Made by a program: the position numbers and the translations under genes. The notes under the pieces were generated by a model that saw only the letters and a list, made by a program, of their open reading frames with translations, was not told the DNA's origin and searched no databases. A stretch of 64,000 nt of DNA from Polytrichum commune (lineage: Eukaryota; Streptophyta; Polytrichopsida; Polytrichales; Polytrichaceae), in assembly GCA_950295325.1 (NCBI GenBank), contig OX485805.1, positions 27,887,501 to 27,951,500 on the forward strand. Direction: 5' to 3'. Positions 1 through 64,000 of the stretch are shown here, one piece after another. Position 1 is the stretch's first letter; the number at the start of each line of letters is the position of its first letter.

Positions 1-793
1 ACGAACGATAAAGGATCTCCTGGCGGAAATCCAGAGGGTGGTCCCGCCAAGCGGAACACCGCGGAGGGTGCTCTATCCGGGTCCGCCAGGGTCACCAACC
101 GGAACCCTCTACGAGGTGGTTGGTGAAGTAGCCCTGGTTCAGAATCCGCCGGCCTCTGCAGGACCCAGCCAACAAGGAGGCGGCTCTCGGCCTGGTAGTT
201 CCGGAGGGGCTCCGGAAAGGGTCCGTTCTCCCCAGGTGAGGCGGAAGAGCACCGGGTCGGTCCGATCCGGAAGGGGCCAGTCCCCTGTTCCGCGGAACTC
301 GGATAGGTCCCGGACTCCGGATAGGGCTAGGACGCCGATCCGGCACCAGACTTCCGATCGGGAGGCCACTCCGAGTAGGGGCAAGGCCCCTATGACCCAC
401 GCCTCGCCATCGTCTCCACGGGACTGCCAAGTGGTGAGTCCATTTCCTCCGCCACACTCAAGGGCGGCCTCCAACAGGGATCCGCGGACGGCTTCAGTCT
501 CGGGCGGACGGAATCCGGAGCAGGGCACCGGAAGCGATCCTTCTCCAGTCCGAAGCATCCGGATGGGGACAGCTTCTGGAACCCCAGGGACAGTCTCCGG
601 GACACCAGGGACCGCTACCTCACGGGCCGAGAGGGCAGCGGATTCGGAGGACGAGGTTGCTCCGTCTCCGAACATGAGGAGGATGCTCACGCGGCTGCAG
701 AAGGCGTCGCCGGCAGGGGGCTCATCCGCCGTCAGCGGGTTGGGGAGTCACTCAAAGGAGGGATCGGCTCCGAAGAAGCACCGGTCTTCTTAG
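1..793 (+). CDS. 3' end of an unidentified low-complexity reading frame
   Basis: The frame is open from the left edge of the window (position 2) to a TAG at 791-793, so the start is outside. The visible part is about 263 residues, very rich in Ser, Arg, Pro, Gly and Thr, with repeated S-x-R-x-P and S-G-T-P-G-T blocks and a basic end (KKHRSS). No catalytic motif is visible. An AATAAA lies about 75 bases after the stop (near 868), as expected for a transcript end. The frame contains many TCCGG hexamers, as does the non-coding DNA that follows. It could be the disordered tail of a retroelement polyprotein or of a host protein; I do not recognise it. Confidence 0.4.
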   Translation, partial: RTIKDLLAEIQRVVPPSGTPRRVLYPGPPGSPTGTLYEVVGEVALVQNPPASAGPSQQGGGSRPGSSGGAPERVRSPQVRRKSTGSVRSGRGQSPVPRNSDRSRTPDRARTPIRHQTSDREATPSRGKAPMTHASPSSPRDCQVVSPFPPPHSRAASNRDPRTASVSGGRNPEQGTGSDPSPVRSIRMGTASGTPGTVSGTPGTATSRAERAADSEDEVAPSPNMRRMLTRLQKASPAGGSSAVSGLGSHSKEGSAPKKHRSS

Positions 794-799
794 TTAGGG

Positions 800-2250
800 G
801 AGTAGCTAGATTAGTTAGGCAGAATGGAGGTAGGCAGGTAGGACTTAGGAGTTTTTGAAGACGATTAATAAAATTTTCCTTTGGTAGTGTCAGCGGAAAA
901 CCCGGATCTGGATCCGGGAAATCCGGGAGACCGGGGGTAGTTAGGGTTTTCTTAAGCGGCGGCCGCTTGGGCCGCCGCCCTCAGTTTAGGGATTTTTGAG
1001 CCTCTACTTAAGGATGAATAAGGAGCTTGAGAAGGGTTCCTTCTCAATTGTTGTATTGCGATTACTCCTATTCCGAATAAATGTCTTTGCTTCTCACTCC
1101 TTGACTTCTCTTTATTGTTGTTTGTGTGAATGATCCGTAGATCGTTAGTGGAAGAGAGAGAGAGAGCATGAGGGATAGGAGTTCCGGATAGGACATGAGA
1201 GAGGAGACCCAGATCGGATCCGGTTATCGCCTTGTAGATCCTCTCTGAGTGTAGTGGGAGGGAAACCTCACTCATCCGGTAGGTTGGGTAACGTCTAGGT
1301 GGGATAGCCGCTGGGAAGATTGGGTGAGATCCGGAAGGGATCCGGACTTACGCCAATCTGATCTTCTGAAGAGGTCCCACCGTCCTTAGACGGACCTATC
1401 CGGATTAGTGGTACGGATCGCCCAGTTAGCTCAGATTGAGTAGAATCCAAGGTAGAGGTAGCCGGACCGATCCGTCGGACGGAGAAGGAGAGGTCCGGAT
1501 CAGTAAGGATTCCGGATTGGAGGCCACCTCCGGCGTGCAGTAGGAAGAGATCCTCATTGTTCCGAATGCCTGGGTAACGTCCATGTGAGATAGCCGTCGT
1601 TAGGACTGGGCAAGATCCGGAAGGTGCCGGACTTACGCCATCCGACCTTCTGAAGAGGTCTCACAGTCTTTGGACGGGGTAATCCGGAAAGTGGTACGGG
1701 TCACCTACTCATTCCGTCGAGTTAGATCTCCGGTCGGAATCCGGACTCCTCTGGCCACTATGGTCCCAAGAAACAATCCACATCTCTCTGCGTGACCTGC
1801 CAGGACGGACCTGATCAATCCGGATTGGTTGTGAGGGAGTTTCCGGATTCTAACCTTATCAAGGACGTCTTCACCGGAAGAAACCACTTATCCTAGAGGG
1901 TAGACGTAAAGGGGTGGGTAAGTAGTATAAAGAGGACATAGAAATAACATCCGGAGAGGCACACTCCGGAAAAAGGCTAAGAATGTCCCCAAAGACCAAA
2001 TATCCGGAAATAAGGATTTCCGGAAATTTGGCTAAGGAAGAAGAAATAAGCAGGTACGGAGAGTCTTAGACCTCCTACATTTCACAGAATCCCTGGACGA
2101 TACTAGGGTCATCCGGACAACCCGGATTAGGCACTTAAAACCGCCAATCCGGATATTTTGGTGTTCGCGTGTTCCCACAGGTATGTCCACTACTTTAAAA
2201 CCCATTCTACATTTTTCAAGTAATTCATTAATCTCCATGATCTTAATATA
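800..2250. repeat. TCCGGA-rich non-coding region with an internal direct duplication
   Basis: The palindromic hexamer TCCGGA and its variants (ATCCGG, TCCGGG) recur every few tens of bases from about 80 to 2150, then stop abruptly. Two diverged direct copies of about 140 bp lie at roughly 1284-1424 and 1566-1713; both contain the words GGGTAACGTC, GATAGCCG, CTTACGCCA and CTTCTGAAGAGGT. No gene is visible. The abrupt compositional edge near 2250 suggests a repeat unit or retroelement end, but no LTR pair or target-site duplication is visible in the window. Confidence 0.5.
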
Positions 2251-5200
2251 TTGCTCTATGGGTCACTGTGAACCCTTTGAGTGGTCCACCACTCTGCGGG
2301 ATCACCTTTAGTTAGAATGTTAGCATTAAAAGTTAGAATTGATAGGGAATTTAGGGAAAATTAGTTCATTTAGCATTTAGCCTAGAAGAAGGAAGGTCAA
2401 AATGAAACTAAGTAGTGCTAGAAGATAGCAAAGTAGAAAAAATGTGCTAGCTAGTAAAAACAACTAGCTAAGCAAATATTAGTAGATGCTAGTTATTAAG
2501 CAAATGTTAGTAGATGCTAGCTAAGCAAGTGTTAGTTTATTAGTTAGTGTGAGGCAGACAAGACTATTGGAGGTGTTTTACGTAAGAAGATAAAATCGGC
2601 GTGAAGAATTTTGAAGAAAAAAAGAAAGAGAGCAAGGGGGATACTTGCCCACTTGCCCCCTTGCCAACTCGATGGCGGAAAAATTAGAAAGATTTCTAAA
2701 GGTTTTTTGTCGGAGCCACCTCGGCGAGAGGGTGGCAACCTCAACCGGGAAAACCCCCGAGCCAAAATTTCGGGAAAGGGTTTGAAAAATAGATCCGGTG
2801 GAGGAGGGGTCCAACCCTTTTGTGAGAGGGTTTAAAAACCCCTCCTTCCACCTTGTAGCTCTCTCTCTTTCTCTAGTTTTTGGGCGAAGCCCTGCTTCAA
2901 TGTAGTTAGGAAAAAATCCTTTAGCATGTATTCTCAATGGTCTAAAAGAAAGGCTTGAGAACCTCCTCTACTCTCTCTCTCCTAGTTAGGTTGTGTGTTT
3001 ATTAACACACCAACAAAATTATTCCTTCTTTTGTAGAGGTAGGTTGGATGGTAGAGTTTTGAGTAGAGGCATTATAGACCTCATCTGCCAATGCCCTGAA
3101 GGCTTAGTTCAAAAGCTAGAACAAGATACTTATCATTTTTCTCTTAGAGAGATTTCATATAGCCATCCATAGCCGTTTCCCATTTGTGATTTGGTTGAGA
3201 TGACAATTAGTTATGGATTTTCAAAGATGGAGTAGAAAAACTGGGTGGTCTTGTGGGTAGCGGCTGCTGGATCAGACCTGCGAGCCCAATAGGAATTTTA
3301 ATTCCAAGAAATTATATTTTTCCCAAGTAGAACTTTTGTGTAGCTTTCCAAAATGGCTTAGAACATTTGATTTGAGCATGATTTGAATTAGATATGAATT
3401 GTGCAAGATGGGACACATAGTTTGAGAACTTTTGGTTGACTGCTGCATTACAGAGGACCTGCTGGGTTCACTTCGGCTTACCTTTCTAATCACATATTTT
3501 TATCAAATACATCTTTTTAATATCTCTCCAGGGTCATATAGAACGTTTGATTTGACTAAGATTTGAATTAGATATGAATTGTTGAAGGCGAGATACATAG
3601 TTTAAGCCTTCTTGATTGACTGCTGTGTTACAAGGAGTCCGCTGAATTTCTATTAGCTTAACCTGCTGATGTCATAATTTTTCTAGTTAGAGCTTGTTCA
3701 TAGCTTTCCAATGGTATAAGGAAAGCCTAGATCCAAGTAGTAAGGAATGTGCTATGAATTTTTGAAGTTAGAAGGTAGATAGGTGGGTTGGAAGGGTCGG
3801 TTGAATCGACCTCACACTTCCAACCCTCATAACTTTTGCATTTCTTATCCGATTAGAGTGATTTTTAGATCATTGGAAAGATAATTTGGTGCACTAAGTA
3901 TAAATATTATGCTTAGGATTAAATTACAGGGCAGAATAACACTTTATATTTTAATTGTTAACTAAGGTACGCTTACTACCAAACTAGTTACAAAGAAGGA
4001 GGCAAGGTCGACGCTCGGAAAGTGGAGCAAGGAAGGAGGTAGCGGCTCGGCCTACATCAAGCCCAAATCAACCGAGGAAAATTGAGGTAAATTAACTAAC
4101 CTTAAGCCTTCCATTTAGGATTGGAGGGAGCACGGCTAAGGTACGCATTTCTAAACCCACTCACCTATCCCGTAAGGTCAAGTGGCTTGACCACTTGACC
4201 GCCAAGGGAGTACCCAATTCCATTGTTTTCGGGGCCCTTGGTATGTTTTGTGGTAGTAGCTTCATTTATTAGCAAGTTTCGTGTGTGGTAAGTCGGATTA
4301 ATCACCGACACGACCACTCTGAATGTTGTTGGTGGAAAGGTGGGGTTAATGACCCGCGAATCCACTATTATGTTGTTGGCCCCATAGATTGGGAGTAATG
4401 GCCCCAATTTATGAAGATTGCGCAACAGGTTGAACCTACAGGTCGCCCGTCACCCTGGTCCCATTGAGTTGCATTTCGTGGTCTATCCAGTGTAAACACA
4501 TTTAACAATCAAAACATACAAAATAAATCGTAAACCCTTGTTGGCAAGAGACCCGAGGTAAAGGGTGATGCCTAATATGTTAATGAAGTGAGTTAGGACG
4601 TGCAAACAAAAGTAAGTAATTAAGAAGGAATTTGTGTGAAGGGTGGGACTTAGGCCAAGTTCCCCCGCTTAGAAAACTAAATAGAACTAAATAAAGAAAT
4701 AGGAAGAATTGAATGGTCCATCAAATTGTCGTTATTCCGTTCGTTGAGTTAAGGTGGTATGAGTCACACCCGGTTGGGTGTATCAGAACCATCCCAATTC
4801 ACAAATTAGGATTGCCTTGGTTTCAAGGCTGGTGCGTCTGCGCGTAGAATAGGTTGTAGGTTAAGGTTAGAACTAGATATGAAATTGGTTAGTGGAGTTT
4901 AAAGCCACACTAGTAAAAAACTAAGGCCTAACCTCCGGAGGTGCTACGACGCATATTTAATCTCCCTTAAAAATCTAACTACTCACGTTATACACCTATC
5001 ATCCGGGTTCGGCTTGGGCGCCTGCAAATGCAGGCCACCTTCACCGAAGGGCTTGTGTGATACTTTTAGGCTCCCTCGAAAGGGGGTGGCCCAAAAGTAC
5101 CACAACTACCTTTAAATTTTGTAAAATAAAACCATAAACATTTCAAATGTGAAGCAAATTTAGGGGTAACCTTACCTTTCATTTTTTTAAATCTTTCTTT

Positions 5201-7040
5201 GGCTTTAAACCATTTGCTTTAAACATATACTTTTGATGAAAGGTTTTGAAGATCGTATATTGGTATTCTATAATCGAGTCCTAAACACAACTCACCACCG
5301 AAAGAAAACTCCAAATATAAACAAGTTTGCTACTACTTATAAACGATAATACAAGCTGAGGCCTATGTGTGGAAGGATTGGATGGATCCGAAAGGTTGTT
5401 TAATGTACAAGAGGGATGTACATTCAACACATACCCATGCATTTTGTTTTAATACAAGCTTAGACCTATGTGTGGAGGGATTGAATTAATCCGTAATGTT
5501 GTTTAAGGTATTACAAGCATATGAATTCTCCCCATATCTCGATGTTTCGGTTTTGTTAATTGCGTTTCACAACTTATTGCGATAATTGAGGGATTCACAA
5601 GTATTTCTTGGCAAAGTTTCATGAGAATTTGTGGCCAATTGGTATATTGCCCCAATTGCATTTGAATCCCACCTTTGAGAAGAAAAAGAATTCTTATACT
5701 GAAGTTAATCAACAAGACATCCTTTTATTGAATATTATTACTATTCTCGAAATATAGAGTCCCCTCCATAGCTCGGGGGGTGCACTGTACTAAACATGTA
5801 CGAGTTATACGTGAGTGCACAGGAGGGGTATTGATTTGGACCTTGCCGTATTGCATATACATATGGTATACATGTTATAATTTATAGTTACGTACATATA
5901 TGGAAGGCCTTTAAAAAGTATAGAATAATTGTACTTGTATGGTATTGTTACTATACTATATATCATAAGTGTTCATATTGGATAAGTTTTCATAAGGTTT
6001 GGTTTGTTGGGAGAGTTTATAGGATGCGGAGGAAGTTTGGTAATCGTTGGGTGGAGTATAGGGATCCATTTGACTTGATGGACCGTCCATCAAACGTGGA
6101 GATTGGTTTATGTTGGTATCAAAAGGGGCTAACAACAAGTGGACATATGATCTTATTGATCATTCCATGGTAGACTTAGAGACAATAATTGCATTTGTAT
6201 ACTTATGTTAATGACTCTCGGGGGGGGGGGGGGGGGCAGTCATTGGTTGGAGTAGCAATATACGTGCAAACAAATGATAGGGTATTTTAAAAACATGGGG
6301 GCAAAAAATTATAAATGGACTTAAGAGTAATATAGGGTATCAAAAATGGCACTGGACATCTTTAAAGTAGTATAGGGTATGGAATAATTGGTAATTTGGA
6401 ATTATAAGTAATGCAAGCCATTTTTCTATTAACCCAAAGTAGAAATTTATATAATGATAGCATGTGAAAAAAATAAGAGAATTGAAAGTAATACCCCCCT
6501 ATATCCTTATTTTTTTAACACACTGCCCCCCCGAGTAATGACTAATATATATGAATGGATGTTTTTTTGTGTATACATATTGTCGCTTGTATATTTATTG
6601 TTGCAATTGTATGTGTATTACTTCATTTCACAAAAAATCACTTGTATATATTAGGGGGTTTTTAGAGTATGCAGTGAACGCACGTGATTCTAGGTTTTAA
6701 TGAAAGGTGCTCCCCCACTCTCCATAGAGGCCACACTAGAAATTGTAGTTAGTTTCTCTCATTGTTTGGAGTTCCAAAATGATATTATTATTATTATTGA
6801 TGTCATTTAATTGTTGACAATGACATAATAATTTACTCAACCTCACACCCTAATATAATTTCCTAAAATAATGAATACTTTCTAGAGCTCGTATGAATAT
6901 TTCACTCATTATCAAAAGTGAAGAGAAGAGGCAACGAGATGGCTCATTTTATATTTAGAGTGACATTTAGTGTGACTTTTAACTTGCCTTAGCATAAACA
7001 TAAGATGTTATTATGACATAATATGATAATAAAATCACCA
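2251..7040. other. Gene-free repeat DNA with local duplications
   Basis: No convincing reading frame or RNA gene was seen in about 4.8 kb. It holds decayed local duplications. One unit of about 180 bp, with TGATTTGAATTAGATATGAA followed by TTGACTGCTG, is present at about 3360-3490 and 3538-3665. Another of about 100 bp, around CCTATGTGTGGA, is at about 5350-5410 and 5450-5512. The remainder is AT-rich with no feature I can name. Confidence 0.5.
6220..6236. repeat. Poly-G run of 17
   Basis: An uninterrupted run of 17 G residues stands in AT-rich DNA. Such a tract is a likely sequencing-length error site and could form G-quadruplex-like structures. Confidence 0.9.
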
Positions 7041-7047
7041 AACTAAG

Positions 7048-7055
7048 TATAAATT
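7048..7055 (+). promoter_or_regulatory. Possible TATA box of locus A
   Basis: TATAAATT stands at the AT-rich to CT-rich transition about 200 bases before the CT-rich leader of locus A. Position and composition fit a plant core promoter, but nothing else confirms it. Confidence 0.3.
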
Positions 7056-7189
7056 AAACCCCTATTTCAATACCAAATATAGACCAGTAGGGTGATGCCA
7101 CGTAAGGGTATAGGCCGGCGATTGGGCGCGACGTTTGGGGTAAGGACACGTGGAGGCACGCCATTGTTTTAGGGTTCCAAGTACTCCAG

Positions 7190-7749
7190 CACCCTTTCGC
7201 CCTCGCTCTTCGTGCTTTTCCTTCCTTCTCTATCATCTCTTCCTTCCGTTCCTTCTACTGTTGCTCTTGCTTCTCTTGCTTTAGGGTTATAGGGTTTCAA
7301 AGTACACCAGCTCCCTTTTGCCCTCCTCTTCGTGCTTTTGCTTCCTTCTCTTGCAGCTCTTGTTTCTCTTGTTTCTTTTGTTTCTCTTGCTCATCTGCTC
7401 TTGCTTCTCTTGCTCATTTGCTCATCTTCTCTTGTTCATCTTCTCTTGCTCATCTGCTCTTGCTCATCTTCTCTTGCTCATCTTCTCTTGCTCATCTTCT
7501 CTTGCTCATCTACTCTTCTTCTCTTGCTCATCTTCTCTTGCTCAACTTCTCATCTTCTCTTGCTCATCTGCTCATCTTTTTTTGCTTCTTTTGCTTCTCT
7601 TCACTTTCTTCTCTTGTTTCTCTTGCTTCTTACCCTTATCTTCACTTTCTTCTCTCTCTTCTCTTGCTTCCCTTGCTGGTCTTGCTTCTCTTTCCTCACA
7701 ATGCAAAACTCATTCTTATTGGTCAATTGCTGACGCGCGTCAGAGCTAG
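7190..7749 (+). other. CT-rich leader or minisatellite, probable first non-coding exon of locus A
   Basis: A pyrimidine-rich stretch is built from variants of CTTCTCTTGCTCAT repeated many times. Long open frames here on the + strand (Leu/Ser/Cys only) are products of the repeat and are not taken as genes. The stretch ends at GCTAGA followed by GTAAGT (donor at 7750), which would make it a transcribed leader exon. A small palindrome, GCTGACGCGCGTCAG, at about 7729-7743 has the same GACGCGCGTC centre as the locus-A palindrome. Confidence 0.4.
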
Positions 7750-8136
7750 AGTAAGTTCTCCTTGTTTGCTGCTCATTTGCTTATTAGCTCATTAGCTCAT
7801 TAGTAAGTTTTGCTTGCTGCTTGCTTGCTTGCTGCTCATTAGATCATTAGGATGCTCATTGTTGCTTGCTACTGCTCATTAGGTTGTTTTCAGTTGTTGA
7901 TCTTAGTTGTTGCAAGGGTAATTAGTGTTTCAGATGTTGCTCATTAGGGTTTCAGTTGTAGCTTCACCATGTAGTTCATTATATTTTTTGCATACAAATC
8001 AATAGTTTCCTTTCACTTGTGTTGCATGAATCTGATTTATGAGCAACTTTTTTTGAGTAGTTCTCAATGTTGAATCATGCATGTGCACATTGAATTACTA
8101 GAGGTTTCTGACCTCAATTTTATTGTTCATTTGCAG

Positions 8137-8195
8137 TTGGTATTAGCTGCAGCAGGAGCAGCTAGTTGTGGTTTAGGAGCAAACACTCTAGAAAG
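8137..8195 (+). other. Possible non-coding leader exon of locus A
   Basis: The segment is bounded by a good acceptor (TTCATTTGCAG) and a good donor (GAAAG then GTAAGT). It holds no start codon in a long frame, so it would be untranslated. Support is splice-site quality only. Confidence 0.35.
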
Positions 8196-8407
8196 GTAAG
8201 TTTTTTAGAACATTGCAATTGCATTTTGTATGATTGCAATTTTGGGTTGTTGTGGTTTAGGGCTTAAGGTTAGCATGACAGAATGTGAGATTCCAGTTTC
8301 AAGGAATTCTGAATTTGTTTAGTACTTTGTCTATGGCTACATTCTAAGAATCATTTAGTTATGGACATGTCAGTGTTCTGAAAGTGCCTTATGTTGTCAA
8401 TCTGCAG

Positions 8408-8479
8408 TGCAGTGTTTGCTGTTGCAGTGAAGTAAGATTGCATTCTTATTTGGAGGGCAAAACCATATTGGACGACAAG
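8408..8479 (+). other. Possible last leader exon of locus A
   Basis: An acceptor (ATCTGCAG) and a donor (GACAAG then GTAAAG) bound 72 bases. The following intron (8480-9348) ends exactly before the start codon of exon 1 and contains the palindrome array, the same arrangement as at loci B (donor after 36391) and C (donor at 63901). Confidence 0.4.
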
Positions 8480-8529
8480 GTAAAGTCCCGAAAAACACGG
8501 AGCATTAATGAAAACATTGGAATACGCAA

Positions 8530-9002
8530 ACATTACAATAGCCTTTATAATCCTCAAAGTTTACGGACGCGCGTCCGTAAACTTTGTGGATCTTTGTGTA
8601 GGTGAGAGACAAGCCTCTCAAACAACATATTACGCAAACGAAGCCAAATATTGTAATATTAGGCATATTAAAATAGCCTTTATAATACTCAAAGTTTACG
8701 GACGCGCGTCCGTAAACTTTGTGGATCTTTGTGTAGGTGAGAAACAAGACTCTCAAACCGCATATTACGCAAACGAAGCCAAATATTGTAATATTAGGCA
8801 TATTAAAATAACCTTTATAATACTCAAAGTTTATGGACGCGCGTTCGTAAACTTTGTGGATCTTTGGGTAGGTGAGAGACAAGCCTCTCAAACAATATAT
8901 TACGCAAACGAAGCCAAATATTGTAATATTAGGCATATTAAAATAGCCTTTATAATACTCAAAGTTTACGGACGCTCGTCCGTAAACTTTGTGGATCTTT
9001 GT
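8530..9002. repeat. Tandem array of 135-bp units each carrying the locus-A palindrome
   Basis: Four palindromes of 30 bases occur at 8556-8585, 8691-8720, 8826-8855 and 8961-8990, exactly 135 bp apart. The arms are AAAGTTTACGGACG and its complement around a 2-nt centre (CG, CG, CG, CT); the third copy has one changed base in each arm. The 105 bp between palindromes is also repeated almost unchanged, so the whole unit was duplicated. The array lies in the leader intron of locus A. Long frames read through it on both strands because 135 is divisible by three; I do not regard them as genes. Confidence 0.9.
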
Positions 9003-9094
9003 GTAGGTGAGAAACAAGACTCTCAAAAATATATGTAGGTGAGAAACAAGACTCTCAAAAAAATGTAGGTGTGAAACAAGACTCTCAAAAAAAT
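9003..9094. repeat. Short tandem repeat, three units of about 31 bp
   Basis: GTAGGTGAGAAACAAGACTC followed by an A-run recurs at 9003, 9035 and 9065. It is an internal re-amplification of part of the 135-bp unit. Confidence 0.85.
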
Positions 9095-9139
9095 ATTAAC
9101 CGTAACTTGAATACATTGATATTTACCACCATACTATCT

Positions 9140-9295
9140 TTGCGAAGTTTACGGACGCGCGTCCGTAACTTATAGAGATATTTGAGTATATAATATACGC
9201 GTTATGCGTATTTGGAAGAAATGTATCTTTTCATTTGGATCCAAAAATATAATTGAGACAATTTGGAAAACTTTACGAACGCGCGTTCGTAAAGT
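9140..9295. promoter_or_regulatory. Two single palindromes in the leader intron of locus A
   Basis: An A-type palindrome (TTTACGGACG-CG-CGTCCGTAA) lies at about 9144-9165. A 26-base perfect palindrome of the C type (ACTTTACGAACG-CG-CGTTCGTAAAGT) lies at 9270-9295, just 53 bases before the start codon. The second is the only C-type site noted at locus A. Confidence 0.85.
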
Positions 9296-9348
9296 ATGAT
9301 CTATATCTTTTGCCAAGAATTCTAACTTATCTCTCTTATCATTTGCAG

Positions 9349-10638
9349 ATGGCATCTAAAAAGAGACATGCAATTGAGATGTTCGTAGAAGCTCTCATTC
9401 CTCCGCTACCAGAAGCCATCAAAGACATAAGTCCCAACGACCATTACAAGCCACAAGATGAAATTGTGGATAATTGGACAGTATTGGTAGAAAAGGACGA
9501 GAAAGAAATATTTGTGCTTAGATTTGCATATCAAATGAAGACGGACATAGATGAAGCTGAGAAGTGGATAAAGCTTAAATCGTGGACAGTAGAGTGTGCA
9601 GTGGCACAAGGGGATTATGTAGTAATAGACCTTGAGAAGAAAGAAGATCGGGTCACTTTCATTTTGCACGAATCCTACCACCCCTTCAACAAAAATGAGT
9701 GTGAGAATGCTAGTACAGATGCGGCTTGCTTCAATCTCCAGACGGAGTTCCAAGACTATGCATGCAATGCACCTTGGACGGGTAAGCGGCTTGGACGACT
9801 TTTGAACAATGTAACAAGAGTAAATGGAGCCTTGCTAGAGGCCAGAAAGGGGAAAGAGAAGAAAAAACAAGTCGTTCCTGAACGACCCAAGCGTGTGCCT
9901 AAACCAGTGCCGGAATCCTCAAGGCCCTCGCAGAGTGGTGCATCAAGAGGGAGCAGACAGGCGAGTAAACGCTCTCACTCGCAGATGGACTCTGGACTAA
10001 CAGAGGGTCCGGATGTCAGCTCTACACTGACTGTCGCTCCACTCCTCAAAAAGGGTCAACGCCCTGACGCCGAACTCTCAACAAAAATATTCCAAGAGTT
10101 CGATGAGAAGACGAAGGGATGCTGGCCCCTTGGCAGGTATTTTACTTTCGAAGTAGACGTCTACAAATGCCACAAGGGCACCAAAAGTATGAATACCAGA
10201 GCAAAAGAAGAAAGCGGTGTATGGTGGCAAATGAACAACATCATGAACAACCCCAACTTTGACAGGCAAACCATTTGTGTGACACCAAAGGATCCTATCG
10301 TTGAAGTCAACGAAAAAAATTGGCCGATTCTCAAGAATGGAGAGTTCTACATTGTCGACGGCCAACATAGTGTAATGGCTGCAAAAGCTCTCCTTGAAGA
10401 CGACGAGTGGAAAAGCCCATTAAAGGAGACAATCCGATATTGGAAGGCATTCGTCGTGCATTCCAAGGACTCGAACCAACTCATAGCAATATCTGCCTTC
10501 ATGAACCAGGGGAATAAAGTGAGGCAGTTCGAGGCTTCATGGGCAGCCAACATCGTGGCTGGGAGGACCTTGTGGGTGGAGCACGAATGTCCCCCAAAAG
10601 AAAGAGATAATGCTGTCGTGAAGAACCCAAAATGGCAA
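9349..10638 (+). CDS. Locus A exon 1: N-terminal region with DGQH (ParB/DGQHR-like) motif
   Basis: First coding exon (430 codons) of an intact gene whose four main exons encode about 1597 residues. The ATG directly follows an acceptor (ATTTGCAG), as at loci B and C, so the leader is spliced. Residues 1-150 form a conserved region of unknown fold. Residues about 195-260 are Ser/Pro/Arg-rich with a basic patch (SKRSH) that could act as a nuclear signal. Near residue 335 stands FYIVDGQHS, followed by WKAFVV and, near 386, NQGNK. DGQH followed by an Asn/Lys-containing helix is the signature of ParB-like/DGQHR domains, which in bacteria and phages often precede DNA methyltransferases. The final residue of DGQHR is Ser here. 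The exon ends NPKWQ in phase 0. No stop or frameshift is seen. The domain call is from motif recognition only. Confidence 0.8.
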
Positions 10639-10655
10639 GTATGTTACTCAAATAG

Positions 10656-10679
10656 ATTTACGGACGTGCGTCCGTAAAT
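10656..10679. promoter_or_regulatory. A-type palindrome in intron 1 of locus A
   Basis: Arms ATTTACGGACG and complement surround centre TG, 17 bases after the donor of the 132-bp intron 1 (10639-10770). Confidence 0.9.
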
Positions 10680-10770
10680 GTGGCCCTTCTCCTCCCACTG
10701 ATTCAAATATTTGAATTTAATTTGTACTGAATTCAATGTTCTGATTTCTTGCAATTCGCGCCTCTTGCAG

Positions 10771-12090
10771 ACATTCAGCAATGCCATATTGACAAAGTTC
10801 TCGAGTATAGACATGAAAACAAGCGGCATGAAAACAGTGCATGAATTAAAAGGCGAACTCAAGCTCATCACTGCAACAGAAGAGACGTGGTCAATATGGT
10901 TGCGACTTTTCGATGCCCACAACAACGGCGACCTTGTCAATCCAGATACGGAGAACACCTACAAGAGCGACTCAAAAGTTAAGGTACCACCAATCCTGCG
11001 AGAGTTCTTTCGTCCCCTCCAAGGATTGATGGACTCGGAGCTGTACAGGGCAGCAGAACACATTCTTCTAGAAACTCCTAGAAGAACTTTGCCCTATCCC
11101 AAAATCTTTCTGAAGCGGCCGAAGCACATGAAGCCATCCACGTACCACATTAAGGAATGGTGCGATTACAGAAAGAAGAAGACCATGGCTGTAAGGGAGA
11201 TTAGCAAATTGCTACCCACCCACAACCTCATTAATAGTGATGGTGAGATCGTGTGGGAGAATTGGAGGAAGCTGAAGGGTGAATACCACATCAATGGCGT
11301 CTCAATGCGAGCTTTGATAAGAGGGGCATCATCCTTCCTTGCCCAACGATCCAGAAGGAACGAAAAGAAGGGATCCATCGACGAGAGGGAGGCAGGGTTG
11401 TATGTTCACTTTCTCGATAGGAAAAAGAACGCGAAATTTGGAGGGTTTGCAAGATTCTGCACGGTTGCAAAGGGCATGAAGTTCGGCGCATGGAACACCC
11501 ATGCTTCAAGAGCCTCTGTGAGAGATGACCCCAGGGGTTGCCCTTTCGCCATTTTTTATTTTCGTGCAATTCCCGGAGCATGGAAGCAAGACGTTGCGGG
11601 AGCACCCTTCTACGAGCCCTTCTTAAAAGCCTTCAAGAGCTATCGCTCGCCTGCCCTCTTCGAGCCTCATGTGTGGTTATGGATTGTAGAGCAAGAGAGG
11701 TCCACATCCATTGTCCATCTGTACACATCAACGATGGACCTCGAATACGATATGTACCACAGCACCTACATCCCAGCGAAGACAGAAGGGATCACTTTCA
11801 TTCAAGAGGCAAGGGGGGTGAAGCAAGTGGGAGCTGTGCAGCTTTATTTCTTAACACGCAAGTCTTCCCCAACTGGGCGATTGCCCATTAAACCACACGA
11901 GGTGTTTAGGAAAGTCTATTCGTTGCCGCCACCACATCCCAAGGAGCTTGTTGAGGAGACAATGCATGCAATCTATCCGGCGTTCGAGCTCCGGATGGAC
12001 TTTTATATAGGGGTCTTGAAGGCTTTAACTGTCATGAGTGAGACAGTTTACAACGTCTTCGGAGGCACGAAGTTTATGTATGCAGCACTG
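10771..12090 (+). CDS. Locus A exon 2: degenerate permuted methyltransferase-like domain
   Basis: 440 codons, entered after CCTCTTGCAG and left before GTGAGT, both phase 0. The N-terminal half (LKGELKLI, KEWCDYRKKKT) is conserved between the loci but unrecognised. The C-terminal half looks like the core of a beta-class (permuted) DNA methyltransferase. PFAIFYFRAIPG (near residue 693 of the protein) sits where D/N-PP-Y would be, followed by a YEPFLKAF...VWLWIV helix-strand unit. The last residues, ETVYNVFGGTKFMYAAL, correspond to motif I (VLDPFxGSGTTxxAA). The motif continues across the intron into exon 3 (MFGLQVNSFVQDSDY). The catalytic DPPY is not preserved, so enzymatic methylation is doubtful; a binding role is more likely. 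Similarity to the fragment at 52944-54700 supports the assignment. Confidence 0.75.
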
Positions 12091-12136
12091 GTGAGTATTT
12101 GTTTGTCTTTCAACCCACCTATCTTTTGCATAGTTA

Positions 12137-12252
12137 TTTTACGGACGCGCGTCCGTAAAAACCCAGTATCAGGTGCATGTGAATTTTACGACCGTGCGTC
12201 CGTAAAATTGTCCAACTTTTGAGTGGTGGTTTTACGGACGCGCGTCCGTATA
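12137..12252. promoter_or_regulatory. Three A-type palindromes in intron 2 of locus A
   Basis: Sites lie at 12137-12160 (centre CG), 12183-12208 (centre TG, one changed base) and 12231-12252 (centre CG, imperfect right arm), about 46 bp apart. Intron 2 spans 12091-12326. The first site begins 46 bases after the donor. Confidence 0.9.
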
Positions 12253-12326
12253 ACGTGTTGACATCTAGCCTCATTTATATGCAATCACCACTATTGTTCT
12301 TATCTAATTTTCTTGTTATGGTCCAG

Positions 12327-13742
12327 ATGTTTGGCTTGCAGGTGAATTCTTTTGTGCAGGATTCCGACTACGATGACGCCCATACTCACAGGGTAATGTC
12401 CTCCAAAATGGATATCCAGGACATCATGGACGTCCTTACACCCCATCCTGTTGTGCCTCTTTCTTCTAGAGAAGAGGCAATGCCCGGAATGGAGACAGAC
12501 CCTGAAGAGGACCAAGATCCCAGTTCCCCAAGAGCGCAACCCTCCACACAGGAGCCTTTACACGGCCTTGTTCGCGACCCAATTAATCCAAGTGCTTTCC
12601 TGCTGGGAACAGACAACACGGATGCGCAGGAGGCACGCGTGAACTTCACTCCGATAAGGGTCCCTCAAACCCCTGTTCTCTCACCTTTTGGGACTCCCAC
12701 CTCTCGAGTTGGATTTCCCTCAACTGCGGGTCCATCTCGTGCTCCAGGAGTTATGGCCGAGAAGGATGTGGACCTTGCGGCAGAAGGCGGATGCACCGCT
12801 TCATCTGGAGGGGGATCTCAACATTCAGATCTACCCCCTATGGAGGGGAGGGATGTGCTGGAGTTGATATTGAGGCCTGATATCTCTCTATATCGTGAGA
12901 GTCGACGAAAGAGGAACAAGACGCCATACAACGAATACCCTGAAGGCGCGGTCTTGGAGCTCTCCGATGAAGACGAGGATGAGATTAGGATTCACAATGC
13001 CATCTCTGCCTTGCCTACGGAACCTGGCAAGGTGAAGAAAGAGCCGATGTCAGTGTCCGAATTGGACGAGAAGATGGAGAGGCGAATGAAGGAAGAGCTT
13101 GACCAACGGCTTCGAGAAGCTAACGAGGAGCACGCCAAAAAGATGGCCGCCATCCAAGCTGAGATGGAGCAAGCTAGGTTGGAGTCTGCTCGAAGGCACG
13201 CCGATCTCATGGCCCAAAATCAACAGTTCTTGGCCCAAAGTCAACAATTTATGAGCCTGATGCAGAGCTTGCAGGCAAGACCCCCTGTAGTCTATACAGC
13301 TCCCGATGCCGTCATGTCTATGCCCCCCACTCTCATGCGGCCTCCGTCTAGTAGCCATGCGGTGTATATACCCGAGCATGCTTATCCAGCCCCCGCGTTG
13401 ATTGTCCCGCCCTCTCCCCTTGTTGTCGCCACTCCAGAGGAGCCCTCCTCTCATCCTACAGGAGTGGAGGAGATACCGGCACGTGACATGGCGGGTGCCG
13501 CCGAGACAGATGTCAATGAAGGCAATGCCCCCATCGGCGATGAAGATGTACATATGCGGGGCAGCCAAGACTCCACAGATGAGGATCAGCCTTACGTGGA
13601 TACTCAAGGGTCGCAAGCGGCTGGAGACACCTTGTTGGTGGTCGAAGATCTGGACAATTTTGCGGACGTGCGTCCGGATCCTGTGCCCATGACGGGGCCA
13701 GGTGAGGGAGGCACTGCTGGCGCGGACCTCGCCCTTGAAGAG
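12327..13742 (+). CDS. Locus A exon 3: end of motif I, SIM-like motif, coiled coil, disordered tail
   Basis: 472 codons after acceptor GGTCCAG. The first 20 residues complete the methyltransferase-like motif I. A long disordered Pro/Ser stretch follows. Near 12925-12985 is YNEYPEGAVLELSDEDEDE: a hydrophobic core, Ser and acidic run typical of SUMO-interacting motifs. Ten to twenty residues on, KVKKEP matches the sumoylation consensus (hydrophobic-K-x-E). Then comes a coiled coil of about 70 residues (SELDEKMERRMKEELDQ onwards, Q-rich at its end). All these elements are conserved in B and C. The frame meets a stop at 13755, but the conserved GAG then GTAA at 13740-13746 at all three loci, with phase-0 acceptors downstream, argues that it is a splice donor. 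Confidence 0.75.
13660..13679. promoter_or_regulatory. A-type palindrome inside the coding part of exon 3, locus A
   Basis: GCGGACG-TG-CGTCCG lies within the codons for FADVRPDP, about 65 bases before the exon end. Loci B and C also have palindromes in the end of exon 3. Confidence 0.75.
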
Positions 13743-13771
13743 GTAATCAACCTTTGAGCATGCCTCCCACG

Positions 13772-13787
13772 TTACGGACGCGCGTCC
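13772..13787. promoter_or_regulatory. A-type palindrome with decayed right arm in intron 3, locus A
   Basis: TTACGGACG-CG-CGTCC lies 29 bases after the exon-3 donor; the outer right arm (GTAA) is lost. Intron 3 spans 13743-14082. Confidence 0.8.
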
Positions 13788-14082
13788 AAAACTTCCTTGT
13801 CTGCCTCCTTCGTGGCGTGTGTATATTATCGAGTTCAATCCTCGACTTCGCCCGGCGGGTGGATACAATGTTGTTAGCATAGATTCCATTAACTTCAACA
13901 GATATTTTTTGCGACAATGTATATTATTCACCAAATGTATATCACCAATTACATTAATACCAATTTTTCAACTGGATGGTTCGGATTATTTTTGGCCTTA
14001 TAATTTGTGTTGAGTTTATCCATGCTTGTCAATTGGTTTTCTTGAGTAGTACCATTTACCTAGATAGAATGTTCCATCACAG

Positions 14083-14850
14083 GGTCCGTCGGAGATATGT
14101 CGCAACCCCGCGGGAAAACCAAGCGCGCCCATGATGAAACCGTTCATAATATTTGACCTCAATGGGGTGCTTTGTCAATCCAAACATATCTCGAATAGTG
14201 CGTCCAAGGGGCCCTTCCGTAGTCCACAAGACATGGATTACGGCGGACATTTCGATACTCTCATAAATAAGAAGGTTGTACGTGCCCGCCCCGGTTTGAG
14301 GAGCTTCCTTCGTGAGGTCCTTGGCTTCGCCCATGTCATCATCTGGAGCTCTATGCTCATGGACAACACGAAGGCCATCGTCGGTTTCCTTTTCCGAGAA
14401 CTCGCAATGCCATGCTTGCTTCTCGGTCAAGAACACTGCGATGACCTCTATGACCGTAGTGGCAATATTGTACCCAAGGTCGGAGGAGGTCGTGGGCCTC
14501 AATTCTTAAAGGTCCTGAGGAAGAACCTCTGGGTGGGCGTCCCTATGTTGGAGGGGGTTCCCCACGGTTGTTGGCCCACCCCGGATAACACACTCCTCAT
14601 TGACGACAGCCCGGCAAAGAGTATTCTCAATCCCCCGGGCAATTGCATATTCCCGGATCCTTGGGAAAGCGATAGAAATGACAACTTTCTAGAGAGTGAA
14701 CTAGGACCCTACATTAGGAGGCTTGCCTATCACCCCGGAAGTGTCCCGGATTTTGTGCTCTCCAACCCAATTGGCAATAGGCCTCTAGGCCCACAAGATG
14801 AGGAATTTAGGAGATTGTATGGCTACGCTAGACTCAATAAATTAATATGA
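14083..14850 (+). CDS. Locus A exon 4: NIF/FCP1-like HAD phosphatase domain
   Basis: 255 codons plus stop, entered in phase 0 after CCATCACAG and in frame with exon 3. The HAD motifs are clear: FDLNGVL (motif I, nucleophile Asp at exon residue 25), IIWSSM (motif II), and LLIDDSPAKSILNPPGN (motif III/IV, DD at about 174-175), the pattern of NIF/SCP/FCP1-type phosphatases that act on phospho-Ser-Pro. The second motif-I Asp is Asn (DLN instead of DLD), as in some plant NIF-family proteins, so catalysis may be weak or absent. The end (LNKLI then stop) is conserved at all three loci, so this is a true C-terminus. A shorter protein starting at the ATG at 14131 is possible. Confidence 0.85.
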   Translation, partial: GPSEICRNPAGKPSAPMMKPFIIFDLNGVLCQSKHISNSASKGPFRSPQDMDYGGHFDTLINKKVVRARPGLRSFLREVLGFAHVIIWSSMLMDNTKAIVGFLFRELAMPCLLLGQEHCDDLYDRSGNIVPKVGGGRGPQFLKVLRKNLWVGVPMLEGVPHGCWPTPDNTLLIDDSPAKSILNPPGNCIFPDPWESDRNDNFLESELGPYIRRLAYHPGSVPDFVLSNPIGNRPLGPQDEEFRRLYGYARLNKLI

Positions 14851-14942
14851 AAACTTTGATGATTTTGGGTTTGTACTTGGACTCTCCATGTAAATATCTA
14901 ACATTTCTCCCCTTATCTTTGTAATGTATTTTTGTGTCTTAG

Positions 14943-15341
14943 TTGCCTCACCAAGCACCCAAAAGTGTCGTCAATGGCATGTCTGCATCTCAGGCAGACA
15001 CCGGCTCCCTTTCCCTTGGTATGAGCGACGTTGCAATGCCTTCACTATTCCAATATTCGGCCGTCGATGCTGCCTCTGCTGTTGATTACTCCAAAGACTC
15101 CGGGTTTGAAGACGGAGTCGTGGATAGCCCTCCTGCAAAGGTTGCAAAACTCAATTACTCTCCAAGTCCATCTCCATCTCCCCTCCGCAGTGAGAAGCAC
15201 GTCTGTAACCCACGGTCGACCAGACGCCTTTGCATGGATGAACCCCAAATTGATGTCCCGGCGTTTGCGAACGTCCCTCTCGGGCTTGTATCTACACCCG
15301 TCGATGTCCCAAAAGCTCTAACCAGCGCCCCAAAGGCGAAG
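14943..15341 (+). CDS. Locus A exon 5: Ser-Pro-rich acidic segment
   Basis: 133 codons following an acceptor (TTTGTGTCTTAG) only 92 bases after the stop of exon 4, in phase 0, ending AAG then GTGCCC (phase 0). Conserved elements across loci are SAVDAASAVDYSKD, GVVDSPP, a run of Ser-Pro pairs, and RRLCMDEP. No fold is recognised. Exon 3 can join this exon directly in frame if exon 4 is skipped, giving an alternative C-terminus; otherwise it needs its own promoter in an implausibly short gap. The Ser-Pro sites are the type of residue that NIF phosphatases act on. Confidence 0.55.
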
Positions 15342-15418
15342 GTGCCCAACTATTGGCATTCTCAAGTTTTTCCTTGATGATTTCCGTGTATTAGTGCATT
15401 TCAACTTCTTGGGTTTTT

Positions 15419-15435
15419 CGGACTTCCATCCGTAA
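15419..15435. promoter_or_regulatory. Decayed A-type palindrome in intron 5, locus A
   Basis: CGGAC-TTCCA-TCCGTAA keeps the outer arms but has lost the CG-NN-CG centre. Loci B (51245) and C (about 55510-55525) show comparable remnants in the same intron. Confidence 0.45.
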
Positions 15436-15491
15436 CTTGTAACCACTTATACTAACCCACTTCATTATATATATTTATGGTCATTGTTCAG

Positions 15492-15839
15492 ACCCCAATG
15501 TACACGAATGTGGGCCGGGCATCATCGACTTCGTCATTGGATAGGCGAACACTGAAGACAGCTTCTTGCGAGTCTGATCGTTGTTTGGCCCTACGGAAGA
15601 GTGCAAGACGTTCGGTTTCCCAAACGCATTCGTATTCCACTTATTCGGAAGGGGGTCGGCAAATATGGGCAAATGGCGCATATTCGGGGTCAACAAATAA
15701 ACAAGGTTACAGCCGCGGACCCGAGATCTTTAGAGCCATGGAGGCCATGAAAGCAAAGGAACGTGAAACGGCCGTAAATGCTAATAATAGTATTGCAAAA
15801 GCAAAAGTAGTGAGTCGTAATCATGATCCGAACGTATAG
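15492..15839 (+). CDS. Locus A exon 6: C-terminal tail with GYSRGPEIFRAMEA motif
   Basis: 115 codons plus TAG, entered in phase 0 after TTGTTCAG. It is rich in Ser, Arg and Tyr and ends with GYSRGPEIFRAMEAMKAKE, a short amphipathic basic-acidic helix conserved at loci B (GYSRGAEIFRNVEAMRAKE) and C (GFSRGPEIFRAMEAAKKK). Function unknown. Exons 5 and 6 together encode 248 residues. Confidence 0.55.
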   Translation, partial: TPMYTNVGRASSTSSLDRRTLKTASCESDRCLALRKSARRSVSQTHSYSTYSEGGRQIWANGAYSGSTNKQGYSRGPEIFRAMEAMKAKERETAVNANNSIAKAKVVSRNHDPNV

Positions 15840-15935
15840 GCTATATTAACATACATGTAGTTGTGGAATTATGTTTCTAGGACTTTCGCCTAATATTGGA
15901 TATTCCACTTGCATTTTGTACTTCAACCCCTATTC

Positions 15936-15941
15936 AATAAA
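15936..15941 (+). terminator. Polyadenylation signal of locus A
   Basis: AATAAA lies 97 bases after the stop of exon 6, in T-rich DNA. Confidence 0.5.
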
Positions 15942-16149
15942 TATGATATTGATTTTCCATATGCAAATGTTTTCATATATCCCATTTTCTTATTGTTAAT
16001 GTGTAGTTCCATGCATTTGAGTCTCTTATTTGTTTCCAAAATTGGGAACATAGCATATTTTTAGTGTTTTCATTCCTATAAATGTGAAAGCCACGTCCTT
16101 AAATAGTCTCAAAATTAACAAAAAGTCTCCAAATAACGAATATAGTGTT

Positions 16150-18552
16150 ACTAGAGTTCAACCAAGATGGTGAGGACTTGGCCAAGGATGGTAAACAAGT
16201 CTTGGAGATGACCAAGTTGTTGGTGGAGAAAGCCCGAAGGTGCTACGGAGTGCAAATCAATGCCGGAAGACGCGAAGTGGAGTATGAGGTGGGCCAATAA
16301 GGTGTTGTTGAATGTGGACAACTTCACCTTGCCCAAAGGCCTTACTCCAAAAGTTCATGTCCAAAATTGGAACTTCGTTTTCCATTGTGGAACAAGTGTT
16401 CAAGGACATGTATAAGTTGGAATTACCGCCGGAGATCAAAGTGCATCCGACATTTCATGTCTCATTACGAAAGTCATTTTAGGACGACACCTTGTGGCCC
16501 GATCACAAGCAAGTGATTAGGCCACGTCCCGACCTTGTGGAGGTCACTTGGAACATGAGGTAGGAGGGCATCCTCAAGTGTAGGAAGCCCAAGTGAAAAT
16601 GAAAGAAAATGTACAAAGGAATACTTGGTGAAATGGTGAGGATACCATGAGAAAGAAACCGCTTGGGTGGCGGCAAGAGACATGGTGAACACCAATGAAT
16701 TGGTGAAGCACTTTGAAGAAACTAAGGCTAAGGATTCCAATAAAATGAAGCGTAGGCATTGATGAGGACATCAATCTCCTTTAGTGGGGGAGAGACGCTA
16801 GTAGCACACTTAGCTTCGAGGTTAATTACTCCACAACATGAACTTGTTCTTTGGCTTGAGGAAATAAAGTCCAAACTTTAGTGGTGCAAAGAGAAAAGTA
16901 TGAGATGAGGTCCTAGTCTTGTACTTGTGCTTGGTTAATGGAAGAGGGGGAATAGACATGCCAAACTAGGTTGGGTAAGCCGAGTAATTGGGGGCCATGG
17001 CTTGGAGGGGCCTTGGATAAAACCAAGAAACTTCTTAGTTGTGGGTTTGTCCGGGCGGGGACAAGGTGATGGCGCGTGCTCATAAAAGTGCTACCCACGA
17101 GCTAACGAGAGTTGGCGCATGGGAGTCATGAACCCATGTCTCGAAAGAGCAAAGTGGGAACCGAGTCGGGCGGGACTTGGCATCACCCCCGTGCGATCGA
17201 GGCGTGGCTTAACAATGGAAAGCCATCTCGGAGTTGCAACCGAGACAACTTAGTGGAAGCGTTGAGGTCTCGCCTAGATGTGTCATGTTAGGCTAGTGGA
17301 GCCTAACGGGGGAGGCCCCAAAGGAGGGGCAACCCAAGTGAGTCCCAAAGTAGGTGGGTCTAGTATAGGTTAGGTCCTTGGATGAGAGATCCAAGGTCGC
17401 TAACGGACCACCTAGGAACGACACCTTTGGGACCATGCCAAATTTGAACATGCATTGTGGGGGTCGCGCCCTAAGGTAAACACAATGCCGCACCATAGAG
17501 GATGGCAACTTGAGAATTGGTGTGCCGACTAAGAGTATAGTCGATGAGGGCATCGACTCCGTTTGGTGGGGGTGAGTGTCGCGCACCTCTCCATGAGGAG
17601 TGGCCGAAACACCATGGGCACAAGGGGGACCCCGGAGTGACACCCGGGACTTGTGGCGCCGTTGGTGAGAGGGCCCAAGTGATCCTAGTGTGGGTGAGGG
17701 CCCCGGGCGTTGGGAACGCCTCCCACCCACGGAGACTAGGAGGCACAAGGGTAAGGCCATGAGCTATGCGTAGCTCATGGCGTAGTGATTCTAGAATGCT
17801 CAAGAACACCTCAATCGGAGGTGTGAGCTAGGAGTTATGGCCATTTGAGTGGGGCGCTGTCCCAGGACAGCGCCCTGCTACAGCAGTGCCTGGGAGTGAT
17901 TCCCGGGACTGCCAAGGTTCAAACAGGCATAACTTCCTCACCACTTGCCCGAATGGGGCAAGTGAGGAGTCCATCGGCATCTACGTGAAGCGTAGATGAA
18001 GATGGAGTGGTTGGTTGCTGGAATCAGACATCATACAAGGAAGTTATGATGGTCTGAAGCTGCTGGGCGCTTCTAGGCCCAGCGGCTAAGGGAAAATGTC
18101 CACTTGGCCCCAACTCTTGGTAGAGAGACAAGAGGTTGGTTGACGGTGGGGTAGGGGCCCCGCGTAGAGTCCTAGAGGCTTATATGGGTGAGGTGGTGTG
18201 GCCTCACCCACCCGAGGCCGAACGGCACGGCCTCCATGGGCTTTGGCCCATTGTGAGGCCATAGTTGCTTAGTATGCTTCGGGTTGTTGTAGTGTTGCTC
18301 CGGCAACGCGATGATCAACATAAGATTGGACTTCCATGGATGGAAGTCCACATCTAAGGAGTGGTTACCGATTAAAGGGGTGAGTCCCGAAATCAAAGTA
18401 GGAGGGTTGGTTCCCCTCCTATGAACTAATGGTCCGGGGTTAGAGGAGCTAACCATTAGCATGGCGGTATGCGAAGGGTTAGCGACTCGTAACCTTTGCT
18501 AGAATTGAAAATTGGCAAGATGGTCAAGGGGGGGCTAGCAAGGGTTGCGACA
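16150..18552 (+). mobile_element. 5'-truncated chromovirus (same family as 42502-49902)
   Basis: Homology to the intact element starts abruptly at about 16150 within the end of pol ([12 protein letters not shown] region) and runs through the integrase tail and chromodomain with many frameshifts and stops. The 3' non-coding part, a purine tract (GGTGGGGGTGAG, 17563-17576) and a complete 976-bp LTR (17577-18552, TGTCGCGC...TTGCGACA) follow. Orientation is +. Everything 5' of the pol end is missing and no target duplication can be matched. It lies 300 bases beyond exon 6 of locus A. Confidence 0.85.
17577..18552 (+). repeat. LTR of the truncated chromovirus
   Basis: 976 bp with TGTCGCG/CGCGACA-like ends. 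It contains a GGACTTCCAT-GG-ATGGAAGTCC palindrome and a GGGCGCTGTCCC-type hairpin near its middle. Confidence 0.85.
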
Positions 18553-18737
18553 CCTTTGGAACCTCTACCTGTGCCCCTAGAAGAATTAACCCCTCGTCTA
18601 CCCATTGTTGTCCGCAAGTTGTACGGCGTTCCTAAGCTCCCTCTTGATTCTAACCTTTGCCTTCTCTCAATACGCCTCTGTTTTTCAATAGTCCTCCTAA
18701 TCTCTCGATCTGCTCTCGCTCTCGACCTAGTGTTCAT
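18553..18737 (-). CDS. Arg-rich reading frame cut by the LTR
   Basis: On the minus strand a frame starts at ATG 18737 and encodes about 60 residues (MNTRSRARADREIRRTIEKQ, then RGSLGTPYNLRTTMGRRGV) before running into the LTR. The strongly basic, helical start could be the N-terminus of a gene or gag interrupted by the element. No domain recognised. Confidence 0.25.
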
Positions 18738-19110
18738 CTCTAATAATATTGAAGCAAACAGATCTTATATATCATTGTCAACTCTGTCATAATTAACATC
18801 TATTCTCCATCATTATGTTCACATTTTGGATAATTGTGTTCACATTGGATTTAGATAATTAATCTGCATTTCCTTGATTTATTCCTCTGTTAATCCACAC
18901 AGCATTAATACACTACAATTGGCGGCACTAAAACCTATTCTACATAATAGAATCCTGCCATGTCACATATTTGGTGGTTGATAAAGTATTGACTATTATT
19001 GTTGTACATTCTTTTCCTACATGAAACAGGGTGTCCAGCATTTACATAAATAAACATTGACTGTTAATTGATCTAATATGTTATCAAATATTCGCGCATT
19101 GGTGTCTACC
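18738..19110. other. AT-rich intergenic stretch
   Basis: I see nothing recognisable in this stretch. Confidence 0.4.
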
Positions 19111-19177
19111 CTAGGTGTATATAATACCCGATTGCTTGTACCCATTCCTTCATGTCATCTCATCATATTCTTCTCCA

Positions 19178-19606
19178 ATGGGTACTGACTCAAGTCTCCC
19201 AAGCCCTGCTCCTTTAGGTTCTCCTAGTACATCTCAAGTTCACACCACGTTGTCCATCGATGGTTTCGCAGTTGTCAACAACATGAAGATTGACAACCCA
19301 CCTGACTCCTCAGTTACTCCAGCGGTCGTGGTTCAGAGTCCACATGCACGGACTCCATCCTTGCAAGCAGATGTTGCAACGCTGATAGAGGACTTGTCTA
19401 CTTTACAGACTCATGCATATTCTAGAGCAGGGGTTATTAAACCGGGCACGTACTCTAGATCTGTATTAAGGAGTTTCCCACTTCCCAAACGACAGAAACT
19501 CGGTTGCGCAGGATGCATTGCAGTTCATAGTTTAGGGATTGACCATTGTCATAAACATGACGGTGACAAAAATGGCAAAGGGCCCCATAAGCGTCTTTGT
19601 CGTTAA
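19178..19606 (+). CDS. Unidentified small protein, Ser/Pro-rich with Cys/His-rich end
   Basis: 142 codons from an ATG in a favourable context (CTCCAATGGG) to TAA. The N-terminal 60 residues are Ser/Pro/Val-rich. The middle (SLQADVATLIEDLSTLQTH) is probably helical. The end, CAGCIAVHSLGIDHCHKHDG, has clustered Cys and His that could bind metal. The frame continues 63 bases upstream to an acceptor-like CTACCCTAG, so it may be an internal or last exon. No homology to exons of loci A-C is apparent. Confidence 0.4.
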   Translation: MGTDSSLPSPAPLGSPSTSQVHTTLSIDGFAVVNNMKIDNPPDSSVTPAVVVQSPHARTPSLQADVATLIEDLSTLQTHAYSRAGVIKPGTYSRSVLRSFPLPKRQKLGCAGCIAVHSLGIDHCHKHDGDKNGKGPHKRLCR

Positions 19607-19875
19607 TCACAATGTAGCATTCTATTGTTTGGGATTTATTATTGCAGAGCTACTATCATGCTCTCCACATTATTCGTGGCGGCCGTCATTCTTATGGCCT
19701 TATTTGCCAATATATATTATAACCAACAATGTTTAGAATGTATGTTTGTTCTTGGTTTCTACTATTTGAAAACAGGTAAACATAACACCTTGTGAGTGTA
19801 TATGATACGCCCACCTCTTTTGCTCTATTTATATTGGAATATTATGTTTGAAATAGATATCGGTTTCTTACCTAT

Positions 19876-21995
19876 TGTGAGGCCAAACCCCCCACCCTTA
19901 AGCGTCCGTAGTCCGAGTAGTGGGTTTGGGCTCACATTCCTCCGCGGTATTGGATTTGGACTTGGATGAGTCCATAGTGCAAGGTTCACCCTTCAAGTGG
20001 TCTTGGATTTAACTGGAATTTCACGTTTAACAACTCAATGTACGATTTCAATACGTATGTGGAGAATGCACAAGTTAACTATGTTATTTTAACCTCCTTA
20101 TGCTCGGGTGCTATTTTGTCTTTGTTTGCTTCTAACGTCCATCCGGCCGCTTTAGCTACACAAGCCCTTAAGGATATCCCTCTCCTAAATGGAGTCCGTG
20201 CCGTTGACTCTATACTACCACTTGAACTATCACTTGTGTATTCCGTATCGCTACTATAAGAGGTCTCACTTGGTGTCTCCATACCGTACATAAGCCTTTA
20301 AGTATTAAGAAATACTTATGTGACTTATGTCAATCTCTCCCTCGCACCTTTGGTCTTTGCTTCCTTTGTCTTGCCATCGCGAGAGTGCTCCACATTCTCC
20401 ATTAATTTGTGCACGTGGTTTATTTTTAAAGAGAGGATGCAAGTGTTAAAAAAAACACTATTCTCTATAGTCAATCTCAAATACATTTACTTGTGAAAGC
20501 CACACATAACACTAACTAGCATAATGTAACTAACTACTTGTCTATGAGCTAATTAGGTAGGCTATCTACTAAGCTCCTTCATAAACCCAGCTCCTTCATA
20601 AACCCAGCTTCTTAGCTTCTAACTAAACAAACCCAGCTCCTTCATAAACCCAGCTCCTTCATGAACCCAGCTCCTTAGCTTCTAACTAAACAAACCCAGG
20701 TCCTTCATAAACCCAGCTCTTTACTTTCTAACTAAACAAACCCAGCTCCTTCATAAACCCAGCTCCTTCATGAACCCACAACTTTGTAGTTGTAATCCCC
20801 AACTACCTCACTAATTATTCAAGCCCTTAACTAATCTTCCTACCTAATTTCCCTAATTCTACTAACAACCCCTTTCTAATCACACAATTCTTCTCTAATC
20901 CTAAAATCCTAAAATCCTAGAGAGGAGAGGGGGAGAGAGAATTTCCTAACTTCACTAAGACTAACTAATCCACACAAGTATATTTTTGCACTCATCACAA
21001 CATCAAGTGCTCAACTCTTAAACATGGAACTTGCAACCACGTGTATTCAAAACATGAACTTAAAGTACCACAAATTGGAATCATGAATTAACTTTAAAAT
21101 CCTTCACGTCAACACTAATTCTACCAAGAGGTCAAGCCCTCTTCAAGGCTAACAAGCCTTGGCTCTCAAACTAAAAACTAAGCACACACATGTGCTCCAA
21201 TATGGCTTCCCACACCCACACTTATAACTCGTGGGGTGCCTTGGAGCACAAAGGAAAGAGAGGATGAGTGAGGGAAGAATGAGGGATTATATAGTAAGCT
21301 TGAGGGGGTGAGCACCCTCAAGGCTCACGATAAGCCCTTGAGATTTCCTCCTACTTAGTAGGCGCCAATCCTATCTTCTAAGCCTTCCTCCCTCAAATGA
21401 TCAACAAGGATCCTAATTCGAACATTTAACTAGCCTTGGCTTTCTACCTACCACACTTTACCAAACTTGGGATGCTTCAACCCAAACTTAGCCTCCTTCG
21501 CTTTCCGCCGCCATAACTTTCTCCCCTTACTTTCCCAAATCGTCGCTCACCACTTAATTCAAACCACGATGCTTAACTCGTGATTTGATTGGTGCTTTGA
21601 GAATTTGCTTATCCTCCACCTTGCATTCTTCCTTGGGCCTTCCCCATTAAGTGGCCATGATGAGGTGGTCCACTTGTGCGCTCCATGTGATCCTCCATTC
21701 ATCCCAATTCGAATGCACTTGCCTCTTGAGTCACTTTGGTTGTCTCCATCCATTTGTACTAGCCTACTCACTAACTACTCAATCCAAGTTCTCCTTACCT
21801 ATCCTCATTCACTCAAATCCTTCCGAAGGTAAAAACACAATAACAACTCACATCCTAGCCTCTTACAACATGGTACTTCTAAGACTAACATTTCACTCTT
21901 TTTATATTTTTGTGAAGTAACATGCTACTTCAAAAGTGCATCAACTAACGTTTCAAGGATCTAAGACTAAATGTGGGCACCCTTTTGGGCTCACA
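19876..21995 (-). repeat. 3' LTR of the 11.4-kb Gypsy element
   Basis: 2120 bp. It contains a minisatellite of AACCCAGCTCCTTCATA units at about 20571-20787. Small open frames inside are identical in both LTRs and are not considered genes. Confidence 0.95.
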
Positions 21996-22056
21996 TAATT
22001 GGCGACCATCGGGGGATGAATCCAAACATCTCTTGCTCCAAGGGTAAGTTGCCTAG

Positions 22057-25000
22057 TCAAGCTCGGTACTCCTTACATCTACTTCCCGATGTACGGGTAG
22101 GAAAGAGCTCACCATTCAACGTTTCCAATTGAATTGAATTATTAGGAAAGACCTCATAGACAAGGTAAGGTCCTAACCATACCGCATTGAATTTCGCCGG
22201 AAATTCAAGCTTTCGTGTGTCTTGAATCATGACCATCATTCCCGGTGTTAGGGCCCTTCTCTTATGTCGTTTGTCGAAAGTAATCTTTCTCCTTCTTTGG
22301 ATTGCCTCAATATGTTGAGCCGCCATTCTCCTCCCTTCGTCAAGTGCTTCCAAATCGGTTAGTCGATTTCGTAAGGATTGACTTTCGGTAAGTCTCGTAC
22401 TCACGGCCACCCTAAGTGACTCGACTTCATATTCGATTGGTAGTGTCGCTTCAAGACCATAGACTAAGGAAAATGGTGTAGCACGCGTAGTTACCTTATA
22501 GGTTGTACGGTATGCCCAAAGTGCCGCCGTTAGTTTCGTATCCCAATCCCGCTTCGAGTCTATAACCGTCTTGCGTAGTATACTCACCAAAATTCCGTTA
22601 ACCCTTTCCGTTTGTCCATTGGTTTGTGGGTGGTAGGGAGTAGTCTTCCGGTGATCAATTTTAAATTTCTCTGTCATCTCTCGAATCAAGTCATTCAAAA
22701 AGTGAGTACCCCTATCGCTTACTAGGATCTTCGGCACCCCGAACCGCGAAATTATGTTTTCGTACATAAATGTTGCCGCGTGTTCCGCCGTGTCGGTCTT
22801 CACCGCTTTGGCTTCCGCCCACTTGGTGAGGTATTCGGTTGCCACCACAATATATTTCATTCCTTTTGAAGATTGGGGATGGACCTCACCCACATAGTCG
22901 ATGCCCCATTTTTCGAAAGGAATTAAGGGTAATGATACATGTAAAGGCATCTCCATTCTAAGGTCGTTTCGGGCATACCGTTGGCAAGCGTCGCATTTCC
23001 TTACATAGTCATGGGCGTCCTTAAATAGTGTAGGCCAAAAGTAGCCCGCTCTAAGTATTTTTTGCCCGGTGAGTTGACCCGAGAAGTGACCGCCGCAAGC
23101 GCTATCGTGGCAAGCGATTAAAATCGCTTCAACCTCCGTTTTTGACACGCATCGTCGTAAAATACCATCGGACCCCCTTCTAAACAACCTATGGCCCACT
23201 ACAACAAATTGCCTACTATTTACCCTCACCTTCCTTCTCTCTTCTTTTGTCCACTCTTTGGGCAACTTGTGGGTTGTTAGAAATTCCACTATGCCCGCAT
23301 ACCACTCCGGTGTAGAAGTGACCACAAAGAGGCTATCATCTACTAACATATCATTTACCGGATTTTTTCCTATCTCCTCCGACAACCTAGACAAGTGGTC
23401 CGCTTGTAAATGCATACGACCCGGTTTATATTCCACCGTGTAGTCGAATTCTTCTAATAACAAAACCCACCTAGCTAACCTACCACTTAACTCCGCCTTG
23501 TTAATTAGATACTTGATAGCCATGTGGTCAACAAAAAATACAACCGGGTTGCACATGAGGTAATGCCTAAACTTTTTAACGGAAAACACCATGGCTAGGC
23601 ACTCCCTCTCCGTTGTAGAGTAGTTTCTTTCGGCGGGGGTCAATTGCTTACTCGCATAAGCTATAGGTTGATCCTTCTCTTTTTCTCCCGTTGCTTGACA
23701 AAGCGCACTCCCTATTGCCACATTACTAGCATCACAATAGACGTGAAAAGGTTTACCCCAATTGGGTGGTATCAACACCGGATAGGTGCTCAACCTATCC
23801 CGCAATTCCTCAAAGGCTTTTTGACAAGCATCCGTCCACTCGAATTTGACATCATTTTTTAGCAAATGGGTAATGGGCACCGCTATCTTTGAAAAATTAG
23901 GAATAAGTTCCCGGTACCATCCCACATGTCCTAACAACTTAGAGATCCCCTTGGAATTGGTTGGAGTTGCCAAGTCGCTTATGGCCGCAATCTTATCCGG
24001 ATCGGGTTCTCTACCTTTCTCACTAACAACATAACCCAACAACACTCCCTTATTCACTCCCAAAAATGTCTTATCCGGGTTCAATGCTAACCTCATCTTC
24101 CTACACCTAACCAATGCCTCCCTAACACAATGTAGGTGATCATCCACATTACTTTGTGTGCTAAAATCGTCCACAAAGACGGTCATGGATTTGAACAACA
24201 AGTCGGTGAAGATATACATTACTAATCGTTGGAAAGTAGCCGGGGCATTACATAACCCAAATGGCATCACTACCCACACAAAAGTACCCCAAGGTGTAGT
24301 AAAAGCCGTTTTATGGATATCTTGGAGGGCTATGGAAATTTGATTATAACCCGCATACCCATCCATAAAGGTATATCGCGAATGACCTCCAACCTCCTCA
24401 AGCAACAAGGTGATAAAAGGTAAGGGGAAGTGATCCTTTTGTGTGCACGAATTCAATTTCCTATAGTCGACACAAACCCTTAATTTCCCATTTTTTTTCT
24501 TTACTAAGACCATAGGAGAAACCCAATCCGTGATTTCCACCGGCTTGATAAACCCGGCCTTCAATAACCTTTCCAATTCCGCTTTCACCAACAATTGCAA
24601 TTGAGGATTCATCCTCCTCTCCTTTTGTCTAATTGGCCTCGCCCCCGGAATTAAAGGAATCCGGTGCTCTACCATTTCCCTAGGAATTCCCTTAAGCTCA
24701 TCGTAGGACCATGCAAAAGTATCACTAAACTCATCCACCAAATTGCTATACTCCCTAACCTCTTTCTCCCCCAATTTGGAGTCCATCTTCATTTGTCGGG
24801 TTTTTCCATTCTTTAATTTCACATCCACGTACCGCCAATCCGCTTCCAACACATGTGCTTGTTCCTCTTTGTTCCGATACCAATCGGAAGGCACATTGGG
24901 GTAATCTTTCACATCTTGACCTACAACTATCCCCGTAGACGTGGTCTTGAAATGTAAAGGCTCCTCCAATTTTGATGACTCAATAATCACATCCTCCTCT

Positions 25001-27801
25001 TGAGTCCCATCTACATGAATTAAACTAACCTCACCCTCTTCCACGTCATCTACCCAAGGTGTTAACCCACCGCTAACCCACTCTTCCTCGGTGAGCACCT
25101 CACATGGCTCCAACAATGAGCCCTCTCCTAAACTAACACTAGGAAATTCACTCCCTAAGCCTACTTGGTGAAATGTAACCATTACATCAACCTCGGACTC
25201 GGGGTACTCCCTTAGCCATTGGGCATAATCCCCATTATCCCCATAATTGTAAAAATTAGGACCTAGACTTCCCGAGCCCAAATCTATAACAACCCTTTGA
25301 CCTTCGGGATGGACGACTCCCACCAATGCCTTGCCAATCTCATTCTCGTTTAAGTCATCAATTTCCTTCTCCAATGGCAAATACATCTCCTTCTCCATCC
25401 ATCCTTCTAATGAATCAATGGACACTATGACCCTATTACCCTCCGGACCATAAGTGATGGATGGTTTAGGTCCACCCCAATTGACCATAGCATTCGCCAT
25501 CCGCAACCAAGGCCTACCTAGCAAAATGGGGAAGGTGTCCTTGTTGGAGTGCATTTTAATGACATGGAAGGTGACCAAGTACTCCTCACCTCCCGTAGTC
25601 ATTCTACAATCCTTGATCATCCCCAAAGGCGTAGTCGAACTTTGATTTGCCATATTTATGACCAAAGGTGAAGGCCCCGTGAGTCCAAGTCCCAATTTTT
25701 TCATAGTATCCTCCGGTAGTATATTTAGACTACTCCCTCCGTCGACTAGCACATTAGGAACCACCTTATCTACTATAACAACTTCTATTTCTATAGCTTT
25801 CACGTCTCTTCCACCTTGTGATTGGATCCTAGCGGCTATTTTAGCTTTCACCTTCCTCATCCTCTTGTGTACCGGCATTCCCTCCTTTAATGTTTTCCTT
25901 GCCGTGGGTGAAATTTCCAATAGTTGGCCGAAAGTAATATCCGCCTTGAGTGTACTAAGGTCCGCCCACAAGTCGTACCCGGTAGATCTTTCCACCTTAG
26001 AATTACCCACTACGTCGAATTCGTCTACGGGAACCCCCGGTCCTTCCCATTCACCCACATCGCTATTATCCAAGTCATGTACCGCATTAGTCCTCTCCCT
26101 ATCTTGTAAAATTATATTTTCCCTCTCTACATCCTTAGTAGCTCTTCTAGCTACCCTATCCAACTCGGAGAGATTAATCTCTTCATCCGAAGAGTAATTT
26201 CCTTGCTCTCCTATTCCTACCTCCAACGGGGCATCCCCTCTTCTAGCCCTAGTAGTTACCGCTAGTGCAGGTGCTTCTTCAACCACACCCTTACCCTTCA
26301 CTAACTCATATGTAATAGCATTGGTGTGAGGAGGCCATTGACTTTGCTCCTCTCCAATTCTCGTTGGGAGAGGAAGCATGTCATCACATGTGGCCTCCAA
26401 CACTCCATCCATGAACCTAACATCTTGGGAGTTAGATGGTCCCGGATCCGTTGGAGGCGCTTGTCTCCCGTTACTACCATTAGGTGGAACTCCTTGTCTA
26501 TTTTGTATTGGAATGTAACCGGTTGTAGTTTGCAAGCCTGCCAGTGGATGGAAAGTTTGCCTAGCATTACTATGGTCATAGTATAAGTTAGGTGGCCTAA
26601 GTTCATTGGCCGGTACTCCTTGTGGCCTAGCACCTCGCATATTATCCCTTGCTTGTTGTTGTGGATTAGCCACCGGGTAAGGGACATTAATTATTTTGTC
26701 CGGTTGGCGACACGTATCCGAGGGATGACTTCCTCCACAATTGCTACAATTAAACTCTTGACCTTCGGACCAACATTGTCCTTGAGCGTGCCACCTTCCA
26801 CAAAAGGGATGAAATTCCTTCTTCTCTAAATTTTGGCCACCTTGCCCTCTAGGTTGTGGTCCTCTATTGCTTCCATTTCCATAGTGAGGTGGCGCTTGAC
26901 CTCGTTGATTTTGTTGAGGTGGGTTACCGTTTCCTCTTTGGTCACGGTTTTGTCCACTTCTACAAAATTGACGCGTGTGGCCCGGTTGGCCACATTGGAC
27001 ACACCATAATCCGGAAGAATGCCTACCCGACTCAACCGGGGGTGGAGGCCCCGGTTGTTGACTCCGGATCATTAATGACATTTGATCCGTGAGGCTTTGC
27101 ATTTGTTTTATCATAGCCTCTTGGAATCCTAGTTGGCTAGCACCTAGTCTTCTCTCAACCTCCTCCAAGTGTGGATCCGTTCTAGGGGCCGGTAGTGCCA
27201 AAAGAGGTGCCGGTTCCCTAACCGCTAAAGGTCGGGGACCGGTGTCCACAATGGCATATGGAATTTGGTTCTCATACTTAGCGGGTTCTACCGCTACCAC
27301 CCTAGGGCGTATGGGGATGAATTGTGGGATCAATTCATCCTCCCTTCTCCATAGCCTTTCGTGATCTTTATCCAAGTTTTCAATATCTCTAGCCGCACGC
27401 TTGGCATCCGCCAAGGTCAAGGGATTCCTTTCTAGAACACCCCTAATAGTTCCGGACTTAAAAAACCCTTGAATGAAAAATTGCTTTAGCGTGTCGTCGT
27501 TGAGCATGGTACCCACAAATCTAGTGCACACTAAATCAAACCTCCTAATGTAAGCCGAAATTTCTTCCTCCCTTCCTTGCTTCAATGACGACAATGCCCT
27601 TAATGCGGTACTTTGACCCACTTCCGGCCTAAATTCGTTAAGAAACTCCCTTTGTAATTGTTCCCATCCCCTAAAATGTCCCTCGGCATGATTCCGATAC
27701 CATTCATAGGCTTCCCCCTCTAGAGTGGTAGGAAACCACACTAACCAATAACCCGGGTCGGTTATGAGGAAGCTAGCCAACCGTTCGATATACCGTTCCA
27801 T
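22057..27801 (-). CDS. Gag-Pol polyprotein of the 11.4-kb Gypsy element
   Basis: 1914 codons without interruption. In order: Gag core (residues 1-160, continuing from the upstream frame); CCHC zinc knuckle CVQCGQPGHTRQFC (about 265-278); a second Cys/His cluster (about 337-366); aspartic protease LVDGGSSLNI (about 685); reverse transcriptase with VCVDYRKLNS (about 1104) and FVDDF (about 1207, a variant of YxDD); RNase H with VYCDAS (about 1350); integrase HHCC zinc finger (about 1560-1605) and D,D-35-E core ([28 protein letters not shown], about 1633-1730). It ends 62 bases before the LTR without a chromodomain. The domain order (integrase last) is that of Ty3/Gypsy. Confidence 0.95.
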   Translation of the reverse strand: MERYIERLASFLITDPGYWLVWFPTTLEGEAYEWYRNHAEGHFRGWEQLQREFLNEFRPEVGQSTALRALSSLKQGREEEISAYIRRFDLVCTRFVGTMLNDDTLKQFFIQGFFKSGTIRGVLERNPLTLADAKRAARDIENLDKDHERLWRREDELIPQFIPIRPRVVAVEPAKYENQIPYAIVDTGPRPLAVREPAPLLALPAPRTDPHLEEVERRLGASQLGFQEAMIKQMQSLTDQMSLMIRSQQPGPPPPVESGRHSSGLWCVQCGQPGHTRQFCRSGQNRDQRGNGNPPQQNQRGQAPPHYGNGSNRGPQPRGQGGQNLEKKEFHPFCGRWHAQGQCWSEGQEFNCSNCGGSHPSDTCRQPDKIINVPYPVANPQQQARDNMRGARPQGVPANELRPPNLYYDHSNARQTFHPLAGLQTTTGYIPIQNRQGVPPNGSNGRQAPPTDPGPSNSQDVRFMDGVLEATCDDMLPLPTRIGEEQSQWPPHTNAITYELVKGKGVVEEAPALAVTTRARRGDAPLEVGIGEQGNYSSDEEINLSELDRVARRATKDVERENIILQDRERTNAVHDLDNSDVGEWEGPGVPVDEFDVVGNSKVERSTGYDLWADLSTLKADITFGQLLEISPTARKTLKEGMPVHKRMRKVKAKIAARIQSQGGRDVKAIEIEVVIVDKVVPNVLVDGGSSLNILPEDTMKKLGLGLTGPSPLVINMANQSSTTPLGMIKDCRMTTGGEEYLVTFHVIKMHSNKDTFPILLGRPWLRMANAMVNWGGPKPSITYGPEGNRVIVSIDSLEGWMEKEMYLPLEKEIDDLNENEIGKALVGVVHPEGQRVVIDLGSGSLGPNFYNYGDNGDYAQWLREYPESEVDVMVTFHQVGLGSEFPSVSLGEGSLLEPCEVLTEEEWVSGGLTPWVDDVEEGEVSLIHVDGTQEEDVIIESSKLEEPLHFKTTSTGIVVGQDVKDYPNVPSDWYRNKEEQAHVLEADWRYVDVKLKNGKTRQMKMDSKLGEKEVREYSNLVDEFSDTFAWSYDELKGIPREMVEHRIPLIPGARPIRQKERRMNPQLQLLVKAELERLLKAGFIKPVEITDWVSPMVLVKKKNGKLRVCVDYRKLNSCTQKDHFPLPFITLLLEEVGGHSRYTFMDGYAGYNQISIALQDIHKTAFTTPWGTFVWVVMPFGLCNAPATFQRLVMYIFTDLLFKSMTVFVDDFSTQSNVDDHLHCVREALVRCRKMRLALNPDKTFLGVNKGVLLGYVVSEKGREPDPDKIAAISDLATPTNSKGISKLLGHVGWYRELIPNFSKIAVPITHLLKNDVKFEWTDACQKAFEELRDRLSTYPVLIPPNWGKPFHVYCDASNVAIGSALCQATGEKEKDQPIAYASKQLTPAERNYSTTERECLAMVFSVKKFRHYLMCNPVVFFVDHMAIKYLINKAELSGRLARWVLLLEEFDYTVEYKPGRMHLQADHLSRLSEEIGKNPVNDMLVDDSLFVVTSTPEWYAGIVEFLTTHKLPKEWTKEERRKVRVNSRQFVVVGHRLFRRGSDGILRRCVSKTEVEAILIACHDSACGGHFSGQLTGQKILRAGYFWPTLFKDAHDYVRKCDACQRYARNDLRMEMPLHVSLPLIPFEKWGIDYVGEVHPQSSKGMKYIVVATEYLTKWAEAKAVKTDTAEHAATFMYENIISRFGVPKILVSDRGTHFLNDLIREMTEKFKIDHRKTTPYHPQTNGQTERVNGILVSILRKTVIDSKRDWDTKLTAALWAYRTTYKVTTRATPFSLVYGLEATLPIEYEVESLRVAVSTRLTESQSLRNRLTDLEALDEGRRMAAQHIEAIQRRRKITFDKRHKRRALTPGMMVMIQDTRKLEFPAKFNAVWLGPYLVYEVFPNNSIQLETLNGELFPTRTSGSRCKEYRA

Positions 27802-28007
27802 GTGCCGAGATCCTTGGTCCCATAAAATTTAGGGAGATGAGATGGCATATCCATCGCCGCTAAATTTTGTGGAACCACAATTGGTAGGCCTCTTGGCCTA
27901 ACCAATGGGTCTATTGGAGGTATAGGAGGTATGGGCGGAATTGGGGGTATGGGTGGTGGATCCATCCCCCGTTCCTCGGCCATGGTGACCGGTGAACTAT
28001 TCAACAA
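27762..28007 (-). pseudogene. N-terminal Gag part, out of frame with Gag-Pol
   Basis: This frame encodes a Pro/Ile-rich stretch (PPIPPIPPIPP) and SHLPKFYGTKDLGTW, the usual start of a Gag core. Its continuation (ERYIERLASFLITDP) is in another frame from 27801. A single-base shift in the overlap (27762-27801) therefore separates the two parts. It may be a mutation, a sequencing error or programmed frameshifting. Confidence 0.6.
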
Positions 28008-28031
28008 TCCCCTATCAACTTCTACCGGGAA

Positions 28032-28286
28032 TTATTCTCTAAGTGTGTAATTTTCCGAAGAAGTTTCACCACTCAATTTGGAGGGAGTGATCTCCTCTTC
28101 AAGTTGAGCTCCAAGTTCTAAGGTGTCTAGAATTGACCTAGTCCTAGGTTCGACGTTCAAACAACTCTCTATTCTAACATTATCTTGTTCTAATCTATCA
28201 CTGATTTTAGAGGACCGCCTCTTTCGAGTAGATTTCTCTAGTCCTACTATCAAACTTGGTTTTTGTGAGCGAGTCCTACCTTGCAT
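28032..28286 (-). CDS. Small leader reading frame of the Gypsy element
   Basis: 84 codons upstream of gag, basic at the start and acidic at the end (MQGRTRSQKPS, then SETSSENYTLRE). No function recognised. It is within the element and could be translated as a leader peptide or be chance. Confidence 0.3.
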   Translation of the reverse strand: MQGRTRSQKPSLIVGLEKSTRKRRSSKISDRLEQDNVRIESCLNVEPRTRSILDTLELGAQLEEEITPSKLSGETSSENYTLRE

Positions 28287-28289
28287 TCC

Positions 28290-29195
28290 ATAAGAATCGA
28301 TCGACCCTCACTTGACCACACATAATCCTAGCAATTCTCCTCTTAATATTTTCACTTGTCTTGGTGTGGTTATAATTTTTTTAGGAGGTGAGGAAAAGAA
28401 CCTGCAAGCCCACTTAGGTGAAAGAATCCCAATAGGGGATAGGCATGTTCATGTTAATTTTTTGGTTAAGTCGGAGCATCACCTCCGCACCTTCCCGCAA
28501 ATTAACACTCACCACAATACCGATTGTGAGGGGGTGACCTTCCGAGTAGATTATGTTAAAAGTCGAGGCTTCACCCTTCAACTTCTCACACCATCCACAA
28601 TTCGGAAATTACCCTCTACAACGGATAACAACAATCACGAGTACAAAAGGCATTCCTTAATTAGTTAATGAGTTCACTTTGAAGAAATAAACATACCTTG
28701 AGCAATCGCATCCCCCTGTGAGTTAGCACTCCCCTCAATCGTGACTCAATGTAACAACACCATAAACTTTGTGAAATATTAATTTAATCTAGAGCATGAA
28801 ATGACAACTCCCAAAACTTTGAGACTCACCCCGAGGTGAGTGTCAAAGTTCAATGTCCTAAGGTGAATTTACCCTCTAATGTTTTAATGAGCTACTCGGT
28901 TATAGGTTCCTTTTAAGTTCTTAGCAAATCCCCAAAAAGGTTGAGGACGTACCTTCGCCGCGCTCCTTCCTCAAAAATGAATTTGCGTAATTGACAATGC
29001 AATTCATTCCAAGGAATAGTTGAAATACAATGAATTCAAATGTAACCCAAAGAGAGAATACTTACCGAGTTTCGGGTGCTCCTTCCCTTCTCTCAAGTTT
29101 GTGTCTCCAATTTTTCCTAGTTGCCTCCAAGTCTCCTAGTCGCCTCCAAGTCTTGTAACTACCTTCCGCTTCGCTCCCGGCGGACGCACCAATTA
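28290..29195 (-). other. Untranslated leader of the Gypsy element
   Basis: About 0.9 kb between the right LTR and the first frame. The primer-binding site is at the LTR edge (29173-29192, minus-strand TGGTGCGTCC...). No gene seen. Confidence 0.6.
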
Positions 29196-31314
29196 TGTGA
29201 GGCCAAACCCCCCACCCTTAAGCGTCCGTAGTCCGAGTAGTGGGTTTGGGCTCACATTCCTCCGCGGTATTGGATTTGGACTTGGATGAGTCCATAGTGC
29301 AAGGTTCACCCTTCAAGTGGTCTTGGATTTAACTGGAATTTCACGTTTAACAACTCAATGTACGATTTCAATACGTATGTGGAGAATGCACAAGTTAACT
29401 ATGTTATTTTAACCTCCTTATGCTCGGGTGCTATTTTGTCTTTGTTTGCTTCTAACGTCCATCCGGCCGCTTTAGCTACACAAGCCCTTAAGGATATCCC
29501 TCTCCTAAATGGAGTCCGTGCCGTTGACTCTATACTACCACTTGAACTATCACTTGTGTATTCCGTATCGCTACTATAAGAGGTCTCACTTGGTGTCTCC
29601 ATACCGTACATAAGCCTTTAAGTATTAAGAAATACTTATGTGACTTATGTCAATCTCTCCCTCGCACCTTTGGTCTTTGCTTCCTTTGTCTTGCCATCGC
29701 GAGAGTGCTCCACATTCTCCATTAATTTGTGCACGTGGTTTATTTTTAAAGAGAGGATGCAAGTGTTAAAAAAAACACTATTCTCTATAGTCAATCTCAA
29801 ATACATTTACTTGTGAAAGCCACACATAACACTAACTAGCATAATGTAACTAACTACTTGTCTATGAGCTAATTAGGTAGGCTATCTACTAAGCTCCTTC
29901 ATAAACCCAGCTCCTTCATAAACCCAGCTTCTTAGCTTCTAACTAAACAAACCCAGCTCCTTCATAAACCCAGCTCCTTCATGAACCCAGCTCCTTAGCT
30001 TCTAACTAAACAAACCCAGGTCCTTCATAAACCCAGCTCTTTACTTTCTAACTAAACAAACCCAGCTCCTTCATAAACCCAGCTCCTTCATGAACCCACA
30101 ACTTTGTAGTTGTAATCCCCAACTACCTCACTAATTATTCAAGCCCTTAACTAATCTTCCTACCTAATTTCCCTAATTCTACTAACAACCCCTTTCTAAT
30201 CACACAATTCTTCTCTAATCCTAAAATCCTAAAATCCTAGAGAGGAGAGGGGGAGAGAGAATTTCCTAACTTCACTAAGACTAACTAATCCACACAAGTA
30301 TATTTTTGCACTCATCACAACATCAAGTGCTCAACTCTTAAACATGGAACTTGCAACCACGTGTATTCAAAACATGAACTTAAAGTACCACAAATTGGAA
30401 TCATGAATTAACTTTAAAATCCTTCACGTCAACACTAATTCTACCAAGAGGTCAAGCCCTCTTCAAGGCTAACAAGCCTTGGCTCTCAAACTAAAAACTA
30501 AGCACACACATGTGCTCCAATATGGCTTCCCACACCCACACTTATAACTCGTGGGGTGCCTTGGAGCACAAAGGAAAGAGAGGATGAGTGAGGGAAGAAT
30601 GAGGGATTATATAGTAAGCTTGAGGGGGTGAGCACCCTCAAGGCTCACGATAAGCCCTTGAGATTTCCTCCTACTTAGTAGGCGCCAATCCTATCTTCTA
30701 AGCCTTCCTCCCTCAAATGATCAACAAGGATCCTAATTCGAACATTTAACTAGCCTTGGCTTTCTACCTACCACACTTTACCAAACTTGGGATGCTTCAA
30801 CCCAAACTTAGCCTCCTTCGCTTTCCGCCGCCATAACTTTCTCCCCTTACTTTCCCAAATCGTCGCTCACCACTTAATTCAAACCACGATGCTTAACTCG
30901 TGATTTGATTGGTGCTTTGAGAATTTGCTTATCCTCCACCTTGCATTCTTCCTTGGGCCTTCCCCATTAAGTGGCCATGATGAGGTGGTCCACTTGTGCG
31001 CTCCATGTGATCCTCCATTCATCCCAATTCGAATGCACTTGCCTCTTGAGTCACTTTGGTTGTCTCCATCCATTTGTACTAGCCTACTCACTAACTACTC
31101 AATCCAAGTTCTCCTTACCTATCCTCATTCACTCAAATCCTTCCGAAGGTAAAAACACAATAACAACTCACATCCTAGCCTCTTACAACATGGTACTTCT
31201 AAGACTAACATTTCACTCTTTTTATATTTTTGTGAAGTAACATGCTACTTCAAAGTGCATCAACTAACGTTTCAAGGATCTAAGACTAAATGTGGGCACC
31301 CTTTTGGGCTCACA
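29196..31314 (-). repeat. 5' LTR of the 11.4-kb Gypsy element
   Basis: 2119 bp, nearly identical to 19876-21995 (one-base length difference). It carries the same minisatellite at about 29891-30107. Confidence 0.95.
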
Positions 31315-31419
31315 TGTAGGTTCCAATCGAATAATACAAAAACCATCTTATATAAACAATATTGCAAATACACAGTGTTCATACATGTTCATATGAATGC
31401 TATGCCATTGGCTTTGTAA

Positions 31420-32635
31420 AGGTTTGGGTTGGCCAGTGGACACACTATCATTTAGAGCCCATCCACACGGTGGGTTTGGGTTTGGGTCGACCTACCCAAA
31501 CCTTGTGGCACGATGGGATCATGGTCATCCAGACTCCATCCAAACAGTGGGGATAAATTGGGTCGACCGACCCAAACCTTTTCGCAAGATGGGTTCAGGC
31601 TCATAACAGAGAGCACCCACACAGTGGGGATGGATTGGGTAGACCGTCCCAAATTATGTAAGGGCAATGGGATGTGTCAAACCTAGTACATGCCCACTGT
31701 GGGATAAGGTTTGGGTCGACCGACCCAAACCTTATAGGGCAGGAAGGGCTCAAAGTCCACCCTAGTACCTGCCTCACATGGGGGTAGGTTTGGGTCGACC
31801 GACCCAAACCTTGAGGGGTAAGATGGACTCCGTGTCCACCCTAGTACCTGCCTCATGAGGGTATAGGTTTGGGTCGACCGACCCAAACCTTGAGGGGTAA
31901 GATGGACTTCGTGTCCACCCTAGTACCTGCCTCATGAGGGTATAGGTTTGGGTCGACGGACCCAAAACTTGAGGGGTAAGATGGACTCCGTGTCCACCCT
32001 AGTACCTGCCTCAGGAGGATATAGGTTTGGGTCGACCGACCCAAACCTTGAGGGGCAGGATGGACTCCGTGTCCACCCTAGTACCTGCCTCATGAGCGTA
32101 TAGGTTTGGGTCGACCGACCCAAACCTTGAGGGCCTGGATGGGCTCCTTGTCCACTCTAGACCCTGCCTCACGAGGGGATAGGTTTGGGTCGACCGACCC
32201 AAACCTTGAGGGCCAGGATGGGCTCCTTGTCCACTCTAGACCCTGCCTCACGAGGGGATAGGTTTGGGTCGACCGACCCAAACTTTGAGGAGCAGGATGG
32301 ACTCCGTGTCCACCCTAGTACCTGCCTCATGAGAGTAAAGGTTTCGGTCGACCGACCCAAACCTTGAGGGGCAAGATGGACTCCGTGTCCACCATAGTAC
32401 CTGCCTCAGGAGGGTATAGGTTTGGGTCGACCGACCCAAACCTTGAGGGCCAGGATGGGCTCCTTGTCCACTCTAGTACCTGCCTCACGAGGGGATAGGT
32501 TTGGATCAGGTTGAAACCCGCCCACACTAGTGGAGGGGTTTGGGTCGACCGACCCAAACCTGATCAGGGTCAGGCTGAAACCCGCCCACAATAGCGGAGG
32601 GGTTTGGGTCGACCGACCCAAACCTGATAAGAGTC
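31420..32635. repeat. 79-bp tandem array of B-type palindromes
   Basis: About fifteen copies of TTTGGGTCG-AC-CGACCCAAA or close variants are spread over 1.2 kb. From about 31706 to 32440 they are exactly 79 bp apart (31706, 31786, 31865, 31944, 32023, 32102, 32181, 32260, 32339, 32418); the outer copies are more diverged. The spacers (CCCTAGTACCTGCCTCA and similar) repeat too, so the array is not CRISPR-like. It starts only 105 bases beyond the Gypsy element and lies 3 kb upstream of the promoter region of locus B. Whether it belongs to B or to a gene lost or displaced to its left cannot be seen. Frames in the array are repeat artefacts. Confidence 0.9.
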
Positions 32636-33062
32636 ACGCTAAAACCCTCAAAATGCGGCGGATAATGCGGCGGATAATCCGAAATGTGTTGTTTTTAAGC
32701 TCATTGCAAAGTTCACGGTGGGCTTCCATGCTGTGGGTAGGTGCTCATGAACTTGCATGCTGTGGATAAGTGCTAATGAACGGTAGCATGCACGAACCTT
32801 GAAGTATAGCTCCGACTAAGAGTTCTCTCTACGAATTCAAGAGTGGGAGAAGAGCAAAAAAGGACAGACTTTTGGGGGGTGCGTCCCTTTATACTATCCA
32901 CCTCCGTTTCTCGGACTTCCTCATTGGATGCCTTTCCCGCCTTGTTCTCCTGCAGAGGTTATTTCAAACCTCCTGACATAATTCCCCGTTTTTTTTTTAT
33001 AGTAGAAAATGCGCATCTTTCAATGCCCCTCTGATACCCCAGCCGTCATATGACTTAGTCTA

Positions 33063-33097
<35 letters not shown>

Positions 33098-33318
33098 CTT
33101 GTGTGGATATGACATACGCCGTTGGGAGGAAGGGTGGCGGCCACATTAATTTTTTCAAGTGTCATGACAGTATATTTTAACAAATATTTTAACTCCATTC
33201 AATGCTTTCAAGTGTAAACCTATTTAGGTGGGGTTTGGGCCATTTGGAGGCTGCAATTATGAAAGGGTTTCCAAGGCTTGAGGCCATTGTCGTGATGAAT
33301 AAAATTATTTATTTGTCT

Positions 33319-33339
33319 CCCCTAAACCCTAAACCCTAG
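33319..33339. repeat. Interstitial telomere-like repeat (CCCTAAA)n
   Basis: CCCTAAACCCTAAACCCTAG, the plant telomere unit, about three copies. Confidence 0.8.
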
Positions 33340-34805
33340 AACATTGCTCTATTATCTCGCATGCAAGTGTGCCAATGAGGAACGTATGTGGACGTTGTTA
33401 AAGGGATACTAACTACCAATGTCGCTTTTTAGTTCAATCTGTTAATGATATTTGAATCCATCTTGAAGTTCACTTCAAGTTTACTAATGTGTGGCCTTCG
33501 TGGCTCTTCGTGGCGCCAACCATCAAATGACATTGCTAATTCCGTGATGAAATAACTACACAAAATATGGGGTGTGTGTTTCATTATATTTAGTGTTGTT
33601 ACCACCCTACTATGCTCAACATTAATGTATCAATAAGTATCATCTATGGTAATATGTGGAATATGTATAAATATGATATCTAGTGTTTGATACCCTATAT
33701 ACAAGCGCATGCACTAAATATCAATAACCATATGAAAGTCAGTGACATAAAATGTAAACTCTCACAATAAGTATCATCTATGGTAATATGTGGAATTTAC
33801 ATGTTTGCAATTAGTGTTAGGAAGGATGTGAAAAGAAAAAATATACGTGAAAGTAGAAGGTAAGCGACACATTTATGTGTAACAGTAATTCTCAAATTAC
33901 ACTCAATATTATCTATGGTAATATGTTGAAGTTACATGTTTGAATATAGTGTTAGTAAGGATATGGAAAAAAAATGATAAAGAAAGATCTCCAATATATC
34001 TTCCAATATCCTATAACAATATTTGTCAAAAAAATTAAAATTATTGTTGATGGGGGTAGACTGTCTCATTTTATGTGCCTATGACATGCACCATTGGGAA
34101 GAAAATGATATTTGATAACTGATTTTGAGAACCCATCCTCCACAACTTCACATTGATGCATTGCATACAAATTAAATTATGTACTTCCAGGATATTACTC
34201 TACTTGGACTCAAATATTATGGTTTATTTCAAATAATATCTTGACAATATATGTGGCAACATTATGAAACTTCATATAGCTGAAGCCACCAAATACAATT
34301 ACAGTTTATGTCGTTATGAAGACTTTCACATGAGGACTTATACATTGAAAACAAGGAATTGATCTCATGACAAATTTGAATAAATTGGCCAACTTTCAAT
34401 TTGCAACAATAAAATGAGAAAAGCTTTAAAAGAACATGTGACGTTTGTAATGTGTGCACACAACGTTGATCCATTGTCCAACATACAAGTGTGGCAATGG
34501 ATAACCTATGTGAAAGGCATTAATGGGAATTCCATCACAAATAGGACTTTTTAGTTCACTCTTTCAAGGATGTTTGAAACTATCATGAAGTCCATTTGAA
34601 ATCTAGTATGAAGATCATATATACTATAATCAAGTTATTATACTCTTATTTTTAGACAGACATTGTTATAACTTAATATTGGTTGACATGATCGTGAGCA
34701 CATATGATTAGGATGTTGTCAAGACAATATACATTTGTATTGGAAACTACAAGCACTAAGGCCCTGTCATTTAACCTTATGTGCCATTCATTTAAGGCTT
34801 GCGGT

Positions 34806-34833
34806 GTTTAGGGTTTAGGGTTTAGGGTTTAGG
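34806..34833. repeat. Interstitial telomere-like repeat (TTTAGGG)n
   Basis: Four consecutive GTTTAGG units in the opposite orientation to the run at 33319. Confidence 0.85.
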
Positions 34834-35589
34834 TTGGAGGGATCATCGAACATCAAGCTTAATGCTTACATGGCTTCATATGATGTTGAACTCCATGGGG
34901 TTGCAGTAGATAAATTTGTAATCTTTGTGTATCTCCCATGTACTTCAAATGTCAACTTCTATGTACTGATATAAATGTTGAATTTAATGCTACTTGGGTG
35001 GGTAATATCCATTGTAGGCTAGAGCCTTATCTTCTACGAACTTGGGTTATAGAAATTACAATAGAGAGCACTTAGTCTAAACCCTTGATCATGTAAATTG
35101 TCACCATATTTTAATTGTTGCACTGTGCAATTGCATTTGAGGATTGCAATATACTTATGAAATACTCCTCTTAGACTTTGTATCGCTCTCATCTTACTCC
35201 ATATGACTACAATATTCAAATACTAAAACAAATAATGGATTCATTCTATGATGTAAGCAATTCCAACGCGGGACCATTGAATTGAACACCATTAAAATCA
35301 GAGTTGGTGATGGTGTTAATTTTGTGCAATACCTTAGGCTATGTTGCTTTTCGATTTTTGGGCTAAGCCGCTATAGATAGCGGCTTAGAAGGCCGGGGCC
35401 GGGCTTCGGCGGGCAGGAGGCCGGGTGGCCGCTAGGCGCCAAGTGTGCACCCCAGAAGCCTCGGGTAGCCACCATCACCAATAAGGTGTTGACACATGGC
35501 AGGGTGGCTGCCCGCGAGGCTTGTGAGCCGTAGATGGGCTCGGGGCGCTCCCATGGCCCAGATTGGGTCCCATGGCGACCCTTCGCTTT

Positions 35590-36060
35590 GTCTATTTAAC
35601 TCCCTCCGCGCCAAGCTCCCTCCTTTCTCTCCCTCATTTCTCACCTTGTCGTGAAGCGGCGCCTCCGCCTAACGCCGCTTCCCACATTCTCTCTCTCATT
35701 CCTTTCCACCTCTCTGATTCTTGTAACCCTCTTCTCTCATTCTCTCTTCTTCTTGTAAGGGTTTAGGAGTGATTGTAGAGTGTGTTTACGGGTTGGGGAA
35801 GTGTTTTTGTGTAGAAATATGCGCATTGAGTGATTTCAGGGTGTGTATGTTGTTTAGGAGTGTTGTTTTGTTTAAAAATACAAGCATTGAGTGATTTCAG
35901 AGTGTGTTTGTTGGTTAGGACTGGAAGCGGCGCCTTTCGACTTACACTCATTCTTTCATTCTTTCATTCTCTCATACTCTCATTCTCTCTTCTCTCATTC
36001 TTCTCGCCGTCTCTCATTCTCTCTTCTTCTTGTAAGGGTTTAGGAGTGATTGTAGTAGGG
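35590..36060 (+). promoter_or_regulatory. CT-rich leader and possible promoter of locus B
   Basis: A TATA-like CTATTTAAC (35592-35600) is followed by CT-rich DNA (CATTCTCTCTTCTTCTTG, repeated at about 35735 and 36015), resembling the leader of locus A. Transcription start is inferred only. Confidence 0.3.
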
Positions 36061-36245
36061 TAGTGTTTTTGTGTAAAAGCATCCGCATTGAATGATTTCA
36101 TAGTGTGTTTGTTGTTTAGGAGTGTTGTTTTGTTTAAAAATACGAGCATTGAGTGATTTCAGAGTGTGTTTGTTGGTTAGGAGTGTGTTTTTGTTTTAAA
36201 GTGCGCCCTTGTAGTGATTTCAGAGTGTTTTTGTTGTTTTGAAGT
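35755..36245. repeat. Imperfect tandem repeat with GAGTGATTTCAGAGTGTGTTTG
   Basis: Units of about 60-70 bp containing GCATTGAGTGATTTCA and GTTTAGGAGTGTTGTTTTG recur at least five times, interrupted by a second copy of the CT-rich leader. No coding potential seen. Confidence 0.7.
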
Positions 36246-36299
36246 GTGTGTGAGTTGTTTGTGAAATCTAGTGAGTGGAATTTTAGTGAATGTTAGTGA

Positions 36300-36391
36300 T
36301 ATCTGAGTGTTCAGGTGTAATCTGATTCTAAGAATCAGATTCGCAAAACCTATTCGCAAAACAGCATCAGATTGGCAGAGCTTGCATCAAG
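36300..36391 (+). other. Possible leader exon of locus B
   Basis: The end is defined by CATCAAG then GTAACTT (donor at 36392). The next acceptor, TTACAG at 37111-37116, stands directly before the start codon of exon 1. The start of this exon is not defined. Confidence 0.35.
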
Positions 36392-36574
36392 GTAACTTAT
36401 CTCACTCAACATAACCTGCTTCTTAGCCTTTAGGGTCTTCATGCATATACAATGCATAAGCATTGTATATGCAGCGTAAAACATTATGGGTGAATATTGA
36501 AACACTACGGTTTCGGTAGACGCCCGAAACCTCTATATAAAACCCCAAACCCATAAAGAATTAACTGGGCAGCT

Positions 36575-36728
36575 AGTTTGGGTCGCTCGACCCAAACTCT
36601 GCAGTTGGTTTGGATCGCTCGACCGAAACTCTGCAGCTGGTTTGGGTCGCTCGACCGAAACTCTGCAGCTGGTTTGGGTCGCTCGACCCAAACTCTGCAG
36701 CTGGTTTGGGTCGAACGACCCAAACTCT
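36575..36728. repeat. 32-bp tandem array of five B-type palindromes
   Basis: Units start at 36575, 36607, 36639, 36671 and 36703, with TTTGGGTCG-CT-CGACCCAAA in the first and fourth, AA centre in the fifth, and single arm changes in the second and third. CTCTGCAG links them. The array lies in the leader intron of locus B. Confidence 0.9.
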
Positions 36729-36982
36729 GCAACCTACAAATCCAATATCCCAAAATAAACATCCTTCCCACCATCAACAAGAAATTATATTCAAATGGCT
36801 ATAATTTGAAATCGTCTGATATTTGTTGGCATGTCCACATACGTCCAGTGCGGCCCTAGAATGTCACCAAAAATTGCTCTCCTGTTGGATAATTTGACCA
36901 CTACACAATATTCAATATATTCATATTCTTAAGACCCGAACTCTACCAATAATTCTTATACGATTAGGCTATTCGAGGCTTG

Positions 36983-37091
36983 GGTTTGGGTCGGTCGACC
37001 CAAACCTATTCATGATGGCCAGTAGAGCACCCTTCAATTTGCACTGATGTTCAATCCAAGTTGAAAAACTTTGGGTCGATCGACCTAAACT
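36983..37091. promoter_or_regulatory. Two single B-type palindromes before the start codon of locus B
   Basis: Sites lie at 36983-37006 (centre GT) and about 37068-37091 (centre AT, one base changed in the right arm). The second ends 25 bases before the start codon, close to the acceptor. Confidence 0.85.
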
Positions 37092-37116
37092 AACAATTTT
37101 GTTTCTGGACTTACAG

Positions 37117-38466
37117 ATGGCCACTAAAAAGAGACCTGGAGAGAGGTGGTTCATGCTCGCCCCAGACCACCTTTGGGAGGAGTACGAAACTCCACAGGAC
37201 GACTCATACGTCCCAAAGGACGGGATCGTTCTTGCGTGGTCCGTTCAGGTTGTGAAAGCCTCCCAGTACAAGCTCTTGTTCGTGGTGAAAGTGGGGACCC
37301 ACGAGCAACACACCTGGGCAACGCTGACGGGATGGGAGGTTGCTTCCGTCCAAGCTCTCGGGGAGCACGTTGACGTTATTCTAGAGAACTCCGCAGTGCA
37401 GAACGTGCATATGTTCATGCACCAATTCTCCGAGGCTTTCGACCCCCTATACGCCAAGGAGACGTGCGTTGACCCGGAGATAATAAAACCGGAGACCATC
37501 TTCATAGATGGCACTGTATCGAACACCAAGGTCGCTAGCAGGTTCACAAAACTGAAACAAGCGATCACGGTTTTGAATAAAGCATTGCAAAGCAAAGCAA
37601 AAACGCAACAGCCTGTCAGGCGGAAGGCCAAGACAGAAGAAGGAGCAGGTTCCTCCAGACCCCAATCTGTGAGGATTCCGCTAGCGGTTCCGGCAGATTC
37701 TAGAAGACTGAGCACTACCTCGACTCCGGCTGACAGCGAGACGCCAACTCCTTCAGGAAGCCGGCAGACGACCCCGTCCGGAAGCCAGCGGACGACCCCG
37801 TCGAAAAGGGCAAGGGAGTCATCAGTCATGACCACCGAGCCAGTTTCGCCAGAGTTGCGGATGCCCAAGCCTGGCCAAGAGGTTGATGCTGGGGAAATTC
37901 AGAAAATCAACGACAATTTTGAGACGAAATGCCTCCATTGCTTCTTCATGGGCAGGGACTTCAAGTTCGAGGTGAACATTGTACAATGCCACCTTGCGCC
38001 ACCTGAAAAGTGTGTCCAAGCCAAGGAGGATGCCTATGTCGACTGGATGGTCGCTCAAATCTTGGGCGGGCAGTTCAAGGACGACAGGCAGACAATTGTC
38101 GTGATGCCCCAGGGGCTAAAAAGAATGCCTACGACTGATATGTGGCCGGCGATTTCTAAAGGAGATTTCTGGCTGATTGACGGCCAGCACAGTGTCGAGG
38201 CCTCCAAAAAAATCGAGCTGATGACTGAATGGGACGACCCCAACAACCAGAAGGAGAAGCTGAAGGTATGGAAGGCACTGGTGGTTTGGTCGGACAACGA
38301 GACCGTCCTCAGTGACATCTCCAGGTTTTTCAACATGGGGAATAAAAAGAGGGCGTATCAGGCATCCTGGATTAGGAATATAATGGCCTCGAGGGATGTG
38401 TGGGAGTTCTATGGCAGGCCTCCCAAGGAAAGGGAGAATGCAAAAGACAAGAACCCAAAATGGGAG
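37117..38466 (+). CDS. Locus B exon 1: N-terminal region with DGQH motif
   Basis: 450 codons, ATG immediately after TTACAG, ending NPKWE before GTGAGT in phase 0. It aligns along its length with exon 1 of loci A and C. The middle is a Thr/Ser/Pro-rich linker with two near-identical SGSxxTTPS repeats and a basic TPSKRARES patch. FWLIDGQHSVEAS stands near residue 354, followed by WKALVVWSDN and FFNMGNKK. No lesion in this exon. GC content and codon use are clearly higher than at locus A, so the paralogues are old or their composition has shifted. Confidence 0.8.
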
Positions 38467-38473
38467 GTGAGTA

Positions 38474-38896
38474 AGTTTGGGTCGATCGACCCAAACTCTT
38501 GTATTGTTTTATTTTCTTCGCAAATTTTGTAGTTTGGGTCGATCGACCCAAACTCTTGGATTGTCTTATAGTCTTCATCAGATTTAAAGTTTGGGTCGAT
38601 CGACCCAAACTCTTGGATTGTCTTATAGTCTTCATCAGATTTAAAGTTTGGGTCGATCGACCCAAACTCTTGGATTGTCTTATAGTCTTCATCAGATTTA
38701 AAGTTTGGGTCGATCGACCCAAACTCTTGGATTGTCTTATAGTCTTCATCAGATTTAAAGTTTGGGTCGATCGACCCAAACTCTTGGATTGTCTTATAGT
38801 CTTCATCAGATTTAAAGTTTGGGTCGATCGATCCAAACTCTTGGATTGTCTTATAGTCTTCATCAGATTTAAAGTTTGGGTCGATCGACCCAAACT
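38474..38896. repeat. 57-bp tandem array of eight B-type palindromes filling intron 1
   Basis: AGTTTGGGTCG-AT-CGACCCAAACT copies start at 38474, 38531, 38588, 38645, 38702, 38759, 38816 and 38873. The seventh has one base change. The spacers are identical from the second copy onward. The array occupies most of intron 1 (38467-38953, 487 bp, against 132 bp at locus A) and begins 7 bases after the donor. Confidence 0.95.
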
Positions 38897-38953
38897 GCTG
38901 TTCCATTTTTTCATGATGTGTTCTCTAACATATGTTCTTGACTTCATGTACAG

Positions 38954-40284
38954 GACTTCAAATACCAGATGATCAATAAATTCTCCTCTATTGACAACGC
39001 TAGCCACAAGCAAAAAAAATATAACGAGCTAAGAGGAGAAATCTACTTGATCACAGCATCCGACTCCGTGTGGACAAAATGGAAGACTGTCTTCGAAAAA
39101 CACGAGACGGGAGACCTCATCGATCCCGACACCGGCATTCTGTACAACCAGACTACGCGCTTCAAGCAAATGAAGCCACTGGTGAGGGAGTTCTTCAGAG
39201 CTCTTCAAGGTCTCTCGGAGACAGAGGTGGGAAAGGCGGCGTCCCACATCCTCCACATGCAGCCGACGGCGAAGAGATGCTGGGTTCACCCGAAGATCGT
39301 CTTCACGAAGCCTAAGATGTTCGTCCCTTCATGCTACACCTTGAAGGAATGGACGGAGAACAGGAAGAAGAAGACGACCATCGTCCAAGAGCTGCACAAG
39401 CTGGTGCCCGAGAAGAAGCTCATCGTGGACGGAGAGGTTGACGAGGCGCACTGGAGGGCATTCAAAGCCGAGTACAAGTTCACCAGTGCATCCATGGCGG
39501 CACTCATGAGGGAGGCGGGAGACGACTTCCTCAGGTCCAAGTTCGTGAAGGGTGGGAGGAACCGGGCGCTTCCCGAACACTCCGCGCGTGCCTTCTCCAA
39601 CTTTATAAAGGAGAAGAAGATCGTCAGGTTTGAGGGCGAAGCTCACTTCAACTTGGTCTCCCTCGAGCCTCTAAAGATCCAAGGTTGGCCGGGCTCTGAT
39701 GCTAGGAAGGCGATCAGGACTGCAGCCGGGGACCGCTTCCCCTTCGGAATGATAGACTTCAGGAACATTCCTGGAGCGTCATTCGAGGGGACAATGAGCA
39801 CCCCGTTTTACGAGCCGTTCTTCACCAAGTTCGTGGACTACGCCAGCCCCAAATTCAGGGAGGTCGACGTCTGGTTGTGGATTGTCGAGGACAGGAGGGC
39901 GGAGCAGGTGTACGAGATCGTGCGTAAATTGCAACCAGAGTACGCCGTCTCAAAATCTCATTACGTTGCTGCACCGGCGGAAGGGGCGTACAGCTCATTG
40001 AAAGACAAGAAGACGAAGATAGTCTGTGTGCTGTGCTTGTACTTCGTGTACAAAGCTGAGCTGCTGAAGGTGCCAAACCATCCTATAGCCCGGATGGAAA
40101 AACTTTTCCAAGTCCCAGAAGGTTGGGCACCAGCAGAAGCTTGTACGACGAGGCGAAGTACGCCAACTACCCCGCGGATGAGCTGCGGATGGATTTTTAC
40201 CTGCGGATGATGAGGACCCTCACGAAGAGGGGGGACTTCATCTTCAACGTCTTCGGGGGCTCCAAACCGGTTTTTGCAGCAATG
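38954..40284 (+). pseudogene. Locus B exon 2: methyltransferase-like domain with a one-base frameshift
   Basis: Bounded by CATGTACAG and GTAAGA. The length of 1331 is one short of a multiple of three. The frame is intact from DFKYQMINKFSSID to FQVPEG near 40125. The continuation homologous to the other loci (LYDEAKYANYPADELRMDFY, then FIFNVFGGSKPVFAAM) is in the next frame from about 40145. The lesion lies between about 40118 and 40145. The degenerate motif-I segment FNVFGGSK is otherwise well preserved. A sequencing error cannot be excluded. As written, translation stops at 40208-40210. Confidence 0.75.
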
Positions 40285-40317
40285 GTAAGAAACTAACCTC
40301 GTGGATGTATATGCCTG

Positions 40318-40339
40318 GTTTGGGTCGAGCGACCCAAAC
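40318..40339. promoter_or_regulatory. B-type palindrome in intron 2 of locus B
   Basis: GTTTGGGTCG-AG-CGACCCAAAC, 33 bases after the donor of the 135-bp intron 2 (40285-40419). Confidence 0.9.
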
Positions 40340-40419
40340 TAACTATTATTGTTTTTTTGGGTGTCATTTTTCCTTATTCTTCATTGGTGATACTAATACT
40401 ATTGATTTGGATTGTGCAG

Positions 40420-41892
40420 ATGTCTGGTTTGAACATCTACTCCTATGTGGAGGATACCGATGTTCAATTCTACAGGACCCAGAAGGCGCTGGCGAAGAGA
40501 ATGGACATCCTCGATTGGATACCCGGATCCTACGTCGAAGAGATCGTCGAGGGGGGCGAGAATCCTTTGGATATGGCGAGGCGAATCAACCCGGGTGAAT
40601 TCGCCATGCGCACCCCCGTTCAATTGCCAGAGCCGCTCATCGGGTTGCATCCGAGCAATCCGTCTATGGGAGCAGGTGGCGAGGTTGCGGAGGAGGGGGA
40701 GGAAGAGGAGGATGAGGAGGAAGCAGAGAAAGTGGAGGGGGAGGTCAAGGAAGGGGCAACAGGATTCACTCAAGAATCCGAGGCCCCTCAGCGGAAGAAG
40801 GCCATGCGAGCTGCCACGCCGCAGAGCAAGCTAGTGCCCGTCCTCACGGTGGCCGACGCGAAGGACATGTATTCGAGGGACGCGACGGCCACCTTCAGGG
40901 AGCGGCGAATGCTGAAGGGGAAGAAATTATACAGCGATTATGCGGTGGAGGAGATGATCGCCATAAGCTCCGAGGACGAGGACGACATGGAGCTCGCGAA
41001 GAGGCTGAGGTCGGATCCTGCCTCCCCCACAGCGTTCGCCGGGATGGTGAGGGTGAAACCCGAGGTCCTCACCGTGGAGGAGGCCAACGCGAAGATGCTC
41101 CGGGACGAGGAGCAACGCGTCCGATTGCAAAAGGCCGCCGCCGAGGAGCCCTCGGTCCGCAACGAAGTCGCGGAGTTGAGGGCTCTCCTGTTGGAGCAGG
41201 AGCGGCAAAGGGCGATGGCCCCACCTCCGTCCCAAGCGGACCTGATCACGCAAGTGATCCAGGGCATGCTGGCGCAGGGATTGGTGATGGCTCCCCCGAG
41301 TTCATTCCCTCACTTGCCCGCAGGCTTCCCTCCACAGGATATCCGCCCGCGGCCGGCGCCGCAGCAGTCCTTCAGCTTCGCGCACTTGCTGCAGCCGCAC
41401 GCCCGCCCTTACGCGCCCGTCCAGCAAGTGGACGACCCCAACCTTTGGCGCGTCCCCGGAGCTTCCAGCTCGTTGGCACCCCCGCCGCTCCGGCCTCCCA
41501 TCCTCTCGCCCCCACAACACCAGCGGGACGACCCCCACATGTTTGGGTCGTCCGACCCAAACAGTGCCCACGTTGCAGCGTCCCAGAGCGACGCTCGCCA
41601 AGCAGCAGGGTTTGGGTCGGCCGACCCAAACCCCGTCCCCGACCAGACCCCGGTGGACGAGCCCATGTTAGATGTTGAAGGCCCGCAAGGGCCTGGTGAT
41701 ACCTCTACTCCTAACCCAGTCGATGAACCAATGCATGATGCGCATGCGGAGGTTGGGTTGGGACAAAGGCCTGACAGTCAGCCTTTGCAGGAGCAGGTTG
41801 CGGCTGACGTCGTCGTCGGAGGCGGCGGTGACAGAGGTGGGGCAACGCACGCGATGCCGGCATCAACGTCGTCGAGGCACGACCAAGGCGAG
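40420..41892 (+). CDS. Locus B exon 3: motif-I end, SIM-like motif, coiled coil, Pro-rich tail
   Basis: 491 codons after GATTGTGCAG. It begins MSGLNIYSYVEDTDV, the counterpart of the second half of methyltransferase motif I. An acidic Glu-rich block follows. KKLYSDYAVEEMIAISSEDE is the SIM-like element, and VRVKPEVLTVEEANAK carries the sumoylation consensus VKPE. Then come a charged coiled coil (about 41080-41230) and a Pro/Gln-rich tail. It ends QGE then GTAATG in phase 0; an in-frame TGA would follow 12 bases into the intron. Compared with locus A the GC content is much higher. Confidence 0.75.
41541..41632. promoter_or_regulatory. Two B-type palindromes inside the coding part of exon 3
   Basis: Sites at 41541-41562 (centre TC) and 41609-41632 (centre GC) are perfect except for the centre and are translated as FGSSDPN and FGSADPN. 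Both lie in the low-complexity tail. Confidence 0.9.
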
Positions 41893-41912
41893 GTAATGCA
41901 CTGACCCCACTC

Positions 41913-41936
41913 AGTTTGGGTCGGTCGACCCAAACT
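41913..41936. promoter_or_regulatory. B-type palindrome in intron 3 of locus B
   Basis: AGTTTGGGTCG-GT-CGACCCAAACT, 20 bases after the donor. Intron 3 runs 41893-42409. A second, different inverted repeat (TTGAACG-CAT-CGTTCAA) lies at 42139-42155 in the same intron. Confidence 0.9.
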
Positions 41937-42409
41937 CCATGGGTCTTTGTCTTCTTGCCTTGGTCGTGTCCCCTACCTACCCTAAACTCACGCACACGTC
42001 TCCCCCCCCCCCGGCACTCGCGCCCTTCGCCACATCCCCCCGACCATTCGTTCGTCCACATACCCCCCGGCTTGCGACGAAGTCTTCATCACGGCGGCCC
42101 GTCTCTTCAATTTTTGCTAGATGTAGAAGTAGGCTAGTTTGAACGCATCGTTCAACGCGGCTCCCCCCAATTAAGATGTACATAGAGCATTGTATACAAT
42201 ATAATCGCCATTTTTTACTCCTATATACTCGTATCCTGTGTTTGAATGTATGTTGTATGCTCTTGCCTCTCTTGTGTCCCTTGTTGCACCCCCTCCAAAA
42301 TGAATCAAATGGTTTTGTGTTTGCACCGAGAACACTCGTTTCTTTAATGCTTCGTTTGGACATAGCATGACATAAGTCGCCCACCGTTTTCTCTCGATCG
42401 TATCCGCAG

Positions 42410-42501
42410 GGCTCGGAGCATAGCGTAGCGGCTCCCCGACGCTCTTCTCCAAGGAGCGGAGAGGGCAGTGCGGCGGCACCCCCGGTTTTACCCGCCCCGC
42501 C
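42410..42501 (+). pseudogene. Locus B exon 4, first part (interrupted by chromovirus)
   Basis: Starts in phase 0 after TATCCGCAG and encodes a Ser/Pro/Ala linker (GSEHSVAAPRRSSPRSG) before the HAD domain. It is interrupted at 42501 by the element; the last five bases (CCGCC, 42497-42501) are the target duplication. Without the element this part plus 49908-50628 totals 813 bases in one open frame, showing that the insertion is the only lesion of this exon. Confidence 0.8.
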
Positions 42502-43442
42502 TGTCGCGACCCTTGCTAGTTTTTCTCCACTTAGCTCAATCGCTTTCCAACTCTAGCAAGTGTCCCGAGCGCTAACCTGCACATCCCACGCACATGCATG
42601 GTTAGCTCCCAAAACCGCGGACCTTCAATCCCATATTTGGTCACCAAATCCTCCTACACATGCATTCGGGACTCTTTCCCCTTAGTAGGTAACCCATCGC
42701 TAAGGTGGACTTCCATCCATGGAAGTCCACTCCCTACTTGGTCATAGTGTTGCTAGGACAACACTACAACCACCCGGAGCACATTGCCAAGTATGCTCCG
42801 GGGGGGGTCGGTCGGCAAAGCCGCCTCACCCATATAAGCCTCTAGGACTTTTGGCGGGGCCCCTCCCCCACCGTCAACATCCCTTTTGTCTCTCTACCAA
42901 GAGTTGGGGCCAAGTAGACATTTTCCCTTAGCCGCTGGGTCTAGAAGCCTCCCTGCAGCTTCAGACCTTCATAACTTCCACGTGCGGTCTCTGAATCTAA
43001 CAACCAACCACTCTATCGTCATCTACATTTCACGTAGATCCCTATGGACACCTCACTTGCCCTATTCGGGCAAGTATTGAGGAAGTTATGCCTGTTTAAA
43101 TCTTTGCAGTCCCGGGAGCCACTCCCAGGCCCCTGCTGTTCCAGGGCGCTGTCCCGGGACAGCATCCCACTCAAAGTGCCATATCTCCTAGCTCACACCT
43201 CAGATTGAGGTGTTCTTTAGCATTCTAGAATCGGGACGCCATAAGCTACTCATAGCTTATGGCTTTACCCTCATGACTCCTAGTCTTTGTGGGTGGGAGG
43301 CGTTCTAAACGCCCGGGGCCCTCACCCACCTTAGGATCACTTGGTCCCTCTCACCAATGGCGTCACAAGTCCCGGGTGTCACTCCGGGGTCCCCCTTGTG
43401 CCCATGGTGTTGCGGGCACTCCTCATGGAGAGGTGCGCGACA
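42502..43442 (-). repeat. 3' LTR of the chromovirus
   Basis: 941 bp. It carries a 26-bp palindrome GTGGACTTCCAT-CC-ATGGAAGTCCAC (42705-42730), which has the same arm-NN-arm form as the locus palindromes, and a CGCTGTCCCGGGACAGC hairpin near 43146-43165. Confidence 0.95.
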
Positions 43443-44270
43443 CTCACCCCCACCAAATGGAGTCGATGCCCTCATCGACTATACTTATAGTCGGGCACAC
43501 CAATTCTCAAGTTGCCATCCTCTCTTGGTGTGGCATTGTGTTTTCTTTAGGGCGCTACCCCCACAATGCATCTTCAAATTTGGCAAAGTCTCAAAGGTGT
43601 CGATCCTAGGTGGTCCGTTTAGGAAAACCCTGGACATCTTGTCCAAGGACCTAAACTACACTAGACTCACCTACTTTGAGACTTACTTGGGTGACCCTTC
43701 CTTTGGGGCCACCCAAGTTAGGCTCCACTAGCCTAACTCTATCATTTTGACACAACTAGGTTGGACCTCAACGCTTCTACTAAGTTGCCTCGGTTGCCAC
43801 TCCGAGATGGCTTTCCTTTGTTAAGCCACGTCTCGATCACACGGGGGTGATGCCAAGTCCCGCCCGACTTGGCTCCCACTTTGCTCTTTCGAGACATGGG
43901 TTCATGACGCCCATGCGCCAACTCGCATTGGCTCGTGGGTTGCACTTTTATAAGCACGCGCCATCACCTTGCCCCCGCCCGGACAAGACCATGGCTAAGA
44001 GGTTTTTGGTTTTATCCAAGACCCCTCTAAGCCATGGTCCCCATTACTCGGCCTACCCAACCTAGTTTAGCATATATATTCCTCCCTCTTCCACTAACCA
44101 AGCACAAGTACAAGACTAGGACCTCATCTTATACTTTTCTCTTTGCACCACTAAAGTTGAACTTTATTGCCTTAAGCGAAAATGAACAAGTACATAATGT
44201 GGAGGACATTGCCTCCAAGTTAAGGGTGCTACTAACATCTCTCCCCCACTAAAGGAGATTGATGTCCTCA

Positions 44271-47200
44271 TCAATGCCTACGTTTCCTTTTGTTGGACCC
44301 TCTAGCCCTAGTTTCTTCAAAGCGCTTCACTATCTCCTTGGCATTCACCATGTCCCTTGCCGCTACCCAAGTGGCTTCTTTCTCATGAAACCCCCGCCAC
44401 TTCACCAAATACTCCTTTCCTTTTCGCTTGTGGTTCCTACACTTGAGGATGCCTTCTACCTCGTACTCCAAATGATTTCCTACAAGGTCGGGAGGTGGCC
44501 TAATCACTTGCTTACAATTAGGCCATAAGGTGTCTTCCTTGAACGGCTTTAATAGTGAGACATGGAATGTCGGATGCACTTTGATCTCGGGCGGCAACTC
44601 CAACTTATAAACATCTTTGAAAACTCGTTCAACAATCGGAAACGGACCCGCAAATTTTGACATGAACTTTGGAGTGAGGCCTTCGGGCATTGTGAAGTTT
44701 TTCACATTCAACAACACCTTTTGGCCCACCTCATACTCCACTTCGCGTCTTCCGGCATTGACTTGTTTTTCATAGCGTTTTTGGGCTTTCTCCAACAACA
44801 ACTTGGTCTTCTCCAAAACTTGTTCACGCTTTTTGGCTAAGTCCTCACCATCTTGGTTGAACTCTAGTGTTGAATGTGCCCCCTCGAGAGCTAGGTCGGC
44901 GGGTTGGAGCGGATCCACTCCATAAGCCACCTTGAATGGCGATTGCTTGGTCGCCGAGTGCGTGGCCGCATTATAACTAAACTCCGCTAAACCCACATAG
45001 TCCGCCCAATCTCGTTGGTCCGCACTCACAAAGTTCCTCAAGTATTGGTTCAAGACTCCATTCACACGCTCGGTTTGGCCATCCGTTTGGGGATGGAAGG
45101 CCGTGCTAAAGGTTAGTTTTGTTCCAACCTTCCTAAAGAAATGCCTCCAAAATGCGCTTGTGAACTTCGGATCTCGATCGGATACAATCACTCTCGGCAA
45201 CCCGTGATGCCTCCACCATGCATTGAGAAAGAGCTTTGCGGTCTCCAAAGCGGTTGCCGTTCCCACGGTTGGCACCATATGCGCCAACTTACTAAACCGG
45301 TCCACCATCACCAAGATGGCATCGTAGCCTCGTGACTCCGGCAAACTCGTGATGAAGTCCATGGACACACTATGCCATGGCCCCGGCGGGATAGGCAACG
45401 GTTGCAATAAGCCGGCTTGCTTTTGATAAGAGGCTCGGTTTAATTGGCATTTGACACAAGTCTTCACAAAGTGGGCGATTTCTTCTTTCATGCACGGCCA
45501 ATAATACCTCCTTGACACCGCCGCTATGGTGGCTTTTTCTCCTCTATGGCCGGCGATGGGACTATCATGTTCCTCCTCCAAAACCAATAGCCTCAACTTG
45601 CCTTGTGGCACATACACCCGACTTTGCTTATACTTGAGCAATCCGTCCACCAACTTGATCTCCTTAAGCGCCTTGCCTTTGCGAAGCTCGCCTAGAAACA
45701 CTTGTGCTTCGGGATCGTTGACGTACCCCTCCCTTAACTTACGATGCAAGTCACATTCACCTTTGTACATTAGCCACAAGCTTTGACTTATGCCCATTTC
45801 TTGGAACTCTTCACGTCTACTTAACGCGTCCGGCACCACATTATCACGGCCCGGTTTGTGGATCAACTCCACGTTCATAAGCGCCAAGGTATCGTGCCAC
45901 CGCAATTGCTTGGCGCTCACTTGCGTTTGTGTCTCGAAATACTTCAACGACACGTTGTCCGTGTACACCTTGGTCTTGTGCAAACCCAAATAATGTTGCC
46001 ACGTCTTCAAGCAATGTACTACGGCGAAGAGCTCCTTTTCATGAGTTGGCCATCGTCTTTGACAACCATCGAGTTTCTTGCTCTCATAAGCAATGGGCCG
46101 TCCATCTTGCATCAACACTCCGCCAATTGCAAAATCGCTCGCATCCGTATGCACCTCAAAAGGCTTGTCAAACTCCGGGAACTTTAGTACGGGCGGCGAA
46201 GACAATTTGCTCTTGAGCTCCCAAAAAGCTTGGTGACAAGGTTCGTCCCATTCTTGGGATACCCCTTTCTTCAACAAGTCGGACAAAGGCCTAGCAACCT
46301 TAGAAAAATCTCGAATGAAGCGGCGGTAGTAATTGGCTAGGCCAAGGAACGACCTAAGCCCTTTTTGAGTCGATGGCCGCTTCCATTCTTGAATCGCCTT
46401 TACCTTTTTCATGTCCGGCTTAATTCCATCCTTGGTCACCACATGGCCTAAGAACTCAATTTCATTTTGAGCAAAATCGCTCTTCTCCCCGTTAGCATAC
46501 AACTTGTTGTCCCTTAGTTTTCGAAGCACCACCTCAAGGTGCCGTGCATGCTCCTCCGCCGTCTTGGAATACACCAAGATGTCGTCGATATAGATTATTA
46601 CGAAATCGTCGGTTTCCTCTCGAAAGATGGTATTCATAAGGGTTGTGAATGTCGAGGGCGCATTACACAACCCGAAAGGCATCACCAAAAACTCGTAAGA
46701 CCCATACCTTGTGCGGCACGCCGTCTTTTCAACATCTTCATTCGCGATTCGAATTTGATAATACCCGGATTTTAAGTCAATACGACTAAAATACTTAGCT
46801 CCCGCCAATCGGTCGAAAAGATCATCAATCCGAGGTAGCGGGTAGTTGTTTTTGATAGTCACCTTATTCAAGGCCCTATAATCGATGCACATGCGTAGCT
46901 TGCCATCTTTTTTATCCACAAAGAGCACCGGGGCCCCATATGGTGATTTACTCGGCCTAATGTAACCTCTTGATAGCAAGTCATTGAGTTGTTTCTTCAA
47001 TTCTAGCAACTCTTTTTGGTTCAATCGATAAGGTGCCTTGGACGGTGGCTCGGACCCCGGGATCACCTCGATCTTGTGATCGACTTCTCTCGTTGGCGGT
47101 AACTCTTGGGGCAACTCGTCGGTGAGTACATCCTTGTACCTCCCTAATACATCGCGAATGTGCTTTGGAGGAGGCCCATCGGTTTTAGCCTCCTCGTGAG

Positions 47201-48911
47201 TTCTTTGGTGTTGCTCCATTCGGACCACCACAACCATTTGTACTTTGGACATTCGGTCTATCGAGACCAAATTCAACTTGCCTCCTCCCGCCATAGGAGT
47301 CCTCGTCAACTTTAAAGTCATTTCCTTGCCATTACGACAAACTACAAGCCGCACCGGCTTGCGCCTCACATCCACCGTGTGAGTCTCGAAGAAGGTGTCC
47401 CCCAAAATGAGGTCCACCTCATCCATTTCACAAAGTGTGAAATTCTCCTTAAACTCCAACGTCCCACACTTTAAGTTCACGTTCAACGCTACCTCCTTCG
47501 TCTCATGCGGCTCGCCCTTTGCGAACCGCACGTTAATGGGCTTGCCCGCTCTACCCGTTGGCAAGCCCAATTCCTTCGCAAGTTTCGGGCTCATGAAGGA
47601 GTGCGTTGCCCCTGTATCAACCAAGCATGAGACATTCCGACCATTGATTTCGGCTTCAAGGAACAAAAAACTTGGCCTTGGCTTAAGGCTACTAGCCTTG
47701 GCCACAAAGCCACCTTCTAGCATTTGGTCGGCGGTACAACCACGATTTGTCTTGACACTCACCTTGTTGTCGGGGCACGCCGCTTGAAAATGACCAAGTT
47801 TGCCACATTTGTGGCACCGCTTGTCCTTCATGTCGCCTCCTTTAATTCCTACATTGGGTGGTTTTCCTCCTTGGTAGCCACCCTTGGTGGAATTTGTCCC
47901 GTCGGGTTGTCCTTTGAAATGGTTGGATGGCCCAAATTTCTTGCGCTCTTTGCCTCGAGACATATTTCGACTCGAGCCGCTTTGTTGTGCGGGGCCGCTT
48001 GACTTTCTTTCGGGGCTGTCGGCTTCAATTCTCTCCGCGATCTTAATGATCCCCGCCACGTCCTCGGGAAGCTTTGGAAACTTGAACAAGGCGTCTACCA
48101 CCCACTTTTGTAAGCCACCTAAGAAAATGCATCTCTTGGCAAATTCATCCATCTTAGGTGTAGCATTCATTTGGGCGTTAAAATCGCGCACATAGGCCTT
48201 AAGGGACCCCGTGTGCCTCATTTGCACCAAGTTCATTCCCTCCCGCAATTCTTGGTACTCCGGCGTGAACCTATCAACAAGCAATTCCTTGAAGCCGATC
48301 CAAGTCAAGTTTGCCACCAACTCGGGCTTTTGTTCTTTTTTGCTTGTCCACCATTGGAGCGCATGGTCTTTCAAAAAGGTCACCACTATGGAGACCTTGT
48401 CGTCTTCATCGGGCCTTTGGACATCGTAGTAGTTGTCCATTTCCAATAAAAATTCTTTGACCTTTCTTGCCTTACCAAGCCCCGAAAAGGTACTTGGCAT
48501 ATTTACCTTGGCCAACTTCTTTGTTGAAGAAGAAGGCCTAGCCCCTTGCATCATAAGGAGCTCGATCATTTTGTCTTGGCGAGCTCTCTCGTCCTTGACA
48601 CGCTTGAGCTCTTGATTCACGGAGTCCATGAACTCAAGCATTTTGAGTTGGAATTTTAATCCAACATCACCACCTTCCAAGCTTTCGGGCGCATTTGGAA
48701 GTCTAGCCCCCGAATTTTCTTCGAGGTTTTCGGGACCCCTTTCTAGGGACTCCTCCACTTCCTCACCGGTTGCACCATCATCCCCACCATTGTTAATAGA
48801 CTCAATGGCGGGGTCAACATCCTCTTCAACATGATCTTTGTTCCGTTTTGAGCGTCGCAACTTTTTAGAAGTCCCCGCCTCACCATCGTTACCCGCACGT
48901 TTGGTAGCCAT
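44271..48911 (-). CDS. Gag-Pol-chromodomain polyprotein
   Basis: 1546 codons. Order: lysine-rich start; Gag core (about 130-300); CCHC knuckle [14 protein letters not shown] (about 362-378); protease [10 protein letters not shown] (about 430); reverse transcriptase with [10 protein letters not shown] (about 775); RNase [12 protein letters not shown] (about 920); integrase HHCC finger (about 1120-1155) and catalytic D,D,E ([31 protein letters not shown], about 1185-1275); C-terminal chromodomain ([20 protein letters not shown], then [12 protein letters not shown], about 1480-1520). Chromodomains of such elements bind methylated histone H3 and steer integration. No internal stop. Confidence 0.97.
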
Positions 48912-48947
48912 CTCTCCTTCAAAATGCTAGCTCAAAGACGAAACCCT

Positions 48948-48959
48948 GCTCTGATACCA
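48948..48959 (-). other. Primer-binding site, initiator-Met tRNA
   Basis: Minus strand TGGTATCAGAGC, starting three bases inside the 5' LTR boundary; the standard primer site of plant LTR retrotransposons. Confidence 0.95.
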
Positions 48960-48961
48960 CG

Positions 48962-49902
48962 TGTCGCGACCCTTGCTAGTTTTTCTCCACTTAGCTCAAT
49001 CGCTTTCCAACTCTAGCAAGTGTCCCGAGCGCTAACCTGCACATCCCACGCACATGCATGGTTAGCTCCCAAAACCGCGGACCTTCAATCCCATATTTGG
49101 TCACCAAATCCTCCTACACATGCATTCGGGACTCTTTCCCCTTAGTAGGTAACCCATCGCTAAGGTGGACTTCCATCCATGGAAGTCCACTCCCTACTTG
49201 GTCATAGTGTTGCTAGGACAACACTACAACCACCCGGAGCACATTGCCAAGTATGCTCCGGGGGGGGTCGGTCGGCAAAGCCGCCTCACCCATATAAGCC
49301 TCTAGGACTTTTGGCGGGGCCCCTCCCCCACCGTCAACATCCCTTTTGTCTCTCTACCAAGAGTTGGGGCCAAGTAGACATTTTCCCTTAGCCGCTGGGT
49401 CTAGAAGCCTCCCTGCAGCTTCAGACCTTCATAACTTCCACGTGCGGTCTCTGAATCTAACAACCAACCACTCTATCGTCATCTACATTTCACGTAGATC
49501 CCTATGGACACCTCACTTGCCCTATTCGGGCAAGTATTGAGGAAGTTATGCCTGTTTAAATCTTTGCAGTCCCGGGAGCCACTCCCAGGCCCCTGCTGTT
49601 CCAGGGCGCTGTCCCGGGACAGCATCCCACTCAAAGTGCCATATCTCCTAGCTCACACCTCAGATTGAGGTGTTCTTTAGCATTCTAGAATCGGGACGCC
49701 ATAAGCTACTCATAGCTTATGGCTTTACCCTCATGACTCCTAGTCTTTGTGGGTGGGAGGCGTTCTAAACGCCCGGGGCCCTCACCCACCTTAGGATCAC
49801 TTGGTCCCTCTCACCAATGGCGTCACAAGTCCCGGGTGTCACTCCGGGGTCCCCCTTGTGCCCATGGTGTTGCGGGCACTCCTCATGGAGAGGTGCGCGA
49901 CA
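48962..49902 (-). repeat. 5' LTR of the chromovirus
   Basis: 941 bp, apparently identical to 42502-43442. Confidence 0.95.
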
Positions 49903-49907
49903 CCGCC

Positions 49908-50628
49908 CCCGCGGCCGAAGAAACGATTCCTGGTGTTAGACCTGAACGGGGTCCTCGTCCAATGCGTTCATTGCCCGAGGACCCCCACGGTGCCCTTTTG
50001 CAAGCCCGAGGACGCGAATTACGACGGCCCGCCCACGTTCATAAAGAGCAAGCTAGTTCACCTCCGCCCGTGGCTTCGGACCTTCCTCCAGCTGGCCCAA
50101 CAACGATGGTGGGTGGTCGTTTGGAGCTCCATGACGGCCGAGAACACCAATGCCGTCGTGGAGTTCATCTTCAAGGGCATCGAGCCCCCCTGCATGGTCC
50201 TAGCACAGGAAGCCTGTAGAATATTGTACACACCGGACGGCAAAGTCGTCAAAAAACCAAACAACCCCGCTTCCCCCCAATACCTCAAGGTCTTGAAGCC
50301 CATTTTTTGGGACCAGCGGCCGTCCTTGATAGGCGTCCCCTACGACGTCCGTCCCACCCGCGAGAACACGCTCATGGTGGACGACAGCGCCGCAAAGAAC
50401 ATGTTGAACCCGACGGCCAACCTCATAGTTTGCCCTACCTGGACGGTCGAGAAGGTCCGGGACCGATTTTTGTTAGACCTTGGTAAATACCTCCAGGCGC
50501 TCTACGGAAGCGGACTGCCCGTAAACAATTTTGTTAGGAACAATCCGATAGGCGAGAGATACTTGGATCCACGAGACCATTTGTACAGAGAGTTGTTATC
50601 TCACGCGAAATTTAACAAGCTCATTTGA
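49908..50628 (+). pseudogene. Locus B exon 4, second part: NIF/FCP1-like HAD domain
   Basis: It resumes the frame interrupted at 42501 and carries LVLDLNGVL (motif I, Asn at the second Asp position), VVWSSM (motif II) and LMVDDSAAKNMLNPTAN (DD motif), ending FNKLI with TGA. Upstream of this segment the local frame comes from the LTR (start at about 49801), so if transcribed today it could make an LTR-HAD chimera starting at an ATG such as 49819. Function as at locus A; broken by the insertion. Confidence 0.85.
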
Positions 50629-50636
50629 GACACTAC

Positions 50637-50712
50637 GTGTGTTTGTATGTATGTATGTGTATGTATGTATGTATGTATGTGTGTGTGTGTGTGTGGGCGC
50701 GCGCGCGCGCCC
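50637..50712. repeat. Compound microsatellite (TATG)n (TG)n (CG)n
   Basis: TATG units run into TG and then GCGCGCGCGC in the short gap between exon 4 and exon 5 of locus B. The alternating purine-pyrimidine run could adopt Z-DNA. Confidence 0.85.
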
Positions 50713-50813
50713 TTTCATTTTGTGTAGTATATGCTTCATATGTATCTTGATTTTCACGCGCTCTAGCAAACCCTCCTCCCTTGGGTTTTGTTTCGTTTCC
50801 TTTTTTGCGCCAG

Positions 50814-51167
50814 CGTTTGGAGCCCTCGATTGACATCATCAGCGAGTCGGACTTGGGGAGCTTCTTCTACGAGACCGTCTACGACACCGCGTCGACCATT
50901 GACTACTCCAAGGAGCCTCTTGACGCTGGCGTCGTCGATAGCCCCCCACCCAAGCAAATCTTCCGGCGATCTGCGTCCCCGTCGCCGCTCAAGGGCATAA
51001 ATCGCAAATGCGTCCGGACGTCCCCCTCTCGGCCCGGCGGCAGTAGTACACCTCAACGGCGGCTGCGGATGGACGCTCGGCCAACGAAGAGTGGAACCCT
51101 TCCTATTCCTTTGCGGGACGCATTGCCCCTCCTCGCCGACTCCGACGGGAACGCCCCCGGTGACAAG
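50814..51167 (+). CDS. Locus B exon 5: Ser-Pro-rich acidic segment
   Basis: 118 codons after an acceptor with a strong pyrimidine tract (TTTTTTGCGCCAG), phase 0, ending GDK then GTGAAC in phase 0. It shares TASTIDYSKE, AGVVDSPPPK, SASPSPLK and QRRLRMDARP with the other loci. No known fold. Confidence 0.55.
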
Positions 51168-51244
51168 GTGAACCCCCCCCCCCCCTAAACATGGTTATCC
51201 GCGCATTACAATCATCCAGCACTTAAAAAATGAACGTGTGACAC

Positions 51245-51270
51245 GTTTGGGTCTTGCTCCCTAAACTAAC
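51245..51270. promoter_or_regulatory. Decayed B-type palindrome in intron 5, locus B
   Basis: GTTTGGGTC-TTGCT-CCCTAAAC retains both outer arms with a broken centre. Intron 5 spans 51168-51299. Confidence 0.45.
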
Positions 51271-51299
51271 ACGTGTGCTCTTGCATTCACGCGTTGCAG

Positions 51300-51617
51300 G
51301 TTGCTCCCACCCGTAGACCTATGCGGGCTAGTGCGTCCGTCGAGTTGGAGCGTTTCTACTTCATGACCAGAAATGCAAGACAGTCCACTTCATCGTATTC
51401 GAATTCTTCGTCGTACAATTCGGGCGGCCGACGGAATCCAAAATGTGTTATAGAGGGCGGTCAACCCAAAAATGGCTATAGTCGCGGGGCGGAGATTTTC
51501 AGGAATGTTGAAGCAATGCGAGCAAAAGAAGCCGCAGCAAAAGAAAAAGAAGCAAAAACAAAAGAAGCAAAAGAAAAAAAGGCAAAAGAGATAGAGGCAG
51601 TCTCCGAGGCTAGATAG
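51300..51617 (+). CDS. Locus B exon 6: C-terminal tail
   Basis: 105 codons plus TAG after GCGTTGCAG, phase 0. It contains NGYSRGAEIFRNVEAMRAKE, the conserved end motif, followed by a Lys/Glu/Ala helix extension not present at locus A. Function unknown. Confidence 0.55.
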   Translation, partial: VAPTRRPMRASASVELERFYFMTRNARQSTSSYSNSSSYNSGGRRNPKCVIEGGQPKNGYSRGAEIFRNVEAMRAKEAAAKEKEAKTKEAKEKKAKEIEAVSEAR

Positions 51618-51739
51618 GCCATAGTAGGCGTAGGGTTTTGGACCATAGGCAATATGATTTTGGGTCGCACTATCCAATGGATGTGTGGTGTTAGCATGCT
51701 ATGCATTTTACGTGCCATACTTTGTTTTTTTTTTGCAAT

Positions 51740-52545
51740 AATATAAGTGTCACATGATTTTGCCTTCAATATGGTCTAAGGTTTGGAGTGCCTTATTGTG
51801 TGCATTAATATGAATGTTTTAAGATTTCCCCTTCAATAAGATCTATGGTTTGGAGTGCCCTACCTAAACCATACATTACAAGCTCTCATATTTTGTGTGC
51901 ATTAATATGAATGTTTCAAGATTTTCCCTTCAATAAGATCTATGGTTTGGATTGCCCTACCTAAACCATATTCATACAAGCTTTCATATTTTGTGTGCAT
52001 TAATATGAATGTTTTAAGATTTTCCCTTCAATAAGATCTATGGTTTGGAGTGCCCTACCTAAACCATACATTACAAGCTCTCATATTTTGTGTACATTAA
52101 TATGAATGTTTTAAGATTTTCCCTTCAATAAGATCTATGGTTTGGATTGCCCTACCTAAACCATATTCATACAAGCTCTCATATTTTGTGTGCATTAATA
52201 TGAATGTTTTAAGATTTCCCCTTCAATAAGATCTATGGTTTGGAGTGCCCTACCTAAACCATACATTATAAGCTCTCATATTTTGTGTGCATTAATATGA
52301 ATGTTTTAAGATTTCCCCTTCAATAAGATCTATGGTTTGGAGTGCCCTACCTAAACCATACATTACAAGCTCTCATATTTTGTGTGCATTAATATGAATG
52401 TTTTAAGATTTTCCCTTCAATAAGATCTATGGTTTGGATTGCCCTACCTAAACCATATTCATACAAGCTCTCATATTTTGTGTGCATTAATATGAATGTT
52501 TTAAGATGTCCCCTTCAATTTGGTCTAAGGTTTCGATTGCCCACC
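51740..52545. repeat. 97/98-bp satellite with an inverted core, about eight copies
   Basis: ATCTATGGTTTGG recurs at 51841, 51938, 52036, 52133, 52231, 52328 and 52425, with diverged copies at both ends. Each unit has the inverted repeat TATGGTTTGG...CCTAAACCATA with about 9 bases between the arms. Two variants (GAGTGCC and GATTGCC) alternate irregularly. It lies directly 3' of locus B. Confidence 0.95.
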
Positions 52546-52943
52546 CTAAACCATCACAAATATGAGTTATTAATGGGGTTCTTGGTCTAAACACCCGCTT
52601 CAAAGTGTTCGCATCTTACAACTTTCACCAATATGTGTTCCATTTATCCTTGTTCTTATTTCTATGAATGTCTCAAAATGCCCAAAAAGTCTCAATTTAA
52701 CGAATATAGTGTTATGTTATAAGGTCAATCTGATATGAGGTTGAATATGGGTGTCATAAAGGTACTTTGATTTGTGGTTAGATATGTGGGTAACAAGTGT
52801 AACCTGATAAGAGGTTAGATTTGTGTATTATATAAGGTTAGTAATGAGTATAGATATGTTTGATATAAGGGCTAGTACTAGGCAATGTACAAAGCAAGGA
52901 GGATTATTTTAACACCAAACCTGGTTGTCCTTTGATTGTGCAG

Positions 52944-53291
52944 CACTCAAAAGACAAAACCCGGCACTACAAGGGTTCTCCGGATGACCATCCCTGTTTG
53001 GACTTGATTCTTGCAGATATACCGGAAGGTCTTCCTGTTCCTGGCATATCAAACCCACTGTCGTCCATTCCCGCTTGGAATCAAGAATCGAAAGAGTGGT
53101 TACAACCACTCTTTGACTTTGCCGACGAACATCTGCACGACGACGGGGCAATTATTTTGTTTCACCCTTTTCGCATGAGTACGAAGTCCAATATTCTTGG
53201 ATATTGCAAATCGTATGGTTTTGCAATTCGGAAAGAGTGGTGGAGAATGAACCACCTTCATCTTACATCTCCAATAAATCCAGCATCAACT
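52944..53291 (+). CDS. Methyltransferase-like gene fragment, exon with DPPY-like motif
   Basis: 116 codons between TTGATTGTGCAG and GTAAGA, phase 0 at both ends. LDLILADIPEGLP matches methyltransferase motif IV (D-x-I-x-x-D-P-P-Y-G) with Ile-Pro for Pro-Pro. WLQPLFDFADEHLHDDGAII matches the following helix and the pG-G-x-x-v strand. The exon resembles the C-terminal half of exon 2 of loci A-C (PFAIFYFRAIPG...YEPFLKAF...VWLWIV) but is closer to a canonical enzyme. No upstream exon with a DGQH domain is visible nearby, so this is either partial or a separate member of the family. Confidence 0.6.
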
Positions 53292-53449
53292 GTAAGATAA
53301 AGCTTAAGTCTTCTTTCTGATCACCGCATTCAGTTTCAATTTCATCTTTGAGGTAGTTCTGAGTGTAGACCCACCTAACTATTATACTCACGCAGTTCTG
53401 TTGTTCACTTTGTAAAGTAATATTGATCTTTATGTCTGGTACATTATAG

Positions 53450-53524
53450 ACCATGAGGTTCGGTATTTCATTGGTGGTCAGGAGCGTGCCGGGGTCACCT
53501 GCATCGAAGTTTTCATTTCGCCAT
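53450..53524 (+). CDS. Methyltransferase-like fragment, next exon, part before solo LTR
   Basis: Entered in phase 0 after TACATTATAG (intron 53292-53449). It encodes TMRFGISLVVRSVPGSPASK and continues after the LTR. The last five bases, GCCAT, are the target duplication. Confidence 0.45.
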
Positions 53525-54496
53525 TGTCGCAACCCTTGCTAGGTCCCTTAATAATCTTGCCAATTTTCGTTTCTAGCAAAGGTTACGAGCGCTAACCCTT
53601 CGCATTCCGCCATGCTAATGGATAGCTCCTCTTACCCCGGACCAATAGTTCATAGGAGGGAACCAACCCTCCTACTTTGCTTTCGGGACTCACCCCTTAA
53701 TCGGTAACCCATTTCCCCAATGTGGACTTCCATCCATGGAAGTCCAATCCTATGTTGATCATCGCGTTGCTGGAGCAACACTACAACAACCCGAACCATA
53801 CTAGGCAACTATGGCCTCACAATGGGCCAATGCCCATGGAGGCCGTGCCGTTCGGCCTCGGGTGGGTGAGGCCACACCACCTCACCCATATAAGCCTCTA
53901 GGACTTCACGCGGGGCCCCTACCCCACCGTCAACCGACCTCTTGTCTCTCTACCAAGAGTTGGGGCCAAGTGGACATTTTCCTTTAGCTGCTGGGCCTAG
54001 AACCGCCCAGCAGCTTCAGACCATCATAACTTCCTTGTATGATGTCTGATCATAACAACCAACCACTCCATCTTCATCTACGCTTCACGTAGATGCCGAT
54101 GGACTCCTCACTTTCCCCATTCGGGCAAGTATTGAGGAAGTTATGCCTGCTTGAACCTTGGCAGTCCCGGGAATCACTCCCAGGCACTGCTGTACCAGGG
54201 CGGTGTCCCGGGACAGCGCCCCACTCAAATGGCCATAACTCCTAGCTCACACCTCCGATTGAGGTGTTCTTGAGCTTTCTAGAATCACCACGCCATGAGC
54301 TACGCATAACTCATGGCCTCACCCTCATGCCTCCTAGTCTCCGTGGGTGGGAGGCGTTCCCAACGCCCGGGGCCCTCACCCACACTAGGATCACTTGGGC
54401 CCTCTCACCAATGGCGCCACAAGTCCCGGGTGTCACTCCGGGGTCCCCCTTGTGCCCATGGTGTTTCGGGCACTCCTCATGGAGAGGTGCGCGACA
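53525..54496 (-). mobile_element. Solo LTR of the chromovirus family
   Basis: 972 bp, TGTCGCAA...GCGCGACA, same orientation as the full element, with a perfect 5-bp duplication GCCAT (53520-53524 and 54497-54501). A solo LTR arises by recombination between the two LTRs of a former full copy. Confidence 0.95.
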
Positions 54497-54501
54497 GCCA
54501 T

Positions 54502-54700
54502 GTCCCTGAATTGGATCCTTATGGGGTGGATGTTGCACGGGATGATATTCTCCAGAACTTGGTCTCTCGTGAGGACCAGCTAACTAATGGATCCACACCA
54601 TGGCGAGGGCCTCGTGAAAAGTCCGTGCTTCTAATGCAAATGCTAATTGAAGCATGTAGCTCCCCATGGGATATTATTCTAGACTGCACGGCAGCGACCG
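54502..54700 (+). CDS. Methyltransferase-like fragment, part after solo LTR, with motif I
   Basis: Continues HVPELDPYGVDVARDD and ends TPWRGPREKSVLLMQMLIEA then SPWDIILDCTAATG at a donor GTATGT (phase 1). EKS...LIEA...IILDCTAATG is the usual pre-motif-I helix and motif I of beta-class DNA methyltransferases (KP...LI...VLDPFxGSG). No following exon is visible before 55137, so the gene is truncated at its 3' side. Confidence 0.55.
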
Positions 54701-55137
54701 GTATGTCTTTGTAATCTTGCATTTCAGTTGGTTAAAACACTATATTCGGTATTTGGAGATTTTTTGTTGATTATGAGACTATATAAGGATGCACATTTCA
54801 AAAATGGACCAGTAATGACGACTAAAAATCCCATATGTATAATGGTATGCTACTATTATTATACATAAAGGCATGGAAGTGAACAAAAATGTGAGGCATA
54901 CATGAAAATAGTTGCGTATGAAATGACAACTCGTTATGAATGGAAGGGAAGATGCGAAGAATGAATGGAAGTTGAATGAATTAATTGGGATAGAAATACA
55001 ATTATAATGGAAATACCATCAATGTCTTGAGTAACTTGGAATAGCATAGAAAGTAAGCACTTAAATATGTTCTACACCTAAGCCCATTTAGGGAGTCCGT
55101 CCCACTAGTACGCTTCTAGTCACACTAGTCCGACCCA
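54701..55137. other. AT-rich gap
   Basis: No reading frame, repeat or palindrome is visible between the methyltransferase-like fragment and the end of locus C. Confidence 0.5.
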
Positions 55138-55438
55138 CTATTTTTTTTTGGCGGCTAAGTCCTTTTTTTTGGCGGCCTCCATGGCTCTAAAAATCTCAGG
55201 CCCACGACTGAATCCTTGTGTGTTGCCTGGATAGGAATATGTGTCGTTCTTGCATGTTTCAGGACGCGCTCCCGAATTGTACGAGGTGGTATTATAAGTA
55301 GAATACGAGGGCGTTTGCGAAAGGGAACGTCTTGCGCTTCTCCGGACAACGATCGGACTCGAAAGATGCGGCCTTGAGGGCGTGCCTATCCAAGGAGGAC
55401 GTGGAGGAGGGCCGGGCACCAAGCGAGCGGGTAGCCAC
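55138..55438 (-). pseudogene. Locus C exon 6: tail with frameshift
   Basis: Starts after GTTTCGCAG. VATRSLGARPSSTSSLDRHA aligns with locus A, but at ESDRC a length change shifts the frame; the rest (RRSARRSLSQTPSYSTYN, then GFSRGPEIFRAMEAAKKK) is in another frame. The exon length (301) is not a multiple of three. Confidence 0.6.
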
Positions 55439-55590
55439 CTGCGAAACAACGTCATAGGAAGATAAGAATAGGAATGGAGTGGGGAAAATAATGAGGGCGG
55501 TTTGGGATGGGCGCTCGTAAAGAGAACGGCAAGCAAACGGAAGACAAGGAAAGCAAAAGCGGGAAAGGGGTTTAGGGTTGAGGAGGGCAC

Positions 55591-55836
55591 CTTGGATTTG
55601 GGGACGTCCATGCGGGGAACGGTGGGAACGAGGGGGGCGTCGACGGGAGCATCCGGAGCCGATGGAACTATTGCAATGTTGGATGGCGGGGGGGAGTCGA
55701 GGCGTGGAGGGCCCACGATCGCGGAGGACGTTGCGGGGGGAGGAACGGAGTCGGCGGGGGAGGTGTGGCAACGGGGGCCTTCCATGCGGAGACGGCGGCT
55801 CGGCCCGCGACCAGCGACGGCGTCGTCCCTCGAGGG
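55591..55836 (-). pseudogene. Locus C exon 5, second part
   Basis: Continues PSRDDAVAGRGPSRRLRMEG and ends VPKSK at a donor GTGCCC in phase 0. Together with 56817-57095 it gives 525 bases in one frame once the solo LTR and one duplication copy are left out. Intron 5 (55439-55590) retains a decayed half site, TTTACGAGCG. Confidence 0.6.
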
Positions 55837-55841
55837 CGAGA

Positions 55842-56816
55842 TGTCGCGCACCTCTCCATAAGGAGTGCCCGAAACACCATGGGCACAAGGGGGACCCCGG
55901 AGTGACACCCGGGACTTGTGGCGCCATTGGTGAGAGGGCCCAAGTGATCCTAGTGTGGGTGAGGGCCCCGGGCGTTGGGAACGCCTCCCACCCGCTGAGA
56001 CTAGGAAGCATGAGGGTAAGGCCATGAGTTATGCGTAGCTCATAGCGTGGTGATTCTAGAATGCTCAAGAACACCTCAATCGGAGGTGTGAGCTAGGAGT
56101 TATGGCCATTTGAGTGGGGCGCTGTCCCGGGACAGCGCCCTGGTGCAGCAGTGCCTGGGAGTGACTCCCGGGACTGCCAAGGTTCAAAGAGGCATAACGT
56201 CCTCATAACTTGCCCGAATGGGGCAAGTGAGGAGTCCATCGGCATCTACGTGAAACGTAGATGAAGATGGAGTGGTTGGTTGTTATGATCGGACATCATA
56301 CAAGGAAGTTATGATGGTCTGAAGCTGCTGGGGGGTTCTAGGCCCAGCAGCTAAAGGAAAATATCCACTTGGCCCCAACTCTTGGTAGAGAGACAAGAGG
56401 TTGGTTGACGGTGGGGTAGGGGCCCCGCGTGAAGTCCTAGAGGCTTATATGGGTGAGGTGGTGTGGCCTCACCCACCCGAGGCCGAACGGCAAGGCCTCC
56501 ATGGGCATTGGCCCATTGTGAGGCCATAGTTGCCTAGTATGGTTCGGGTTGTTGTAGTGTTGCTCCGGCAACGCGATGATCAACATGGGATTGGACTTCC
56601 ATGGATGGAAGTCCACATCTAGGAATGGGTTACCGATTAAGGGGTGAGTCCCGAAAGCAAAGTAGGAGGGTTGGTTCCCTCCTATGAACTATAAGGTCCG
56701 GGGTAGGAGGAGCTAACCATTAGCATGGCGGTATGCGAAGGGTTAGCGACTCGTAACCTTTGCTAGAATTGAAAATTGGCAAGATGGTCAAGGGGGGGCT
56801 AGCAAGGGTTGCGACA
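55842..56816 (+). mobile_element. Solo LTR of the chromovirus family in exon 5 of locus C
   Basis: 975 bp, TGTCGCGC...TTGCGACA, with a perfect duplication CGAGA (55837-55841 and 56817-56821). It contains GGGCGCTGTCCC-GGGACAGCGCCC (about 56116-56139) and the GGACTTCCAT-GG-ATGGAAGTCC palindrome (about 56592-56615). Confidence 0.95.
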
Positions 56817-57095
56817 CGAGAGGTGTCCCAAACGAACGAGCGTCCGTTTCTCCTTGGAGAGGGGGGAGGGCGACGGGGCGTACGCGCGGGGGACAAGTGC
56901 TGGGGGCGGGCTGTTGACGACGCCATCGTCGATGCCGACGTCGCGGGAGTAATCCACGGCCGAGGCCGCGTCGACCGCCGAGAAGTGGTAGAGGGATGGC
57001 ATTTGGAAGTCCGTGACGTCGCGGGAAGGGGATGCGGGGAGCGAGAGGGGACGGGAAGAGCCGTCGACCACAGGGGCGTCGCATATGGGGGCAGA
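56817..57095 (-). pseudogene. Locus C exon 5, first part: Ser-Pro-rich acidic segment
   Basis: Enters in phase 0 after CTTGCCCATAG. It carries SAVDAASAVDYSRDVGIDDG, VVNSPPP and SPSPLSKEKR, as at loci A and B, then is interrupted by the solo LTR. Confidence 0.6.
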
Positions 57096-57206
57096 CTATG
57101 GGCAAGAACAAGAACAACAACAATCACAACAACAAAAGACATCCAAAAACGGGGCAAACATTAGATATGTGAACCACATGATAACAAGCAAAGACATGGA
57201 GGCATT

Positions 57207-57974
57207 TCAAATCAATTTATTGAGTTTGGCGAGCCTCATGATGCTCTTATATACATTATCGCGGGGGCTTAGCGCCGCATTGCCGAAGGGTTTGGACCTA
57301 ACAAAAAATGGGATGCTACCGGCGTGGAGCACGAGCCTTCTAAGGTAGGGGGCTAGCCTATCGACCAAAAAGGAGTCTTGCCTATCGCCGGTCCAAGTGT
57401 CCGGGAAGATGACGTTGCCCGGGGGGTTCAACACGCTCTTGGTGGGACTGTCGTCGATGAGGAGGGTGTTCTCAGGAGTCAGCCACCACCCGTGGGGCGT
57501 CCCCTGCAAACGGGGGACGCCTTGCCAGAGTCTTGAGCGGAGGACCTTGAGGAACTGTTGTCCTCCGCCTCGACCGCCAAACTTGGGCACCGGTTGGCCC
57601 TTCTCGTCGAGCAGCTCGTCGCATTCCTCTTGGCCGAGGACGAGGCAAGGGCGCGGGAGATCACGGAACAAGAAGTCGACGATGGGCTCCGTGTTCTCCA
57701 TGACCATGGAGCTCCACACAACGACGTGGGCGAACTCGACCACCTCGCGAAGGAAGTCGCGCAGGCCGGGACGGGCGCGGACAACCTTGCGGTTTATGAG
57801 GGTGTCGAGCTCGCCGTCATAGTCCCTTTCGTCGGGGTGACGGAAGGGACGCGTGGGAACCCTGGGGATGTGTTGGGTGTGACACAAGACCCCGTTGAGG
57901 TCAAAAACTATGAAAGGCTTGTTCCGGGTTCAAGGTCCACTGGTCGAGGGGTTGCGACCTATCTCCGGGGGGTC
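57207..57974 (-). pseudogene. Locus C exon 4: NIF/FCP1-like HAD domain with early TGA
   Basis: Same length as locus A (768 bases) and starts in phase 0 after TCATCACAG. An in-frame TGA lies at codon 15 (57932-57930), upstream of the HAD core. The core itself is open: VFDLNGVL, VVWSSM, LLIDDSPTKSVLNPPGN, ending LNKLI with TGA. A fresh start at an internal ATG (57887) would lose motif I. Confidence 0.8.
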
Positions 57975-58110
57975 CTGTGATGAACAACGCGACTAGTTTA
58001 ATTCTATGATCCAATAATGAAATTTTTGCGTTCAAAATAAAGACGATGCATTATGGGAAAAGAGGAGGAAGTAAGGAGGGTTCAAGGAAATATGCACAAG
58101 GGCACAATTG

Positions 58111-58256
58111 CGAACGAGCGTTCGTGAATGAAGGCTGCGGGGGCGGTGCGCATCATTTACGAACGCTCGTTCGTGAGCGCGGATGCATACATATACGAAC
58201 GCTCGTTCGCGAAGGAAGTCGAGAGGGGGTCGCACAGTTTTACGAACGAGCGTTCG
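58111..58256. promoter_or_regulatory. Four C-type palindromes within intron 3 of locus C
   Basis: Cores CGAACG-NN-CGTTCG lie at 58111-58124 (AG), 58160-58173 (CT), 58196-58209 (CT) and 58243-58256 (AG). All centres are non-self-complementary dinucleotides and the outer bases vary. Confidence 0.9.
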
Positions 58257-58548
58257 TGAGTGAGGTGTGTATGCAAAGAATGCAAAGACACGCAAGAGCA
58301 CAGACAACACAAGACGCGAGAATATGCAATAAGTTGTGGTGATGCGAGCAGAGATCGTCTGCTCATATATTAATTCGGTGAATATGTACAATTGTCTCGC
58401 GTGATAATCTATCAAAATTTCCTAAGGAAAAAATTCAGTGTCCTACAAAATTGATCGGCCCAAGGGATCACGTAGAAAAAGGCTCGCGCGGGCAACGTGA
58501 TGTCGATGGAGTTGAAGCGCCAAGAACACAACGCGGGGGTTAGTGATG

Positions 58549-58626
58549 TTACGAACGCGCGTTCGTAAAACATTTGGCATTCTCAGAGATGAGTTACCTC
58601 TTTGGTTAACGAACGCGCGTTCGTAA
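58549..58626. promoter_or_regulatory. C-type palindromes flanking the exon 3 donor of locus C
   Basis: 58549-58568 (centre CG) lies in intron 3, 29 bases after the donor at 58597. 58607-58626 (centre CG) lies in the last codons of exon 3 (TNARSLTKE), so the 5' splice site is bracketed by two sites. Confidence 0.9.
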
Positions 58627-60001
58627 TATCCATTGGGGCAGCAGCCTCTGGATCCATGACCTCCACCGGACGCTCCGCCTGAGACGACTGGGTCTGTTGG
58701 ATGAGCTCCACGTCGTCGTCCCCGCCTAGGTCGAGTCTCTCCATGCGGACATCCTCCATGTGCGCGGATGGATGTCGTTCCTGTTCAGGGCTCTCCACGA
58801 CCATCCCACGCGGACCTGCCGAGTCATTGGGGCTCCCCTGCGTTTCCTCCACAATGACCATGTCAGTGTGTTGCGCAGTGTCATCGCCCCTCCTATCTAC
58901 AACCCTTGGGACGACGGTGAAAGAGGTCGTGTCCGTGTCTGTGGGCAGTCCTACCCTTGAAGGGGGAGGGGTGAGGACTGCCGGACCTGAAGATTCACGA
59001 ACGCGCGTTCGTAAATCTTCATCCTCCCTTAGCGCCGCCGTGATTGCATCGTGGGAGGTTGAGGCGGTCGCCGTCACCTCCGGGGGCAATGGACTTCCCG
59101 CCGGCGTTGGGTGTGGCGCTGTTTGGTGGGAAGGCCCTCCTTGGTACATGACTGGAGGTGGGGGCTGTGAGGGGTATCCTCCAGGGGGGAAGGGGTAAGG
59201 TTGCTGGACCGGCGCAGAGAAGCTCTGCATGTTTCTGAGCATCTCGAAGATGGCGTCAGTTTTGGCCGTTGATTCCCTCAGCTGCTCTTGCAGCCTGGCC
59301 AGATGCTTGGCGCTCTCCTCCTGGGCTACAGCCATCTCCTCCTTCATCTTCGCCTCCAGCTTGGCGTTGAGCTCAGAGACGGTAAGCGCCTCCTCCTTCA
59401 CCCGCTTGTTCTTGTCGTAGTCCACCCCAAGCTCGGCCATGATGTCCATGTCCCCCTCGTCCTCGTCAGAGACCTCGATGATTGCTCCCGGCGGCAACTC
59501 CACGTAGGGAGTCTTCTTCATCCTCCTCCTCGTGTTGCGGAAGAGGTCCAAAGATGGACGCGAGCGTTGGTCGAGGATGTCCAGGGTTTCCATCTTCGGA
59601 ACCACGGCGGGCCTTGGAGACTGTGACGTCGAGCATCCGCCTGGCGTTCCGAAAGGCTCCGCAAGAGACGTTCGCGCGGGGAGGAGGTCCAGGGTTGTCC
59701 CCGCGGACGACCCTGTATAACCACCCGGAGTCCCTTGAGGGTCGGGAAGATCTGTCGTTGGCGGCAAGATCCGAAGCGGGGGTACGTCGAAGGACTGCAG
59801 AATGGCGTCCACGTTGGCGGAGGGGGCGGGCTCGTCGTCCTCTGAATCGTGGAGTGGTATGCCCTCGTCGGCGGGCATACTGAAGTCCATCCTTGGGACA
59901 GAGATGTCCTTGAGGTCCATCGTCGACGCCTTCGCACGGTGGATCTTGAAGTCTTCTTCGTCGATAGCGTCAACGAAGGTGTTGACTACGAGACCCATCA
60001 T
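58598..60001 (-). pseudogene. Locus C exon 3: motif-I end, SIM-like motif, coiled coil
   Basis: 468 codons without lesion between CTTCTCACAG and GTAACT, phase 0. MMGLVVNTFVDAIDEEDF completes motif I. YVELPPGAIIEVSDEDEGD is the best SIM-like motif of the three loci. RVKEEALTVSELNAK holds the sumoylation consensus VKEE and opens a coiled coil of about 60 residues. The tail is Pro/Ser-rich with alternating acidic segments. It is marked pseudogene because exons 1, 2 and 4 carry stops. Confidence 0.75.
58991..59018. promoter_or_regulatory. C-type palindrome inside coding exon 3 of locus C
   Basis: AGATTCACGAACG-CG-CGTTCGTAAATCT, 28 bases with one mismatch, translated as DLRTRVRES. Confidence 0.9.
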
Positions 60002-60031
60002 CTGTGAGAAGAGAGCAATAAGGTCAGAAAA

Positions 60032-60205
60032 TACGAACGCACGTTCGTAAACATCAAAGCGTGGCGTGCAATGAGTTTTAAGCATTACATTACGAAGGGG
60101 GTTATGTTTACGAACGAGCGTTCGTAAACATCAATGCGTCACGTGCAGCGACTTTGAAACAATGCGTTGAGAAGTTGGTTAACTTTACGAACAAGCGTTC
60201 GTAAA
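60032..60205. promoter_or_regulatory. Three C-type palindromes in intron 2 of locus C
   Basis: 60032-60049 (centre CA), 60104-60131 (28 bases, centre AG) and 60184-60205 (centre AG, one change), about 75 bp apart. The last begins 19 bases after the donor at 60224. Intron 2 is 60224-60002. Confidence 0.9.
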
Positions 60206-60224
60206 TGGAGTCTGGACAACTTAC

Positions 60225-61550
60225 CATGGCCGCATACATGAATTTGGAGCCTCCACATACGTTGTATACCGTCTCTCCACTTATAACCAGACTCTGCAAT
60301 ATAGAGACGTAGAACTCCATCCTGAGTTCCATGGCGGGGAAGATGGTGTAGAGGGTCTCTTGCAGCAGATCCTTGGGAGGGGGATGCGGGATGCTGTAGA
60401 TTTTCTTGAACGTGTTGTTCGCCTTGATAGGCGGTCGCCCATCCCTAAGCTCATTGTACGTCAAGAAAATCAGGCTGACCGCTCCCATTTGCTTGTTGCC
60501 CCTGGCCTCGTTGATGGCCACGATCCCCTCCGTCTTCGCTGGCACGTACGTGCTGTAGAAGATGCTGTACTCGAATTTGATCTTCTGCTCGTACAGCTCT
60601 GTGACGACCGACAGCTTCTCCTGTTCGACTATCCACAGCCAAACGTGTGGCTCCCTCATGGCCGGCAATTTGAACTCCATGAACTTGGCCATGAAGGGGT
60701 TGTAGAAGGGAATGTCCTTCCCCCCCTGCCTTGACGCACCCGGGATCCCCCTGAAATCGATCAGGGCAAAAGGGCAACCCCGTCAATCCTCCCTCACCTC
60801 GGCCCTGCTTATGGTGCCGTCCCACTTGGAAAATGTAACCCTCTCCACGCCGGAGGTCATCACGCAAAACCTTGCCACCCCTTCGAATGTGGCGTTCCTC
60901 TTCCTCTCCAAAAATTGTATGTACAACATTACCTCGTGGGGATCCGTGTCGGTTTTCTTAGTCCTTTTGTTCCCCTTCAACTTCAAAACCGAGGCGTGCT
61001 CCTTGACCAGACTGCGCATGGAGGCTCCGTTGATGTTGTAGTCAACCTTTAACAATTGCCATTGCGGCCAGTTGATGTCGCCGTCGACTTCAAAGATTTT
61101 GTACTCTGGTGCAAGTACGCTCAATTCTCTCATGGCAGCAGTCTTCAGCTTCCGGTGGTCACACCACTCCTTGATAGAGTACGTGCCGGGCTTGTGCTTT
61201 GGCCTCTTCAAAAAGATCTTGGGATAGGGAAGGTTTCTTCCCACGGTGTTCCCAAGAACATGAATCGCACACCTCTTCAGCTCTGACTCCGTCAATCCCT
61301 GGAGGTGTCTAAAGAACTCCCTCAGTAGTGGGGGCGCCTCACCGGTTTTTTCCGTGCTGTACTTCTCCTCGGTGTCGGGATTGACCAAATCGCCCGAGCT
61401 GTGTGCATAAAAAAACTGTGTCCACAAGTCCCAGGTGTCCCTGTTGCAGCAGATCAGTCTGAGCTCACCCTTCAGCTCAAGCACTGACTTGGTGGTGGTG
61501 GACTTCATATCGATGGAAGAGAACTTGTCTACCATCGCGTCGCAAAATGC
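60225..61550 (-). pseudogene. Locus C exon 2: methyltransferase-like domain with nonsense codon
   Basis: 442 codons in register between TTTTGTGCAG and GTAAGT. An in-frame TGA stands at 60785-60783 (RAEVRED then stop then RGCPFALIDFRGIPG); at locus A the same place reads RDDPRG. The rest is well preserved: PFALIDFRGIPG, VWLWIVEQEK, and the motif-I segment ETVYNVCGGSKFMYAAM. The stop looks like a single transition. Confidence 0.8.
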
Positions 61551-61583
61551 CTGCACAAAACAAGATGTCAGTGTTGCACATAA

Positions 61584-61660
61584 TACGAATGCACGTTCGT
61601 AAATTGAGTATGTAATTGAAGTTTTCATGAATCTAACACTTTACGAACGTTCGTTCGTAA
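61584..61660. promoter_or_regulatory. Two C-type palindromes in intron 1 of locus C
   Basis: 61584-61601 (centre CA, one arm change) and 61641-61660 (centre TT). The second starts 6 bases after the donor at 61666. Intron 1 is 61666-61551. Confidence 0.9.
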
Positions 61661-61666
61661 CCTCAC

Positions 61667-62959
61667 CTTCCATTGGGGAGACTGGTTCTTGGCATTCTCC
61701 CTTTCCTTTGGTGGGCATCCGTGTGCCACCCAGACGTCTCTGGCAGCCACTATGTTAGCCGCCCACGAAGCCTCGAACGCCTTGATTTTGTTCCCCGAGT
61801 TCAGGAAGGTTGAAATCTTGCGCAGCTTGTCCCAATCGTCCGACTAGACCAAGAACGCCTTCCAGTACCGCAGGTCAGCCTTCAGCTCGTGCTGGAAGTT
61901 GTCGTCCTTGAGGATCTGTTGCGACGCCTCCAAGCTGTGCTGACCATCTATAATCCAGAATTCTCCATTCTGGATTCGCGGCCAATCCACCTCTGTCGGT
62001 CGGGATGTCAGCCCCTTGGGCATGACACAGACTGTCTGTCTATCCCACTTGACGTTATTCATGAGGTTGTTTATCTGCCACTTCACCCCACCGCTCTCGC
62101 AAGACCTTACCACCCACTTGTTGGGTGACTTTTCGCACTTGAAGCAGTCCACGTTGAACGTGAAGTGGCGCCCCATGGGCCAGCAATCCTTCGAGTAATT
62201 ATTGAAATCTCGTAGGATCTTCGTTGCCTTCACCGCATCTGGATTCTCACCCTTCTTTAAAGGGGTTGGCATCACGGGAGGAGAGCTCACCTCAGCGCCC
62301 TCTGTTACCCCAGACCTCTCCATTTCGTCCCGGGACCTCTTCGATGGCGTGGAATGACGGCTGGGACCCTCCGTCACCCTGCTCACGGAAGGCACCGGCT
62401 TGGGTGCACTTCTCGATCCTCCTGCCCCGGATGCGGATGGTTTCCGTGGGCTCTTCTTCTTCTTGTTGGCTTCCGCGACCGCGCTATTGTACTTGGAGAT
62501 ATTCAAGGAGAGCGCGGCCAACTTCCTTGCTGTCCAGTACGAGCTCAGGGCGTACTTCGTGAAGAGGTCCTTGAGGAAGTGTTTGGCATCAACCACTACG
62601 TTATTTTCCGCGTATGTGTAGGAGAAACTATGTCTCCTGTACTCTAACAATAGGTTAATGTGATCCTTCTTGTTTTTCATGTCTAGAATCACATAATCTC
62701 CTTGTGCCTCAATTGATTCTACTTCCCAAGTCTTCATCTGCACCCATTGCTCTGGCTGGTCCGGCGTCGTTTCCAGCTCGTATGTGAAGCGAAGACAGAA
62801 AAGACCGTCTGATGTCTTCTCTGGCAGTGCCGTCCATTCCCCTATGAAGTCCTCCTTGGGGACATAATTATCGTTTCCGTTGGGGTCGGACACTGACTCT
62901 GGTAGTTGATCTATCTGCACTGCGAACATCTCAATGGCGCTTCTGCTCGGTCTGGCCAT
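61667..62959 (-). pseudogene. Locus C exon 1: DGQH domain with nonsense codon
   Basis: 431 codons from the ATG directly after CTCTGCAG to QWK before GTGAGG. FWIIDGQHSLEAS is near residue 337. In KAFLV-stop-SDD the TAG (61846-61844) replaces the Trp codon of locus B (KALVVWSDN), a G-to-A change. The frame reopens at once and continues FLNSGNK...NQSPQWK. The linker carries TPSKRSRDEMERSG, a basic patch like those of the other loci. Confidence 0.8.
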
Positions 62960-62990
62960 CTGCAGAGCACATAAACATTTAGTATTGTGT

Positions 62991-63562
62991 TTACGAACGA
63001 GCATTCGTAATTGACAAAGCAAATCATATACACTAATCATTGAACTATGGCTATGGATACCCGTGAGAAGTTGTAATGATGTCTTCGTTGATTTCATTTA
63101 CGAACGATCGTTCGTAAAGAATGTGGTTGCTAAGGTGTATTTGACACAAGTTCACGAACGTGCGTTCGTATTGTTTCTAAACAAGTCCACGAGTTGTCCA
63201 GGGTTATCTAATTTCCACGAGGGTTGTTCGAATTTCCATGAGCATCTTCTAAATAGGTGAATTAATACTTTAGTTCTTATTTACGAACGTGCGTTCGTAA
63301 ATAATGCTACTTGGAAATGCAGACAATTACCATGAAGGGTTTGGTATATTGTTATAGTTTGTGATTACGAATGTTCGTTCGTATTTTTGTATGTGTAATT
63401 GGATTTGAGGATTTTCTGATGTACAGGGTATAGACGAATATACGAACGTGCGTTCGTAAAAATGGAGGGTGAGGTGCGTATTTACGAACGCACGTTCGTA
63501 TATGTTTGTGGGGTAAGGCATGTATTCACGCCACATTTACGAACGAACGTTCGTAAATGTGG
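62991..63562. promoter_or_regulatory. Leader-intron cluster of eight C-type palindromes
   Basis: Sites at 62991-63010, 63097-63118 (centre AT), 63153-63170 (TG), 63279-63302 (TG), 63364-63385 (TT), 63441-63458 (TG), 63483-63500 (CA) and 63531-63562 (32 bases, centre AA). Unlike loci A and B they are not in tandem units; spacing varies from about 40 to 125 bp and the flanks are unrelated. Confidence 0.9.
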
Positions 63563-63900
63563 TCATCTGGGATTAGGAAATGGTATATTTATTTATGTAC
63601 ATATATATCCGTACATATACGTATACGTATATGTACATATACATATAAATGTTGGTATGAATGTTGCAATCTGGCATTGTTCATGATCCTGCAACTCGTG
63701 ATCAGATTGATGAAACACAAGTGAAAAATGGAATCAGAACAAAATTGCGAGTCAGTGATTGATAGTTCAGAATGAAGAGGAAAGTGTTATTTCATACAAA
63801 ACATGACATACCTCATAATGCAGAAAACAAATCACAAGGAATTCATCAAACAACAATTTCAGATTGTGAAAGAGTAATTTGTAAAGGAAACCTGTACTCA
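63563..63900. other. Remainder of the leader intron of locus C
   Basis: AT-rich, with an (A/G)TACATATA-type low-complexity stretch at 63595-63645 that contains TACGTATACGTA. Nothing else seen. Confidence 0.4.
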
Positions 63901-64000
63901 CATTGAATTGTTGCACACAAATCCTCCTGCCTTCACTTTGTCACACTCTCAAGCCTTCACAACTTATATGCAAATCCTACACAAACCCTGATGTACACAA
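63901..64000 (-). promoter_or_regulatory. Possible promoter and leader exon of locus C
   Basis: A TATAAG box (minus strand, 63968-63963) is followed after about 60 bases by CAAT then GTGAGT (donor at 63901). A leader exon of about 30 bases would result. The window ends here. Confidence 0.3.

Follow-up and report, generated by a model that had tools for sequence, protein, structure and literature searches.

Palindrome type follows protein clade among three diverged copies of a probable plant mobile element

Why would three related genes each carry many copies of a different palindrome? The question is raised by a 64-kb window (the whole stretch of DNA that was analysed), in which an earlier note had assigned loci A, B and C a palindrome type each, with one exception. 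An exact scan of this window for the three palindromes (arm-NN-arm, 18-20 bp) agrees with that assignment. The A-type palindrome, TACGGACGNNCGTCCGTA, has 7 copies, all within 8562-12250; the B-type, TTTGGGTCGNNCGACCCAAA, has 25, all within 31710-41934; and the C-type, TACGAACGNNCGTTCGTA, has 10, of which 9 lie at 58550-63555 and one, the exception, at 9274 inside locus A. When up to 3 mismatches in the arms were allowed and each place was given to its best-matching type, 69 places were found in the window: in locus A, 12 of type A (that at 15417 weak) and one of type C; between 31481 and 41934, 34 of type B, besides a weak one at 51659; and in locus C, 20 of type C, besides a weak A/C tie at 56831. 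In 20 simulated first-order Markov sequences, the mean at this tolerance was 0.1 (A), 0.05 (C), and 0 (B), with a maximum of 1. Rfam gave no match at gathering thresholds.

Judged from their sequence, the three loci are one gene in diverged copies. Introns 1 and 2 are at the same places and in phase 0 in 3 of 3 loci, as expected from the single exon plan proposed earlier. Exon 3 joins exon 4 in frame in A and C; in B, the acceptor of this junction (about 42410) was read by eye. The stop that follows the exon-3 open reading frame falls in intron 3, and the gene continues into an exon that resembles NIF phosphatases. Only locus A is open across its four exons (1597 aa). Three in-frame stops interrupt locus C, and locus B is broken by a frameshift and, in exon 4, a retrotransposon. 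The features of the three loci are as follows.

8532..9034, plus strand: locus A leader, four A-type palindromes (the one at 8832 a hybrid) in a 135-bp tandem array
9274..9291: C-type palindrome in locus A, sole exception to type separation (exact scan)
9349..10638, plus strand: locus A exon 1, N-terminal beta domain, linker, and ParB-fold (DGQH) domain (GT/AG splice sites, fold match)
10659..10676: A-type site in intron 1, 20 nt past the 5' splice site; homologues similar
10771..12090, plus strand: locus A exon 2, helical part and a fold of beta-class amino-methyltransferases in which motif IV is replaced
12140..12250: three A-type sites in locus A intron 2 (12140, 12187, 12233)
12327..13742, plus strand: locus A exon 3, what is probably the last part of the methyltransferase fold (by eye), then a low-complexity region and, at 13661, an A-type site in frame
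13773..13790: A-type site in locus A intron 3
14083..14850, plus strand: locus A exon 4, NIF phosphatase-like domain, DLNGV (Pfam PF03031, E 3.2e-13; in-frame splice)
16106..16150, plus strand: element A 3' end block, common to A, B, and C; retrotransposon pol begins at the block end
31459..32647, plus strand: arrays upstream of B, built of tandem units of 76, 79, and 64 bp and containing 15 B-type palindromes
36569..37089, plus strand: B leader, 32-bp tandem array and two sites, 7 B-type palindromes
37117..38466, plus strand: locus B exon 1
38473..38896, plus strand: B intron 1, 57-bp tandem array, 8 B-type palindromes, the first 9 nt past the splice site
38954..40284, plus strand: locus B exon 2, frameshift near 40130
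40319..40338: B-type site in B intron 2
40420..41892, plus strand: locus B exon 3, in-frame B-type sites 41542 and 41611
41915..41934: B-type site in B intron 3
42410..50628, plus strand: locus B exon 4 (NIF-like), split by an LTR retrotransposon at 42502-49910; start read by eye
52670..52714, plus strand: element B 3' end block, common to A, B, and C
54736..54789, minus strand: element C 3' end block, common to A, B, and C
57207..57974, minus strand: locus C exon 4, NIF phosphatase-like, one in-frame stop
58109..63555, minus strand: 20 C-type palindromes across the locus C leader, introns 1-3, and exon 3
58598..60001, minus strand: locus C exon 3, in-frame C-type sites 58608 and 58996
60032-60205, minus strand: locus C 77-bp tandem array
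60225..61550, minus strand: locus C exon 2, one in-frame stop
61667..62959, minus strand: locus C exon 1, one in-frame stop

The palindromes had been described as intronic. All three loci do have intron sites, but others are in frame within exon 3 of each locus, and the upstream B arrays lie 4.5-5.6 kb 5' of the B start codon. Many copies were multiplied along with their tandem unit of 32-135 bp, and the largest gap between sites in the gene body is at most 1.5 kb. The palindromes of each clade contain CpG; CpG depletion near them is uneven (C introns 1.08), which counts against the explanation favored below. We dropped extended palindromy of the flanks as a feature, since it was weak after stratifying by type (six flank positions sum to 113 versus 98.5, P 0.014).

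The encoded protein is predicted to combine a ParB-fold, a degenerate DNA-methyltransferase-fold, and a NIF-phosphatase-like domain. The fold matches come from predicted models with mean pLDDT of 70 and 79, for which the best Foldseek matches were all weaker than 0.001. At this level both the methyltransferase-like and the DGQH parts noticed earlier found a counterpart: structure comparison matched the DGQH part to the ParB N-terminal fold, with DGQHS (by eye) in the place of the ParB motif, and another part to the beta-class methyltransferase fold, with motif IV preceding motif I (order by eye). In the alignment and model, strand 259-263 is followed by [DY]F[RC]x[IFL]P, and the catalytic (D/N/S)PP(Y/W/F) motif is absent; the motif IV place reads FYFRAIP in locus A and DFRx[IFL]P in most relatives. 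Because the DPPY-type motif is replaced and motif I is altered, the locus protein is probably inactive as a methyltransferase.

No solved structure matched below E 0.1 in sequence searches. In Pfam scans that took in the exons of A and B and the members of alignments A4 and A1 (42 in each, some common to both), neither DUF1985 nor DUF287 was present. Exon 1 drew subthreshold Pfam matches to YEATS (in A, E 0.018) and DUF6551 (15 of 42 members, E 0.012 at best), which were not used. Among prokaryote and virus collections, encoded relatives were found neither in viral_contigs or genome_contigs nor in phages (tblastn 0.01), sets in which records very near the window may be absent. Candidate columns for specificity-setting residues were listed, with too few typed rows to choose among them.

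Homologous open reading frames from public contigs overrun their splice sites, so their tails translate intronic palindromes, and types were read back from these translated tails, not from DNA. Among the 38 type-informative intron segments, 0 carried the palindrome of another clade: the A clade has 14 A and 4 A' segments, the C clade 13 C, and the B clade 7 B. The proposal that palindrome type tracks protein clade thus survived this comparison, and the random mixtures of types set beforehand as one of two refuting outcomes (the other being homologues that lack palindromes) were not seen in these segments. A' is an inferred fourth type; A' and C each differ from A by one base per half-site. Because A' is present in two separate exon-2 subclades, tracking at fine scale is imperfect. 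The exact site peptide is missing in 33 of 83 homologue segments, whose tails are short; the P0019 tail has a hybrid-like peptide, and that of P0051 (B clade) has no site peptide. P0065, P0069, and P0070 are near identical, and since the homologues are related and not independent, no simple P value can be given for the absence of crossing. Exact palindromes in viral_contigs (C in 7 contigs, A in 4, A' in 5, B in 0) occur as one site per contig stretch, which indicates that clustering is not inherent to the palindrome words.

The first palindrome lies 7-49 nt downstream of the 5' splice site in 8 of 8 introns measured. In homologues this distance is usually typical of the clade, and the intron stretch between splice site and first site has 8-13% identity where measured. 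Because their place is kept despite the diverged intron, these first sites look orthologous and under selection. We do not claim a function for the spacing, as a few small indels in about 20 nt could leave distances alike without constraint.

The 3' end block common to the three elements, together with the retrotransposon pol that adjoins the block of A, suggests that A, B, and C are probably copies of a mobile element. No transposase, the Mutator-type VANA included, was found in ten open reading frames scanned with Pfam. Neither terminal inverted repeats nor target-site duplications were convincing (an 8-mer at 8096 falls inside the leader), and the second half of the retrotransposon entered by the 3' end of A was not found left of A.

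The explanation that we favor on balance, with modest confidence, is that one element, probably mobile, gave rise to A, B, and C as diverged copies and carries a multi-exon ParB/methyltransferase/NIF gene, the product of which recognizes its own palindromes and acts against silencing. Of its parts, we are most confident that each protein, most likely as a dimer, binds the palindrome of its own clade. With 12 to 34 cognate sites per locus (in the leader, introns 1-3, and exon 3, and for B also in the upstream arrays), a protein could mark its own element and no other. The likely use would resemble that of VANC, in which its own element alone is kept free of DNA methylation and silencing, but that anti-silencing is the purpose is a tentative proposal by analogy. 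Rather unlikely is a further proposal, that a plant mobile element captured a bacterial ParB-methyltransferase-type protein that lost its methyltransferase chemistry and now serves as a site-specific loader, with dimers loading at clade-private CpG palindromes (at most about 1.5 kb apart across the gene), spreading or persisting between them, and so shielding the chromatin of their own element from silencing. If true, the element would recognize itself by a route independent of VANC, and its site specificities, at least four in number, would have arisen as both half-sites changed symmetrically, with hybrid sites as intermediates.

A concentration of sites in the very gene that encodes the protein, in its leader and introns, would also suit a host gene family, clustered by ordinary duplication, in which a DNA-binding product represses or tunes its own copy, and an excerpt of PMC11790492 describes the ParB relative KorB as a repressor. 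This autoregulation is unlikely: two of the three copies are broken, the copies have a common 3' end block, one adjoins retrotransposon pol, and 12 to 34 sites, with gene-body gaps of at most 1.5 kb, are more than a repressor is likely to need. Control at the RNA level, with pre-mRNA hairpins beside the 5' splice sites through which protein or structure would govern splicing, fits the position of the first intronic sites in the window and similarly in homologues, and 6 of 6 tested pre-mRNA stretches form a hairpin (z -1.6 to -3.4). Such folding is expected of any perfect palindrome, however, and letters are conserved inside a clade beyond pairing alone; the 15 B sites far upstream of the start codon and those within exon 3 also argue against this idea, which we regard as very unlikely.

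Equally improbable is that a host transcription factor or silencing complex owns the sites and the genes are mere carriers, as every deep protein clade would then require its own factor, switching in step. It is hardly credible that the palindromes are REP-like short elements moved into the gene by its own product, as RAYT moves REPs. The restriction of each family to one coding gene and its in-frame presence in exons are as this would predict, but the Pfam scans (A and B exons, A4 and A1 members) contain no HUH (Y1) transposase family, many sites are orthologous in place among homologues, and many copies arose with a tandem unit.

Known systems share features with the favored reading of self-recognition by an element. 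In bacterial REP/RAYT a palindrome family is tied to one coding gene, as here, but in our loci an HUH transposase was not found and sites occur at orthologous places in introns of eukaryotic type. The beta-class DNA amino-methyltransferases M.BceJIV and M.RsrI, and MTA1, share the fold and the order of motif IV before motif I, whereas the loci have [DY]F[RC]x[IFL]P for the DPPY-type motif and an altered motif I. The parS site is palindromic and is read by an HTH of ParB, and the CTP-binding motif of ParB is of the GERR type. Excerpts of PMC8494293 and PMC8367383 describe 16-bp parS sites and CTP-dependent spreading of ParB from them. The locus protein shares the ParB N-domain fold with ParB-parS systems (KorB, Noc) but has DGQHS instead of the GERR-type motif, a plant-type multi-exon gene, and a dozen or more sites within it. 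No plant ParB-methyltransferase element with its own palindromes was described in the titles and abstract openings of the literature searched.

The earlier note knew of no described plant system of this kind, but it overlooked the comparable anti-silencing of the Mutator-like VANC/VANDAL elements of Arabidopsis. According to excerpts of two reports (PMC5735166, PMC10398659), each VANDAL family has short motifs of its own that lie in non-coding parts, introns among them, and are multiplied as tandem repeats; VANC protein and motif diverge together between families; the VANC21 motif is the non-palindromic 9-mer YAGTATTAY; and VANC carries DUF1985/DUF287. Our loci resemble this in their family-specific motifs, tandem repeats, and sites in non-coding parts of their own element (here exonic too), and in a motif that diverges with the protein, here seen from sequence only. 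They differ in having 18-20 bp palindromes, ParB/methyltransferase/NIF folds, exonic sites, and no transposase found in the ten reading frames scanned. By this analogy, the best reading is a system that resembles VANC/VANDAL anti-silencing with an unrelated protein. If each protein reads its own palindrome, the loci would represent a second, unrelated answer to the problem that VANC solves, selective self-release from silencing, and would put the ParB fold to unusual use inside a plant nucleus; the related protein-site pairs A, A', B, and C and their natural hybrids would offer a test bed for how specificity and site change together.

An exact scan of the window was compared with the earlier note, which had assigned each of the three paralogous genes, loci A (+), B (+) and C (-), its own palindrome family. 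The scan bore out this placing: it found 7 A-type, 25 B-type and 10 C-type exact matches, all at the locus of their own type with the sole exception of a C-type site at 9274 in locus A. When up to three arm mismatches were allowed, 69 places in the window matched; the mean background per type was at most 0.1 in 20 first-order Markov sequences. The sites had also been described as intronic. Introns do carry palindromes, but they are also present in leaders, in frame in exon 3 of A, B and C alike, and upstream of B, where 15 B-type sites lie in tandem arrays 4.5-5.6 kb from the start codon. Palindromes are carried by seven tandem arrays with units of 135, 76, 79, 64, 32, 57 and 77 bp. The widest gene-body gaps between adjacent sites measure 1481 bp in A, 1444 bp in B and 1398 bp in C, and the large gaps are those across conserved exons. 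Toward the 3' end of locus B, a 97-bp tandem array (7.8 copies, 51796-52554) contains the imperfect palindrome GGTTTGGAGTGCCCTACCTAAACC, which has 5 mismatches to the B consensus and has lost both CpGs; these are possibly decayed B sites.

The two variable bases agree between halves in 30 of the 33 A- and C-family sites in the window (15417 left out). Sites 8832 and 56831 are hybrids with one A-type and one C-type half, and are possible intermediates between specificities; in site 12187, one half is neither A- nor C-type.

Introns 1 and 2 are in phase 0 at identical places in all three loci. The stop that follows the exon 3 open reading frame falls within intron 3, and the exon 3 donor (AG/GTAA) joins an exon resembling NIF phosphatases in frame in A (14083) and C (57974); the B acceptor, read by eye, is at ∼42410. 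The features of these loci are as follows.

Features of loci A, B and C (window positions)
13742 (A, +), 41892 (B, +), 58598 (C, -): end of exon 3, AG/GTAA donor
15035-15133 and 15515-15760 (A); 56905-57003 and 55160-55415 (C): conserved A-C blocks past the NIF exon, probably additional exons
8011-8036 (A); about 63701-63726 (C): 26-bp leader match, 92% identical, the remaining leaders being unalignable save for palindromes
16150-18553: truncated retrotransposon of the family of 42502-49910, its pol starting at the A 3' end

Locus A is open for 1597 amino acids. Stops interrupt exons 1, 2, and 4 of locus C; in locus B, exon 2 is frameshifted and an LTR retrotransposon of 7.4 kb, whose LTRs are 99.8% identical, splits exon 4. 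Exon 1 of A is 34% identical to that of B and 44% identical to the part of C exon 1 that is open; for A exon 2, identity with near-full-length homologues of the C clade is 52-55%. The NIF phosphatase-like exon (A 14083-14850 and its homologues) reads DLNGV in all three loci, at the place where phosphatases of the NIF family have DxDx(T/V). A further methyltransferase-like exon (LILADIPEG..., 52932-53300, +) lies just past the B 3' end block and had no match in Pfam or NCBIfam.

Loci A, B, and C have in common a 3' block (44-54 bp; pairwise identity 79.5-90.7%) that lies 0.3-1.1 kb past the last exon-like open reading frame. At the thresholds of a first comparison, nothing aligned between loci outside exon blocks and LTRs; in a second, the A-C leader match was the one noncoding match apart from the 3' block and the palindromes. 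At A, the block ends where the pol of a second retrotransposon family starts, and the other half of this element was not found left of A. We read the shared block as the putative terminus of a mobile element; the window loci yielded no transposase, inverted repeats, target duplications, or 5' ends. Nearby, a very young LTR retrotransposon (19876-31315, LTRs 99.95% identical) ends beside the upstream B array, and the plant-type telomere repeat TTTAGGG occurs interstitially in four tandem copies at 34806-34833, consistent with a plant source.

Protein searches returned 1, 58, and 43 homologues, mostly lone exons called as open reading frames; the contigs (ena, jgi, lgn, ncbi, src) are 0.8-28.6 kb long. 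Because these frames continue past the 5' splice site (V-S/R, encoded by GTRAGT or similar) and on through intron sequence, intronic palindromes are translated in their tails. With clades assigned by best BLASTP match to the window exons, 83 tail segments of at least 6 residues were obtained (A 37, C 32, B 14), and 50 contain an exact site peptide (A 23, C 20, B 7). Shuffled segments gave a mean of 0.11 and a maximum of 2 (1000 shuffles), and the exon 1 and 2 bodies (37,646 amino acids) contained none. The earlier note's proposal that palindrome type follows paralogue identity held among type-informative segments: the A clade has 14 A and 4 A' (a putative fourth type), the C clade 13 C, and the B clade 7 B, with no crossings, although the homologues are mutually related and may include same-genome copies, so these counts are not independent events. 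RT.VR, in 19 segments, fits A and C equally. Among the 33 segments lacking an exact peptide are near misses and hybrids (P0002, P0019, P0081, P0084, and others taken together), many very short tails, and the B-clade tail P0051. The A' peptides RP.GR and TA.RP imply TACGGCCGNNCGGCCGTA, a site back-read from peptides, its DNA unseen.

Maximum-likelihood trees were built for exon 2 from 50 rows and for exon 1 from 37, and midpoint-rooted for drawing. They separate the three clades: B had support of 100/100 in both, C 93/98 and 100/99, and A 85/87 and 100/99, respectively. Both A' exon 1 rows fall in one supported five-row group that has no typed A rows, and the two A' exon 2 rows split over two groups. 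Judged by this placing of sequences, site type follows the deep clades strictly and finer changes in part.

Distances from the 5' splice site were measured with relaxed patterns written after the tails were seen. In intron 1, the first site starts 17-21 nt past the splice site in all but one of the 13 tails from the A clade (49 nt in that one; window A, 20), at 9-10 nt in 7 of 8 site-bearing B-clade tails of 11 (the other at 46; window B, 9), and at 7 nt in the sole tail from the C clade (window C, 7). For intron 2, the first site starts at 17-23 nt in 18 of 20 site-bearing C-clade tails of 24 (57 nt and 93 nt in the remaining two; window C, 21) and at 35-49 nt in all 11 site-bearing A-clade tails of 16 (window A, 49). 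The proteins with measured tails are 62-95% identical to the window exons, and intron peptides ahead of the site are 8.0, 10.1, and 13.0% identical among homologues in the three measurable groups. Given similar distances despite this low identity, the first intronic sites look orthologous, kept while the surrounding intron was replaced. These kept places are the strongest functional evidence of the analysis.

The letters kept in both halves, the symmetric switching, the hybrids, and the DNA-handling folds of the predicted protein point to dimeric DNA binding, in which each gene's own product would bind its palindrome. All eight introns measured have a site close to the 5' splice site that can form a hairpin, but palindromes also lie far upstream and inside exons, which argues against a purely RNA role. 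A- and C-type sites have four CpGs and B-type sites two, and with sites masked, CpG observed/expected is 0.39-0.52 in leaders and 0.17, 0.63, and 1.08 in the introns of B, A, and C, respectively. CpG-rich sites in CpG-poor leaders would fit, but do not show, a system linked to CpG methylation.

Passages of PMC5735166 and PMC10398659 describe the Arabidopsis anti-silencing proteins VANC21 and VANC6 as acting on family-private motifs that multiply by tandem repeats, and as removing DNA methylation from no copies but their own and close relatives of these. The likeness lies in family-private motifs expanded via tandem repeats, there and here. By analogy, the palindrome system may have a VANC-like purpose, in which copies of the gene's own element would be freed from DNA methylation.
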